A stretch of DNA of 47,150 nucleotides from a virus. The translations under genes and the position numbers were made by a program. The notes under the pieces were generated by a model. It was not told where the DNA came from. It searched no databases and worked only from the letters and a program-made list of their open reading frames with translations. The DNA lies in IMG/VR virus record IMGVR_UViG_3300037246_002174, positions 1 through 47,150 of that record, one strand, 5' to 3'. Positions 1-47,150 of this stretch are shown one piece after another; position 1 is the first letter of the stretch; the number at the start of each line of letters is the position of its first letter.

Positions 1-12
1 ATGCAACCTTAT
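1..12. other. 12-base terminal direct repeat, left copy (putative cos cohesive end)
   Basis: ATGCAACCTTAT is identical to the last 12 bases of the window. Lambda-family (GpA) terminases leave 5' overhangs, 12 bases long in lambda, and filled-in overhangs would give exactly such a repeat. The repeat lies about 100 bases upstream of the small terminase gene once the genome is circularised, as in lambda. The cos reading is inference. Confidence 0.6.
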
Positions 13-137
13 TGCGCTATAAATCAACATCTTAAGCTAAGTACCTTAATGTTTTAATATAAGCATTAACATTAGTATTGACATTATTATATAATTAAAA
101 ATAATATAAACGATGTGAACTTTTATTACAAATCAGT

Positions 138-167
138 TTGTCAATAGTTTAGTTTGTATTATATTTG
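138..167 (+). promoter_or_regulatory. Bacteroidota consensus promoter
   Basis: TTG at 138-140 and TATATTTG at 160-167 are separated by 19 bases, a perfect match to the -33/-7 consensus of the Bacteroidota primary sigma factor. It drives the small gene starting at 196. Confidence 0.75.
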
Positions 168-195
168 CATACACATTAACTAATTCAAAATCAAA

Positions 196-414
196 ATGAC
201 AAAACGAATTATTTATAACCTACCATATATTTATAATCATAATGACAATCAAGAGATAAAGGCAGTCGAAGATGCATTGAAAAGTGTGGGTAGTATAAAC
301 ATGCCTAAAGATTCCACCTTTAAAAGACTAAATCCTATTGGTATTGTAGATATTAGTAAATGTGTGTATTGTGATAGGAATGTATGCATGTGTGGGGCTA
401 ATGACTATAGGTAG
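196..414 (+). CDS. Small Cys-rich protein, 72 aa, unknown function
   Basis: I do not recognise this protein. The C-terminal end carries a tight cysteine cluster (CVYCDRNVCMC), which could bind a metal ion. It is the only gene between the cos end and the first terminator, stands alone on the plus strand, and has its own consensus promoter about 30 bases upstream. The strong promoter next to cos suggests very early expression after injection, but that is inference. Confidence 0.7.
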   Translation: MTKRIIYNLPYIYNHNDNQEIKAVEDALKSVGSINMPKDSTFKRLNPIGIVDISKCVYCDRNVCMCGANDYR

Positions 415-512
415 TATATTAAATTTAAAAGCAAGATGAATCAGAGCTTGCTTTCTATCGCAGCCATTCGCAAACAGCTATTGCAAAGTTAAGAAATTTA
501 TCTTAAAATGCA

Positions 513-536
513 AAAAGCCCCGATTAAAGGGCTTTT
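513..536. terminator. Bidirectional intrinsic terminator
   Basis: AAAAGCCC (513-520) and GGGCTTTT (529-536) form a stem with an 8-base loop. T runs follow on both strands. It separates the plus-strand gene ending at 414 from the minus-strand gene ending at 590. Confidence 0.75.
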
Positions 537-589
537 AGTTGTAAAGCTTTTCGTTACGCAAATATGATTATTACAAGAGTATATAAATA

Positions 590-1030
590 TTAAGTCAGAC
601 CCCATAACCCGCATTTTGAACACATTTTATCTTTTTTATCATTTAGGTTTATAACCCAATCATGGTCACATTTTGACGACTCTATAGTATTGCTACTATC
701 ACAATGAATTCTCACTTGCTGCTCTGCAAAATTGAATAACATTTGTTCAACTACAGCCATTATATAACTATCAAATTTATAACCTGTTTGTTTCAAAAAC
801 TTTTTGGTATCTTCTTTATTTACTAAATTTTCCATATTTTTAAAATTATTTCCCAAAAGAAAGTCATAAATCTTGTCAACATAAGGATCGATGTCGTATT
901 TCCTTTTCTTTTCGGCAAAATACCCAGTTAAATAACCTTTAGGCATTCCTACCTCCCGTTCTATCACGGAAAGTTTAAGTGTCTTATTCTCGCTTAAATA
1001 AGACACTACTTTTTGTTTTTTAGTTTTCAT
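590..1030 (-). CDS. HTH-like / zinc-ribbon-like protein, 146 aa
   Basis: The N-terminal 40 residues look like a winged or simple HTH (a short Ser-Leu-Ser-rich helix pair ending in MPKGYLTGYF). The C-terminus has CDHDW...CSKCG, a likely zinc site. This suggests a DNA-binding regulator, but no family is recognised. It is the last gene of the minus-strand operon 1842-590, which starts from the promoter at 1884-1914. Confidence 0.65.
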   Translation of the reverse strand: MKTKKQKVVSYLSENKTLKLSVIEREVGMPKGYLTGYFAEKKRKYDIDPYVDKIYDFLLGNNFKNMENLVNKEDTKKFLKQTGYKFDSYIMAVVEQMLFNFAEQQVRIHCDSSNTIESSKCDHDWVINLNDKKDKMCSKCGLWGLT

Positions 1031-1036
1031 ATTATA

Positions 1037-1198
1037 TTATCTGTATTTTTCAGTAATTATATTTTGAATATTATCAGCTCTTTTAGACAATAATCTTGAT
1101 TCTTGATTTGCTGAATGTAAACTGCCCATTAATTCTTGAAATTGATTTGAAATCTCAATATATCTTTGTCTTAATTCAAATTGTGTTAAATTTTTCAT
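1037..1198 (-). CDS. Small helical protein, 53 aa
   Basis: Unknown function; the sequence is polar and helical, probably a short coiled coil. An upstream in-frame ATG at 1231 exists, but a UUCG-capped GC hairpin ends right beside it. The ATG at 1198, preceded by an A-rich stretch, is therefore preferred. It lies 6 bases from the next gene in the same operon. Confidence 0.5.
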   Translation of the reverse strand: MKNLTQFELRQRYIEISNQFQELMGSLHSANQESRLLSKRADNIQNIITEKYR

Positions 1199-1231
1199 AA
1201 TAAGTTTTTTAGCATTAATATTAAATTCCAT

Positions 1232-1243
1232 GCCCCGAAGGGC
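1232..1243 (-). other. Tetraloop hairpin (GCCC-TTCG-GGGC on the minus strand)
   Basis: A 4-bp GC stem capped by a stable UUCG loop sits between two genes of the same operon. It has no T tract, so it is probably an mRNA stability or processing element rather than a terminator. Confidence 0.55.
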
Positions 1244-1260
1244 TTTGGTTCGATTAAAAT

Positions 1261-1449
1261 TTATGAAACAATATTTACATCTTCACCTTCAGAAAGAGAT
1301 TCAAGAGCTTCCTCATATTGTTCTTGCGTCATTCTCATTATTACTTGATTCTTTGAACAGTCGGTCACAAAGTTAGGAAATGCATTTAATTTTTGAAATT
1401 CAGCAAAATTTATTTGGTTTGCTTTTTGAAAATTTAAGTTGATTGTCAT
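1261..1449 (-). CDS. Small protein, 62 aa, unknown
   Basis: No family is recognised. It is acidic towards the C-terminus with a single Cys in the middle. It is flanked by tetraloop hairpins on both sides in the 1842-590 operon. The start ATG at 1449 has an A/T-rich leader typical of this genome. Confidence 0.6.
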   Translation of the reverse strand: MTINLNFQKANQINFAEFQKLNAFPNFVTDCSKNQVIMRMTQEQYEEALESLSEGEDVNIVS

Positions 1450-1470
1450 AATGTCTATATTTTAATTAAT

Positions 1471-1484
1471 GGGGCTTTCGCCCC
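1471..1484 (-). other. GNRA tetraloop hairpin (GGGGC-GAAA-GCCCC)
   Basis: On the minus strand this is a 5-bp GC stem with a GAAA loop, placed between the genes starting at 1842 and 1449. No U tract follows. The same hairpin type recurs at 16999-17012 and 14091-14102. Confidence 0.6.
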
Positions 1485-1494
1485 TTTGTTAATT

Positions 1495-1842
1495 TTAGAT
1501 TAAATAATCTTTTTCTAATTCTAAAAATTGAGTATAAGATAAGTTTCTTAATTTTTTATATGTATCTTTTTCAGAATCATATCTTTCTAACATCCAACTC
1601 ATTTTCTTCAACCAATCCTTTGCTTCTTTTAAGTCTTTTTTATATTCAGTATAAAGATATGAAGCGCTTTCACATTCAGAATTTTTACAATGTTTATACT
1701 CATTAAACTTCGATTGAGCTTCTGAAATATCATTTCTATAACGTTCAACTTCTTTTTTAATATTAGAATAAAAATCGTTCATGTTTGAAATAAATAGGTC
1801 TGTATTTCCGTACTGGCTGTTGTATAATGATAATTTTGTCAT
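1495..1842 (-). CDS. Coiled-coil protein, 115 aa, first gene of operon
   Basis: A Lys/Glu-rich protein with long predicted helices and no recognised domain. It is the first gene after the consensus promoter at 1884-1914, with a leader of about 35 bases. With the promoter facing away from the replication region, the operon 1842-590 is a candidate immediate-early unit (inference). Confidence 0.65.
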   Translation of the reverse strand: MTKLSLYNSQYGNTDLFISNMNDFYSNIKKEVERYRNDISEAQSKFNEYKHCKNSECESASYLYTEYKKDLKEAKDWLKKMSWMLERYDSEKDTYKKLRNLSYTQFLELEKDYLI

Positions 1843-1883
1843 ATTTTCTAATTTTTAAGAGTTATTGTTTCAGTTTGTTAATA

Positions 1884-1914
1884 CAAAGATACACAAAAAA
1901 ATGTACCATACAAA
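1884..1914 (-). promoter_or_regulatory. Consensus promoter for operon 1842-590
   Basis: CAAAGATA (1884-1891) and CAAA (1911-1914) on the plus strand are separated by 19 bases. On the minus strand this reads TTG-N19-TATCTTTG, a perfect consensus. Confidence 0.75.
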
Positions 1915-1964
1915 TTAAAATGTACTTCTTAACGTTTTCTTAACATTAGAATTTTGAGCATAAA

Positions 1965-1996
1965 AAAAGCCCTCTGATTAATTTCAAAGGGCTTTT
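1965..1996. terminator. Intrinsic terminator
   Basis: AAAAGCCCT (1965-1973) pairs with AGGGCTTTT (1988-1996). It lies 40 bases past the end of the secreted-protein gene at 2036 and ends its transcript. Confidence 0.75.
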
Positions 1997-2035
1997 GTAA
2001 TTTTGTGGTACTTAATGCCACTTATTTTCTTGTGA

Positions 2036-2479
2036 TTATTTGTTAGTCTTGTCGGTTAAAAGCTTTTTAGACTTGCTCTTACTTAAATTAGGGTATAATG
2101 TAAGGTTATATTTGTTTTCAGTCAAAGCACCAGTAGATAGCCTGTTTTCTGAATAATCAAATTCTGCATCATTGGCACCAACTTTATAAATTAATCGATT
2201 ATCAAAGTAACTATTTTCTTTATATCCTATATAGTTTTCTTTGTAAACTTTACTTTTATTTTTATAAATATATGAAATGTTAGAAACATTTTTACAATGC
2301 TCATTGAGCACCTCACCTTCCGTTCTTTTCGGGGTTTCCAGTTCAGTAAAATTGATTGTTGCAGTTTCCACATCAACGGTTAAAACAATTTGCTCAGAGG
2401 TTTCAATCTCTGGCGGGTCAACATTTGCCAATCCCAACAAAGGAAGGAATAAGCAAAAGAATAAAATAATCTTTCTCAT
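2036..2479 (-). CDS. Secreted protein with Sec signal peptide, 147 aa
   Basis: Residues 1-18 form a clear signal peptide (MRKIILFFCLFLPLLGLAN), probably cleaved after LGLA. The mature part is polar and ends in a very basic Ser/Lys tail. A phage protein exported to the periplasm could act in superinfection exclusion, lysis or host modification; the sequence does not decide. It is monocistronic, with its own promoter (2529-2560) and terminator (1965-1996), a typical moron arrangement. Confidence 0.7.
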   Translation of the reverse strand: MRKIILFFCLFLPLLGLANVDPPEIETSEQIVLTVDVETATINFTELETPKRTEGEVLNEHCKNVSNISYIYKNKSKVYKENYIGYKENSYFDNRLIYKVGANDAEFDYSENRLSTGALTENKYNLTLYPNLSKSKSKKLLTDKTNK

Positions 2480-2528
2480 ATGAAAAAATGATTTATTATT
2501 AAGGAAAACAGTCCTTATCTGTTATTTG

Positions 2529-2560
2529 CAAATTTATGCAATTAAATCTTAAAATCCAAA
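2529..2560 (-). promoter_or_regulatory. Promoter for the secreted-protein gene
   Basis: CAAATTTA (2529-2536) and CAAA (2557-2560) are separated by 20 bases, a minus-strand TTTG-N20-TAAATTTG promoter. Confidence 0.6.
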
Positions 2561-2596
2561 TTAATTTGAAAGCTGCTATTTTATTTAACCTTACAA

Positions 2597-2655
2597 AGCA
2601 TTTCCCCTTGCAAGCCATTATCCAACAACACACGGTTGTTTTCGAAAGGGCTTTT
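2597..2655 (-). other. Structured region downstream of the tRNA-like element
   Basis: Nested inverted repeats are visible: AAGCC pairs with GGCTT at the outside, and AACAAC with GTTGTT inside. With the T-rich flank it may be a terminator or the 3' part of a small RNA that starts upstream. No ORF of note is present here. Confidence 0.35.
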
Positions 2656-2713
2656 CTTTATTCAATTAAATAACGTCAAACACAGCTCTCTTCTTTCTCT
2701 ACTTGTATGGTTG

Positions 2714-2809
2714 TACTTCAGAAAGGAATCGAACCTCCGACCTGCTGTGTATTGTAAAGATTAATTACGCCTTTACAACAAAACCGCTCTACCATTGAGC
2801 TACCAAAGC
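2714..2809 (-). tRNA. Degenerate tRNA-like element with hairpin insertion in the anticodon arm
   Basis: The 5' end (GCTTTGG, then TA, GCTC...GAGC D stem) and the T arm (GGAGG-TTCGATT-CCTTT) are good tRNA features. The acceptor stem closes mostly by wobble pairs with CTGAAGT, and no CCA is encoded. The stretch between D and T stems is 47 bases instead of about 23. It holds a perfect 8-bp hairpin (2752-2759 with 2771-2778, 11-base loop). A canonical anticodon stem is only 4/5 paired if that hairpin is treated as an insert. It is either a decayed tRNA or an unusual tRNA-like RNA. No anticodon is assigned. Confidence 0.45.
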
Positions 2810-2817
2810 TTTAAAAA

Positions 2818-2925
2818 TCACTTTGTGGATTTAATTACAATCCATCCTTTTTTTGTCCTAAAAACTGTATTTTTAGTTAAATCAACTAATACAGATTCGC
2901 CGTCTATTAAAAATACTTTTTTCAT
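2818..2925 (-). CDS. Microprotein, 35 aa
   Basis: The ATG at 2925 is preceded by an A-rich leader (TTAAAGTAAAATT). The product begins MKKVFLIDGESVLVDL and looks like a compact beta-strand protein. It ends 9 bases before the tRNA-like element and is probably co-transcribed with it from the promoter at 3087-3117. Confidence 0.5.
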   Translation of the reverse strand: MKKVFLIDGESVLVDLTKNTVFRTKKGWIVIKSTK

Positions 2926-2950
2926 AATTTTACTTTAATTGTTAATAATA

Positions 2951-2994
2951 TTGGACGTAATTTAATGTTTCTCACGCAAGAAAATTACGTCCAA
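2951..2994. repeat. 13-bp perfect inverted repeat
   Basis: TTGGACGTAATTT (2951-2963) and AAATTACGTCCAA (2982-2994) enclose an 18-base loop. No T tract follows. It sits in the leader of the 35-aa ORF and tRNA-like element, so it could be a regulatory RNA hairpin or a protein-binding dyad. Confidence 0.6.
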
Positions 2995-3086
2995 CAACAA
3001 TATTTTTAAAATGTTTTTTAAGCACCATTTACATAATAGATGCCCTTCCCTTTGTGTATCTTCGCTTAATTGCTAATATCATGTTA

Positions 3087-3117
3087 CAAATTTACGAAAC
3101 TTAAATTTAACAAGCAA
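3087..3117 (-). promoter_or_regulatory. Promoter for the 2925 ORF / tRNA-like unit
   Basis: CAAATTTA (3087-3094) and CAA (3115-3117) are 20 bases apart, matching the minus-strand consensus. Transcription would run through the inverted repeat, the 35-aa ORF and the tRNA-like element. Confidence 0.55.
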
Positions 3118-3148
3118 AAGTAAATTTGTGTTACAAAACAGGTTTTAG

Positions 3149-3337
3149 TTAATTTCCATACTCATTGGCAGAGGTATACCAAACATCCTCTATTAGAGAA
3201 ATAGCTTTATCTTCATCAACACCTAATGCAATCAATTCATTTGCTACATTCGTGATTTTATCTTTAGATTCAGACTTGAAAAAACCACCCTCACCACCTA
3301 TTTGTTCAATCTTTTCTTCTAATGTCAATTCTCCCAT
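3149..3337 (-). CDS. Small acidic protein, 62 aa
   Basis: Unknown function. It has a helical start, then a Gly-rich turn (GGEGGFF), then helices resembling a UBA-like ALGVDEDKAISLIEDV segment. It is separated from the upstream gene by 120 bases containing the 3366-3389 hairpin. Confidence 0.6.
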   Translation of the reverse strand: MGELTLEEKIEQIGGEGGFFKSESKDKITNVANELIALGVDEDKAISLIEDVWYTSANEYGN

Positions 3338-3365
3338 AATTATATATTTTAAAATTAATTCACTT

Positions 3366-3389
3366 GGTCACCTTACTGATAAGGTGACC
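3366..3389. repeat. 10-bp perfect hairpin
   Basis: GGTCACCTTA (3366-3375) and TAAGGTGACC (3380-3389) are exact complements around a 4-base loop. No T tract follows on either strand, so it is more likely an operator or RNA structure than a terminator. Confidence 0.6.
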
Positions 3390-3460
3390 ATAATACAATC
3401 GTGACTAGTCCATCTTAGTAGACGGTTGGAACTCAAAAGAGCCGATTGCTTGTTTGAAAA

Positions 3461-3679
3461 CTATCTTTTAGTTTTTTTTCGCTTTTTTTTCTTTGGAATT
3501 AAATTACTAGGTGAAGTTCTTGATTTGTTAACTCTTTTATTTTTATCAATATAATAAGGGTTTTTAACTTCGATTTTTTCACCTTTGCCGTTTGTTTTCC
3601 AAATAGTTTTAGGATTATTGTTTCTGGTTTCGAAACTTTCAATTTCTTTCAATGGTTGAAATTCTTCTGGTTCTGTCAT
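3461..3679 (-). CDS. Very basic protein, 72 aa
   Basis: The protein ends in a Lys/Arg-rich tail (PKKKKRKKTKR), suggesting nucleic-acid binding. No domain is recognised. It is followed in the operon by the 62-aa gene and preceded by a 31-aa membrane microprotein. Confidence 0.55.
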   Translation of the reverse strand: MTEPEEFQPLKEIESFETRNNNPKTIWKTNGKGEKIEVKNPYYIDKNKRVNKSRTSPSNLIPKKKKRKKTKR

Positions 3680-3684
3680 AATTT

Positions 3685-3780
3685 TTATTTATCAAATCGT
3701 TTATAAATACTCATTGCCAACAGCGACAAAGCGCAAAACGTGGCAACGATGCAAAAGAAAATGAATGTAGTATCTTCCAT
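3685..3780 (-). CDS. Single-TM microprotein, 31 aa
   Basis: MEDTTFIFFCIVATFCALSL and the residues after it form one hydrophobic helix followed by a short basic end (YKRFDK), the pattern of an inner-membrane microprotein. It lies between the genes ending at 3799 and starting at 3679 with tight spacing. Confidence 0.5.
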   Translation of the reverse strand: MEDTTFIFFCIVATFCALSLLAMSIYKRFDK

Positions 3781-3798
3781 AATTTTATTGTTGTTTGA

Positions 3799-4038
3799 TT
3801 ATTCAAAGCCTTGAAAAATTACTTTTTTTCTTTTAAAACTTCCTTTTTTCAATCTATACATTGTATTGCAAGTTTCTGCAAATCCAGTAACAAAGTCAAC
3901 AGATAGTAATTTACTAATTCTAACTGGTTTTCCTTCTGCATACTGATTACTAATACCAATAAGGAAGCAATTATCACCTTGTCTGTCTATATACCATTCA
4001 TAAATATTTAATTCTGGCTTATTGTTTTCGTTTTCCAT
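3799..4038 (-). CDS. Conserved-looking phage protein, 79 aa
   Basis: No named family. The body is beta-rich (EWYIDRQGDNCFLIGIS...) with a basic C-terminus. It is the first gene after the promoter at 4060-4090, with a leader of about 15 bases. Confidence 0.6.
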   Translation of the reverse strand: MENENNKPELNIYEWYIDRQGDNCFLIGISNQYAEGKPVRISKLLSVDFVTGFAETCNTMYRLKKGSFKRKKVIFQGFE

Positions 4039-4059
4039 AATAACAATTTAAATTCAACA

Positions 4060-4090
4060 CAAAAATAGTTTATTTCAAATTAAGAATCAA
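4060..4090 (-). promoter_or_regulatory. Promoter for operon starting at 4038
   Basis: CAAAAATA (4060-4067), 20 bases, then CAA (4088-4090): a minus-strand TTG-N20-TATTTTTG promoter. Confidence 0.55.
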
Positions 4091-4116
4091 AACTAAGCGT
4101 GTGTTAGATAACATGT

Positions 4117-4422
4117 TTAGAGTTTGTTTACATTTTCTTTCAAAAGTGCTAAAGCCTCATTAAATGATTTTTTGTTTTCTTCTTGAAAATCAAATGCATC
4201 AAATTCACTTGCGGTTAAGTAATCAAACTTTCTATCAAAATTTACTATATTAGTTTCAAGCCTTTTTACACTTATTCTAGTATATTTATTTTCTGTAATT
4301 CTTGTAAATTCAGTATGCGCCATTTCTATAGAATCTTCAACTAACTCCTCTACTATGTAAAAAGGAAATTCAATTTCAATTTCCTCAAAACTTATTTCTT
4401 TTTTTTCTAATTTTACTTTCAT
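4117..4422 (-). CDS. Acidic protein, 101 aa, unknown
   Basis: Glu-rich with alternating strands and helices and no recognised motif. It ends just upstream of the promoter for the next operon. A weak hairpin (TCCC/GGGA) precedes its start. Confidence 0.6.
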   Translation of the reverse strand: MKVKLEKKEISFEEIEIEFPFYIVEELVEDSIEMAHTEFTRITENKYTRISVKRLETNIVNFDRKFDYLTASEFDAFDFQEENKKSFNEALALLKENVNKL

Positions 4423-4555
4423 ATCTTATATTTTACAACCATTTTCCCGACATTGGGAGTTTGGTTTTAGTTTAAAATTCTTATTTGATACTTATTTAAC
4501 TACACAATCAAACTAAACATAATCATCTGATTTTTAGAACTTTCTTATTTGATTG

Positions 4556-4930
4556 TTATTTGATGAATGTTTTATAATCTCTTCTTGTAATTTTGGTTTT
4601 TGATTTCTTGGCCATTCCAATTTTCAAAGGAACTTTTCTTTCAATATGCTTATTTATATCTTTTCTTATTGAAAATTCAAAATCATTAAAACTAATATCT
4701 TTGATTATTAATTTATGCATTTCTTGAAAATTTGGTTGCTCTGGAATTGGTTTTTCCTGTGGAATACCATGTAACATAATTTCTTTTGATGCCATTTCTA
4801 GTTGCTTAAAAAGACCACGGTCGACACCCTTGTGACAACCAACAACCAAAATTACCTTGCTATTGGATCCCTGAATTTTATATGATTCACAAATCAACTT
4901 GGCCTCTTCGTATTCTTCTTTAGTTGTCAT
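4556..4930 (-). CDS. Unknown protein, 124 aa
   Basis: The segment KVILVVGCHKGVDRG resembles a nucleotide-binding beta-strand and loop, but no full Walker motif is present. The C-terminus is strongly basic. It is located directly after the replication genes in the same direction, so it may be an accessory to replication (inference). Confidence 0.55.
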   Translation of the reverse strand: MTTKEEYEEAKLICESYKIQGSNSKVILVVGCHKGVDRGLFKQLEMASKEIMLHGIPQEKPIPEQPNFQEMHKLIIKDISFNDFEFSIRKDINKHIERKVPLKIGMAKKSKTKITRRDYKTFIK

Positions 4931-4975
4931 GATTTTATTTAAAGTTTTTATTTAATTTCGACTTTATTTTCGCCT

Positions 4976-5467
4976 TTATTTATTCCAAAGTTGTAAATTA
5001 TAATTATCAATATCAGCGATTAGTGCAAAAAGAGGCTTAGTAGCTTCGCCAATCCTTACTGATTTATACTGCTCGAATGCCTTTGCGTTAGTCTCAGTCA
5101 TTTTAAGCATATCGTTGTAAGAATACAACTTTACTCTCTTGTCGTAGCTTAAGAATTGAGCTATAGTAGGGCTAGGATATACGCAATTGTCAATAACATG
5201 ATTAATTGAGGCTTTCAATCTTTCATCCGTAAATTGATTGTCTTTTATTCTATCCGCAAAAACATCAAAAAACGGTAACGGCAAAGATGGAAATGCTCCT
5301 CTTATTTTCATGGCGCTTTCTGCTATTACTTGTTTTGTCAACTGTCCAGAATAAACAGACATTTCAAAACAATCTTCTTTTCTTTTAATCGAAGTGCTTT
5401 GAGAGGACTTGCTTAAGTTCATCTGCTGTGCAGGCTTCTTTGGTAATAGGTCTTTTATATGTTCCAT
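4976..5467 (-). CDS. Replication-associated protein, 163 aa, overlapping the DUF4373 gene
   Basis: The protein lies downstream of the replication initiator-like gene, and its central part (INHVIDNCVYPSPTIAQFLS) is of a type I associate with replication partners in Bacteroidota prophages. The ATG at 5467 gives an 83-base overlap with the upstream gene. An internal ATG at 5362 (MSVYSGQL) would remove the overlap. The first start has the better A-rich leader, so it is given, with doubt. A helicase-loader role is possible but unproven. Confidence 0.6.
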   Translation of the reverse strand: MEHIKDLLPKKPAQQMNLSKSSQSTSIKRKEDCFEMSVYSGQLTKQVIAESAMKIRGAFPSLPLPFFDVFADRIKDNQFTDERLKASINHVIDNCVYPSPTIAQFLSYDKRVKLYSYNDMLKMTETNAKAFEQYKSVRIGEATKPLFALIADIDNYNLQLWNK

Positions 5468-6212
5468 TTGTTTTATTTTTTATTTTTGCATCCATTAATA
5501 ATCTATCAAACTTTTCGCGCAACTTTTGAGTTGACATAATATTTTTTTTCCAAAAATCATCACTATTTAGAAATTTCCAAACCGTCCTTAAATCATCAGT
5601 AGAATATTTATCATTTTCTAAAAGAAGTCTAATAGGATCTATCCATTTACCAGTTGCTTTTTCTATTCTCGTAGTTGATATATTATTTTCTGTTAGATTT
5701 TTTTTAAATAATTCATAAAAAGAAATAGCATATTCTAAATATTCTGAATTATCTACATCTTCATTTTTTAATGAAGATAAAAGCGAAGTCTTATATATAT
5801 TATTTACTTTACTTTTATTATCTTTTATTATATTAGAGGTGTTACGTACATGTTCGTTACACGTTACATTTTCTTTAACTTCTTTATTAGCACGCCATTC
5901 AGAAATTCTTTTTCTGTTTTTTTCTTTCTTTTCTTGATAGTTTTCGGTATTTTTTAGTATATTTTCACTGAAAACTCCTCCGTTTACTAGTGAAAGTATC
6001 TCTATTTTATACATAAAACTCAACTGTTTTTGCAGCCTTTTTTTTATATTTAGCTGTTTTTTGAGCACAATTTCAAGTACTGGTTTTTCTTGAGCGGCTA
6101 ATTTTTCTAAAATTACATAGTATAATCCAACCGCTTCAAATCCAAATTCAATATGAAGTAATGTAATTTTGTCATCACTAAAAGAATTCGTGTAATGCAA
6201 AAAATATTTCAT
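5385..6212 (-). CDS. Replication initiator-like protein with N-terminal DUF4373 (Lin1244/Lin1753-type) domain, 275 aa
   Basis: Residues 1-90 (YFLHYTNSFSDDKITLLHIE...GLYYVILEKL) match the DUF4373 domain found at the start of many phage DnaD-like replication proteins. A lysine-rich linker follows. Residues 150-275 form a helical domain containing FWKKNIMSTQKLREKF, typical of phage replication proteins. It presumably binds the phage origin and recruits host helicase. The RHH gene lies 3 bases upstream and the 163-aa partner overlaps its end. Confidence 0.75.
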   Translation of the reverse strand: MKYFLHYTNSFSDDKITLLHIEFGFEAVGLYYVILEKLAAQEKPVLEIVLKKQLNIKKRLQKQLSFMYKIEILSLVNGGVFSENILKNTENYQEKKEKNRKRISEWRANKEVKENVTCNEHVRNTSNIIKDNKSKVNNIYKTSLLSSLKNEDVDNSEYLEYAISFYELFKKNLTENNISTTRIEKATGKWIDPIRLLLENDKYSTDDLRTVWKFLNSDDFWKKNIMSTQKLREKFDRLLMDAKIKNKTNGTYKRPITKEACTADELKQVLSKHFD

Positions 6213-6215
6213 ACT

Positions 6216-6389
6216 TTAATCTTTATTATAAGCGTTACACACCTCTTGAGGGCTTGGTTTGTCCTGAACTGAATCAGTTAACACCTTTTCAAGATAAACT
6301 TTTATTGAAAGTCTATTTTTTACAGCTTCTAATTCTAATTTTGCCAGAATATTATCGGGCAGATCAATTGATTTTCTTTTTAATTCCAT
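6216..6389 (-). CDS. Ribbon-helix-helix protein, 57 aa
   Basis: The sequence RKSIDLPDNILAKLELEA and the residues after it fit the beta-strand plus two-helix pattern of CopG/Arc-type DNA-binding proteins. The start ATG at 6389 is 2 bases from the end of the upstream gene, and the stop is 3 bases before the replication initiator. It is likely a regulator of the replication module or its origin. Confidence 0.65.
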   Translation of the reverse strand: MELKRKSIDLPDNILAKLELEAVKNRLSIKVYLEKVLTDSVQDKPSPQEVCNAYNKD

Positions 6390-6391
6390 TA

Positions 6392-6820
6392 TTATTGTTT
6401 TTTGTCAATTAATACAACAGTTTGTTTATTAGAATTATTATTTACATTTAAATAACACTTAATGTTCCATTTATGATTAGCTGAAGGAAGTGGGAATTTC
6501 AAAAAGTCATAATCAACTGAATTATTTGTATCTGATATGAAATGATTATCTATAGACACACCACAATTCATCCATCCTTTAGGGATTACAACGCTTATTG
6601 TTTTGAACTTTTTTTTATTTTTCAAAAAACTTATAAATCTTACTAATCTTACTTTTAATTCTTTAAATATATTTTTCATTGTATAATGATACTCTGTGAT
6701 TTCAGTCATGCAATGATATCTTACTTCACACAATTTCCAACCATCAAGACCTAATTTATTTATATCTTGCAAATTTGGCTCTGTATTCTTGCCTTTTACT
6801 TCAATTATTGATCTAATCAT
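6392..6820 (-). CDS. Unknown protein with DUF4177-like N-terminus, 142 aa
   Basis: Residues 18-33 (DINKLGLDGWKLCEVR) resemble the GxxGWELV segment of DUF4177-type small proteins. The rest is not recognised. It leads the replication operon from the promoter at 6900-6929, whose transcript first meets a terminator-like hairpin. Confidence 0.55.
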   Translation of the reverse strand: MIRSIIEVKGKNTEPNLQDINKLGLDGWKLCEVRYHCMTEITEYHYTMKNIFKELKVRLVRFISFLKNKKKFKTISVVIPKGWMNCGVSIDNHFISDTNNSVDYDFLKFPLPSANHKWNIKCYLNVNNNSNKQTVVLIDKKQ

Positions 6821-6866
6821 AATATAATAATATTAATTGTAAAATAATACTAACTACCTAAAACAA

Positions 6867-6888
6867 AAGCCCTTAACTTTTAGGGCTT
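6867..6888 (-). terminator. Terminator-like hairpin inside a leader
   Basis: AAGCCCT (6867-6873) pairs with AGGGCTT (6882-6888) and is followed on the minus strand by TTTTGTTTT. It lies downstream of the 6900-6929 promoter and upstream of the gene starting at 6820, so it can act as an attenuator as well as ending the 7511-6918 transcript. Confidence 0.65.
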
Positions 6889-6899
6889 GATTTGTATTG

Positions 6900-6929
6900 C
6901 AAAGATAGTTATTTAATTTAAAAATTCAA
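6900..6929 (-). promoter_or_regulatory. Consensus promoter upstream of the replication operon
   Basis: CAAAGATA (6900-6907), 19 bases, CAA (6927-6929). It overlaps the 3' end of the gene 6918-7511. Confidence 0.65.
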
Positions 6930-7511
6930 ATAAATATCAAACATTTTATCCTCTTCATTTATGTTTGTATTTGTCATTTTTGTTGTCTTTACAAATGAGT
7001 AAAAGCAATTTTCATTATCTAACTTTTTATTTTCATAATATTCCAAATCAAATTTTGTGAATTTATCTTTTATCGTTGAAAAATTAGCGTATATAATAAA
7101 TAAATTACCTTTATAGAAGTCGTAAACATGCCCTTTTATTTCAATATATTCTTTTATCCTTATACTATTTTTTGTTACCATTCCATCATCGCAAAAACTA
7201 GCCAAATCGCAATCTGTGCACTTTAAATCGTCATAATTATCATCACAATATTGAGATTGTGGACATTCAAAAATTTGTTCTACTTCGTGTCTGCCAATTC
7301 CAATTTTGAATAAAACAATGTCCCCCGATTTATGTTTATATTCTTTCAATGGACATTTTAATTTAAATACTAAATCTTGAGAAAAGGTAGAGGTGGAATT
7401 TTTGTCTTTAAATTTATCAGGAAAATTTACCTTGGCGAGTTGTTTAAATTGCTTTTTGACGGTGCAATCTTTAACGGCACATTGACCGCAATTTATTGAT
7501 ATTTTAGCCAT
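6918..7511 (-). CDS. Cysteine-rich protein, 197 aa
   Basis: About ten cysteines are arranged in three groups: CGQCAVKDC near the N-terminus, CPQSQYC around residue 85, and CTDCDLASFC near 100. Several zinc sites are likely. The function is unknown. Its leader contains a strong terminator-like hairpin (7530-7573). Confidence 0.6.
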   Translation of the reverse strand: MAKISINCGQCAVKDCTVKKQFKQLAKVNFPDKFKDKNSTSTFSQDLVFKLKCPLKEYKHKSGDIVLFKIGIGRHEVEQIFECPQSQYCDDNYDDLKCTDCDLASFCDDGMVTKNSIRIKEYIEIKGHVYDFYKGNLFIIYANFSTIKDKFTKFDLEYYENKKLDNENCFYSFVKTTKMTNTNINEEDKMFDIYLNF

Positions 7512-7529
7512 AACGTTTTTAAAATAAAA

Positions 7530-7573
7530 AAGCCCAAAAACAACGGGTGAGAGCCGTTGAATTGAGCTTTGTA
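7530..7573 (-). terminator. Long terminator-like hairpin in the leader of the Cys-rich gene
   Basis: On the minus strand AAAGC-CAA and CAACGG arms pair with CCGTTG and TTG-GCTTT (one mismatch), followed by TTTTTTATTTT. It may end the upstream 8505-7690 transcript or attenuate the gene starting at 7511. Confidence 0.6.
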
Positions 7574-7689
7574 GGTTTTTATACCTAAAATTTCTTTCTC
7601 AAATCTCTCACATTTGATTGATGTAAAGATAGTAAATTTTATTGAATTTAAACTAAAATATAGTTTTTTCTTACATTATTTTAGTTTTA

Positions 7690-7992
7690 TTAAATTACAT
7701 CATCTTCGTATTCTAGCTTATCAAAATGCATAAAACAATCTGGATTTTCTTTGATAGAATCAAAGGCGTAAGTAATTGATATATTTTGAGGTGCATCAGT
7801 ATTATTTTCACCTCTTTTCTCTAAAGGCATAATGCAAAAACCGTCTGAAAATTGATATAGAATGACAATATAAACATTAAAAAAAGATTGAAAAAACTCA
7901 ATTAAATCATCTTGTTTTGATTCTAGATTACTAAGGGCTTTTTCAGCTTTATTTTTTAAAGAATTAAATTTTCGTTTATCTAATTTCATCAT
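7690..7992 (-). CDS. Unknown protein, 100 aa
   Basis: Helical N-terminus, then a hydrophobic strand region, then an acidic C-terminus. Its start overlaps the previous stop as ATGA, showing translational coupling with the 101-aa gene. Confidence 0.55.
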   Translation of the reverse strand: MMKLDKRKFNSLKNKAEKALSNLESKQDDLIEFFQSFFNVYIVILYQFSDGFCIMPLEKRGENNTDAPQNISITYAFDSIKENPDCFMHFDKLEYEDDVI

Positions 7993-8294
7993 CCTTTTTT
8001 AATAATTAACTCCCAGAAATTACTAACTTTTTTGAATTTCAACAGTTCACTTTTACTGGAAATAGGCACAAATTCGCCTAGCAAAATCAGTTTTTTATCA
8101 TGAGAAAAAAGATAAACTTCATTCTCTTTAATTACAAATTCAATAATTAATTCTCGCTTGTTTTCGAGTGTAATAGAGAAAAATACTCCCCCATCTTTAT
8201 AATATTGAATGACTATATCAGTATCTGGAGAAAATATCATATTAAGTAGCTCACCTACTATCTTTTTTGTTTTAACTTTTAATATTTCAGTCAT
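7989..8294 (-). CDS. Unknown beta-rich protein, 101 aa
   Basis: Alternating hydrophobic strands with no recognised domain. It is coupled to the 100-aa gene by a 4-base overlap and lies 4 bases after the 68-aa gene. The three form one unit. Confidence 0.55.
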   Translation of the reverse strand: MTEILKVKTKKIVGELLNMIFSPDTDIVIQYYKDGGVFFSITLENKRELIIEFVIKENEVYLFSHDKKLILLGEFVPISSKSELLKFKKVSNFWELIIKKG

Positions 8295-8298
8295 AATT

Positions 8299-8505
8299 TT
8301 ATTTTAAATTTCCTCGTTTAATTTTTTGTTTTAAATAAATAATACTACTTCTAGTTGAGTTCATCGCATTGAAAATTAAAAAATGTTCTTTGTCAGTCAA
8401 GCCTTTATTTTCAATAATAAGTCTCACATCTTCCCACTTTTCGCTAGCTTTGTCTGCTATTCTGTACAGGTCTGTTATTATTTCCTGTTTAGTTATTTCT
8501 GTCAT
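8299..8505 (-). CDS. Small helical protein, 68 aa
   Basis: Polar helical protein with a basic tail and no recognised family. It begins MTEITKQEIITDL, resembling the MTEI... start of the neighbouring 101-aa product. Confidence 0.5.
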   Translation of the reverse strand: MTEITKQEIITDLYRIADKASEKWEDVRLIIENKGLTDKEHFLIFNAMNSTRSSIIYLKQKIKRGNLK

Positions 8506-8543
8506 AATTTAATTTTTAGAATAGTAATATTATTTTAATTTAA

Positions 8544-8681
8544 TTAATTAGATAGTTTTTTAAGTTTCTCATTCAAGCAAATTATAGCCTTTTTTACTTC
8601 ATTTTCTGCTTCATATTTGCAGATTAGTAAATAAGCTTTTAATTTACTTATTTTTCGTAGTATACTCAATTCGTTATCCAT
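8544..8681 (-). CDS. Helical microprotein, 45 aa
   Basis: Lys/Leu-rich amphipathic helix with two Cys. Its ATG overlaps the end of the preceding TM microprotein by 8 bases, which supports both as coupled genes. Confidence 0.45.
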   Translation of the reverse strand: MDNELSILRKISKLKAYLLICKYEAENEVKKAIICLNEKLKKLSN

Positions 8682-8793
8682 ATTTTTTAAGTTTTTTTAA
8701 AATGTTTTCGAGTACCGTTCTTATTTCAGTTAATACGTAATAAATAGCCGAAAGTAAGAACAGAATTAAAACAAATGCAAAATGTGTAATCAT
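8674..8793 (-). CDS. Single-TM microprotein, 39 aa
   Basis: Residues 4-21 (HFAFVLILFLLSAIYYVL) form a membrane helix, followed by an amphipathic, Lys-rich tail. It overlaps the 45-aa gene. The pair with the 110-aa membrane protein suggests a small membrane cassette, possibly holin or spanin related (inference). Confidence 0.5.
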   Translation of the reverse strand: MITHFAFVLILFLLSAIYYVLTEIRTVLENILKKLKKYG

Positions 8794-8797
8794 GGGC

Positions 8798-9130
8798 TTA
8801 GTTTTTTAATTTAAATTTATCTATATTTAAACTATCCATTTCGGACTTGGTAGTCATATCTTCATCATAAAGATAGATAAAATCAGGGTCTAACGGGTGA
8901 GTTTTTTCCGCTTGTATTTCCTCTTCTTTTACATGCTTAATCTTAACTTGCTCTTTTGTCGAGCATGAAAAGTTCAGTAAAATTATGACTAGAATTATTC
9001 GCATTGAGTTGTTTTTATTGCTTTTGAATTTGCTGTAAATACCGTGTGCAAATATCGCAAACATTGCAGCCAATAGCATATAATTTAGATTAGCTTCGAA
9101 AAATAACTGTAATTGATCTAAAAATTTCAT
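8798..9130 (-). CDS. Membrane protein with a possible internal lipoprotein start, 110 aa
   Basis: One hydrophobic segment spans residues 17-31. A second, residues 43-55 (MRIILVIILLNFS), is followed by Cys56-Ser-Thr like a lipoprotein signal. An in-frame ATG at 9004 would start exactly at Met43 and yield a 68-aa lipoprotein. The full product would have two TM segments. A spanin-like role is a guess. Confidence 0.5.
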   Translation of the reverse strand: MKFLDQLQLFFEANLNYMLLAAMFAIFAHGIYSKFKSNKNNSMRIILVIILLNFSCSTKEQVKIKHVKEEEIQAEKTHPLDPDFIYLYDEDMTTKSEMDSLNIDKFKLKN

Positions 9131-9134
9131 AGTT

Positions 9135-9533
9135 TTATTTTAAAAGGTTTTTATTATCGTGAATATTTCCAATAATTTTTAATTGAATACTACAAAGAGC
9201 TTCGCTTATTTCATTTGCAATTACGGTAAAATTAATTGGAAGTTCCGTATGATATTTATCAAGTAAGCAAAAACAGCCACCGCAAAAAGTAACCGTGTAT
9301 TTTTCCGGAAAAACATCTTCTAATAGCAAAATATCCCCCTCATAAATTTCTTTCCCGTTTTTGTCTTTGAGTCCCGTAAATTGATAATCAATAAAACTTT
9401 GACTTCTTACCATATTCGTAGGCGATGTAAATGTAGAGTCACCAATTCCAACTCCCCAAAGTGAAAATCTTATAAATTTTGTCTTATCTTCATTCTCAAA
9501 ATAAGCTCTTTTGAATTTAATTTCTCTACTCAT
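9135..9533 (-). CDS. YopX family protein, 132 aa
   Basis: The N-terminal REIKFKRAY and the central FTGLKDKNGKEIYEGDILL are hallmarks of the YopX family (PF09643), common in phages and of unknown molecular role. Length fits the family. It sits in the early minus-strand region, 4 bases from the ASCH-like gene. Confidence 0.85.
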   Translation of the reverse strand: MSREIKFKRAYFENEDKTKFIRFSLWGVGIGDSTFTSPTNMVRSQSFIDYQFTGLKDKNGKEIYEGDILLLEDVFPEKYTVTFCGGCFCLLDKYHTELPINFTVIANEISEALCSIQLKIIGNIHDNKNLLK

Positions 9534-9537
9534 AATT

Positions 9538-9954
9538 TTATTTTAATAAGTTAATATTTTCACTTTCTAATAATTGGCCTAAATGAATTTTGAAATAAAA
9601 TACACCATCAACAGCGCCTAATTCCTTTTCGCCCTCGCCAATCTCTATTTGTTTAAACTCTAATTTCATTCTAGGCATAATTTTACGCATGCCGTTGACA
9701 AATTTTACTGATTTGAATTTTTTAAAGGTAGTATGCTCAAGTAAAATATCTTCAATTAAATCATCTATTAAGCATTCATCTGTTATTGAATTAAAATAGC
9801 AATCAAACCACCATTGAGGGGTTTCGTGATCATTTTTATACAACAGAAACTTACTACAATAAAGCGGTGTTATATCTCTATATTCAACGTTTTTTTGTCC
9901 GCTAAATATCATTTTAAACCAATTGTTTATTAAATTTAAAGTTAAATCTTTCAT
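9538..9954 (-). CDS. ASCH-like (PUA superfamily) protein, 138 aa
   Basis: The segment WFKMIFSGQKNVEYRDITPL near the N-terminus fits the wFxxIxsGxKxxEyR signature of ASCH-type proteins. The late segment VDGVFYFKIHLGQLLE fits the closing strand and IxLG motif. ASCH domains bind RNA or modified nucleosides; here the substrate is unknown. Such genes are frequent in Bacteroidota phages. Confidence 0.7.
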   Translation of the reverse strand: MKDLTLNLINNWFKMIFSGQKNVEYRDITPLYCSKFLLYKNDHETPQWWFDCYFNSITDECLIDDLIEDILLEHTTFKKFKSVKFVNGMRKIMPRMKLEFKQIEIGEGEKELGAVDGVFYFKIHLGQLLESENINLLK

Positions 9955-10005
9955 GATAATATTTTCTTTTTTATGCTTTCTAATGTTACAATTCTTTGTT
10001 TAAAT

Positions 10006-10230
10006 TTAAAATAATTTAGGATTATTTATTTCAGTTTTTACATTTTTGTAGTTATTCAAAACATCTTCAATATCCTTGTCTGGGATTTCATAAACAGATT
10101 TATATCCTTTGTTTTTTGCTGATGTCAATATCCTTATTACTTGCTCTTTTGTCATTCTTTCGCCTTTATGCTCAAAGCATGACCATGACTTGTTTATTTG
10201 ATTTAACGATCCTTGTATACTTGCGTCCAT
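10006..10230 (-). CDS. Conserved small protein, 74 aa
   Basis: The central part (FEHKGERMTKEQVIRIL) resembles a small hypothetical family I have seen in Bacteroidota phages with a helix-turn pattern. Function unknown. It is coupled closely (3 bases) to the 87-aa gene upstream. Confidence 0.6.
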   Translation of the reverse strand: MDASIQGSLNQINKSWSCFEHKGERMTKEQVIRILTSAKNKGYKSVYEIPDKDIEDVLNNYKNVKTEINNPKLF

Positions 10231-10233
10231 GTT

Positions 10234-10497
10234 TTATTTATAAATAGTTACTACTACAACACCCTCTCTCCAGTCGCTTGAAGTCATAATTCCATCTACT
10301 GATTTTTTGCCTAATGCTGATAAATTATGCCATTTCTGAGGCAAATCATACTCACCTTTTCTAATTGCTACAGGACTATTTATGCAAGTAGAACCACTAC
10401 TGTACCCATTCTTTGAAAGCCATTTTTCTGCAACATGCATACTTTGAAAAGTTCCTTTTTCTTTAAATTCTTTTGTAAAATCTATTTTTCTTGGCAT
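10234..10497 (-). CDS. Unknown protein, 87 aa
   Basis: A small mixed alpha/beta protein with a helix around HVAEKWLSKNGY and a final strand GVVVVTIY. No family is named. It is the first gene after the promoter at 10523-10551. Confidence 0.6.
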   Translation of the reverse strand: MPRKIDFTKEFKEKGTFQSMHVAEKWLSKNGYSSGSTCINSPVAIRKGEYDLPQKWHNLSALGKKSVDGIMTSSDWREGVVVVTIYK

Positions 10498-10522
10498 AAT
10501 ATTTTTTAGTTAAATTAAAATT

Positions 10523-10551
10523 CAAATTTAGTCATTTACTAATTTAAACAA
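10523..10551 (-). promoter_or_regulatory. Promoter for gene starting at 10497
   Basis: CAAATTTA (10523-10530) and CAA (10549-10551) are separated by 18 bases, one short of the usual spacing. The leader is about 20 bases. Confidence 0.45.
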
Positions 10552-10588
10552 CTATTATCTAATATGTTATTAAACACATAATTATATT

Positions 10589-10948
10589 TTATTCAGGGTA
10601 TTTTAAAAATAATGGATCAATTCCACATATACATTTTTTTTCTTTAAGTAGTACAGAAGCATATCCGTGATCCATAAAAGCTTTTGAATTAACTGTGCAT
10701 TCTTTGCCTTTAGAGTGCGTATGCTCTCTAAAAACAACCTTGTCACCTATCTTAAAAGCTTTATTGAATTTTTTAACCAAATCATTATTGTATTTTAATT
10801 GTTTGCCGTTCATAAGTTCCAAATTATTAAATATTATTGCATAAATAGTTGTTAAAACTGTACTTAAAATCAAGCTCTCGAATTCAGAATAATATTCTAA
10901 GAAAATAAGAGCTTGGTATGTGAGTATTATTGAGTAGAATAATGTCAT
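10589..10948 (-). CDS. Membrane-anchored SH3/KOW-like protein, 119 aa
   Basis: The N-terminal 40 residues are hydrophobic with one or two TM helices. The C-terminal half (FKIGDKVVFREHTHSKGKE, then a beta segment) resembles a small SH3/KOW-like barrel. The role is unknown. Confidence 0.5.
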   Translation of the reverse strand: MTLFYSIILTYQALIFLEYYSEFESLILSTVLTTIYAIIFNNLELMNGKQLKYNNDLVKKFNKAFKIGDKVVFREHTHSKGKECTVNSKAFMDHGYASVLLKEKKCICGIDPLFLKYPE

Positions 10949-10951
10949 ACA

Positions 10952-11341
10952 CTATCTTTTGAATATTATTATCTTGCTTGAAACGCTAAATTTAGATTTA
11001 ATATTTTCAGAAAGCTCATTATTTAAATACTTATCTGCTATTATGTTTTCTTTGAAATTAACAAAAATATTTATCCCACTTATTATTATTTGTTTTTCAA
11101 AATAATAACTTTTAGAATGAAGAAAAGCAATTAATTTAATCTCAATATCAGTTAAATTATTGCAATATATCCAATTTTGATAAGTATTTTCAACAGCTTG
11201 ATTTGCCTCTATATCTTCCCACTCAAGAAAGAAATTAAAAATTTGCCAGAAAGGAATTTCACCTACTTTTCTTCTTAATGTGTGACTTTTATTTTCATCT
11301 AAGACAAAATACAATTCTAAATTTGTACTAATTAAATGCAT
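10952..11341 (-). CDS. Unknown protein, 129 aa
   Basis: Aromatic-rich, with a helix around PFWQIFNFFLEWEDIEANQA and a beta-rich C-terminus. No motif recognised. It is followed 3 bases later by the SH3-like gene. Confidence 0.55.
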   Translation of the reverse strand: MHLISTNLELYFVLDENKSHTLRRKVGEIPFWQIFNFFLEWEDIEANQAVENTYQNWIYCNNLTDIEIKLIAFLHSKSYYFEKQIIISGINIFVNFKENIIADKYLNNELSENIKSKFSVSSKIIIFKR

Positions 11342-11402
11342 ATTATTATTTATGTTATGTTACTTATTACTAATAACTTATATTTATATTGGTTTTTTTG
11401 TC

Positions 11403-11503
11403 AGTGTTTTTGGCTTTAAAACATTAAAAATAATTAAAAAAATAGACCATTTTCAAACACCCTGTAATACCAGTATATAAGCCAAAAATTAAAGAAAAAC
11501 ACT
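11403..11503. repeat. Imperfect inverted repeat in the gap near the regulator
   Basis: AGTGTTTTTGGCTT (11403-11416) faces AAGCC (11479-11483) and AAAAACACT (11495-11503). The rest of the 11342-11543 gap is AT-rich without an ORF. It may be an operator or RNA structure downstream of the HTH gene. Confidence 0.4.
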
Positions 11504-11543
11504 AAAAACTTTTATGATTTTTTTGTGTTTTCTACAAGTACTT

Positions 11544-11768
11544 TTACTCAATAAATTCAAGTAACTTTTTGAAATTATCAATTGGCATTTTTTTGTTGTG
11601 AAATTGATTCATTAATGTAGAATATTTTACATTGATTTTTACAGCTAAATATGTTAACTTATATCCACTATTTATTAATTCAATTTTTAAATCTAAAATT
11701 GAATTATCATACTTTTTTTTAGAACTTAAAAAAGCGTGCAAAGTTCTATCAAGTTTTAGTTTGCTCAT
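11544..11768 (-). CDS. Small XRE/Cro-like HTH regulator, 74 aa
   Basis: Residues 27-70 (IELINSGYKLTYLAVKINVK, then YSTLMNQF and a final helix) fit a five-helix Cro/CI-type HTH without a sensor domain. It faces away from the integrase gene across a 250-base AT-rich region with promoters on both strands. It is the only repressor-like gene here and may control lysogeny or integrase expression. Confidence 0.7.
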   Translation of the reverse strand: MSKLKLDRTLHAFLSSKKKYDNSILDLKIELINSGYKLTYLAVKINVKYSTLMNQFHNKKMPIDNFKKLLEFIE

Positions 11769-11825
11769 TTTTTAAATAAATTTTAAAGGGCGTTATCTGC
11801 ATTGTATTTATTGAAATAAATTAAA

Positions 11826-11856
11826 CAAATATAATACATTTTATTAAGAATAACAA
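11826..11856 (-). promoter_or_regulatory. Promoter for the HTH gene
   Basis: CAAATATA (11826-11833), 20 bases, CAA (11854-11856). The leader to the ATG at 11768 is about 50 bases. Confidence 0.6.
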
Positions 11857-11934
11857 AAGTAAATAATATATATTTTATTTACTACGTAAATTGAATTATA
11901 TAACTAAATAAATAAGAATGTCAACATTACATAA

Positions 11935-11957
11935 AAGTAATTATGTCAAGTAATTAT
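11935..11957. repeat. Direct repeat AAGTAATTAT (two copies, 13 bases apart)
   Basis: Copies at 11935-11944 and 11948-11957 lie just upstream of and within the integrase promoter spacer. This is a plausible regulator-binding site. Confidence 0.4.
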
Positions 11958-11964
11958 TTTAGAC

Positions 11965-11972
11965 TATCTTTG
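11965..11972 (+). promoter_or_regulatory. -7 box of the integrase promoter
   Basis: TATCTTTG is a perfect -7 box. The -33 position holds ATG instead of TTG, so the promoter may be weak or activated. Confidence 0.5.
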
Positions 11973-12020
11973 TGAGATAAAATAAAATAGAATATACATA
12001 AATAGTTAAAAATTTGAGAT

Positions 12021-12944
12021 ATGAATTATTTGAAAGAACTTAATAATAAAAACACTGAATTTATTACTTTTGATAAAAACGAACTTATAAGTAAGATAGG
12101 AATAAGTGTTTCAGATTCCACTTTGAAAACTTATAAGGTTTCAGTTCAAAAATATATACATTTCTGTGAAAAAAATAATCTAATTGATCTAGCAAGTTCA
12201 ATAATAAATTATGTTGAATTTTTAATGAATACAAAAAAATTAAAATTCAATACAATTAAATTACATGTAGCGGCTATTAAATATTATTTAAATACTCAAA
12301 GTATAAAATTTGATTCAAATGAAATTAAGAACTTAATGAAAAGTGTTTCTTTGAATATTCCTGAAAAACAAAAAAGAATAAAGCAAGCAAAAAGTTTCAG
12401 TGTCGAAATGTTGATTCCTATATTTAAAAAACTAAACCATAGAGATAAATTAATTTTTTCATTATTACTATATGGAGCTTTCAGAGTTTCTGAATTAATA
12501 AATATAAAAATAGATGATATTCAAAAAACTGATTATGGTTTTGTAATTGAAATTCAAAAATCAAAGAATTTGAAAACAGGCGAAATTTTCATAAAACAAT
12601 TTGCAAAACAAAATAGTATACTTTGCCCAATCAAAGCGTTAGAAAATTATATTTTAAAATATAAAATTAATGATGGTTTTTTAATTCAAAGAATGAATAA
12701 ACATAATCAAATAACTGGCAAAGGATTAACACGTCAATCTGTTAGTGAAATAGTTAAGCGAAGGCTAAAGAACCACAGTACTCATTCATTCAGGAGGTCG
12801 TTTATTGCAATAGCCACAAAAAACGGATCTACTATAAATGAAATAATGGAACAAAGTGGGCATAAAACTCCAGAAATGGTTATTCATTACGCCAAAGCAG
12901 AAAAGAATATAAACAATAACGCAATGAATAATATTACCAAATAA
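12021..12944 (+). CDS. int: Tyrosine recombinase / phage integrase, 307 aa
   Basis: The N-terminal SAM-like core-binding domain spans about residues 25-105. The catalytic domain carries Arg155 (in GAFRVSEL), a likely Lys near 180-185, His255 and Arg258 (HSFR), His281 (SGHKT) and the nucleophile Tyr290 (HYAKAE). All catalytic residues are present, so it should be active in site-specific integration between attP and attB. It stands alone on the plus strand next to the HTH gene. Confidence 0.92.
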   Translation: MNYLKELNNKNTEFITFDKNELISKIGISVSDSTLKTYKVSVQKYIHFCEKNNLIDLASSIINYVEFLMNTKKLKFNTIKLHVAAIKYYLNTQSIKFDSNEIKNLMKSVSLNIPEKQKRIKQAKSFSVEMLIPIFKKLNHRDKLIFSLLLYGAFRVSELINIKIDDIQKTDYGFVIEIQKSKNLKTGEIFIKQFAKQNSILCPIKALENYILKYKINDGFLIQRMNKHNQITGKGLTRQSVSEIVKRRLKNHSTHSFRRSFIAIATKNGSTINEIMEQSGHKTPEMVIHYAKAEKNINNNAMNNITK

Positions 12945-12979
12945 TATTAATTTAAACAAAATTGATTAAAACTATCTTT

Positions 12980-12993
12980 CAACTGGCTAGTTG
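12980..12993. terminator. Weak hairpin downstream of the integrase
   Basis: CAACT-ggct-AGTTG followed by a T/A-rich run. It is only 5 bp. The remaining 12945-13143 gap shows no gene; an attP core may lie here but none can be identified from one genome. Confidence 0.35.
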
Positions 12994-13143
12994 TTATTAT
13001 TATAATTAGATTGTAGTTTTTTAAATATGACAAGCTGATATTCGAAATGTTTTTTATTGTTTTTATTTTATTTGTAGATAGTATCATATTTTAAATATTT
13101 TGGTTTTTTTCTCAAACAATTCAGTTTCTTCAATACTTAAAGT

Positions 13144-13227
13144 TTACTCATATTCCCATAAAATACTGCAACAATCTGCACATTCTAGTAGGTTTTCATT
13201 TTCTGGTGAGTCTCTATCTTTTAGCAT
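13144..13227 (-). CDS. Microprotein with CxxCC motif, 27 aa
   Basis: The ATG at 13227 overlaps the end of the upstream gene. The product contains ECADCC, a possible metal site. It is very short, so this is tentative. Confidence 0.3.
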   Translation of the reverse strand: MLKDRDSPENENLLECADCCSILWEYE

Positions 13228-13504
13228 CGCTTTTCATTTTAGAAATTACACTTAATCTTCTTTCATATTCCAATTCCTTAGCATTAAACAATAATTTCAG
13301 AATTAAAGGTAACACTTTTAGTTCTTTTTCGTTAAATCGCCTGTCTGAAGGAAATTTAACTTTCAAGCCAAAAGAAGATAAATTCATTGTTTTAAAACCC
13401 CTAGCCTGAAATTCTCTGACTACTTCAGTGTTTGTAAATATTTTTTCTTTTAGTCCGTAAGTTAATTTTCTTGAGACTTTTTTTAACGGTTTATTTTTTG
13501 CCAT
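13214..13504 (-). CDS. Basic protein, 96 aa
   Basis: Rich in Lys/Arg with a helical C-terminal half; no family recognised. The reading frame could extend upstream to a TTG at 13525, but the ATG at 13504 (MAKNKPLKK) has a better A-rich leader and is chosen. Confidence 0.55.
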   Translation of the reverse strand: MAKNKPLKKVSRKLTYGLKEKIFTNTEVVREFQARGFKTMNLSSFGLKVKFPSDRRFNEKELKVLPLILKLLFNAKELEYERRLSVISKMKSDAKR

Positions 13505-13580
13505 TTTTTCTATTTTTACGTTCAATATTGAATCTTATCGACTCAATAAGTTGAACAATTTTGTTTATTATTCTTTGCAT
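13491..13580 (-). CDS. Microprotein, 29 aa
   Basis: The ATG at 13580 lies 10 bases after the stop of the 154-aa gene. The product MQRIINKIVQLIESIRFNI plus a basic tail is an amphipathic helix. It overlaps the next start by 14 bases, which suggests coupling. Confidence 0.4.
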   Translation of the reverse strand: MQRIINKIVQLIESIRFNIERKNRKNGKK

Positions 13581-13590
13581 GATTTTTAGT

Positions 13591-14055
13591 TTAATTATAC
13601 AATTCAGAAATATATCTATTTGTCCATAATTTGTCATAATCTGAAGATGACATTTTTCTAAGCATTTCAATAGCACTTTTGAAATCTTTTACTAGCGAAT
13701 CTAGTGTTGATACTTGAAAAACACAACCACCTGGCAGTTGGTTTCTATTACTTAAATTATGGTTTGAAATTCTGAACTTAAAAGATCTGTGTCCTTTTTT
13801 ATTAAAAAAAACATAGTAAGATTCTAGATTTAATCCATTGCTAATAAATGAATGGCTATTTTCTACACTTGCAGAATAGCCAAATTTATCAACAATTCTT
13901 AAGAATCTTCTTATTAGCATGAAAGGTGATTTATATTTAGCTTTGTAATACTCTAAGACTAATTCTTTATATTTATGCTGTAGTTCAGAGGGCAAGATGC
14001 CACCCTTTAAAACTATCTTCCTTTGAGTATGTAAATCAGTTGAATATACAATCAT
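13591..14055 (-). CDS. Unknown protein, 154 aa
   Basis: Mixed alpha/beta protein with a basic middle (YKSPFMLIRRFLRIVDK) and no recognised motif. A GNRA-type hairpin (14091-14102) lies just before its start. Confidence 0.6.
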   Translation of the reverse strand: MIVYSTDLHTQRKIVLKGGILPSELQHKYKELVLEYYKAKYKSPFMLIRRFLRIVDKFGYSASVENSHSFISNGLNLESYYVFFNKKGHRSFKFRISNHNLSNRNQLPGGCVFQVSTLDSLVKDFKSAIEMLRKMSSSDYDKLWTNRYISELYN

Positions 14056-14090
14056 GATGTTGTTGTTAAATTTCTATATTTTTATTTAAA

Positions 14091-14102
14091 GGGCTTGCGC
14101 CC
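14091..14102 (-). other. GNRA tetraloop hairpin (GGGC-GCAA-GCCC)
   Basis: On the minus strand this is a GC stem capped by GCAA, between the 113-residue frame ending at 14109 and the gene starting at 14055. It is a third member of the tetraloop hairpin set. Confidence 0.55.
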
Positions 14103-14108
14103 CTTGGT

Positions 14109-14381
14109 TTAGTTATTTCCTAAAGTATATTCTCTGTCAAAAATCAAGTCTAAAACTAAGTTGTAGTCTAATTTCATAGCCTCTGCTTGAATTGAAACCA
14201 TTTTTTTTATTTCCTTTAATCCGAAATCAATAGACTTCTCGTATTTCTTAATATCATCGCTTTGCTCTAATTCTTGGTCTAATTCTAAATTAGTTTGAGA
14301 TTTTTCAATGTTTTTTTCAATATTTAAAATTATGTCTTTCAATGAATCTAATTCGTTATTTTGCTGAACTGTTAAAGTCAT
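14109..14381 (-). CDS. Coiled-coil protein, 90 aa
   Basis: Glu/Gln/Lys-rich helices with no named family. The open frame extends upstream to a TTG at 14450, but a consensus promoter (14420-14450) overlaps that part. The ATG at 14381 (MTLTVQQNNELDSL) is therefore chosen, giving a leader of about 35 bases. Confidence 0.6.
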   Translation of the reverse strand: MTLTVQQNNELDSLKDIILNIEKNIEKSQTNLELDQELEQSDDIKKYEKSIDFGLKEIKKMVSIQAEAMKLDYNLVLDLIFDREYTLGNN

Positions 14382-14419
14382 TATATTTTGTATTAAATTG
14401 TTAGTATTAATTTCTGATA

Positions 14420-14450
14420 CAAATATACGGACTTCCATTTTAGTAAACAA
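14420..14450 (-). promoter_or_regulatory. Promoter for gene starting at 14381
   Basis: CAAATATA (14420-14427), 20 bases, CAA (14448-14450). The -33 box overlaps the large dyad 14443-14472. Confidence 0.65.
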
Positions 14451-14472
14451 ACATTTCGAAACATTTGTTTAC
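14443..14472. promoter_or_regulatory. 30-base near-perfect dyad over the -33 box (operator candidate)
   Basis: GTAAACAAA (14443-14451) and TTTGTTTAC (14464-14472) flank TTTCGAAA (14454-14461) with one common centre. Twenty-six of 30 bases obey the symmetry. Its overlap with the -33 box suggests repressor binding. Confidence 0.6.
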
Positions 14473-14487
14473 ATGTTATAAGACAGA

Positions 14488-14518
14488 AAAGCCGCAATAC
14501 GTTTAAATATGCGGCTTT
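14488..14518. terminator. Intrinsic terminator
   Basis: AAAGCCGCA (14488-14496) pairs with TGCGGCTTT (14510-14518). It ends the operon 16610-14538 before the next promoter. Confidence 0.75.
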
Positions 14519-14537
14519 CAGGGGGTTTTTAAGGTTG

Positions 14538-14894
14538 TTATTTATTTATTTCTTTGTACTTTTTATAAATTTCAATCAAAACAGGGTAGATTATTTTGTT
14601 TTTTTTACTGCCAGATTGGTTGGCATTAATCAGTTTATTTAAATATTCCAAAAACTCATCTTTTGAGGGTTCTTTTAAAACTTCGTCAAAAGCTTTGTCT
14701 AATTTTTGAATATTTTCTAATTCAGCAACTCTTTTTTCGAGTTTTTGAAGTTTAGTTTCTTTATTTTTATGTTGGAAACCACTACAATTGTGTTTTTTAT
14801 TAACATCATACACACCACTATAGTCATTTTCGTCCACTGCACAATAATTATATCCCTTTAAAAACTTACAATTTTTACATTTAACTGTTTCCAT
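14538..14894 (-). CDS. Cys4 zinc-finger-like plus coiled-coil protein, 118 aa
   Basis: Residues 5-37 hold four cysteines (CKNCKFLKGYNYC...C), likely one zinc site. Residues 45-68 form a coiled coil (KLQKLEKRVAELENIQKL). The role is unknown. It is the last gene before the terminator and follows the nuclease gene by 8 bases. Confidence 0.6.
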   Translation of the reverse strand: METVKCKNCKFLKGYNYCAVDENDYSGVYDVNKKHNCSGFQHKNKETKLQKLEKRVAELENIQKLDKAFDEVLKEPSKDEFLEYLNKLINANQSGSKKNKIIYPVLIEIYKKYKEINK

Positions 14895-14901
14895 ATCTCA
14901 A

Positions 14902-15288
14902 TTATTTTAAATATTTATCAATTGTATCTTTTGCCATATCAAAAGTCCAAACAAAAACAGCCCAATAACCACGTTCTTTAAGCTTATTTATCATTTCGTA
15001 TTGACCAGCATGTTCTTTTAAAATATCATTGCTTTTCTTCTTAAAAGGGCTTTCAATTTTAACCTCTATAAATAAACCACAACAATAAAAAAGGTCTTTA
15101 TTTTTACCTATTGGTTTTGGTTCAAAAATCATGATATCTGGAAAATCATTTGAGCTTCTTAGTTTTTTAACTCTCACAGCTTCACCAATGCTCATACGCA
15201 AACCGCTCGAGTCAGTTGTAAAAATACATTTCGGATATTGCAAATGCAAATAATCTGTTATTTGTTTGTGTAGTTGTTTTTCTGTCAT
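14902..15288 (-). CDS. VRR-NUC domain nuclease, 128 aa
   Basis: The protein fits the PD-(D/E)XK VRR-NUC pattern. It has an N-terminal helix (EKQLHKQITDYL), the acidic Asp in SNDFPDIMIF, and GLFIEVK carrying the catalytic Glu-x-Lys. An HxxQYEMINKLKERGYWA segment closes the domain. Length is normal for the stand-alone phage form. A role in processing branched DNA during replication or recombination is likely. It lies in an early operon. Confidence 0.85.
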   Translation of the reverse strand: MTEKQLHKQITDYLHLQYPKCIFTTDSSGLRMSIGEAVRVKKLRSSNDFPDIMIFEPKPIGKNKDLFYCCGLFIEVKIESPFKKKSNDILKEHAGQYEMINKLKERGYWAVFVWTFDMAKDTIDKYLK

Positions 15289-15290
15289 AA

Positions 15291-15746
15291 CTATTTCTTT
15301 TCAATTGCCAAATCATTACTGAGCCAGTCAAACATATCTAAATGCATTGAATAACAATAATTATAAACTTCTGTGTAATTAGAAATATTCTTACTATTGT
15401 CGTTTCTATCTCTTTTGTAATAAAACTTTTTCATGAAGTTATCAAAATAAAAGATAAACTGAGAACCTTCATAACCTACAGATAGCCAAACCTCATTTCC
15501 AATTAATTCGGCTTTTCTCATGTCTGGAAATTCGATTGCAGCCAACTCAACAATCGGTACAAACTTTTTTCCGTTGTGCTCGATTTCTTGTGTCAGTTTA
15601 TCTAGGTTGTGAACTTCAGGTATGAAAAACATTGTTTCTAAATCTGAAGGCTTAAGCTCTTTTACTAGAGTTTTGTCATGGTTGTAAATTCGTAAACACG
15701 TTCCTAAATAATTCCTAATTTCTTCAATTTTTATTTCTTTTTTCAC
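15291..15746 (-). CDS. Unknown protein, 151 aa
   Basis: A mixed protein with no named domain; it has a run of aromatic residues (YEGSQFIFYFDNFMKKFYY). Located 2 bases before the nuclease gene and overlapping the end of the 199-aa gene by 23 bases. Confidence 0.6.
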   Translation of the reverse strand: MKKEIKIEEIRNYLGTCLRIYNHDKTLVKELKPSDLETMFFIPEVHNLDKLTQEIEHNGKKFVPIVELAAIEFPDMRKAELIGNEVWLSVGYEGSQFIFYFDNFMKKFYYKRDRNDNSKNISNYTEVYNYCYSMHLDMFDWLSNDLAIEKK

Positions 15747-16323
15747 AGTTTTTATTTTTAATTAACGAACCATATATCACTTGCTCTTTTTCTGTTAATT
15801 CTCTAAATGAAGATCCATTCAAATTTGTAACAGAATATTCAAGTCCATCTTTCTTTATGTGACGGCCAAATTCTTTTTTTTGACAATCGTAAACATCTTT
15901 TTCAAAAATAACAGATCCTCTGATGCTTGTAATTGTAGTGTAAAATTCTTTATTATTGAGAAATGATTTTAGCTTAAAAGTAACAGCATAACGATTACCA
16001 ACTTCAGGAATTAAAGGGTCTTTTTCTACTTTGATAACTCTTTTTTTAGGCAAAGTAATAAACTCATCTATTTCAGCTACTAGATTAGTTTTGAAATTAT
16101 AATTAAGGATAAAATAAAGAGCTTTTAGTAATTTTCTATTGTCTTTTATAGTTGTATCCCCTCTTTTTTTAGAAGCTTTTAAAATGGTTGTTATTTCTTC
16201 AAAATGAACATATCCGACATTGTAATGCATATTCGTTTCTTCAACAGCTTCTGAGAATTCAGCTAGTAATTTGCCTCCAGGTATTAGCCAGGCTGATTTA
16301 TATTTTATTGGTTGCAGTTTCAT
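15724..16323 (-). CDS. Unknown protein, 199 aa
   Basis: No family recognised. The central part is beta-rich (GNRYAVTFKLKSFLNNKEF) and the C-terminus is basic. It is 2 bases from the 94-aa gene and overlaps the following gene by 23 bases, so translation is coupled. Confidence 0.6.
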   Translation of the reverse strand: MKLQPIKYKSAWLIPGGKLLAEFSEAVEETNMHYNVGYVHFEEITTILKASKKRGDTTIKDNRKLLKALYFILNYNFKTNLVAEIDEFITLPKKRVIKVEKDPLIPEVGNRYAVTFKLKSFLNNKEFYTTITSIRGSVIFEKDVYDCQKKEFGRHIKKDGLEYSVTNLNGSSFRELTEKEQVIYGSLIKNKNCEKRNKN

Positions 16324-16325
16324 AA

Positions 16326-16610
16326 TTAAGATTTTGGAACTTTTATTGTATGTCCTGAGTTTGAAGTAATTGTCAATTTACCCTCTTTTTGAGCTTTTGC
16401 AACTCTTTTGCCTTGCTTTATTAATATTGATTTTTGATCTTCAAACAAGTTCTCTAAACTGTCAACATAACTTTGATTACATGCGATCCTTTGATTTGAC
16501 CATTGCAAGAACTTTTCTTGTAAAACTTCATTATCTGTTTTGCTAATCAATTCAACAAATTCTTTTTCAATCTCATTTAGCTTTAGTATTTCTGCTTCAT
16601 TACTTTCCAT
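16326..16610 (-). CDS. Helical protein, 94 aa, first gene of the early operon
   Basis: Glu-rich long helices with a basic end (KVPKS); unknown. It is first in the minus operon 16610-14538 and reads away from the plus-strand island at 16791. Confidence 0.6.
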   Translation of the reverse strand: MESNEAEILKLNEIEKEFVELISKTDNEVLQEKFLQWSNQRIACNQSYVDSLENLFEDQKSILIKQGKRVAKAQKEGKLTITSNSGHTIKVPKS

Positions 16611-16639
16611 ATCAATATTTTTAGTTCAAAACTTTTCAG

Positions 16640-16666
16640 CAAAAATAATCTATTCAAATTGAAATA
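16640..16666 (-). promoter_or_regulatory. Possible promoter with palindrome in the spacer
   Basis: CAAAAATA (16640-16647) is a -7 box for the gene at 16610, but no CAA stands at the expected -33 place. The palindrome TATTCAAATTGAAATA (16651-16666) sits in the spacer. A related half-site lies at 16721-16732 near the divergent promoter. Confidence 0.4.
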
Positions 16667-16681
16667 ACTATTTTTACGATA

Positions 16682-16699
16682 TGCTTTGTAACATGTTTT
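16682..16699 (+). promoter_or_regulatory. Island upstream element, copy 1
   Basis: TGCTTTGTAACATGTTTT is repeated exactly at 17864-17881 and, with changes, at 20394, 22924, 43375 and 43830. Every copy lies upstream of a plus-strand gene that starts, or restarts within, an island. Confidence 0.5.
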
Positions 16700-16738
16700 A
16701 TATTTGATAATAATAGTAGATTATTCAAATGGATAGAC

Positions 16739-16746
16739 TATCTTTG
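16739..16746 (+). promoter_or_regulatory. -7 box for the island gene at 16791
   Basis: TATCTTTG matches the -7 consensus. The -33 region lacks TTG, which suggests activator dependence. Confidence 0.45.
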
Positions 16747-16790
16747 TATCAACAAAAGAAAAGAAATACTAACTATTAAAAATACTCAAA

Positions 16791-16991
16791 ATGGCTAAGT
16801 TTATAAAATTATCAGAAGTAAAAAACGAACAATTATTTTCTTTCGGTTATTCAGATACCGTTTACAAAATGATAGAAACTAAATGGATAGGGTTGGATTG
16901 TATGGAATACAAGAGTATGATAGAAGAAAAAACATATAGAAGAGATGATTATAAATGCAATTCTAAAGTTCAAATAAGACAATTTTATTAA
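16791..16991 (+). CDS. Small protein, 66 aa, first gene of plus island 1
   Basis: No family recognised. A short beta-rich protein with a basic C-terminus. It heads a plus-strand cassette inserted between two minus-strand blocks. Confidence 0.6.
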   Translation: MAKFIKLSEVKNEQLFSFGYSDTVYKMIETKWIGLDCMEYKSMIEEKTYRRDDYKCNSKVQIRQFY

Positions 16992-16998
16992 CAATAAA

Positions 16999-17012
16999 GG
17001 GGCGAAAGCCCC
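16999..17012 (+). other. GNRA tetraloop hairpin (GGGGC-GAAA-GCCCC)
   Basis: Identical in stem and loop to the minus-strand hairpin at 1471-1484. It lies between the 66-aa and 129-aa genes of the same transcript, with no T tract after it. Confidence 0.65.
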
Positions 17013-17041
17013 AAATATTTAAACTTAAAAAACATAAGGAT

Positions 17042-17431
17042 ATGACACATTTTGACCAACTTGAAGAAAAAACACAAAAGCTTTGCGAAGCTAGAAAAAA
17101 TACAAATGGAAATCTTTCGGAAGACCTGACAATTACTTGCGAAGGTGAACTTTTCTTTTTAACTAACGTATTTAAAGATGGTAGCTTTTTAGGATTCTGG
17201 ACTCATTCGCCTTGGGGGACTTGCCACGATCAAGAACAGGGGTGGGCTGTTTTTTCAAAAGAAATAAAAATGATTTCTTCTTTTGAAACTAAAACGGGCG
17301 GTCAAAGTACTAGTGATGGCTTTGGTGGATTCAGAGAATGGCGAAAAATAGAAACAGAAATTCATGGGAAGTCTAAAAAATTAAAACCTGAATGGGATAA
17401 TGAGAATTTTTGGAAAATAAGTGGGTGTTAA
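17042..17431 (+). CDS. Unknown protein, 129 aa
   Basis: A Trp-rich protein with segments like GFWTHSPWGTCHDQEQGW and a Gly-rich loop (GGQSTSDGFGGF). No domain named. It is in the first plus-strand island, so an accessory or anti-host role is possible. Confidence 0.6.
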   Translation: MTHFDQLEEKTQKLCEARKNTNGNLSEDLTITCEGELFFLTNVFKDGSFLGFWTHSPWGTCHDQEQGWAVFSKEIKMISSFETKTGGQSTSDGFGGFREWRKIETEIHGKSKKLKPEWDNENFWKISGC

Positions 17432-17446
17432 TTTAAATTTATAATA

Positions 17447-17860
17447 ATGGAAAAGTTAGTAATTTTAAGAAAAATAAATTCTCTCAACAATAAGAATTGT
17501 GTTGAATTTGGGATAAACACAAAAATAGCAAATAAGAGCCTTTCTTTTATTGCTAAATGCAGAAAAAAAGCAATTTTAATCTATGGTAATGGGCAATCAC
17601 TAAGATCTGTATTCACAAATCACGGTTTAATATTTAGGTTTAAAACTTTTTCTGAGAATATGGAAAAGGCAACTGAACTAATTAAGTTAGTTGAATCTAC
17701 AACAAGAGGTGGTGCTCGCAAAAATGCGGGTGCACCTTTTAAACAGCCACGATACAGGCATCAAATAAACGTTCCCGATGCCGTATGGAAGGAACTTAAA
17801 CTAAAGTATACGACAGCAGAAATCAACGTTAAGATAAACGCATTTATACTTAGTTTGTAA
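17447..17860 (+). CDS. DNA-binding-like protein with GGARKNAGAP motif, 137 aa
   Basis: Residues 85-100 carry RGGARKNAGAPFK, a version of the GGxRxGAGRP box seen next to RHH domains in phage and plasmid proteins. The following INVPDAVWKELK...INAFILSL looks like a ribbon-helix-helix. It probably binds DNA and may regulate the island. Confidence 0.6.
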   Translation: MEKLVILRKINSLNNKNCVEFGINTKIANKSLSFIAKCRKKAILIYGNGQSLRSVFTNHGLIFRFKTFSENMEKATELIKLVESTTRGGARKNAGAPFKQPRYRHQINVPDAVWKELKLKYTTAEINVKINAFILSL

Positions 17861-17863
17861 AGG

Positions 17864-17881
17864 TGCTTTGTAACATGTTTT
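17864..17881 (+). promoter_or_regulatory. Island upstream element, copy 2
   Basis: Exact copy of the 18-base element at 16682-16699, 71 bases before the gene at 17952. Confidence 0.5.
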
Positions 17882-17951
17882 GAAAAGGTAGTTTGTGAAT
17901 TATTATGAGTTACTTTGTGGGTAATTTAAGTTGTTTATAGCTAACTAATAT

Positions 17952-18299
17952 ATGAATATAATGAGAGAGGTGAAAATAATAAATGATAAGCCAGAAGTTC
18001 AGCCAACTAAAGAGTATAAGAAAATAAAAGAGACTGCCGTTGTCTATCTTATGAAACATAAAAATAGCGATGAGTCTCATTTGTGGTATAAAGCACAATC
18101 TTTTAATTTCTCTAACGAAAAAAGAAAAGAAGAGTGGCGATGGGCATCGCTCTGGAATTCAATTTGCACTAGTGGGAAAAGTTCTTCACTTGAAAAACTG
18201 ATAATGGAAACTCTTAAAGAAGGCCATACAGTAATTGAAAGTGGTTTTGATAGCTATATAAGAGGACTTGATGAAAATGCCAAAAGGCTTAAAATGTAG
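17952..18299 (+). CDS. Unknown protein, 115 aa
   Basis: Polar, Trp/Ser-rich helical protein without a named domain. A second ATG lies at 17961. It ends island 1 and is followed by a strong bidirectional terminator. Confidence 0.6.
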   Translation: MNIMREVKIINDKPEVQPTKEYKKIKETAVVYLMKHKNSDESHLWYKAQSFNFSNEKRKEEWRWASLWNSICTSGKSSSLEKLIMETLKEGHTVIESGFDSYIRGLDENAKRLKM

Positions 18300-18350
18300 G
18301 GTATTATACTTTTTAAAATTACTCACAACAGTTATGTTTATATAACAAAA

Positions 18351-18380
18351 AAAAGAGCAAACCTCACAGTTTGCTCTTTT
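18351..18380. terminator. Strong bidirectional terminator
   Basis: A perfect 12-bp stem (AAAAGAGCAAAC with GTTTGCTCTTTT) and a 6-base loop, between the converging genes 17952-18299 and 18419-18721. Confidence 0.85.
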
Positions 18381-18418
18381 TACTATCTAAATAAACTTTA
18401 ACTCTACTATGAAAAATA

Positions 18419-18721
18419 TTACTTATTTTTTAAATCTTTAACTATATCTTTAACCTTTTCATCTGTTGATTTGCTGAATATTTTTGTTTGATCTACTGTA
18501 TTTTGTATCTTAATAAGACTAGTAGATATAAATAAATCCATTTTGGTTTGTTTTTCTTCTATGGCTTTAATTCTAAGCTCATGCTCTATCGCCTTATCAT
18601 TCATAGACCACTGTCTAGCTTCTAAGGTAGTAAACCATCCTCCTAGTATAAATGCTATAATTATAGCATATTTTACGGTTTTAGCTACTTGAGTCTGTGT
18701 AAATTTAATAACATTATCCAT
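18419..18721 (-). CDS. TM plus coiled-coil protein, 100 aa (lysis-type candidate)
   Basis: One TM helix lies at about residues 17-34 (YAIIIAFILGGWFTTLE), followed by a long charged helix (IEHELRIKAIEEKQTKMDLF). This resembles inner-membrane spanins or holin-associated proteins. It ends the late region, next to a 29-aa TM protein, where lysis genes often lie. The assignment is tentative. Confidence 0.55.
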   Translation of the reverse strand: MDNVIKFTQTQVAKTVKYAIIIAFILGGWFTTLEARQWSMNDKAIEHELRIKAIEEKQTKMDLFISTSLIKIQNTVDQTKIFSKSTDEKVKDIVKDLKNK

Positions 18722-18810
18722 TACTTTTTAAATATTTTTTTTAATATCCATAATGAAAATATCAAGAATAAAGCTATTCCGTACCAAAAAAATGGATTTG
18801 TTAGAAACAT
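18721..18810 (-). CDS. Single-TM microprotein, 29 aa
   Basis: NPFFWYGIALFLIFSLWIL is one membrane helix with a Lys-rich end. Its stop overlaps the next ATG by one base (TAATG). It is a possible holin-like partner of the 100-aa protein. Confidence 0.5.
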   Translation of the reverse strand: MFLTNPFFWYGIALFLIFSLWILKKIFKK

Positions 18811-18828
18811 ATCTTATCTTTTTATTTA

Positions 18829-18858
18829 CAAATGTAAGGTAATTATTTTAATTATCAA
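18829..18858 (-). promoter_or_regulatory. Consensus promoter for the TM protein pair
   Basis: CAAATGTA (18829-18836), exactly 19 bases, CAA (18856-18858). It gives the two small membrane genes expression separate from the baseplate genes. Confidence 0.7.
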
Positions 18859-18873
18859 ACTAAAATAACTATT

Positions 18874-19353
18874 TTAAACTTTTATATTATCAATTTTGCT
18901 ATTGTCAATATCTACATTCACTTGCTGCCTTGTATAACTACCTGCTAACGCTGTAATGGCTGCCTGTATTTTTACAAACTCTGCATTGATGGCTGTATTT
19001 TGAGCCTGCAATCCACTATCAAGAGGTAAAAATTTAACTAAATTATCACCTTTGCCACCAAATTCAACTGTTCCATCATTTTTAAAATACATTGAAAATA
19101 CTTCGCTACCTTCTGAGTTTTGAGCAAAGAAGCGAAGTTCACCAGCTTTTGTAATTTCAGAAGTATAAGTATAGCCAAGTATTAGTCCAACTTCTGAATT
19201 ACTAGTGTCGGAATAAGCCGCTTTCCTGCCCTTTAATGGTTTCGAATCAACACCTTGAGGAAGTATTGCGGTTGCATTTCTCACATCCTTAGTACCGTAA
19301 ATTAATGTTTTCACAAAGTCCACAACCGCCTCTCTTACTGTTCCTAATATCAT
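18874..19353 (-). CDS. Baseplate spike-like protein (Mu gp45 type), 159 aa
   Basis: The early segment (ILPQGVDSKPLKGRKAAY) and the later GELRFFAQNSEGSEVFSMYF with a repeated-strand C-terminus resemble Mu gp45-type spike proteins. Directly upstream, overlapping by 4 bases, is the hub gene, the Mu order P-45. It would form the membrane-piercing tip at the baseplate centre. Confidence 0.6.
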   Translation of the reverse strand: MILGTVREAVVDFVKTLIYGTKDVRNATAILPQGVDSKPLKGRKAAYSDTSNSEVGLILGYTYTSEITKAGELRFFAQNSEGSEVFSMYFKNDGTVEFGGKGDNLVKFLPLDSGLQAQNTAINAEFVKIQAAITALAGSYTRQQVNVDIDNSKIDNIKV

Positions 19354-20354
19354 TTAAATGGATTTTTAATATTGTAATTATCTAAATCATAAACATCTTT
19401 TAAAACGCAAGTTAAATTGTATATTTCACCACTATTTGCATTTCTTGAAATGTCTGTTTGTTCAACAAAAAATAAAGCTGGTTCATTCATTTTTTCTTCA
19501 ATAAAAATTTCAACAATACTGTCTGGTTTGATAAATTGAGTTGTTTTTATTGGAACTTTTATTGATGCAATTTCAGCACTTAATGCCTTTCGTGCAGCTT
19601 CTTTTGACGTAAATCCAGTATCTGAAGTTTGAATTTTAACCATCGGTCTAAATTCTTTACAGAAAGGATTCTTTATTGTAAATTGACCACCATCCTCATT
19701 TCCTTCTGAAGCTTGCGGCATTAATGTAATTTCTGAATGCAAAGATTGTCCATTAAACGTTATGCTTTTATTAAACACGCCATTTTCTGTATTAGAATTA
19801 AAACTCGCCACAGTCGGAAGTTTTGAAATGTTTGGTCTAATAAATAGTAATTCACCTTTTGCCGTATGTGATAAAGCTATATTTCTTTGATTTGCTAATC
19901 TATTTATATAAGCTGCGATTGATTCAGTTATCTTTGCCGTTGTTTGCTTAAAAACCTTATTCATTTGCTCTGTAACAGAACTATCAACAATAAAATTTAA
20001 ATTAAATGGATTAAGTAAATCAGTAACTAATTCATTGAAGTTAAGGTTGTTTTTTTGTAAAGGATAGTTATTTGGTGAAATATTACAATCTTCTAAAATT
20101 CCCGTTTTTGAATAACCTGCAAAATTTTCAACTTCTGGATTAGGTGAGATTTTGAAATTATCATTTAAAATTGTTCCAGTTATTAATAATTCATTATTAT
20201 CATCAAAAATTTCAACTTTATCATAATTCAATACTTTATCTAAAATATTACTTAATGCTGAAAAGCTGAATGTATCTGCTATAGAATTATATTTCAAACT
20301 AATGCTATAGCTCGAAAAATGAAAAAATTCTTTATTATTTATGATAAATTTCAT
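19350..20354 (-). CDS. Baseplate hub protein (Mu gpP / gpD family), 334 aa
   Basis: The protein has the size and domain pattern of phage late-control D / Mu gp44 hubs. N-terminal beta strands come first, then a middle domain with FNELVTDLLNPFNLNFIVDS and IAAYINRLANQRNIALSHT, and a closing barrel domain. It joins the tail tube to the spike. It begins directly after a promoter whose -7 box is 4 bases from the ATG, so its mRNA should be leaderless. Confidence 0.75.
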   Translation of the reverse strand: MKFIINNKEFFHFSSYSISLKYNSIADTFSFSALSNILDKVLNYDKVEIFDDNNELLITGTILNDNFKISPNPEVENFAGYSKTGILEDCNISPNNYPLQKNNLNFNELVTDLLNPFNLNFIVDSSVTEQMNKVFKQTTAKITESIAAYINRLANQRNIALSHTAKGELLFIRPNISKLPTVASFNSNTENGVFNKSITFNGQSLHSEITLMPQASEGNEDGGQFTIKNPFCKEFRPMVKIQTSDTGFTSKEAARKALSAEIASIKVPIKTTQFIKPDSIVEIFIEEKMNEPALFFVEQTDISRNANSGEIYNLTCVLKDVYDLDNYNIKNPFK

Positions 20355-20358
20355 ACAG

Positions 20359-20389
20359 CAAAGTTAATCAATTTTAAAATAAAATGCAA
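20359..20389 (-). promoter_or_regulatory. Late promoter giving a leaderless hub transcript
   Basis: CAAAGTTA (20359-20366), 20 bases, CAA (20387-20389). The -7 box is 4 bases from the start codon at 20354. Confidence 0.6.
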
Positions 20390-20393
20390 AATA

Positions 20394-20411
20394 TGTTTTG
20401 TAGCATGATTT
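20394..20411 (+). promoter_or_regulatory. Island upstream element, copy 3 (diverged)
   Basis: TGTTTTGTAGCATGATTT matches copies 1 and 2 at 15 of 18 positions. It stands between the hub promoter and plus island 2. A TTG (20416-20418) and TAAATTTG (20440-20447) 21 bases apart follow as a possible promoter. The rest of the gap to 20626 holds no gene. Confidence 0.4.
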
Positions 20412-20626
20412 GTAATTGTTTATTTAACGTTTAAATGATTAAATTTGCATATTAATTTCATTAATAAAAAACTTAAATGTGAAACGTTGGATAATACCAT
20501 TTTGTAAACTGATGATATTTCAGTTTGACTATAGTAGTGATAAATATCAAAAAATAATGTCCATATTATTAGCATGGATAAATTTATTGATAGTGATATA
20601 TTTGTTTCTTAATTAAAATAATCAAC

Positions 20627-21142
20627 ATGGAAAAAAATAAAAAGAATAAGCTTAAAATTGAAGTAGAGTTAAACGTAAATGATAGCTTTAAGAGTGTTGT
20701 TGAAGCTTTTAAGGCTTTTGCAGAAAGCAAAAAAAGGATGTTTGGTATTTTAGATGGTAAAAAAGTATTTCTTGTAGGCAATCCTAAAATTGTAAAAATG
20801 GGCTTTCTTAGCGATGTTAAGTGGAATGAAGATAAAAAACAATGGATGGTTGATAACTTAGATTATAATAATTCAGAAATTAAATCCTTACGCGATGATT
20901 TAAATAAGTCTGAACGTGAAAATAGAGAAATTGAACACGAATTTCTTAAAATAGAATCAAAAGCTAAAGAGTTTGAAAATTTAGCCAATAATCGGAAACT
21001 AGAAATTATAGAGTTAAAAGTTGAGTGTTGGGATTTAGTTCGAAAAAATACCGTCTTGATAAAAACTAATGATGAGTATAGAAAAGAGAATGAGTCTCTA
21101 AAAAGTAATACTAATAATATAGAAAAATCTAATTCTATTTAA
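20627..21142 (+). CDS. Coiled-coil protein, 171 aa, plus island 2
   Basis: The N-terminal 75 residues look globular (VEAFKAFAESKKRMFGILDG). Residues 80-165 form a long coiled coil rich in Glu/Asn/Lys. No family is recognised. It is the first of two genes inserted between hub and gpN genes. Confidence 0.6.
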   Translation: MEKNKKNKLKIEVELNVNDSFKSVVEAFKAFAESKKRMFGILDGKKVFLVGNPKIVKMGFLSDVKWNEDKKQWMVDNLDYNNSEIKSLRDDLNKSERENREIEHEFLKIESKAKEFENLANNRKLEIIELKVECWDLVRKNTVLIKTNDEYRKENESLKSNTNNIEKSNSI

Positions 21143-21157
21143 GTAAAAACAACCAAT

Positions 21158-21706
21158 ATGATAATATACAAATGTGATAACTGCGGGTCAGAACATGACT
21201 ATAAAGATAGCCTATTAACAATTGGAACTTTAAATAAAGATTTATTCATTATAAATAACTTGGCTTATTCGAACGGGAATAAGGCTAATTTTTCAGAATT
21301 ACATTATTGCTCTAAAGATTGTTTTGTGGATGATTTCTTTAAGCATGAAGTTGTTAATGAGTCTAAGGCTGTTGTAAAAATGCCTAGTTTAAATATCAGT
21401 AACGAAGATAGTAAAATTGCGTTTATGGGTTGTTTTATTGGCGATTTGGTAAAGGTTCACTTCGAAATAAATAAATCAAAAACATCAACATCTTGTTTTA
21501 CTGCAGAACTTATTGGAATAAATATTGACAAGCAAATCGTTTATTTTAAAAACACAATAAGAGAATCGGCAGCGGTTAATGAGGGTGATTTTGAAAGGGA
21601 GTTCGGTATCATTTCAAGTATGCACGTATTAACTATTAGTGAAATTAAAAACTACAATGACAATATAAAATCCCTCCCTAAACTTAAAGATAACTCTTAT
21701 TCTTAG
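21158..21706 (+). CDS. Zinc-finger-like protein, 182 aa, plus island 2
   Basis: CDNCGSEHDY near residue 6 and YCSKDCF near residue 51 form a likely four-Cys zinc site similar to small phage zinc-ribbon proteins. The rest is a beta-rich domain. Its stop overlaps the end of the convergent gpN gene by 4 bases, with no terminator visible. Confidence 0.6.
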   Translation: MIIYKCDNCGSEHDYKDSLLTIGTLNKDLFIINNLAYSNGNKANFSELHYCSKDCFVDDFFKHEVVNESKAVVKMPSLNISNEDSKIAFMGCFIGDLVKVHFEINKSKTSTSCFTAELIGINIDKQIVYFKNTIRESAAVNEGDFEREFGIISSMHVLTISEIKNYNDNIKSLPKLKDNSYS

Positions 21707-22896
21707 GTGAAATAAACAATAATACGCCCTTTTTTAATTATCGAAAGTTCATCAAGCGAAAGAACATTTGCATTAATGAACTTTTGATAATTCTCATCAC
21801 CTGCACCGAAAAATCTGTGTGCTAAAACAACTGGATTTGAATCACTATCTAAAATAAATTGTCTTTCCTGTTTTGCATTAAATGCAACCTCAAATAAATT
21901 AGCTAAAGTAGTATTTATTAAATTATCTAAATTAAAAGTAGTTTCTGGATTTGGCTCGTAATTCTCACTATCAAAAACCGAAAGCATTGAATTATAAATA
22001 CCTGCAATTATCTCTGAAACTTCTACTATTTCAGATCGAGTTTCATAACTGCCATTTATAGCGACTAATCCAACTTCTGAAACAACAGCCGTTGCGTTTG
22101 CTTCGTATAATATTTTTGCTTGAGAGCTACCATCATTTGTAATAAATATGCTTATTAAATTAGCCGCATTTTGAGCTAAAGATGCAATCTTTGCCTTTAT
22201 ATCTTGAATTATTAAAGAAGGAAAGTTTATTAAATTTTGCGCATCCCTCAAATATCCTTCTGCATTAGATACTATATTTTGTGCTGAGCTTGACGCTTTT
22301 CTTGCTAAATCTTTTAATATAGCTGCCTGCTCTGCTAGTAAAGCTAATTTGCTATAATTTGATTCAATTATATTTACAGAGCTTAACGCTGGTACTGCCA
22401 TTTCAGGGCTTGGAATTCCTAAATTTGCAAACGAGCTGCCTATTACAGTTTCATCAATTTCGCTTTTTAAAACTTCAACATCTTTTTTTGCACTTTGTTC
22501 TTGAATTGGTAATTTTAAAGGGTTTGTTTCCCATAAAACGCCTGTAATCTTTGAAACATTTGGGCTATTTTCATCAAAATTCAAGCTTAATGGCTGCACT
22601 AAATGCTCACCATATTGCGGGTGAGTTAATGTCCACGATCTTGAATCTTTCGAGGATTCAATAAAAGCATTTGCCTGCTCAATATTATCATCACCTTGAA
22701 AGTAAATTTCAATAGGAAAGCGTATTCCTGTGTTTTTCTTTCGGTCAACATAAGTGCCAGCCGTTCCGATAAAATCAAAACCTGTAGTGTTAAAACCTAT
22801 GCTACGTGTTGCTTTTTTCCACAACGGTTTAAAAATAACACCGTCACCTGTTTTTATTTCAAACTGTTTATTTTCTAAATCATTTATCCAACTCAT
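21703..22896 (-). CDS. Tail/DNA circularisation protein (Mu gpN, DNA_circ_N family), 397 aa
   Basis: The first 130 residues (KPLWKKATRSIGFNTTGFDF..., SRSWTLTHPQYGEHLVQPLS) match the DNA circularisation N-terminal family, which in Mu is tail protein N. The rest is helical. The frame opens at an ATG at 22938, but a -7 box (22901-22908) lies within that part. The ATG at 22896 (MSWINDL) is chosen, giving a leaderless message. Confidence 0.75.
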   Translation of the reverse strand: MSWINDLENKQFEIKTGDGVIFKPLWKKATRSIGFNTTGFDFIGTAGTYVDRKKNTGIRFPIEIYFQGDDNIEQANAFIESSKDSRSWTLTHPQYGEHLVQPLSLNFDENSPNVSKITGVLWETNPLKLPIQEQSAKKDVEVLKSEIDETVIGSSFANLGIPSPEMAVPALSSVNIIESNYSKLALLAEQAAILKDLARKASSSAQNIVSNAEGYLRDAQNLINFPSLIIQDIKAKIASLAQNAANLISIFITNDGSSQAKILYEANATAVVSEVGLVAINGSYETRSEIVEVSEIIAGIYNSMLSVFDSENYEPNPETTFNLDNLINTTLANLFEVAFNAKQERQFILDSDSNPVVLAHRFFGAGDENYQKFINANVLSLDELSIIKKGRIIVYFT

Positions 22897-22900
22897 ATTG

Positions 22901-22908
22901 CAAATATA
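22901..22908 (-). promoter_or_regulatory. -7 box 4 bases before the gpN start
   Basis: CAAATATA on the plus strand is TATATTTG on the minus strand. The -33 area (about 22928) falls in the island element at 22924-22941 and lacks TTG on this strand. Confidence 0.5.
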
Positions 22909-22923
22909 CGAAATTTTTATAAA

Positions 22924-22941
22924 TGTGTTGTGAAACATAGT
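22924..22941 (+). promoter_or_regulatory. Island upstream element, copy 4, with likely promoter
   Basis: TGTGTTGTGAAACATAGT matches the 43375 copy at 15 of 18 positions. TTG at 22928-22930 and TATTTTGG at 22951-22958 are 20 bases apart and can start transcription of plus island 3. Confidence 0.45.
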
Positions 22942-23037
22942 TAAATAATGTATTTTGGTTGGTTGTTTTTGTAATTTCGTACTTTAATTTTAATGTTATG
23001 AGTTTTAGAAATATTCACAATTAATAAATAAAAAAAG

Positions 23038-23502
23038 ATGAATAAAGCATTTCAGACTATAAGTGGAAATGGTAAAGGGAATTGCATGCAAGCTGTAATT
23101 GCATCCCTTTTAGATTTAGAGATTGATAAAGTTCCTAATTTCGCAGAACATTTTAATGGTGATTGGGTTCAGGTTAGGAATGATTTTTTAGAGAAATATG
23201 GGTATAAGGAAATTATCATACTTGTAAATCCAAATATAGAAGGGTGGGAAGTATACAAGGATACGGATATATGCTTGTCTAATCTACATAAATATAAAGG
23301 TATTGAAGGCTTCTTTGATGCTTCTGTTGCATCTCCTAAATATTGGGAAAAAGACAAAACTACTCATGCTTTAGTTGTTGATAACAAATGTAATATAGTT
23401 CACGACCCTGAGAAAGATTATCAAAGTTTAGAAAAATATCCAATGGCTGATGAGATTGGATTCAATGGGATTAGACAAGTAGTAATTATTGAAGGTATTT
23501 AA
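23038..23502 (+). CDS. Papain-like fold phage protein (GNC...H...D), 154 aa
   Basis: GKGNCMQAVIASLLDLEID at the N-terminus with Cys16 on a helix, a later THALVVDN with His, and IVHDPEKDY with Asp, fit a cysteine-protease-like (C39/papain) triad. Similar proteins are common in phages, with unknown targets. It may be a protease or deamidase acting on a host protein. It leads island 3, inserted between gpN and tail genes. Confidence 0.6.
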   Translation: MNKAFQTISGNGKGNCMQAVIASLLDLEIDKVPNFAEHFNGDWVQVRNDFLEKYGYKEIIILVNPNIEGWEVYKDTDICLSNLHKYKGIEGFFDASVASPKYWEKDKTTHALVVDNKCNIVHDPEKDYQSLEKYPMADEIGFNGIRQVVIIEGI

Positions 23503-23503
23503 A

Positions 23504-23517
23504 ATTACTCTATAACG
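23504..23517 (+). repeat. Cassette-end repeat ATTACTCTATAACG
   Basis: Follows the stop of the 154-aa gene. It is repeated with one change at 23824-23837 after the stop of the next gene, suggesting modular gene cassettes. Confidence 0.45.
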
Positions 23518-23569
23518 AAAACGACTATACCCAGTTGCGTAAATACAATTAAGACTTAACAAATAGAAA

Positions 23570-23824
23570 ATGACTAAATTTGAAGAAGAATTAAGACCAA
23601 TACAATTGTGGGTAAAGAATAAATTAGAAAAACGAATACCGTATAGTGAAGTCATTACCATTAACATATGCGCTGCACTTATCAAACAGTATAATACAGA
23701 GCAATTGAGTATAGACGCTGTTATGAGTACGTTCAATTGCGAAAATTGCTACGCTCGTAATTTTGACAAAGGTGGATACCCGTGTGTTCTATGTGTGGAT
23801 TTCAATAAACACAAAGCAATTTAA
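23570..23824 (+). CDS. Small Cys-rich protein, 84 aa
   Basis: The C-terminal part has CENCYARNFDKGGYPCVLC, four cysteines in a zinc-finger-like order. Function unknown. It is the second gene of island 3 and ends in the shared 14-base repeat. Confidence 0.6.
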   Translation: MTKFEEELRPIQLWVKNKLEKRIPYSEVITINICAALIKQYNTEQLSIDAVMSTFNCENCYARNFDKGGYPCVLCVDFNKHKAI

Positions 23825-23837
23825 TTACTCAATAACG
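23824..23837 (+). repeat. Cassette-end repeat ATTACTCAATAACG
   Basis: Second copy of the 14-base repeat; a stem-loop (23840-23872) follows. Confidence 0.45.
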
Positions 23838-23839
23838 TA

Positions 23840-23872
23840 AATATTTAATGCGTTTTAATGCATTTAAATATT
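23840..23872 (+). other. Stem-loop with GTTTTAAT loop
   Basis: AATGC (23847-23851) pairs with GCATT (23860-23864), and seven more A/T pairs follow across one bulge. Loop GTTTTAAT matches GTTTGAAT of the stem-loop at 44193-44210. Confidence 0.5.
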
Positions 23873-23898
23873 GTGTTATGATTACAAATTAACCAACA

Positions 23899-24027
23899 AT
23901 GAAAAATAAAAACAAGAAGAAAATCAAACGCAAGAAAGTGATTAAAGAGATAAATGAAATATTGGCTCAAAATAACTCACTAAAACCTTTGTGGGATGAT
24001 ATCACAAGGGAACTAATAAATAAATAA
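23899..24027 (+). CDS. Basic microprotein, 42 aa
   Basis: The first 16 residues are almost all Lys/Arg/Asn, followed by a helical tail ending WDDITRELINK. Its stop abuts the ATG of the next gene. Possibly nucleic-acid binding. Confidence 0.5.
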   Translation: MKNKNKKKIKRKKVIKEINEILAQNNSLKPLWDDITRELINK

Positions 24028-24357
24028 ATGAAAAAAATAAATATAACAATATTGACTGCAATAACAGCAATTATGGTTATTATCAATATGTATTCAATCA
24101 TTAGACATTATGAGTCTAAAGCGATATATTATGAAGGTCTGAGTGACATTAAAGAGCAAATATATAGAATAGATTCAATTAGAGACTCTATGTATCGCAC
24201 TTACCATGTAACTACTGTTGAATCTTTTAACCATGGCTTTTTAATGGGTCTTGATATATATGAAAATAATGATACATTAACATTTTCGGATTTTTCAGAC
24301 GCTTCGTTTGTTTATGAAAATAAGATGGATAGTATTTTTAGTTTAATAATTAAGTAA
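24028..24357 (+). CDS. Single-TM protein, 109 aa
   Basis: An N-terminal TM helix (INITILTAITAIMVIINMYSI) is followed by a polar domain that should lie outside the cytoplasm. It could act in superinfection exclusion; no family is recognised. Confidence 0.55.
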   Translation: MKKINITILTAITAIMVIINMYSIIRHYESKAIYYEGLSDIKEQIYRIDSIRDSMYRTYHVTTVESFNHGFLMGLDIYENNDTLTFSDFSDASFVYENKMDSIFSLIIK

Positions 24358-24372
24358 AAAATAAATAAGATT

Positions 24373-24732
24373 ATGCTAAGATATTTTAATGAAGAGATTC
24401 GAGATTTATTTATAAAAAGAGGTGAGTCTTTGATTAAGAAAGATAAAGCAAAGCAAATAGAAAAGAAAATCAAGGTAACTACAATAAAACTAGGCAAGGA
24501 AACACGTCATTTTAATAATAATCAGACTGTTTTTGTTATTCAAATGACAGGTGATCAAACTGCCCTATGTCGTGGCAAATACAGAGGCAAATATAAATGG
24601 TGTAACGCATGGGTGAAGTGGGATAATAATCCTAATTTACATAAAATAAAAGAAATTGAAATTGCAGAAAGTGATTATAATAATATATTTAACGAGCCAA
24701 AAATAAATAAACGATATGAAAAAAGGATTTAA
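24373..24732 (+). CDS. Unknown basic protein, 119 aa
   Basis: Lys-rich helix at the N-terminus, then a beta domain (QTVFVIQMTGDQTALCRGKY). No motif recognised. It overlaps the next start by 17 bases. Confidence 0.55.
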   Translation: MLRYFNEEIRDLFIKRGESLIKKDKAKQIEKKIKVTTIKLGKETRHFNNNQTVFVIQMTGDQTALCRGKYRGKYKWCNAWVKWDNNPNLHKIKEIEIAESDYNNIFNEPKINKRYEKRI

Positions 24733-25006
24733 TGAAATACTAGTCATAGCTAAACACGAACCAAACGGTGCTGCTTTAATGGCTTTGGATCAAAAAATAA
24801 TAAGTACAGCTCAATTTAAAGAAGATGTAATTATTGATTTGTGGAATAAGATGAAACAAGGCGTTATGGATCAAATATATGTAAAGAAAACAGAAACAAA
24901 TGGAAGGATTGTGTATTCTGCTCAATTGAGAGCTTTAGTTCCAAATCAGGACAATAACGACAAAGAAATATGTATTACGCATCCACTTTTTAGAGTTAAT
25001 TTATAA
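24716..25006 (+). CDS. Unknown protein, 96 aa
   Basis: Mixed alpha/beta protein, no family. It overlaps the preceding gene by 17 bases and is the penultimate gene of island 3. Confidence 0.55.
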   Translation: MKKGFNEILVIAKHEPNGAALMALDQKIISTAQFKEDVIIDLWNKMKQGVMDQIYVKKTETNGRIVYSAQLRALVPNQDNNDKEICITHPLFRVNL

Positions 25007-25018
25007 AAACAAAACATC

Positions 25019-25228
25019 ATGATAGCAGTATTTACAAAAACGCAACAACATTTCGATGAATTGAAGTTTTTACCTAAACGAAATTTTATTCGAATATCAA
25101 ATATAAATAAATTACAATTTAAACAATTTTCGGGAATAATACTTGTGAAAGGGTTCTATGAAGATGAATTAGTAAATGAAGCTTATGAGCTTCTTAGGAA
25201 TAAACAGCCTGAATTATTCGACCATTAA
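25019..25228 (+). CDS. Unknown protein, 69 aa, last gene of island 3
   Basis: Compact alpha/beta protein ending ELLRNKQPELFDH. It ends 5 bases before the convergent tail gene with no terminator, so readthrough antisense to the tail genes is possible. Confidence 0.55.
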   Translation: MIAVFTKTQQHFDELKFLPKRNFIRISNINKLQFKQFSGIILVKGFYEDELVNEAYELLRNKQPELFDH

Positions 25229-25233
25229 TTAAT

Positions 25234-25968
25234 TTACTTCAAAGCCCGATTAATCCTTTTAACTGCCCGTTTCTTAAAGAATTCGGGCATTTTTTTAACT
25301 GCAATATCTCCCGCTGGTTTGATAAATGGTGCTTTGTCCAGTTTGAAAGATTTTTCTTTGCTTACAGAATATAATCTATCAAATTTAATAAATAAGCCTC
25401 CTGCTTTATGGTTTGTCTTTAATTTTCGCACCTGCCCAATAACATCGTTATATTGAATATAAGAATTAACACCACCCTTAAAAGCTGCTTTTATGAATTT
25501 TTGGTTTGTAAAAGGATTTTTTCCACCTGTTATTTTTCTAGGGTTTTTTATTTTAGTAATTCGCTTTGCTTTTGAAACTTGTTTAAATTTAGAGCTGCCA
25601 ATTCTAACAGGTGCTTTGTTGGCTTTTATAAATGGTATATGTCTGGTTTTATGCGTTTGCGTTCCTGTTTCTTGAGCTTCCAAAGCGTTACCAGCATTAC
25701 TTTTACCTTGAATAATTCCCACCTCTGAACTCATTTGATTAATGTTAAAAGTATTGTTTGTTTTATTTACAACAGTATGACTTCTAACAAAATTCTTTTT
25801 TCTTATTGTGAATTGACCTCTAAACGTTAAGGGAATTATTGTTTTTTCATAAAAAGCGGCATCGTTTAGAGTTTCTCGCACGGCAACTGGAAAAGCCGAT
25901 TTGTGAAGTTTTTTCAACTTGTCGCCTAATCCTTTTATATTGTGCGCGTCTATTTTAAAATCTGCCAT
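25234..25968 (-). CDS. Lys-rich minor tail/structural protein (gpZ-like guess), 244 aa
   Basis: The N-terminus (KLKKLHKSAFPVAVRETLND, then FYEKTIIPLTF) resembles minor tail Z-type proteins, in which helical N-terminal segments precede a basic body. Lysines are very frequent. It comes after the fibre and metallopeptidase-like genes. A terminator-like hairpin (25985-26007) lies just before its start. Confidence 0.45.
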   Translation of the reverse strand: MADFKIDAHNIKGLGDKLKKLHKSAFPVAVRETLNDAAFYEKTIIPLTFRGQFTIRKKNFVRSHTVVNKTNNTFNINQMSSEVGIIQGKSNAGNALEAQETGTQTHKTRHIPFIKANKAPVRIGSSKFKQVSKAKRITKIKNPRKITGGKNPFTNQKFIKAAFKGGVNSYIQYNDVIGQVRKLKTNHKAGGLFIKFDRLYSVSKEKSFKLDKAPFIKPAGDIAVKKMPEFFKKRAVKRINRALK

Positions 25969-25984
25969 ACTTTAAAAGTAAAAA

Positions 25985-26007
25985 GCGGGCTTATTTCTAA
26001 GCACCGC
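25985..26007 (-). terminator. Terminator-like hairpin
   Basis: On the minus strand GCGGTGCTTA pairs with TAAGCCCGC and TTTTTACTTTT follows. It would end the transcript of the gene at 26025, or partly limit the gene at 25968, for which no other promoter is seen. Confidence 0.55.
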
Positions 26008-26024
26008 CTAAAAACAACATATGA

Positions 26025-26408
26025 TTATTTGAAGATATATTTTATCCAAGAAAAAGGAATTCTTTTTTTTAGATAGTCTTTTTTTTTATTTCTGTAACAT
26101 TCTCTTTCAAAAGATAAAGTACTGTATGCTTTTTTTCTATTAAATGTAAACAATATTCTAATTAAAAATTCAATTATATACAACAGATAAAAAGAAAAAT
26201 GACTTAAAAGCATCCACCAACTATTCTCAAAAATGAAATATAAAGGAATTAATCCAATTACAAATAATTCTAAATATTGTCTAAAATGTATTTTTTCATG
26301 TAATTTAGTGCGCTCTATCAACTCACCTCTGTAAAATACAAAAGGTACTAATGTTATTGCTATTATTACACTATTTTTAAGTATGTTATCTACTCTAATG
26401 AAAATCAT
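26025..26408 (-). CDS. Membrane protein with HExxH motif, 127 aa
   Basis: LHEKIHFRQ (residues 36-44) contains HEKIH, the HExxH zinc-protease signature. A later SFERECYRN could supply a third ligand Glu. Hydrophobic segments lie at about 10-26, 47-60 and 66-90. It may be a small membrane metallopeptidase helping cell-envelope passage or lysis. It starts inside the stop of the fibre-like gene (ATGA overlap). Confidence 0.5.
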   Translation of the reverse strand: MIFIRVDNILKNSVIIAITLVPFVFYRGELIERTKLHEKIHFRQYLELFVIGLIPLYFIFENSWWMLLSHFSFYLLYIIEFLIRILFTFNRKKAYSTLSFERECYRNKKKDYLKKRIPFSWIKYIFK

Positions 26409-26956
26409 AACACATAATTCATTGTTACAAATCCTCTATTGTATGAAATCTCATCATAAAATGCATTATCATATGTTCCACCGGCTAATCGGCTTATTTT
26501 TATATTGGATTCATCCCAATAGGCAGCCCCAGATAATGCAACCGTACCTGGTATTGTTGGACTTTCACTTATTTTTAAATCTTGACCAATTGTAAAAGCA
26601 GGAAAATCAGAATCAGGAAAAATAACAACATCAACACTTCTAATTTTTTTATAGTCAATTATTCCATGTGGGATATTTATTTGTGCTGTGGCATCCATAT
26701 TCCAATCGCCAATAGTAAACACCTTTTTCAATGTACCTAAAGCTTTTATGGTATCATAACCATTCGCTTCATTATCTGAAACTCCACTTATTGAGATTCC
26801 AGATTCTGCAACTAATTTTTGAAAAAATTGGACTATATCCTGATTAATTCCCTCACCATTCAGAGTACCCAAAGTACTCTCTAAATCATCTACTAAATTA
26901 CCATTTATGAAGTCAGGATCATTTCCTATTCTGGTTTGTTGGCTTAAATTCTTCAT
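26405..26956 (-). CDS. Tail-fibre-associated protein, 183 aa
   Basis: A beta-rich protein that follows the NHL-gp48-LamG gene, with segments such as WNMDATAQINIPHGIIDYKK typical of phage fibre or distal tail proteins. Probably attaches to, or assists, the fibre. Family not recognised. Confidence 0.5.
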   Translation of the reverse strand: MKNLSQQTRIGNDPDFINGNLVDDLESTLGTLNGEGINQDIVQFFQKLVAESGISISGVSDNEANGYDTIKALGTLKKVFTIGDWNMDATAQINIPHGIIDYKKIRSVDVVIFPDSDFPAFTIGQDLKISESPTIPGTVALSGAAYWDESNIKISRLAGGTYDNAFYDEISYNRGFVTMNYVL

Positions 26957-26962
26957 GTTGTT

Positions 26963-29536
26963 TTATATTAATAAAAATTTTAAGTTTTCTATTTTAGTTT
27001 CTGTGAAGTCTGCTGAAAGGTATGGAACAGTCCCACCTTGTAATAAGGCTAATATATAAGCAAAATCAATTTCTTTTGCTACGCCGCCTGCCGTATAATA
27101 TACTAAAAATGTATCTAATGCTTTTAAAATTACTTCATCTGGTTGTGTGAATACTATGTTGTTATTTAAAAATTGATATCCATTTTCTTGAGCTATTATC
27201 CCCTGCGATGAAAAATCTGGTATTGTTGGATTTAATGCAGTTCCATCAAATTTTAAAGAAACGTATTTACGAATCAATCCAGTTAAATCATCTGTGTATA
27301 ATTCAAACCCATATTTTAAATAAGTAAGAGTTTTATTCGGAATAAACACCCTAATACCCGTATGCTGCAATGTAGGTGCGCCTGTGATTTCATCATAAAA
27401 AGCGCCCTCTAATTCAGCTAGTGGGTAATATTCACTTACTGTATTATTATCAATACAAATTTGTCTAATTTCATTTTCAGAAGTGACACTAAGCATTTCG
27501 GCTGGAGTCAGTTCTGTTTTTAAAAATGCTAAACAATTTAGGTTTATTAAATCTCTATTTAAATAAGCTGAAATTGAAACGGGTGTATCATTATGTGTAT
27601 GAATTGGTTGACCATCAACATAAAACTTAAAATCATCGGTAGTATCTGAATAAGTCAATCCAAAAATATGAATACCCGCTGTAATTTCTGTAATTGAAGT
27701 ATTTAGAACTTCTATATTATTCAAGAATAAAATAAGTTTATCTCTATCCTCAATCTCCCATCTAAATCTAAGAGATGACCCTGACTGTCCCCTTAAAAGA
27801 ATTGATTTTCCTACGTCCAAAATATCAGTTTCAAAAATAAGAGTGAAATTATTTACAAAACTAATAAAAGGTGAAAATAATAAATTTTGTGATCCTGTTA
27901 TAGTTATGCCGTTTATTCCTGTTAAATTTACATCAAAGCCACTTGTGCTATCAATACCTATATTTGTATCAAAATCAATTCCACCAATTTCATCAAATAA
28001 ACATTGAATATTTGGTGCTTCGATTGTATAATCAATATTTAAAAATCCAATTGTATGAGCTGGTTTTAATTTTAATATTAACTCTCTGAATTCTTTTTTT
28101 CGCAACGGGTCCACTTGCGCTCGTTCACCAAAATTTTCACCACCTATAAAAAAAGAATAAAGCAATCCATTTTGACCTAATATATAATTTCTATCTTTAT
28201 CTTCATCAATATAATTCGCAATTAAAGTATAATTACTTAATCCAGTATTTCCATAATTAGCACCTCCATAATTAGCACCTCCATAATTTGACGGCACAGG
28301 ATTAATTGGTGGTGTTCCTAAATTTTCATGCACATAAACATCAAATCCAGCTTTCCGCAATTCACCTTCAATATAAACAGCAGATTGACGACCTTTCACT
28401 CCGCCAGGGTATTTCATTTTTCTTGAAATAATAACTTTTCTTTCATCAATAGTTAAAGAACCTCCATTTTGCAAGCCTAAAGTACGCTCCCAGTTGGTTG
28501 CGTCCGTTGTAGTGAAATTATCATTATCTGGTAAAATTGAATTTAAAATACTTCTGATAGCTGTATTTGCTCTACTTTCAGAATAAGCTAATCCTAAATG
28601 AAAATTATTAAATACGCCCTCAAAAGGCATCCACCACGATCTACCGGTAGGATATAGTTGTTTTGATAATTGTAAAAAGTCGTCTGAATATTCGGGAATA
28701 TCTTCCTCTATTAATAAATTAAATATTTGTATTTGAAAATTAGCTGAATCAACAACATAATATTTATCTGTATTTGCGTCAAAACTCGTAAAAGTAGGAA
28801 AGAAAAAATCTTCTTTTTTACTATCAATAAATACACCAAAATAATCAATATAAATTATTTTATTTGCTTGTGCATCGCAAATAGATAAAACATTATTATT
28901 ATCTGAAATAGTCAAAGGGCGTTCAAAGTCAACACCAAAGGAGTTGTATAAAAAATTTCCTGTTATATCAAAAAACTTAATTTCTTTATTACCAGTATCT
29001 GCAACTACGATTAAATTATCTTCATTAATATCTTCAATTATTGTAATTCCTTCAGGAAAAAATACTCCGTCAAATTCAAAACTTAAAGTTCCATTTGTTT
29101 CGTGTGCTTTTATTCTACTATTTTGCTTATCAGTTATAAATAAAAGATTATTAAAATAGAAAATTCCTGTCGGATAATCAAATTCTAAATCACCAGATCC
29201 ACGCGTGCCAAATTCCGATACAAAAACACCCGTAAAAGTATGTTTTTTAATTCTATGATTTGCCGCATCAGTTATATACAAATGCGTGCCGTCCGTTGTG
29301 ATTTGCTCAGGAAAAGAAAAATTATCATTTCCAGTCCCATTACTTCCAAACTGACCAACATAAGAACCATCCAAATCAAAATATTGTATTCTGTTATTTT
29401 GCTTATCAACAACATATAAATTATCATTCGCAATAACAGATCCAGAAGCAAAAGAGAATTGTGAATTTCCAGTGCCTTTCGTTCCGAATTTTGAAACAAA
29501 ATCTAATTCTATATTTACAGATAAATTTTCAATCAT
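26963..29536 (-). CDS. NHL propeller - Mu gp48-like (DUF2313/YmfQ) - LamG-like fusion, 857 aa
   Basis: Residues 1-280 are NHL-type repeats (FGTKGTGNSQFSFASG, FGSNGTGNDNFSFPE, FGTRGSGDLEFDYP; each with YVVD/YITD/FITD and NRI). Residues 284-500 match the gp48/YmfQ baseplate family, with PTGRSWW and WERTLGL at 349-355. Residues about 555-680 look like a LamG/concanavalin fold (LIFETDI...KFYVDGQPIHTH). It should sit at the baseplate edge and bind a host surface. Known gp48 proteins are short, so the fusion is unusual. Confidence 0.7.
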   Translation of the reverse strand: MIENLSVNIELDFVSKFGTKGTGNSQFSFASGSVIANDNLYVVDKQNNRIQYFDLDGSYVGQFGSNGTGNDNFSFPEQITTDGTHLYITDAANHRIKKHTFTGVFVSEFGTRGSGDLEFDYPTGIFYFNNLLFITDKQNSRIKAHETNGTLSFEFDGVFFPEGITIIEDINEDNLIVVADTGNKEIKFFDITGNFLYNSFGVDFERPLTISDNNNVLSICDAQANKIIYIDYFGVFIDSKKEDFFFPTFTSFDANTDKYYVVDSANFQIQIFNLLIEEDIPEYSDDFLQLSKQLYPTGRSWWMPFEGVFNNFHLGLAYSESRANTAIRSILNSILPDNDNFTTTDATNWERTLGLQNGGSLTIDERKVIISRKMKYPGGVKGRQSAVYIEGELRKAGFDVYVHENLGTPPINPVPSNYGGANYGGANYGNTGLSNYTLIANYIDEDKDRNYILGQNGLLYSFFIGGENFGERAQVDPLRKKEFRELILKLKPAHTIGFLNIDYTIEAPNIQCLFDEIGGIDFDTNIGIDSTSGFDVNLTGINGITITGSQNLLFSPFISFVNNFTLIFETDILDVGKSILLRGQSGSSLRFRWEIEDRDKLILFLNNIEVLNTSITEITAGIHIFGLTYSDTTDDFKFYVDGQPIHTHNDTPVSISAYLNRDLINLNCLAFLKTELTPAEMLSVTSENEIRQICIDNNTVSEYYPLAELEGAFYDEITGAPTLQHTGIRVFIPNKTLTYLKYGFELYTDDLTGLIRKYVSLKFDGTALNPTIPDFSSQGIIAQENGYQFLNNNIVFTQPDEVILKALDTFLVYYTAGGVAKEIDFAYILALLQGGTVPYLSADFTETKIENLKFLLI

Positions 29537-29820
29537 AATATTATCCAGTCGTTTGCTGTTAAGTCAGTTTCTGTTAGTTGATAATTCACAATAACCTCTT
29601 TATTGTTTATTACTGCATCTAAGCGCGCATTTATTAATACATTAGTAGGCCTTTCTTTATTGCCTAAAAAAATGGCTTTTTTTAATAAAGAATTAGTTAA
29701 ACTTTCAGGCATTAATAATGTTGGCTTAATCCAAATAAATTTAATATTTACAGGCGCTAAACCTTCGCGCGTTACAACTTCACCTTTATTTAAATATGGT
29801 TTTATTTCAGAATATTTCAT
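29533..29820 (-). CDS. Tad2-like (DUF2829) putative Thoeris anti-defence protein, 95 aa
   Basis: The N-terminus (MKYSEIKPYLNKGEVVTREG) and C-terminus (YQLTETDLTANDWIIL) fit the DUF2829/Tad2 family pattern: GkxVtREGW near the start and sqtDllAxDW at the end. The Trp of the first motif is Leu here. Tad2 proteins sequester the cyclic ADP-ribose-type signal of Thoeris. The gene is embedded between baseplate genes and overlaps the next start by 4 bases. Confidence 0.6.
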   Translation of the reverse strand: MKYSEIKPYLNKGEVVTREGLAPVNIKFIWIKPTLLMPESLTNSLLKKAIFLGNKERPTNVLINARLDAVINNKEVIVNYQLTETDLTANDWIIL

Positions 29821-29823
29821 TGT

Positions 29824-31002
29824 TTACGGATTCGTTAAATTTCTTAATTTTGGAATATTGCCTAAATCGAATTGGTAAACCGTCAATTCATCGTCATTAA
29901 CAAACATCTTAACCTCACCAAACGAAGCACCAGCCGCTTGTGTTATGCCAATTATTACATTTATAATTGCAGACGAATATAATTTATCTGAATTACTATC
30001 GTTGATATCATCAGCACCGTCAATAAATGGCCTTATCGTAAATAAAAAAGCAATAATAGCACTTTCTAAACTACTCAATAAAGTAGGATCCGATAAATCA
30101 AATATTTGAACATCTACATTATTTAATATAATTGGTAAGATATTCCTTCTTGCAGTTGCTGGTCTACGCCCTCTATCTTCATTTGGTTTTGTTGTATCTG
30201 GATCTTTTTCAACAACAATTTCAACTTCATCAAGCATGCTTTGTGGTGGAATTCCAAACCCACTTACCGAACTTTCGGGATTTGCTTCTACGTACAAATC
30301 AATCAAGCCAGTATCACCATCTTTTACATAAGGATACGACCTACGAACGCCAGCGGCATCTGTTGACCATAGTTGGTAGTCAACTTTAGCTCCGCCCTGT
30401 GGCTCTTCCCTTGCGGCTGCCTCTGCTTTTAGTTTATATTCAGGTATACTTTCGGCATTAACCGCTCTTTCTTCTACGCTTGTTACTATTGCGAAATCGC
30501 TTGTATTTAAAAGCGGGGCAGTGGCTTGTAACTCATCATTAATTTCAAGCCTTGCTTCTGTACCTAAATCCAAAGCTCTAATTAAAATTGTTCCTGTTTC
30601 TTGTGTAAATGTAAATTCATTGTCTAAAATAAATAATTTATTTGGGCTTGTAGATTTATCGTTTAGCGATTTGTAGGTTGTATTTTCAGGAATTACAGCG
30701 CCAATATTTCCAGTTACAGATACATTATATTCTCCTGCTGTTGCAGGAAATGGTGGACGTCCTAAATAAAAAAAACCTAATCTTTCAGTCGAGCCACCCA
30801 AACTTTCAGGACTTGATGTATCAATAAAAATATTATCATAAACAAAAGAGAGTGAAGTATATAATATCTTTAATTTTGCTGCCTGAGTTAGCGCAAAAGC
30901 ATTTAACCAAACTTTACCGATAATAAATTTCAAACCTAATTTATTGCGTAAATCAGTTAAAATACTACTTAATAATTCTGCAAAAGTTGGTATATCATTC
31001 AT
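29824..31002 (-). CDS. Baseplate protein J-like (Mu gp47), 392 aa
   Basis: The protein fits gpJ/Mu gp47. It has an N-terminal TFAELLSSILTDLRNKLG, a central GTEARLEINDELQATAPLL, EEPQGGAKVDYQLWSTDAAG, and a C-terminal gp47-like part. A longer frame starts upstream at 31038, but the ATG at 31002 overlaps the previous stop by one base and is preferred. It builds the baseplate wedge. Confidence 0.85.
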   Translation of the reverse strand: MNDIPTFAELLSSILTDLRNKLGLKFIIGKVWLNAFALTQAAKLKILYTSLSFVYDNIFIDTSSPESLGGSTERLGFFYLGRPPFPATAGEYNVSVTGNIGAVIPENTTYKSLNDKSTSPNKLFILDNEFTFTQETGTILIRALDLGTEARLEINDELQATAPLLNTSDFAIVTSVEERAVNAESIPEYKLKAEAAAREEPQGGAKVDYQLWSTDAAGVRRSYPYVKDGDTGLIDLYVEANPESSVSGFGIPPQSMLDEVEIVVEKDPDTTKPNEDRGRRPATARRNILPIILNNVDVQIFDLSDPTLLSSLESAIIAFLFTIRPFIDGADDINDSNSDKLYSSAIINVIIGITQAAGASFGEVKMFVNDDELTVYQFDLGNIPKLRNLTNP

Positions 31003-31463
31003 TATTGTTGATTTAATTCTTTTCTTGTTCCATCCCAAATAAATTTCACTTTTACACTTTGTGAATTTGGCTCTTGTAATTCTACAATTAATTGAAATTT
31101 ATTAAATCCAATTAAACTTCCTGCTATTGCAATATTAGCAATTTCACTTAAATACTGCAAATCTTTTTTTGCCGCTGATTCAAGTTTTGAAATTCCTGAG
31201 CTATTTAACGCTACTTGATTTAATGCCTTTTCAAATTCTGAATTAAATTGATTTTCTGGAGTTAAATATTCGTTGCCCCAAAAATCACTTCTTTCATCAA
31301 GTTCATTAAGATTTTCAGTTGTTGACTCTTCTACGTTCCCACCAAACAAAGCCAAATAAACCTGATTGTGCAAGCCTTGAGAAACTTTTAAATCATCGTT
31401 CACCAATTCAAGCTCACCTCCATTAAAAGATTCAAATATGAATATGTCTGAAATTTCTTCCAT
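31002..31463 (-). CDS. Baseplate protein, Mu gp46 / GP46 family, 153 aa
   Basis: LVNDDLKVSQGLHNQVYLAL and SDFWGNEYL match the GP46 family signatures (DxxTxxGLxTAVxxSLF and WWGD-like). It lies between tape measure and gp47-like genes with one-base TAATG overlaps on both sides. Part of the baseplate wedge. Confidence 0.75.
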   Translation of the reverse strand: MEEISDIFIFESFNGGELELVNDDLKVSQGLHNQVYLALFGGNVEESTTENLNELDERSDFWGNEYLTPENQFNSEFEKALNQVALNSSGISKLESAAKKDLQYLSEIANIAIAGSLIGFNKFQLIVELQEPNSQSVKVKFIWDGTRKELNQQ

Positions 31464-33460
31464 TATTGAAACGCCATTGTATTCGTTAAATTAATATTCA
31501 TTCCGTTGTCATTAATTAATTCAGCTTCATTTCCTGTATTATTATTGATATTTAAAGTTGAGCTTTGTTTCTTTTCTTGAATAGTTCGCTCTGTTCTTAC
31601 TTTTTCTTTTGTTGCATCGGCATTTAGTGGTTCTCCGCTTTCGTCTGTTTCTAAATTAACGCCCAACTCTTCTCTGAAAGATTGAATTCCATCAACTGCC
31701 CTTTGAGCAAATTTTCCAACACCAGGAATGTTGACTAGTAATTTAAATACTTGCTGAAGTGGCATCAGTATAGCATCTAATATAGTTGCACCTATTGCTT
31801 TTAATCCAGATAATATTCCACCCTCTGAAAAGGACTCTTTAATCATATCCCAATTTCTTCTAAAAGATTGAATCATTGAAATTATCAAACCTAATGGTCC
31901 TAAGAATAAAGCCAAAGCAGCACCCCAATCATTCCATTTGTTTATTATCAAAATAACCAAAGCTACCATTGCAGCAATGCCTAAAATAATTAAAGTTATA
32001 GGTGCTGTTAATATTGTCATTGCAATAGCACCAGCCGACATTGCAGCATTCCATAACCACTGAGCCGCTGAGACTATACCTAAAGTTATGGATTGAGCCA
32101 CAAGCGCCACCTTGCTCGCATTAGCTGCCACTGTAGCTCCTTTTGTTAGTGCAATTGTAATTCCACCTACAACGTTGTAGGCTATTGTGGCTATCTTTGC
32201 TGCAAGCATTATCGCCTTGAATACAACAAATCCAATTATTAAATTCTTAACTGTTTTTAATAAAAACAAACCAGTTTCTGCAAATCCTCTTATACTTTTT
32301 TGAGCATTGGTCATTTTATCCTCAGCGATTGCCGTTCCAGTTGCAAGTGCTAAGATTTCAGAAATGACATCAACTGAAGTTTTTAAAAATTCACTAAAAG
32401 CACCATTTCCATCTTCTAAAGATAGAATGAAACCTGCCCATGCAGAACCTAATAATGTTAATTTTCCAGTTAGGGTATTTAGTTGTTTTTCTGAAGCTGT
32501 TATGGCTATTATTGATTTTCCCGCCTTGTCGGAAGCTTTACTAGCTTTTAAAAGAGAATCGCTCAATGCGTTTACTCCTTTTAGATTTTTAGCTAAAATA
32601 ACAGCACTTACGGCACCTCTTTTACCAAACTCATCATTTGCAGCTGTTAGTTTATCTTGATTTTTTTGTATTTTTTCTAATATTTGTTCATAATTTAAGC
32701 CTTGTGCAGCACTTTCAATAAATATATTTCTTAATGCAGTAGATGAGCTGCTCGCATCAATGCCAGCATCCGATAGCTTTCCAAGCAAGGCTGTTAGTTT
32801 GTTGAATGGAATTCCAGCGGCATTTGCTGCACCTGCAACAATTGGCAATGCTGTCTGTAATTGCTCAAAATTTAAAGCACTTTTTTGAGTGGCCAAAGTC
32901 ATTTGATCGATAATGCTTGGTGCATTTATACTTTCAAAATCATCAAAAGACTTGACCATTGCACCGACTAATTCAGCCGTATCAGCAAGCTCTCCTTTCA
33001 TTGCAATAGAACCCGCAATGGTAGCTTCAGTCATATTTACAATTTCAGGACGTTCAAATCCTAATCTTGCAAACGCCTCCTGCAAACCGACAACCTCCGT
33101 TGCTGTTTTTGCTGTAATTGCGCCAAGCCTTTTGGCATCGTTGGAAAGTATCTTAAAATCAACTTCCGTTCCGCTCGACATTACGGAAGACAAACTAGCA
33201 TTGGCCTGTTCAAAATCCGCAAATATTCCTATGAGTGTTATCATAGTCATACCAAGCGCCAAAACTCCGACTTGCAATCCCAATTTCCCGATTGATTTAG
33301 CCACATTTGAGACCATACGCTTACTGGCCATATCAACTCTTTTGAAGTTCATGACAGCCTTATTTGCAAAATTAGTCGTGCTCATACTCATTTTTTTTAC
33401 GACTTGAGTAAAGCGGTCTATTGCATTAAATTGCGTTGATACTATTAATTTAGTAGCCAA
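31463..33460 (-). CDS. Tail tape-measure protein (TP901 type), 665 aa, TTG start
   Basis: The N-terminal domain (DFEQANASLSSVMSSGTEVD, VVGLQEAFARLGFERPE, LRNIFIESAAQG) is typical of the TP901-type tape-measure core. Several hydrophobic stretches follow at about residues 400-530. It sets tail length. No ATG fits; the TTG at 33460 is preceded by AGGAGGA at 7 bases, an unusually strong Shine-Dalgarno for this genome. Confidence 0.85.
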   Translation of the reverse strand: MATKLIVSTQFNAIDRFTQVVKKMSMSTTNFANKAVMNFKRVDMASKRMVSNVAKSIGKLGLQVGVLALGMTMITLIGIFADFEQANASLSSVMSSGTEVDFKILSNDAKRLGAITAKTATEVVGLQEAFARLGFERPEIVNMTEATIAGSIAMKGELADTAELVGAMVKSFDDFESINAPSIIDQMTLATQKSALNFEQLQTALPIVAGAANAAGIPFNKLTALLGKLSDAGIDASSSSTALRNIFIESAAQGLNYEQILEKIQKNQDKLTAANDEFGKRGAVSAVILAKNLKGVNALSDSLLKASKASDKAGKSIIAITASEKQLNTLTGKLTLLGSAWAGFILSLEDGNGAFSEFLKTSVDVISEILALATGTAIAEDKMTNAQKSIRGFAETGLFLLKTVKNLIIGFVVFKAIMLAAKIATIAYNVVGGITIALTKGATVAANASKVALVAQSITLGIVSAAQWLWNAAMSAGAIAMTILTAPITLIILGIAAMVALVILIINKWNDWGAALALFLGPLGLIISMIQSFRRNWDMIKESFSEGGILSGLKAIGATILDAILMPLQQVFKLLVNIPGVGKFAQRAVDGIQSFREELGVNLETDESGEPLNADATKEKVRTERTIQEKKQSSTLNINNNTGNEAELINDNGMNINLTNTMAFQ

Positions 33461-34099
33461 TTCCCTGTCCTCCTGCTTTTGTTATTTGTTTATTATATTC
33501 AATAAAATCATTGTACCAATAAAAAAGCCCGAAAGAATCCAAATCATCTATATATAATTTTGAAATTACTTCGGGCGTCCATTTATATAATCTTGCAACT
33601 GATTTTATTGCTACATTTATTTGATGATCTGAGTAAAGAAATATTATTGAGGAAAAAAAAGGCCTGCAAGCTTCATAAGCCTATCAATATCGTCAAAAAT
33701 AAACTTTTTTACGAAGGCTGGATTTGCCCCTGTCATTAATGCGAGTAGTTTTCTGTTCTTAAAAACGTCCGTTCCGCTGCCTTGTGTCAATTCCATATCT
33801 TCATATCTAAGCCTAGAACCTCTAAAAGTAACATGACTTAAAATGACACTTTCGCCTTTCATTATTGGTTGCTCTAATTTATAAACCATTTGGCAATCGT
33901 CATTTAAAATAAAGTCTCCATCTATCATTAACTCTACAAAATCCTCTTTTGGGCTTGTTTTTTTACATTCTGGAGTGTCATCTTTTCCTCTATATTCAGA
34001 CAAAGCTTCGATTCTTTTTTCCCTGAATTTGAGCTTTTCACATAGCCTTGCAAATTCTGCTTCAGCTGTTTTAATATCAATTACCTTATTATCTTCCAT
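33450..34099 (-). CDS. Tail assembly chaperone, -1 frameshift product (216 aa)
   Basis: The gene's frame ends at 33644 (151 aa). A run of eight T on the minus strand (33653-33660) reads CTT TTT TTT, a T_TTT_TTT slippery site. A -1 slip there leads into an open frame of 67 more residues (YKWTPEVISKLYIDD...) ending at 33450. E/E'-type (gpG-GT) chaperone pairs made by -1 frameshifting are standard in long-tailed phages. Confidence 0.75.
33468..33474 (-). promoter_or_regulatory. Canonical Shine-Dalgarno of the tape-measure gene
   Basis: AGGAGGA on the minus strand, 7 bases before the TTG start at 33460. Most other starts here have only A-rich leaders. Confidence 0.65.
33644..34099 (-). CDS. Tail assembly chaperone, unshifted form, 151 aa
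   Basis: Lies between tube and tape-measure genes. Residues 65-145 contain beta strands then FKNRKLLALMTGANPAFVKK and DIDRLMKLAGLFF, as in Mu gp41/P2 E-type chaperones. It probably coats the tape measure during tail assembly. Confidence 0.75.
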   Translation of the reverse strand: MEDNKVIDIKTAEAEFARLCEKLKFREKRIEALSEYRGKDDTPECKKTSPKEDFVELMIDGDFILNDDCQMVYKLEQPIMKGESVILSHVTFRGSRLRYEDMELTQGSGTDVFKNRKLLALMTGANPAFVKKFIFDDIDRLMKLAGLFFPQ

Positions 34100-34117
34100 G
34101 TTGTTTTTATTGTTGTT

Positions 34118-34510
34118 TTATGAAATCAATTTAAATATAGGAGCTGTTATTTTTAGCGGAATTGTTCCTGCTTGATAATCTTGTTTTACTTCACCAACTA
34201 CAGCTCCGTTTCCGCCCCATATGTCGCCGCCTACATGTTCAAAAGTCCAATCCGCTTTAGCAGAACTAGCGGCTAAGTCATTAAGTTTTTGTAAATCACC
34301 GTCCCTTCCTAGAATAACAGCTTCGAACGAGCCTAATTTTCTGACTTTTTTTGTAATTTGAGTACCCTGTCCACCCACATCATCATCATTGTCTTCAGTC
34401 CTATATCCGCCAGGTTCTAAACTCCCAGCTTCAGAATCTTTAATTTCAAAATTCCCAGAACCTAATATTGGATGTGTAAATGTCGCTTCTATAAATCCAC
34501 CTGAAACCAT
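34118..34510 (-). CDS. Tail tube protein, 130 aa
   Basis: A beta-rich protein directly after the sheath gene. GGFIEATFTHPILGSGNFEI begins it, and an acidic loop (EDNDDDVGGQGTQ) is followed by KVRKLGSFEAVILGR. The position and size match Mu gpM-type tube proteins. Confidence 0.75.
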   Translation of the reverse strand: MVSGGFIEATFTHPILGSGNFEIKDSEAGSLEPGGYRTEDNDDDVGGQGTQITKKVRKLGSFEAVILGRDGDLQKLNDLAASSAKADWTFEHVGGDIWGGNGAVVGEVKQDYQAGTIPLKITAPIFKLIS

Positions 34511-34523
34511 ATCTTATATATTT

Positions 34524-36050
34524 TTAAATTGTTTGACTTACAAAGAAAGATACCTCCGCCTCTGTAGAAATTACATCGGCTGTTTCGGTAATCTTATAAC
34601 CTCTCTTAATGTCTAACCTTGAAGGATTAGATCCGAGTGAAACAGTAATAGAATCGTCTGCAAATTCTAAATCAGTAATGAGAGCTTTTAAATTTAAATT
34701 CTTATTATGAGAAATAACCAGCTGTTTAACCATTTTTAAAGCAATAGTATTGTCAACTGTTGAAGCTTCACCATCTTTTAAAATGGTCTTTCCTTGAATG
34801 CTTGTTTCGACAATAATACGCCATTGATACTCAACATTCCAGTGAATGTTTAAGCTTCTGGATTTTCTATAAGCTGGTGGATTTTCACCTTCCGGATGGT
34901 ATGTTGTGAAAGGATCTTCAACTTTGTATTTTTCGTTTACTAAACTAACAGTTGAGCATCCTTTTTGAGCTAATTCATTACGAACTAAATAATCTTTCAT
35001 TTCGCCAATATCGCCATCGCTCGAAATTGGCATATCTCTATAGGAAACACCTCCGTTTGTTGAGTGAGGGTCTTCTTGCCATTGACTTGCAAAAGTAACT
35101 GCTAAGTTTGCCGCTGCTTCACATTCCCAAGCTTTCGAGTTTGGCGCTTGTGCAAATTCGTGTGTAACTTGGTCCTTTCGTGCTGCCGCATCGGTAATAG
35201 CAATTAAAGCTGCTTCTGTAGATAATTTTAATCCTGTTAAACAAATAAAAGGTTTAAAATTAGTTGCATTATAACGCCCTGTAGGATTTTCTTTATCCGG
35301 CACACCGTTAAATGTTTCGTAAATTGCCAATGTAGCCGCTTCTGAACCATAAGGATTAGTTACGATTGTATTCCAAACTGAACCGAATAAATCTAAAGAA
35401 GTTTGAATATCCGCAACGCCTGTTCCAGCAACAACCGAAACTGCGGCATAAACCATACCCGCTGAATTTCCATCAACATCAATTTCGATACTTAAATCAG
35501 CTGAAGTTTCGCCTTTCCATTTTGAAGTAAAGTCAATGTCAGTTGCATTTTCAACTGCTGTACATGGTGCTCCTTGAACCGCTGAAATGGCATCAATTAT
35601 TTTTTGTCTAACAATTGCGTCAGTATCGCCAGAAACTACACTATAAGAGTAAGGTTTGCCGTCTAAACTTTTACGACCATTTACAACTAAAAAATGTTTA
35701 GCGTTTGCCGTTGCCGTTCCTGTTACGCCTAATGTTGCAACAGTAGCAGCAGCCGCCACCTCTTCAATTTGTGGATAAACAACAGTTTTTACTCCGCCTA
35801 AAACATTGCTGTTTTGAGGTCTTAAAATTCTTGCTTGTTGATGTAGTGGTGATCCATACCCATACTTGTCGCCAACTTGTTTCGCTGTCGTAAAAGGGAA
35901 TGGTGCTGTGTCAAACCCTGCTTGATCGGCTGTATTTCCTTCGCCAAAAACAGCAATTCTCTGAGGTAAATTTTCAGGAACACCTCCGCCTGGGGCTGGA
36001 AAAAATGAATATCCAATTATTCTACTTATGAAATTATCTGGTAATGACAT
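34524..36050 (-). CDS. Contractile tail sheath protein (Mu gpL type), 508 aa
   Basis: The start (LPQRIAVFGEGNTADQAG, TAKQVGDKYGYGSPLHQQAR) and C-terminus (NKNLNLKALITDLEFADDSI, RGYKITETADVISTEAEVSF) match Mu-type tail sheath proteins. This shows the virion is a myovirus. The tube gene lies 13 bases downstream. Confidence 0.88.
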   Translation of the reverse strand: MSLPDNFISRIIGYSFFPAPGGGVPENLPQRIAVFGEGNTADQAGFDTAPFPFTTAKQVGDKYGYGSPLHQQARILRPQNSNVLGGVKTVVYPQIEEVAAAATVATLGVTGTATANAKHFLVVNGRKSLDGKPYSYSVVSGDTDAIVRQKIIDAISAVQGAPCTAVENATDIDFTSKWKGETSADLSIEIDVDGNSAGMVYAAVSVVAGTGVADIQTSLDLFGSVWNTIVTNPYGSEAATLAIYETFNGVPDKENPTGRYNATNFKPFICLTGLKLSTEAALIAITDAAARKDQVTHEFAQAPNSKAWECEAAANLAVTFASQWQEDPHSTNGGVSYRDMPISSDGDIGEMKDYLVRNELAQKGCSTVSLVNEKYKVEDPFTTYHPEGENPPAYRKSRSLNIHWNVEYQWRIIVETSIQGKTILKDGEASTVDNTIALKMVKQLVISHNKNLNLKALITDLEFADDSITVSLGSNPSRLDIKRGYKITETADVISTEAEVSFFVSQTI

Positions 36051-36065
36051 ATTTTTTTATTTTTT

Positions 36066-36668
36066 TTATGTATTTTCAACTACTGTTAAATAGCCTTGTT
36101 CGCTTGTTCCTATACTAAATCCACTATCAGACCCTTCGCTTATAGTTGGTATTTCTGTTCCGTTTGATTCTGAAATTATAACACTGAGTTGTATTTCGCC
36201 TACCGTCATATGCCTTGAATCGCCTTGTTGTGGTTCGCCAATTCGCCATGAATCTACAGAAACTCCGCCAACAACGCCCTTTAAATTTAAATATTTATAA
36301 AAAGGATGTTTTAAAATAAATCTTAAAACACCTATTAATTTTTCGCAATCTAAAGCCGACTTTTCATCACCTTTTTTTATTGAGGTACTGTCAGCACTTG
36401 TATAAGCTACTATTAAATATTTTACTTTTCCTTCAGACTCAGTTGCTGAATTTTTATCGTAATCAGCGCTATCAGTCGTTATTGTAATGGCTGGTAGTGT
36501 TGTTTTGTCTAAAGAAATCCTTCTTTCTAAAAAAATACTACTTGGATTAAATAATCCTAAACCAGTTTGAGCCAATTGTTCTGTAATCTCATCAGTAATA
36601 ATAATTGCGATTTGATCGCGAACTTTCTCAAAATTTTGCTCTGGAATTGGAAAATTTATTTTAGCCAT
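36066..36668 (-). CDS. Tail terminator/completion protein (Mu gp37 type), 200 aa
   Basis: Lies just before the sheath gene, where Mu encodes gp37. It has IIITDEITEQLAQTGLG near the start and strands with VDSWRIGEPQQGDSRHMTVG. Role in closing the tail end is inferred from position. Confidence 0.55.
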   Translation of the reverse strand: MAKINFPIPEQNFEKVRDQIAIIITDEITEQLAQTGLGLFNPSSIFLERRISLDKTTLPAITITTDSADYDKNSATESEGKVKYLIVAYTSADSTSIKKGDEKSALDCEKLIGVLRFILKHPFYKYLNLKGVVGGVSVDSWRIGEPQQGDSRHMTVGEIQLSVIISESNGTEIPTISEGSDSGFSIGTSEQGYLTVVENT

Positions 36669-37036
36669 TATGGTTTATAAGTTCCTAAAGTTAAAACAAA
36701 TATACCTAAAGTTTCAGAAGGAAAAACACTATCAATTTGATAAGTTTTAACTACTTGATTTACATCAGCATAAGAAACTAAAACATCAACTAAATTAACT
36801 TCATTATTTCCATTTCTTGTAGGAAATTCCGCATCTAATAAAGTTTGTTCACTAACCGAAACATGTGCATTTTCTGAATTTATTGGTACACCTTCATCGT
36901 TAAAATCCAAATGATGTCTACTAGCAACTGCTTTCACTGTCTTAACTATTGAACCATTATTAAAAGTTACATCAACAGACCAATCATTTTCCAAGATTTG
37001 TTGAGCGTCAGAAACTGCAATTGCTAGTAAATTCAT
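36668..37036 (-). CDS. Head-tail connector candidate, 122 aa
   Basis: A beta-rich protein with no motif, coupled by one base to the previous gene, between capsid and tail terminator genes. The place suggests an FII-like head-tail stopper. Confidence 0.5.
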   Translation of the reverse strand: MNLLAIAVSDAQQILENDWSVDVTFNNGSIVKTVKAVASRHHLDFNDEGVPINSENAHVSVSEQTLLDAEFPTRNGNNEVNLVDVLVSYADVNQVVKTYQIDSVFPSETLGIFVLTLGTYKP

Positions 37037-37038
37037 TT

Positions 37039-37230
37039 TTATTTTTTAGCTACTGTTTTTTTCTTATCTTCAACTGGCTCTAAAAAACCAGCTTTTGCAG
37101 CGCTTTCAACTTCTGCGGCAAATGCTTTGTAATTACCTTCAGTATCGAAAATTTGAGGATTTTTACAATCCTTCTTGATTAATTTATTCCCAATTACTAC
37201 ATTAAGGGATTTTAATATATATTTTGGCAT
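37039..37230 (-). CDS. Small structural-type protein, 63 aa
   Basis: A short basic protein after the capsid gene, with a Lys/Ala-rich tail (EDKKKTVAKK). The function is unknown; a head or connector role fits its place. Confidence 0.55.
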   Translation of the reverse strand: MPKYILKSLNVVIGNKLIKKDCKNPQIFDTEGNYKAFAAEVESAAKAGFLEPVEDKKKTVAKK

Positions 37231-37302
37231 CTTTTTATATTTTTATAATAAAAATAGTCTAAAATTAATCAAACTATCTTTATTTTTATTGTTTAAAATT
37301 AA

Positions 37303-38370
37303 TTACGTTTCAACTTGCATTGTGTAAATTTGGTCAACAGTAACAGGGATAGGGCATGGTGCCGATTGAGTTCTAAAATTGTGAGTTAAATCATCATCGT
37401 TGATATAATCATCAATAAGAAAATCACCTGACATATTAACAATTCTACTTTGTCCGTCAGAATCTTTGAATTTCTGAGGAACAGCCGCAAATGTTAGTTC
37501 AAATCTAGTACCAGTAGAAGGAGTTGTAATAACTTTTTTATCTGCTAGATAGTGAATAAACGTCAAAGCTTCATTTTCATAGCCCTCTTCATAAGTCCAA
37601 AGATCAAATAACCACGAACCCGCTGAAAATCTACCATGATAAACACCACCGACAGCATTGGCCTGAGGTGTTTTAATGTCAACAAGTTGAACATTTTGAA
37701 AATTAGCGTTGTCTTTAAAGAAATTCGATTTCTTAAAATTTACAAACTCGGCATTTCTCATTTTAGTATTAAACAACCCAGTCGTAGTTTTCCCTTTTTC
37801 TCTTAAGAAAATTGCAGCGTCAATATATTGTTGTTCAATATCAGCAGTGGGATCAGACCAATTGTCGGCAGAATTATCCACCATCGAACCAGCTTTTCTT
37901 TTAAAATCAATATCAGTCATCGCATTTAGTGACATAACACCAGTTTCAAAAATTTGAGCGCAATATAATTCAATTCTCCTTGTAATTGTATCTCTAATGT
38001 CTGAAAACTTTTCGGCTGTTTCATTAGCCAATGCAATCATATTTATTGAATTAACATCTTCGCTTTCACCAAAAACTCTATCGTAATTTTCTAAAGCTTG
38101 TTGGTCGAATTCTCTTTTAAAGTAAGGAGGCAAAAAATTCTTTTCAGTTGATTTTGTCCACTGAACACGGTCTCCCGTTTCTCCTCTGAGAATATCAACA
38201 GCTATTTTTTCGAAGCTTCTTAATACTTCTAAGCTTATTAATAAAGAGTTAGCAATTATTACCTTAAAAAACGATTGTAAAAAAGTTTTAGCAGGAACTT
38301 GCTCTTTATATTTTGCTAAGTAGAAATTAGTAAAAGGACCCCTAGCTTGGTTTGTTGGAATTGTAGTCAT
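37303..38370 (-). CDS. Major capsid protein, lambda gpE family, 355 aa
   Basis: Size and sequence (EKIAVDILRGETGDRVQ, TRRIELYCAQIFETGVM, a closing PCPIPVTVDQIYTMQVET) fit the phage capsid E family (HK97 fold). The neighbours are a decoration protein and a ClpP-type protease, as in lambda. No N-terminal cleavage extension is evident. Confidence 0.82.
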   Translation of the reverse strand: MTTIPTNQARGPFTNFYLAKYKEQVPAKTFLQSFFKVIIANSLLISLEVLRSFEKIAVDILRGETGDRVQWTKSTEKNFLPPYFKREFDQQALENYDRVFGESEDVNSINMIALANETAEKFSDIRDTITRRIELYCAQIFETGVMSLNAMTDIDFKRKAGSMVDNSADNWSDPTADIEQQYIDAAIFLREKGKTTTGLFNTKMRNAEFVNFKKSNFFKDNANFQNVQLVDIKTPQANAVGGVYHGRFSAGSWLFDLWTYEEGYENEALTFIHYLADKKVITTPSTGTRFELTFAAVPQKFKDSDGQSRIVNMSGDFLIDDYINDDDLTHNFRTQSAPCPIPVTVDQIYTMQVET

Positions 38371-38382
38371 TTTTTTTAAATT

Positions 38383-38802
38383 TTATTGGTTATCTACACC
38401 AGTCATTTCAGTACTTGGAGTTAAAATTAAGCCTAAATAATTTAAATAAGCTCTTACGGTTCTTTGAAATCCTGCGGGACCCACTAGAGTATCTAAGGTT
38501 GTAGCATCGCTAAAGTTAATTAGATTTTCATTAACTTTGCCTTTGTTTACAAATTTTAAATCTTGATCAGTACCATCAACAACAGTAACATCGCAATGTG
38601 CTATTCCAAAAGGAATTTCAGAACCATCACCAGCGCCAGCCTCTAACGGAATTATTTTTAGAGTTGCAGCAATTTGTCCAACTACAATACCTTTCGGTAA
38701 AACTACATCGGCACCAGAAGCGGCAACATTTCCACCATCAAAAAAGTTCTTACCTAGTAATATTTTTTGAGTATCTCTATTTGTAATATTCGGATTAGAC
38801 AT
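38383..38802 (-). CDS. Head decoration protein, lambda gpD-like, 139 aa
   Basis: VVLPKGIVVGQIAATLKIIP, IPFGIAHCDVTV and a hydrophobic strand near the end match the HDPD/gpD decoration family. It sits between the protease/scaffold and capsid genes as in lambda, and overlaps the protease gene by 8 bases. It would stabilise the expanded capsid. Confidence 0.65.
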   Translation of the reverse strand: MSNPNITNRDTQKILLGKNFFDGGNVAASGADVVLPKGIVVGQIAATLKIIPLEAGAGDGSEIPFGIAHCDVTVVDGTDQDLKFVNKGKVNENLINFSDATTLDTLVGPAGFQRTVRAYLNYLGLILTPSTEMTGVDNQ

Positions 38803-39163
38803 TTTTAACCTCCTCCTTTAAATTCAAACCAGCTTTCACTTCTTTATCAAAAGAGTCCGCTTTAATTTGAGCTTCTGTTTTGTCTACTGCGTCAGAACTA
38901 GTCTGAACGTCTTCAATTTGATTTTCTGTCGAAGCTGTTAAATGCCCTTTTTTAAGTGCAGAAACCTGCATTTTAGATACATCTAATTGATTCATACTTT
39001 TGCCTGATTCGATTCCAGCTTTTACAGCTACAGAATCAACTTCTTGCCAAGCATTCCAAGCCTGAACTCTAATATTCTCCCCCTCTACACCTATAGCTTC
39101 GCCTTCTGCAAGAACTTCAGCGAATACCTGAGGGTATTGAGATTTAAATTCTTTTTTATTCAT
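38795..39163 (-). CDS. Possible nested scaffold protein (Nu3-like), 122 aa
   Basis: In-frame ATG at 39163 with an A-rich leader begins the Glu-rich C-terminal part of the protease gene. In lambda the equivalent nested Nu3 is the scaffold. Independent translation is inferred only. Confidence 0.4.
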   Translation of the reverse strand: MNKKEFKSQYPQVFAEVLAEGEAIGVEGENIRVQAWNAWQEVDSVAVKAGIESGKSMNQLDVSKMQVSALKKGHLTASTENQIEDVQTSSDAVDKTEAQIKADSFDKEVKAGLNLKEEVKNV

Positions 39164-39835
39164 TGTTTCTTGAGTTGTATTATTATTGTTTGTAATTTCT
39201 TTTTTTGATTCAATTTTTGTTTCAATCACTTCAATGTCTTCGATATCTAAAGAAGCAGCAAATTTCAATTCCATTTCAGAATAAATTTTGCTTTTTAAAG
39301 AAGCTGTTCTTAATGCTTTTTTAGTTTTAGAATCTAAAGGCTCTATTTTATCAATAAGCTTAATTTTTAAAGCTTCTTTTGCAGTGAAATAAAAATCAAG
39401 ACGTTCTTTTGCTTCAAATATTTTTGAAAATTTAACGCCTTTCATTTCTTCAAATGCTTTTACATCAATTTTTGATTCTAGTTTTTTCCTAAAATCTTTG
39501 TTTAGATTGTCAAGCGAAACTTGCTCTTCATCCGTAGAAACCCAACCATCAGCTCTATGAATCATAAATTGAGCTAAAGGTGAAGAAATCACTTCATCAA
39601 AATAAGGTAACATAATTACACCCATCGAAGCTACAATCCCATCAGGTCTCGCAATCTTTTTTCCTTTATGCTCTGTAATTACCTTTATCATAGCATTGCC
39701 AGAATAAACACCACCTCCGCCTGTATTTAGACGGACGACTAAGTCTTTATCTTGATCGGCTGCCATAACTTCCTTAACAAAAGTTTCAGCTACCCAGCTA
39801 TAAATACCCGTATATAGTAAAATTACGTTTTCCAT
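38795..39835 (-). CDS. ClpP-type head maturation protease with C-terminal scaffold, 346 aa
   Basis: Residues 1-190 form an S49/S14-like protease with Ser70 in IVASMG and His93 in MIHRAD. A Glu-rich C-terminal part follows. An internal ATG at 39163 (Met225, MNKKEFKSQYPQ) could start a 122-aa scaffold, as lambda gpC contains Nu3. It has its own leaderless promoter at 39841-39870. Confidence 0.82.
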   Translation of the reverse strand: MENVILLYTGIYSWVAETFVKEVMAADQDKDLVVRLNTGGGGVYSGNAMIKVITEHKGKKIARPDGIVASMGVIMLPYFDEVISSPLAQFMIHRADGWVSTDEEQVSLDNLNKDFRKKLESKIDVKAFEEMKGVKFSKIFEAKERLDFYFTAKEALKIKLIDKIEPLDSKTKKALRTASLKSKIYSEMELKFAASLDIEDIEVIETKIESKKEITNNNNTTQETMNKKEFKSQYPQVFAEVLAEGEAIGVEGENIRVQAWNAWQEVDSVAVKAGIESGKSMNQLDVSKMQVSALKKGHLTASTENQIEDVQTSSDAVDKTEAQIKADSFDKEVKAGLNLKEEVKNV

Positions 39836-39840
39836 TGTTG

Positions 39841-39870
39841 CAAATTTAGTGAAAATGTTTTAAAACACAA
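39841..39870 (-). promoter_or_regulatory. Late promoter giving a leaderless protease transcript
   Basis: CAAATTTA (39841-39848), 19 bases, CAA (39868-39870). The start codon at 39835 is 5 bases away. The spacer holds a minus-strand copy of the island dyad (39852-39869, TGTTTTAAAACA core). Confidence 0.7.
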
Positions 39871-39872
39871 AA

Positions 39873-40115
39873 TTAAATTTGTTTTTCTTGATTATTTTGT
39901 TTTGGAATTTGCATTTCTGCAAACTTTGAAATCGTTTTTGGGGCAAAAGCAGCCGTTAAAATTAAGATATGAAACTCAAAATTATCAAAACCACCTGCAA
40001 AAACTACTTGATAAGTGCTTATTACTATCCAAAATAGTAAAATTATCAAAGTATTTAACCTTGTTGAACTTTTATATCCTGGTCTTGTTTCTAAAAAACC
40101 TGTTTTTTCTGACAT
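39873..40115 (-). CDS. Two-TM protein, 80 aa (holin-like)
   Basis: Hydrophobic segments lie at about residues 20-38 (LNTLIILLFWIVISTYQVV) and 46-58, with a basic N-terminus and a Gln/Asn/Lys tail. This is a holin-like layout, but its place between portal and protease genes is unusual. Function unproven. Confidence 0.5.
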   Translation of the reverse strand: MSEKTGFLETRPGYKSSTRLNTLIILLFWIVISTYQVVFAGGFDNFEFHILILTAAFAPKTISKFAEMQIPKQNNQEKQI

Positions 40116-40126
40116 AATTTATATAT

Positions 40127-41404
40127 TTATCTTTGTCCTAAGAAAATAATTTCAAAACTCATATCGCTAATTGTAGGATCTCGATCTGAGCTTTCATTTT
40201 TCATTCTAAATGAAATATAATCACCAACTGCACACTCACCTGTAGCTATTACTGTTGAGTTTCCGACTGCAACAGACGTAGTTGACCTACTTACTGAATT
40301 AATTGCTTCATTATTTTTAAATACAGCTATTCGCCAAACATCCGACTGATTATTTCCAATATAAGAGCTATTAAAAGCTATTGTGATAAAACCAGCAACA
40401 TCAACTCTTATACTATCTCCTATTCTTGTGTATCCAATTTGCTCTACCAACGCCATGGCTGAAATGGGTATTTTTACATAAACATCCTGAGTAGCCAATG
40501 CCAGTATTTGATTATATTCTGAAGTGTCGCCAGAAATGTGAGGAGAAGGCGTTAAATTTGGTGCACCTGGATTAATGAAAATTTGACCACTGTCAGCATC
40601 TGCATAAATAATTTGTCCTAGCCTTCTACTCCATTTTGGTGGAATTGGTGGAATATCTGTAATAAGTCCATTTGAACCAACAAAAATTTCAACTCCATCT
40701 GAAAACGATGAGAAATCAAGGTTATTAACGGGTCCTAAAAGTGTAACTATTCCATGTTTATTAGGTGGAATATCCACCGTAGCCATAGCGACACCTGATA
40801 AACTATCAAGTGATCCGTTACCAGCTTTCGCTATTGTTGGTATAATTGATCCATTTTGAAAACTACCAGTGCCACGAACCACCGTACCATCGAAAATGGT
40901 ATCCGCGGTGTTGTTATAAACTCGAATTACAAATTCGTATCCTAATTGGTGCGTAAATCCCTCGATATCATTAGTAAAAGTTAGCGCTTGTGTGAAATTT
41001 TCATATTGTAATCTCCCATTTGAAAATGTAGAAATGTCAATTGGATTGAAAATAATACTATCCAAATTATCTAAACCTTCACCTTCGACATATAGCAAAC
41101 GCCAGTTATTGTCATCTATCCAATTTGCTTCTAAAACATTTACGCCTTCAAAGCGCTTAGATACATAACGACCCGTTTCAACCCAAGTCACAACCATTCC
41201 TAAAGATCTTTTATCTTCTGGAATTGCATCTCGTGACACTTTTGAGGTTACTTGTTGATAACCACCTCTTAATTGATCTGTATAAATTAGCGCTTTTGAT
41301 GAATCAAAATGCTCTAAATTTTCTGGAAATTTCTGTTGGCTATTCGCTTTTTGTAGGCTCAGGCTCAATGCCAAAACCAGCATTATCAATAATTTCTTGC
41401 TCAT
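40127..41404 (-). CDS. Exported fibre-like protein with signal peptide, 425 aa
   Basis: Residues 1-22 (MSKKLLIMLVLALSLSLQKA, then NS) form a Sec signal peptide with a likely cut before QQ. The mature part resembles Bacteroidota phage fibre domains (SSKALIYTDQLRGGYQQV, IPEDKRSLGMVVTW) and ends in a jelly-roll-like module (RIGDSIRVDVAGFITIAF). The first 65 bases overlap the portal gene in another frame. A secreted form is unusual for a virion protein. Confidence 0.65.
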   Translation of the reverse strand: MSKKLLIMLVLALSLSLQKANSQQKFPENLEHFDSSKALIYTDQLRGGYQQVTSKVSRDAIPEDKRSLGMVVTWVETGRYVSKRFEGVNVLEANWIDDNNWRLLYVEGEGLDNLDSIIFNPIDISTFSNGRLQYENFTQALTFTNDIEGFTHQLGYEFVIRVYNNTADTIFDGTVVRGTGSFQNGSIIPTIAKAGNGSLDSLSGVAMATVDIPPNKHGIVTLLGPVNNLDFSSFSDGVEIFVGSNGLITDIPPIPPKWSRRLGQIIYADADSGQIFINPGAPNLTPSPHISGDTSEYNQILALATQDVYVKIPISAMALVEQIGYTRIGDSIRVDVAGFITIAFNSSYIGNNQSDVWRIAVFKNNEAINSVSRSTTSVAVGNSTVIATGECAVGDYISFRMKNESSDRDPTISDMSFEIIFLGQR

Positions 41405-43001
41405 TTTTCGATTTTTCTATATTTGTGTTAAATTCACCTGAATTAATAAATTCCATTGCTTGTTCGACTGTTTTAAGCGGAACATTTGCGTATTTATCGC
41501 CTAATAATGTTCTTAATGCTTTAGCTTCTTTTAGCGGGTCGATATGGTCAACTGTTTTTCCTGTAAATCTTGCTTTTCTAAATGCTGCAAGCTTCATAAA
41601 ATCACCACTAATTAAAGCCTCAAAATATCCATCAACTTCAATTTTTCCAGTAATTATTTGAAAATCCAACCAAAAATTATAAAAAGGTGAGTAGAATTGT
41701 CTATTTAAAAGAATCATTCTATCAACCATCATTTTATATTGCCATGCCATTAATGCAGCTCTACTTGCTGAATAGCTGCCTCCAAATTTATCAGTCGCAA
41801 TTTCAGGCGGCATTCCAAACGTAGTATAAAGAACACCTGAATTAACGCCAAAAAATTTCTCAAAATTTATATCTGTTCCTTGTTGAGTTTTCTTTAAACT
41901 GGCACCAACTGGCAAGTTATAAACACGCCTTTTTGTCGAGAGTGCTACTTTTGGAGCTAAAGCTTCACAATCTGCATAGCTATCTTGCATTTGCTGTACT
42001 CTTTCAGTACCAGATGATTGAGCTATTAGTGCATCATTAGGATCTTCACCATCTGAATAACTTTCATGCTCGAAAGTAAAAGGAACGTTTGCCAAATCTT
42101 CAGCGGCTGTAATTGTAGCATCTTTGTATCGGTCTATTTTTGCGGCTGTTTCAAGTAAAACGGCTAACAAACTTAATCCTCTTTTACTGTCAAGTTTATA
42201 TTTTAATCCCAAAAATAACCAAGCTTGTTTCCTTCCTGTTTTTTGGTGTTTTGCTAAAATTCTTTGTGAGGTAAAATCTTCTTGCATTACATAAAATGCA
42301 ATTCTTTCACCTCTTTTATTAAATTCAATTCCTTCAATTATCTTATTTCCACGCTTTGTGGCTTGTGTAAAAAATTGACTTGAATAAATTGGATTTTTAA
42401 TATGTCCACCGTCAATTATTTGCATTGTCGCTTTTCCGTCAATAAATCTCGAAACACAAAGCACATCACCAGCCATAACGGCATTTGTCAGCGCTTCGGC
42501 TGCAATTGCATGTAACGATTCATTATTAGAATAAGAGCTTTCCTCTATTTCTGCAAATAAACGGAAATTAGTCTCTACACTCTTAACATAAGCTTTTGTT
42601 TGTTCGGGTGTTAATCCTATTAATTCGGGAATTGGTTCAGCTTGTAATTTCAATCCTTCGCCAATTATCCAAAGTACATATTTTTTAACTACATTTTGGA
42701 TAATGTCAGTTTTTATATATGCTTCCCAAGTTCTTTTTCTTATAGTTTGATAATCTAAAAAGAAATCGTAAGCATTGCCTAACTCACCCCAAGTTTTTTC
42801 ACCGTTAAACGGGATTCCAATTAAACTACTATAAGAATGATAATTTGCAAGGATTTTTCTTTTTCGAGGTTGTTTGTTAGAGATATCAATTTCCAAATTC
42901 GGCTTATTATTAGTTTTCAATTTAACTAAATCTCTAGTTTTTTGATTAGCTCTTTGCCTAGCTCTATCAATTGCTGCTTTATTTTTCTTACCTCTACTCA
43001 T
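41340..43001 (-). CDS. Portal protein, lambda gpB family, 553 aa
   Basis: RTWEAYIKTDIIQNVVKKYV, AEALTNAVMAGDVLCVSRF, RGLSLLAVLLETAAKIDRYK and FGMPPEIATDKFGGSYSASR match lambda gpB-type portals. It forms the dodecameric DNA channel at the capsid vertex. The gpW-like gene overlaps its start by 4 bases. Confidence 0.88.
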   Translation of the reverse strand: MSRGKKNKAAIDRARQRANQKTRDLVKLKTNNKPNLEIDISNKQPRKRKILANYHSYSSLIGIPFNGEKTWGELGNAYDFFLDYQTIRKRTWEAYIKTDIIQNVVKKYVLWIIGEGLKLQAEPIPELIGLTPEQTKAYVKSVETNFRLFAEIEESSYSNNESLHAIAAEALTNAVMAGDVLCVSRFIDGKATMQIIDGGHIKNPIYSSQFFTQATKRGNKIIEGIEFNKRGERIAFYVMQEDFTSQRILAKHQKTGRKQAWLFLGLKYKLDSKRGLSLLAVLLETAAKIDRYKDATITAAEDLANVPFTFEHESYSDGEDPNDALIAQSSGTERVQQMQDSYADCEALAPKVALSTKRRVYNLPVGASLKKTQQGTDINFEKFFGVNSGVLYTTFGMPPEIATDKFGGSYSASRAALMAWQYKMMVDRMILLNRQFYSPFYNFWLDFQIITGKIEVDGYFEALISGDFMKLAAFRKARFTGKTVDHIDPLKEAKALRTLLGDKYANVPLKTVEQAMEFINSGEFNTNIEKSKNEQEIIDNAGFGIEPEPTKSE

Positions 43002-43288
43002 GACAAACCACGCCTCCCTCGCATTATTGAAACTCTACCTTTTAATTGGTTTTCTATTTTTATAGCTTGTTTTTCATAAGCTTCAATTGCTTCAGCTAAA
43101 ATAGTAGGATTATTATATTTTGTAGAAATATCAACTTGTCCATCATTTATTTTATATTCTGCAATATTAGATGTTGCAATAACTTCAATTTGCTTATCAA
43201 GCAAACCGTCAATAATTAACCTAATCTTAGTTAATTTCTCAACTTTAGTTGTTGCGCTTTGTATAAATTGTGGAATTGTACATGACAT
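42998..43288 (-). CDS. gpW-like head-tail joining protein, 96 aa
   Basis: The position between terminase and portal and the size match lambda gpW, which joins head and tail. The sequence itself gives little support. It starts 8 bases from a -7 box, so the transcript is nearly leaderless. Confidence 0.5.
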   Translation of the reverse strand: MSCTIPQFIQSATTKVEKLTKIRLIIDGLLDKQIEVIATSNIAEYKINDGQVDISTKYNNPTILAEAIEAYEKQAIKIENQLKGRVSIMRGRRGLS

Positions 43289-43295
43289 ATAGTTG

Positions 43296-43326
43296 CAAAA
43301 ATAATTTATTTTATTGAATTTTACAA
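43296..43326 (-). promoter_or_regulatory. Late promoter for gpW-portal
   Basis: CAAAAATA (43296-43303), 20 bases, CAA (43324-43326), with the -7 box 7 bases from the ATG at 43288. Confidence 0.6.
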
Positions 43327-43337
43327 ATAAACAAATG

Positions 43338-43383
43338 TTTTTGTGTGTTTTTGAGCATGTTTTTGTGTTTTTGGTGTGTTTTT
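43338..43383. repeat. Phased T-tracts (five runs of TTTTT)
   Basis: Runs start at 43338, 43348, 43360, 43368 and 43379, spaced 10, 12, 8 and 11 bases, close to one helical turn. They lie between divergent promoters and should bend the DNA. Confidence 0.5.
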
Positions 43384-43392
43384 AAACATAAT
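43375..43392 (+). promoter_or_regulatory. Island upstream element, copy 5
   Basis: TGTGTTTTTAAACATAAT is exactly repeated at 43830-43847. TGTTT and AAACA arms form a dyad. Confidence 0.55.
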
Positions 43393-43474
43393 CATAAATA
43401 GTATATTTAAATTATTAATGATTATTTTGCGAGTAAATAACGAAAATACACTGTTGAATTAATAAAGTTAAAAA

Positions 43475-43822
43475 ATGGAAGAATTATTGATAGCTATAAA
43501 ATTAAGAAGGAAATATAATAAGATGAAATTTTCTGAATTTATAGAAGAATTTGAAAAATGGGCTAATATTAAGGTTCCAGAAAAAGCAATAAAAGAATGG
43601 CAATTTTCAGGATTGAATAATGTTGATTTTTTAACTTGTGAATATTTGTCTGATTTTGGATTGAATATTAAAATTTGTCCTATTTGTGATATTTCTATTT
43701 TGCATAAAAACGGAAATTGCAAAGGATGTGCAAAAGAAATTTGCGTATCTTGTAAGATAGAAGAAAAGAGTTTTGGAAGTGACTATTGTGGTAAGTGTAT
43801 AGACGATGGAAATTATAAATAA
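43475..43822 (+). CDS. Zinc-finger protein, 115 aa, plus island 4
   Basis: Residues 67-110 have CPICD, CKGCAKEICVSC and CGKCI, likely two zinc sites. The N-terminal 65 residues are helical with charged ends. No family is named. It is inserted between terminase and gpW genes on the opposite strand. Confidence 0.65.
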   Translation: MEELLIAIKLRRKYNKMKFSEFIEEFEKWANIKVPEKAIKEWQFSGLNNVDFLTCEYLSDFGLNIKICPICDISILHKNGNCKGCAKEICVSCKIEEKSFGSDYCGKCIDDGNYK

Positions 43823-43829
43823 CATTTAA

Positions 43830-43847
43830 TGTGTTTTTAAACATAAT
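43830..43847 (+). promoter_or_regulatory. Island upstream element, copy 6
   Basis: Exact copy of the element at 43375-43392, 49 bases before the gene at 43897. Confidence 0.55.
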
Positions 43848-43896
43848 TTTGGTATTGATTTATTTGGTATATTGCAATAAATTTAAAATAAATAAA

Positions 43897-44175
43897 ATGA
43901 ACCTTACAAAAGAACAAAAACAAGAATGGGATCAATGGATGTTGGAGCGTCCTGAAAATGTTAAAAAAGTTGCTGAAAAAATAGTTCCTTGGAAAAAATA
44001 CAAAGATAAGAGAATTAAAAATGATATTGGCAATAGATATAACCCTTTATCTTACGATGAGCAAGAAGATGGATCGGTTAAATTAACATGCGAAAAAACA
44101 AATGAGCAAATGCCATTTTTAGGTGGGCATGGTGTTTTTGGAATGTCACCTGACGATTTAATTGAGGCTGATTAA
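43897..44175 (+). CDS. Unknown protein, 92 aa, plus island 4
   Basis: Helical charged N-terminus (TKEQKQEWDQWMLERPENVK) then a loop with Gly/His (FLGGHGVFGMSPDDLIEAD). The frame opens earlier at 43831 with GTG, but the ATG at 43897 has an A-rich leader and is chosen. Role unknown. Confidence 0.6.
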   Translation: MNLTKEQKQEWDQWMLERPENVKKVAEKIVPWKKYKDKRIKNDIGNRYNPLSYDEQEDGSVKLTCEKTNEQMPFLGGHGVFGMSPDDLIEAD

Positions 44176-44192
44176 CCATAACATTCACATTC

Positions 44193-44210
44193 AGTGCGTT
44201 TGAATGCACT
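44193..44210 (+). other. Stem-loop with GTTTGAAT loop
   Basis: AGTGC and GCACT pair around GTTTGAAT, after the stop of the island 4 gene. It is related to the stem-loop at 23840-23872, with a compensating A-T to G-C change in the stem. Confidence 0.5.
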
Positions 44211-44263
44211 AAATTTGAACAATTTTACAAGGACGCAAAAGGGATTAAATAAATCTAAATAAA

Positions 44264-44291
44264 AAAGAGCTTGATTAATTTCAATCTCTTT
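44264..44291. terminator. Bidirectional terminator between island 4 and terminase
   Basis: AAAGAG...TTGA pairs with TCAA...CTCTTT, with T runs after it on both strands. It lies directly before the end of the large terminase gene. Confidence 0.6.
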
Positions 44292-44293
44292 CA

Positions 44294-46345
44294 TTATTTC
44301 ACTCTTCTATTTACCAATTCAACATAATCACTCCAATTTTTATCTCTTAACTTCATTCTTTTAAATAGGTTTTGTATAAATATTTCTCTTATAGCTAAAT
44401 TATAAACCGCACAATCCCAAAAGTGATTTGGTGAAGATGTGCTTTTTTTACCACCTTTACCTACTCTAATCCATACCCAACCAATAGCCTCACCGTCCTC
44501 ATTTTCTTCAATGACTTTTTTTTCATTTTCGTATTCAGCGAAATATTTAGGCGTGTATTTTTTGGCGCCAACATCAGGATTAGGAAAATTAATAAAACCA
44601 GCCGGCTGTATTTCTGTATTTCTATCCCAATTCAAAGCAATTCTTTCAGCTAAATTATCTTTTATCAAATCAACTTCTAACATCCATGAACGAGCGTGCT
44701 GTTTTGAAGGTTTAAACCATTTTTGATCGTTTCCTTTTTTCTTGAATTTTTCACCACCTTCACCTCTCAAAGTTACTACTTTGTGTTTATTTTTGTTGGC
44801 GAATTCAATTGCATAAGTATCCAAATAACCAATGTCAACTCCAAACATTCCTATAGTTCGTTCCTTGCCATCTTCAGTTAAATAAACTTTGTCAATTATA
44901 CTCTGTAATTTATCCCATATATTGTTTTTTTCAGATTCATGCTTATAAGACCATGCTTCCCTATTTTTCCCAGCTTTTGTTTTATCTATTCCTGGTTGAT
45001 ACGTTCCTATGCTGCCATGGTCGATTGAATAAATCGAACCGCTTTCTGAATGTCCTATAATTTCCCAATCTAAACGGCCATCTTCTAAATTTCCATTTAA
45101 ATCACATGCACCAGTAATTAATACTATTTTGCCATTACCATCTTCAATAGATTTTTCTTGTGGAACTGTTCCGTATTTATACGCCCTAACATTTGAAGCT
45201 AAACGACCTTTTTTAATTGTGATTTGTCGCTCTTCCCACGGCAATCCAAGTATTTGATTATAGAATGCTCTTAGTTTTGATATGTTTTCTTTACCATTTT
45301 TGTATATTTCTAACCATTCACGAACGGCATCAGTCCAATTTGACATAAATGAAGCAGCCGATAAATTATTGAAATGATAAGAGAAAAAACCCTCTTCTGA
45401 AGGTTCAGCGGTAGGAATCCATTTGCTTTTCAAGTTCATTTCTCTTTTATGTTTTTCATTAAAGAACTCGCCACACTCTTGACATACATAGCCTACGCTT
45501 TTTACATCTAATTTTTTAGTTAACTTATCAACTTCATAATAAATACCAGCATCTTTTTTTGGTTCTTTTATTTGTTTTGTTTTCCATTCTAAAACTATAT
45601 ACTCACCACAGCAAGGACATGGCATATGCCATTTTCTTTGGTCACCAAGTAGATAGACATCATTTATATTTGAAGGTATAGTAGTGGGCGTAGAAATATA
45701 CGCTTGACGCATTCTTTTTCTTGTGGTATTAAATCTTTTTTGTAATAATGTATATAAGTGCCCATGCTCTTTATGAGTTCGGGGAGCGGCATCCCAATCA
45801 TCACAAAAGATATTAGTTACTGAAATTTGTCTTACTATTTTTTCAATACTGTTGTATCCACCAGCACGAAAAAAGCCGCCAGCAAATTCTTTAGAAATTG
45901 AGGTGTCTCCCGTTCTTTGATTTCTTTTCTTTTTTGCTGCTGGTTTCATTAAATGCCTTAATCCTGCACTGTCAATTGCTGGATCTAGTCTAGTGTCGAC
46001 CATTTCTTTAGCTAAAAAAACATCGGGAGCTAAAAATAAAGTAGGCGCTGGATTGTTAGCTATTATATAACAAATAGCAGGAACTAATAAGCCTTGTGTT
46101 TTTCCAAACTGAGCAGATCCCATTATAGCTATTTTCCTTGCAGTACTAAAAGGGTCGAAAAGATTTACTATTTCTCGCATGTATGGAGTTTCATCATAAT
46201 CCATGGGTCCAGGAATTGAAGAAACACTACTATCTAATGTTATGTTTTTTTCTGCATACTCAGAAGGTAATATTGACGATTCCATAAATGAGGGCAGTTC
46301 ATCTAATATTCCTCTAAAGTTTGACAATATTTGCTTTTTATCCAT
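44294..46345 (-). CDS. Terminase large subunit, GpA family, 683 aa
   Basis: Walker A is GSAQFGKT (about residues 76-83). TNIFCDDWDAAP is a possible Walker B region. A Cys4 zinc site (CPCCGEYI ... CQECGEFF) lies at about 240-290. A nuclease part contains GVDIGYLDTYAIEFA. This is the lambda GpA type, which cuts cos sites and packages DNA. The ATG at 46345 overlaps the previous TGA by one base, so the GTG at 46348 is not needed. Confidence 0.9.
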   Translation of the reverse strand: MDKKQILSNFRGILDELPSFMESSILPSEYAEKNITLDSSVSSIPGPMDYDETPYMREIVNLFDPFSTARKIAIMGSAQFGKTQGLLVPAICYIIANNPAPTLFLAPDVFLAKEMVDTRLDPAIDSAGLRHLMKPAAKKKRNQRTGDTSISKEFAGGFFRAGGYNSIEKIVRQISVTNIFCDDWDAAPRTHKEHGHLYTLLQKRFNTTRKRMRQAYISTPTTIPSNINDVYLLGDQRKWHMPCPCCGEYIVLEWKTKQIKEPKKDAGIYYEVDKLTKKLDVKSVGYVCQECGEFFNEKHKREMNLKSKWIPTAEPSEEGFFSYHFNNLSAASFMSNWTDAVREWLEIYKNGKENISKLRAFYNQILGLPWEERQITIKKGRLASNVRAYKYGTVPQEKSIEDGNGKIVLITGACDLNGNLEDGRLDWEIIGHSESGSIYSIDHGSIGTYQPGIDKTKAGKNREAWSYKHESEKNNIWDKLQSIIDKVYLTEDGKERTIGMFGVDIGYLDTYAIEFANKNKHKVVTLRGEGGEKFKKKGNDQKWFKPSKQHARSWMLEVDLIKDNLAERIALNWDRNTEIQPAGFINFPNPDVGAKKYTPKYFAEYENEKKVIEENEDGEAIGWVWIRVGKGGKKSTSSPNHFWDCAVYNLAIREIFIQNLFKRMKLRDKNWSDYVELVNRRVK

Positions 46346-47043
46346 CACTCCCTACCTTCACCTCTTTCTCTTTTCTCAATAATACCTTCAACCAAAGACT
46401 CTAAATCTAAAATAGTGCTTTTAATTGCATTATCGCAAGAGTCATTTACTACCGATGTAGTTTTTTTTCTAATTGTTGAATAATCCTTAAGTGTTCCACC
46501 GAATGTAGAAATATAGATATCAATAATTCTATCCACACCCTGTAATTGCATTGCTCTATTTATTGAAACTAATCTATGTATCAAATCCTTTACTGCATCA
46601 AAAGGTACAAGCTCGCCTTTTTGTTTTTGTATTTTTAATTCATCAAGTTCAATTTGTTTTTTTACACGCTCTATATCCAAAAGCTTTTTTTGTTTATCTA
46701 AATTAATTGCATCTTCAACACTCTCATTTATATTGCTAAAATCAGGCTCGGAAAATCCTTTATTTGGCTTTGCTTTTTGCTCTATAATCTTTTCAGGATC
46801 AATTATTATTTTCTTTTTAGTTGGTTTTTTTGCTTTGGTGAATATATTGGAAAATTCAAACACATATTTACCTTCAATTTTTTTTTGTGTGATAAATAAT
46901 AAATTTTTATCGCTTTTAGTATTTATTTTTCCGTTTGGCATAACTTCAAGATGTTTGCGCTTTATCCAATTGGACAATGTATTACGAGCGCACCCCATAG
47001 CCTTAGCAAAATCACTTTTTGTAAATATAACTAACTCTGTCAT
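46345..47043 (-). CDS. Terminase small subunit, Nu1-like, 232 aa
   Basis: The N-terminus (FTKSDFAKAMGCARNTLSNW) is a winged-HTH/MerR-like DNA-binding motif as in Nu1. Residues about 118-150 form a coiled coil (DKQKKLLDIERVKKQIELDE). It should recognise cosB-type sites just upstream of its own gene. Leaderless promoter at 47048-47078. Confidence 0.75.
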   Translation of the reverse strand: MTELVIFTKSDFAKAMGCARNTLSNWIKRKHLEVMPNGKINTKSDKNLLFITQKKIEGKYVFEFSNIFTKAKKPTKKKIIIDPEKIIEQKAKPNKGFSEPDFSNINESVEDAINLDKQKKLLDIERVKKQIELDELKIQKQKGELVPFDAVKDLIHRLVSINRAMQLQGVDRIIDIYISTFGGTLKDYSTIRKKTTSVVNDSCDNAIKSTILDLESLVEGIIEKRERGEGRE

Positions 47044-47108
47044 TTCACAAAATTAACAAAAATAGTTCACAAAATCAAGAGTTATTCACGGGGTTGTTCA
47101 CAAAGTTT
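47044..47108. repeat. Iterated TTCACAAA sites (putative cosB / operator)
   Basis: TTCACAAAATTA (47044), TTCACAAAATCA (47066), TTCACG (47085) and TTCACAAAGTTT (47097) all point the same way. They lie between cos and the small terminase gene, as R sites do in lambda cosB. Confidence 0.5.
47048..47078 (-). promoter_or_regulatory. Late promoter giving a leaderless terminase transcript
   Basis: CAAAATTA (47048-47055), 20 bases, CAA (47076-47078). The -7 box is 4 bases from the ATG at 47043 and overlaps the TTCACAAA repeats. Confidence 0.6.
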
Positions 47109-47138
47109 TAAATAAGGGCTAAGCTTTTTTATTTTGGG

Positions 47139-47150
47139 ATGCAACCTTAT
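47139..47150. other. 12-base terminal direct repeat, right copy (putative cos)
   Basis: ATGCAACCTTAT, identical to bases 1-12. See the left copy. Confidence 0.6.

Follow-up and report, generated by a model that had tools for sequence, protein, structure and literature searches.

A palindromic RTGTT-N4-AACAY element at fixed distances from phage promoters as a candidate operator of one regulator

Introduction

Do the short, related repeats that recur in front of genes in one phage genome form a single regulatory signal, and at which promoters would it act? The window examined here, IMGVR_UViG_3300037246_002174, is a whole IMG/VR virus record of 47,150 bases with a GC content of 30%. Its genes include those for a contractile tail (sheath, hub and baseplate), portal, head protease and terminase, which are distantly related to genes of Flavobacterium columnare phage FCL-2; the late genes are on the minus strand, and a tyrosine integrase is encoded at 12021-12944. 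A sequence-only reading had described seven 18-base copies, most of them ahead of plus-strand gene islands, and proposed that one phage regulator or phage-specific signal could govern the accessory islands together with some of the late operon. A search covering part of the literature returned no papers on gene co-ordination by Bacteroidota phages.

Results

One palindrome, RTGTT-N4-AACAY, covered all of the copies and defined 11 sites in the record, namely the seven reported earlier, each of which was recovered in its place, and four new ones. The core TGTT-N4-AACA carried no more than one mismatch at any site, and the purine/pyrimidine flanks were present at all sites except one. Two pairs of copies given as exact repeats (16682 and 17864; 43375 and 43830) were indeed identical. 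The 18-base frame did not survive, as it shifted by two bases between two sub-families, which made the copies look like two sets; the true unit is TGTT-N4-AACA with R/Y flanks. Copies of the first type began two bases 5' of the dyad (dyads at 22926, 43377, 43832 and 39856), and those of the second (16682, 17864 and 20394) were one-mismatch dyads in the other register, so aligned that we dropped the idea of a separate family. The sites overlooked earlier were 3129, 4102 and 10565, found by exact matching, and 43346, found with a symmetric matrix. Since the dyad is symmetric, calling the seventh copy 'reversed' has no meaning; its location inside the protease promoter was correct.

Repeats of this kind could arise by chance in a genome with 30% GC and then be picked out by eye, and the raw count is compatible with that reading, as the entire window held 7 exact dyads versus 2.3 expected (rank 15 among dyads), which is weak evidence when taken alone. 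Within intergenic DNA, the same 7 exact dyads compared with 0.57 expected, and an equally extreme dyad was seen in just 0.5% of 200 shuffles. A symmetric, 14-base matrix found 11 sites scoring at least 13.8 bits in the window, all of them intergenic, with the next score (9.3) falling within a gene, and each site omitted in a leave-one-out analysis still ranked in the top 11. An equal frequency inside genes had been set beforehand as the observation that would count against the element; with 11 of 11 sites intergenic, the scan does not refute it.

The dyads were placed at a fixed distance from promoter cores. In F. psychrophilum the -7 box, TAnnTTTG, occupies -12 to -5, and a TAnnTTGY box type is also known in Flavobacterium (PMC9723704). 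At nine sites, a -7 box began exactly 34 bases past the palindrome (five exact TAnnTTTG, four weaker matches), which from the position of the box puts the dyad at about -58 to -47, with its centre near -52.5. Five of the 30 intergenic TAnnTTTG boxes had a dyad at exactly 34 nt, compared with two at the next-best offset. For ten dyads, offset 34 gave 5 exact and 8 one-mismatch boxes, versus averages of 0.08 and 0.41 for the remaining offsets, and 0 of 20,000 random site sets reached this result in a permutation that used the maximum over offsets, the 34-nt rule having been noticed post hoc. The five exact -7 boxes conform to the Bacteroidota sigma-A promoter layout, in which TTTG/TTG lies ~19–20 nt further upstream; TTTG was found 20 nt upstream in two of these five promoters and was weaker in the other three.

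Perfect boxes at 34 nt were found for four dyads reading left and one reading right. Dyad TGTTTTGTAACA (3129..3140, minus) precedes TAAATTTG (3094-3087, minus), with a -33 TTTTG present, and the first transcribed feature thereafter is a tRNA-like gene (2714-2809, minus). Dyad TGTTATCTAACA (4102..4113, minus) precedes TATTTTTG (4067-4060, minus) and an operon starting with gene 3799-4038, and dyad TGTTTAATAACA (10565..10576, minus) precedes TAAATTTG (10530-10523, minus) and an operon starting with gene 10234-10497. The dyad at 16682..16693, which reads TGTTACAAAGCA on the minus strand, precedes TATTTTTG (16647-16640, minus) and gene 16326-16610, and on the plus strand it also lies 45 nt upstream of TATCTTTG (16739) and gene 16791. 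Reading right, dyad TGTTTTGTAGCA (20394..20405, plus) precedes TAAATTTG (20440-20447, plus) and the island at 20627-21706. The weaker 34-nt boxes all follow plus-strand dyads: TGCTTTGTAACA (17864..17875) precedes TTACTTTG (17910-17917) and gene 17952-18299; TGTTGTGAAACA (22926..22937) precedes TAATTTCG (22972-22979) and the island at 23038-25228; TGTTTTTAAACA (43377..43388) precedes TATTTTGC (43423-43430), a box of the TAnnTTGY type, and gene 43475-43822; and a second TGTTTTTAAACA (43832..43843) precedes TAAATTTA (43878-43885) and gene 43897-44175, with TATATTGC at 24 nt as an alternative box. The earlier view that the copies precede plus-strand islands is too narrow, since the promoters at 3094, 4067, 10530 and 16647 are perfect 34-nt promoters on the minus strand; minus-strand operons of the left arm are the clearest examples of the arrangement.

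Other placements brought the dyad close to, or into, a promoter core. Dyad TGTTTTAAAACA (39856..39867, minus), which is not a 34-nt site, lies between the -33 TTTG and the -7 box TAAATTTG (39848, 7 nt away) of the head-maturation protease gene (38795-39835). Two of the 34-nt sites abut or overlap divergent baseplate-hub promoters: on the minus strand, the 20394 dyad is 27 nt upstream of TAACTTTG (20366; hub gene 19350-20354), and the 22926 dyad is 17 nt upstream of TATATTTG (22908; hub gene 21703-22896), where it overlaps the hub -33 region. The automatic start of the latter gene (21703-22938) is 42 nt too early; the family match runs from residue 15 onward, which places the start at 22896, just past the TATATTTG box, and makes the seeming overlap of the gene with dyad 22926 an artefact of the too-early ATG. 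The remaining site, a one-mismatch dyad TGTTTTTGAGCA (43346..43357, minus), lies 31 bp from the neighbouring site at 43377 and 42 nt upstream of TATTTTTG (43303, minus), the promoter of the portal operon.

The matrix scan showed that the sites are absent from most related phages. This record matched the 34-nt pattern 8 times, 5 of them exactly, whereas 47 related records together gave 7 one-mismatch and 0 exact matches; most other relatives gave 0–3 matrix hits with at most one intergenic, and relative G001 gave 9 hits, 4 of them intergenic. Applied blind to relative G011 (IMGVR_UViG_3300009169_000034), the window matrix gave 6 hits, of which 5 were intergenic dyads. Three of these were exactly 45 nt before the box of early operons, one helical turn more than in the window; because their spacers are alike these promoters may be duplicates, but their N4 centres differ while the arms are fixed. 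A fourth dyad belongs to the G011 head-protease promoter, at 7 nt from its -7 box, so that both gene and distance are as in the window. In the 150 nt ahead of the gene that leads the portal operon, the motif was present in 5 of 67 independent relatives versus 0.17 expected (p about 1e-6), and the mirror pattern was present in none of the 67. The fixed spacing and this out-of-sample recurrence, in addition to the restriction to intergenic DNA, refute the chance explanation, to which we attach next to no credence. An equivalent dyad-box layout built on a different half-site was sought in 24 relatives and none was convincing. We also searched viral contigs with the strict 34-nt promoter pattern; the five matches were roughly what chance would give by a rough estimate, and were dropped as evidence.

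Spacing varied between phages by about one helical turn at a time. Upstream distances of 43–45 nt were found in relatives G001, L030 and L062, and phage G277, which has no clear homologues with the window phage, had sites at 34, 45 and 56 nt; it was selected through one 45-nt site, and the 34- and 56-nt sites came without selection. Spacings of 34, 45 and 56 nt correspond to centres at -52.5, -63.5 and -74.5, and steps of about one turn suggest contact with polymerase from one helix face. The portal promoter has its dyad at 42 nt in the window and 43 nt in L062, both upstream, and overlapping at 13 nt in G011, which indicates that a strict division into 'early on, late off' is too simple.

Two further arrangements were noted in other phages. 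In L170, an unplaced phage contig, a dyad at 2921-2932 lies 34 nt before a promoter whose gene, on the plus strand, encodes a small lipoprotein and adjoins a ClpP-type head protease gene; this contig was found by the pattern itself and was excluded from evidence. In the relative L008 (20189-20266, equivalent to G001 21814-21891), TGTTGCATAACAT occurs four times in tandem with 22-bp spacing immediately 5' of a tail gene, an array that resembles a strong operator array.

A search for the binding protein among the RHH/HTH genes of the phage had been suggested; the proteins scanned showed no recognisable HTH, Ogr or other known regulator family. Early and accessory proteins had no Mor/C homologue domain in Pfam scans, a search of the record with PF04606 (the Ogr/Delta zinc-finger activator) gave no match, and PHROGs and PDB sequence searches gave nothing usable. 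The products of 590-1030 and 11544-11768 looked HTH-like by eye only; HTH_3 gave no match, single-sequence structure models of both were too poor for use, and the matrix placed no dyad in the promoter region of either gene. Homologue searches with early proteins returned almost nothing, and the early genes yielded no relatives; among early proteins common to the window and G011, the best was 4117-4422 (E 7.5e-5), and these are candidates only.

Discussion

The 11 RTGTT-N4-AACAY dyads are probably operators of one dimeric regulator, itself probably phage-borne, which would probably activate from upstream sites and possibly repress from sites that overlap a promoter; we infer protein binding, its sign and a phage origin, activation versus repression being read from geometry only. 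At nine promoters the dimer would sit just upstream of the -33 region, and in relatives one helical turn further out, so that it could always meet the RNA polymerase of the host with the same face. From there it could recruit polymerase to promoters with often weak core boxes, and so switch on left-arm operons as well as accessory islands, whichever strand they occupy. In the promoter of the head protease, a dimer between the -33 and -7 boxes would instead block polymerase, and the hub-gene promoter (22908) would be overlapped likewise. The original proposal, that one phage-specific signal acts on accessory islands and on some of the late operon, has good support from the discrete intergenic set and the fixed 34-nt spacing, and from the same dyad at the protease promoter and portal operon of relatives; its regulator was not found.

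Because geometry alone cannot fix the sign, the main rival is that the same operator serves repression throughout, under a CI-like lysogeny repressor that blocks polymerase where it overlaps and represses by contact from in-phase upstream sites, the regulon being the silent set of the prophage. The integrase at 12021-12944 points to a temperate lifestyle, divergent genes flank several of the sites, other sites overlap the promoters of the protease and a hub gene, and G277, the unrelated phage that bears the sites, has a gene that is CI-like HTH by eye. However, nine sites stand clear of the core promoter, all at the same distance, and from phage to phage this distance changes by whole turns, as is usual for activators. 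Moreover, repressors normally control their own gene, and no dyad was found at the integrase promoter (11965) or at the promoters of 11544-11768, the small gene that is possibly HTH by eye. We consider repression throughout unlikely.

Alternatively, the phages could exploit a host transcription factor whose sites have the CRP/FNR geometry. Class I sites of FNR and CRP have two 5-base half-sites separated by a 4-base gap and show helical phasing of the upstream site, and the dyads here share both the 5-N4-5 layout and the phasing, with centres (-52.5/-63.5) resembling those of class I activator sites. The site also recurs in phages with almost no common proteins (the window phage and G277). The 42–45-nt pattern was in mild excess across 99 Bacteroidota genomes (26 matches versus 12 for the mirror), which leaves room for a host factor; 120 Flavobacteriaceae genomes gave no excess (449 dyad-pattern versus 475 mirror matches) and no 34-nt peak among the 150 matches listed. 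A host regulon was thus not detected in the Flavobacteriaceae genomes, and no host genome had more than three matches at 42–45 nt, versus nine promoters in 47 kb here. RTGTT is not the half-site of FNR or CRP, and no CRP/FNR protein was seen in the phage. Overall, a host factor appears improbable.

Among known systems, the element resembles P2 Ogr/Delta and Mu Mor/C in layout, and by the tests made it is not a member of either family. The late promoters that depend on P2 Ogr/Delta have a dyad centred near -55 with an N12 spacer. As in P2, a TGT...ACA dyad stands at a fixed distance 5' of a phage-wide set of promoters (nine at 34 nt, centred near -52.5), but the spacer here is N4, the -7 box is of the Bacteroidota kind, no Ogr family protein was found, and early/accessory genes are served besides late ones. 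In Mu, the dimeric activator binds a dyad that precedes or overlaps the -35 region, the Mor dyad extending from -51 to -36 with its centre at -43.5 (PMC4287176); here the dyad and its position differ, sites are far more numerous, and no Mor-like protein was recognised. In phi29, one phage-encoded system, p4/p6, both activates and represses promoters (PMC3100819), a duality that is only proposed for the window phage. The phi29 system has one control region, in contrast to eleven scattered sites here, and the binding sequences differ.

More broadly, and tentatively, a family of regulators not described before may bind RTGTT-N4-AACAY in Bacteroidota phages, with position setting the action: activation from helically phased slots (-52.5, -63.5, -74.5) and repression from a slot in the core promoter. 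Such regulators would co-ordinate structural genes with accessory islands and left-arm operons, and would recur in phages that have few other genes in common. The analysis provides the operator and the promoter positions to the base, as well as a spacing rule that can be falsified; accessory islands dispersed in the late operon become predictable as members of one regulon, and a 14-bp probe (GTGTTTTTAAACAT) makes a biochemical hunt for the regulator feasible.

Two gene products downstream of dyad promoters have features of their own. Gene 43475-43822 (plus) encodes a small protein with CxxC pairs (CPIC, CKGC, CVSC and CGKC), for which zinc binding is possible. The feature at 2714-2809 (minus), downstream of the 3094 promoter, was called as a tRNA by Rfam (41 bits) and missed by ARAGORN, and by eye its anticodon region contains an inserted hairpin (TTGTAAAG...CTTTACAA).
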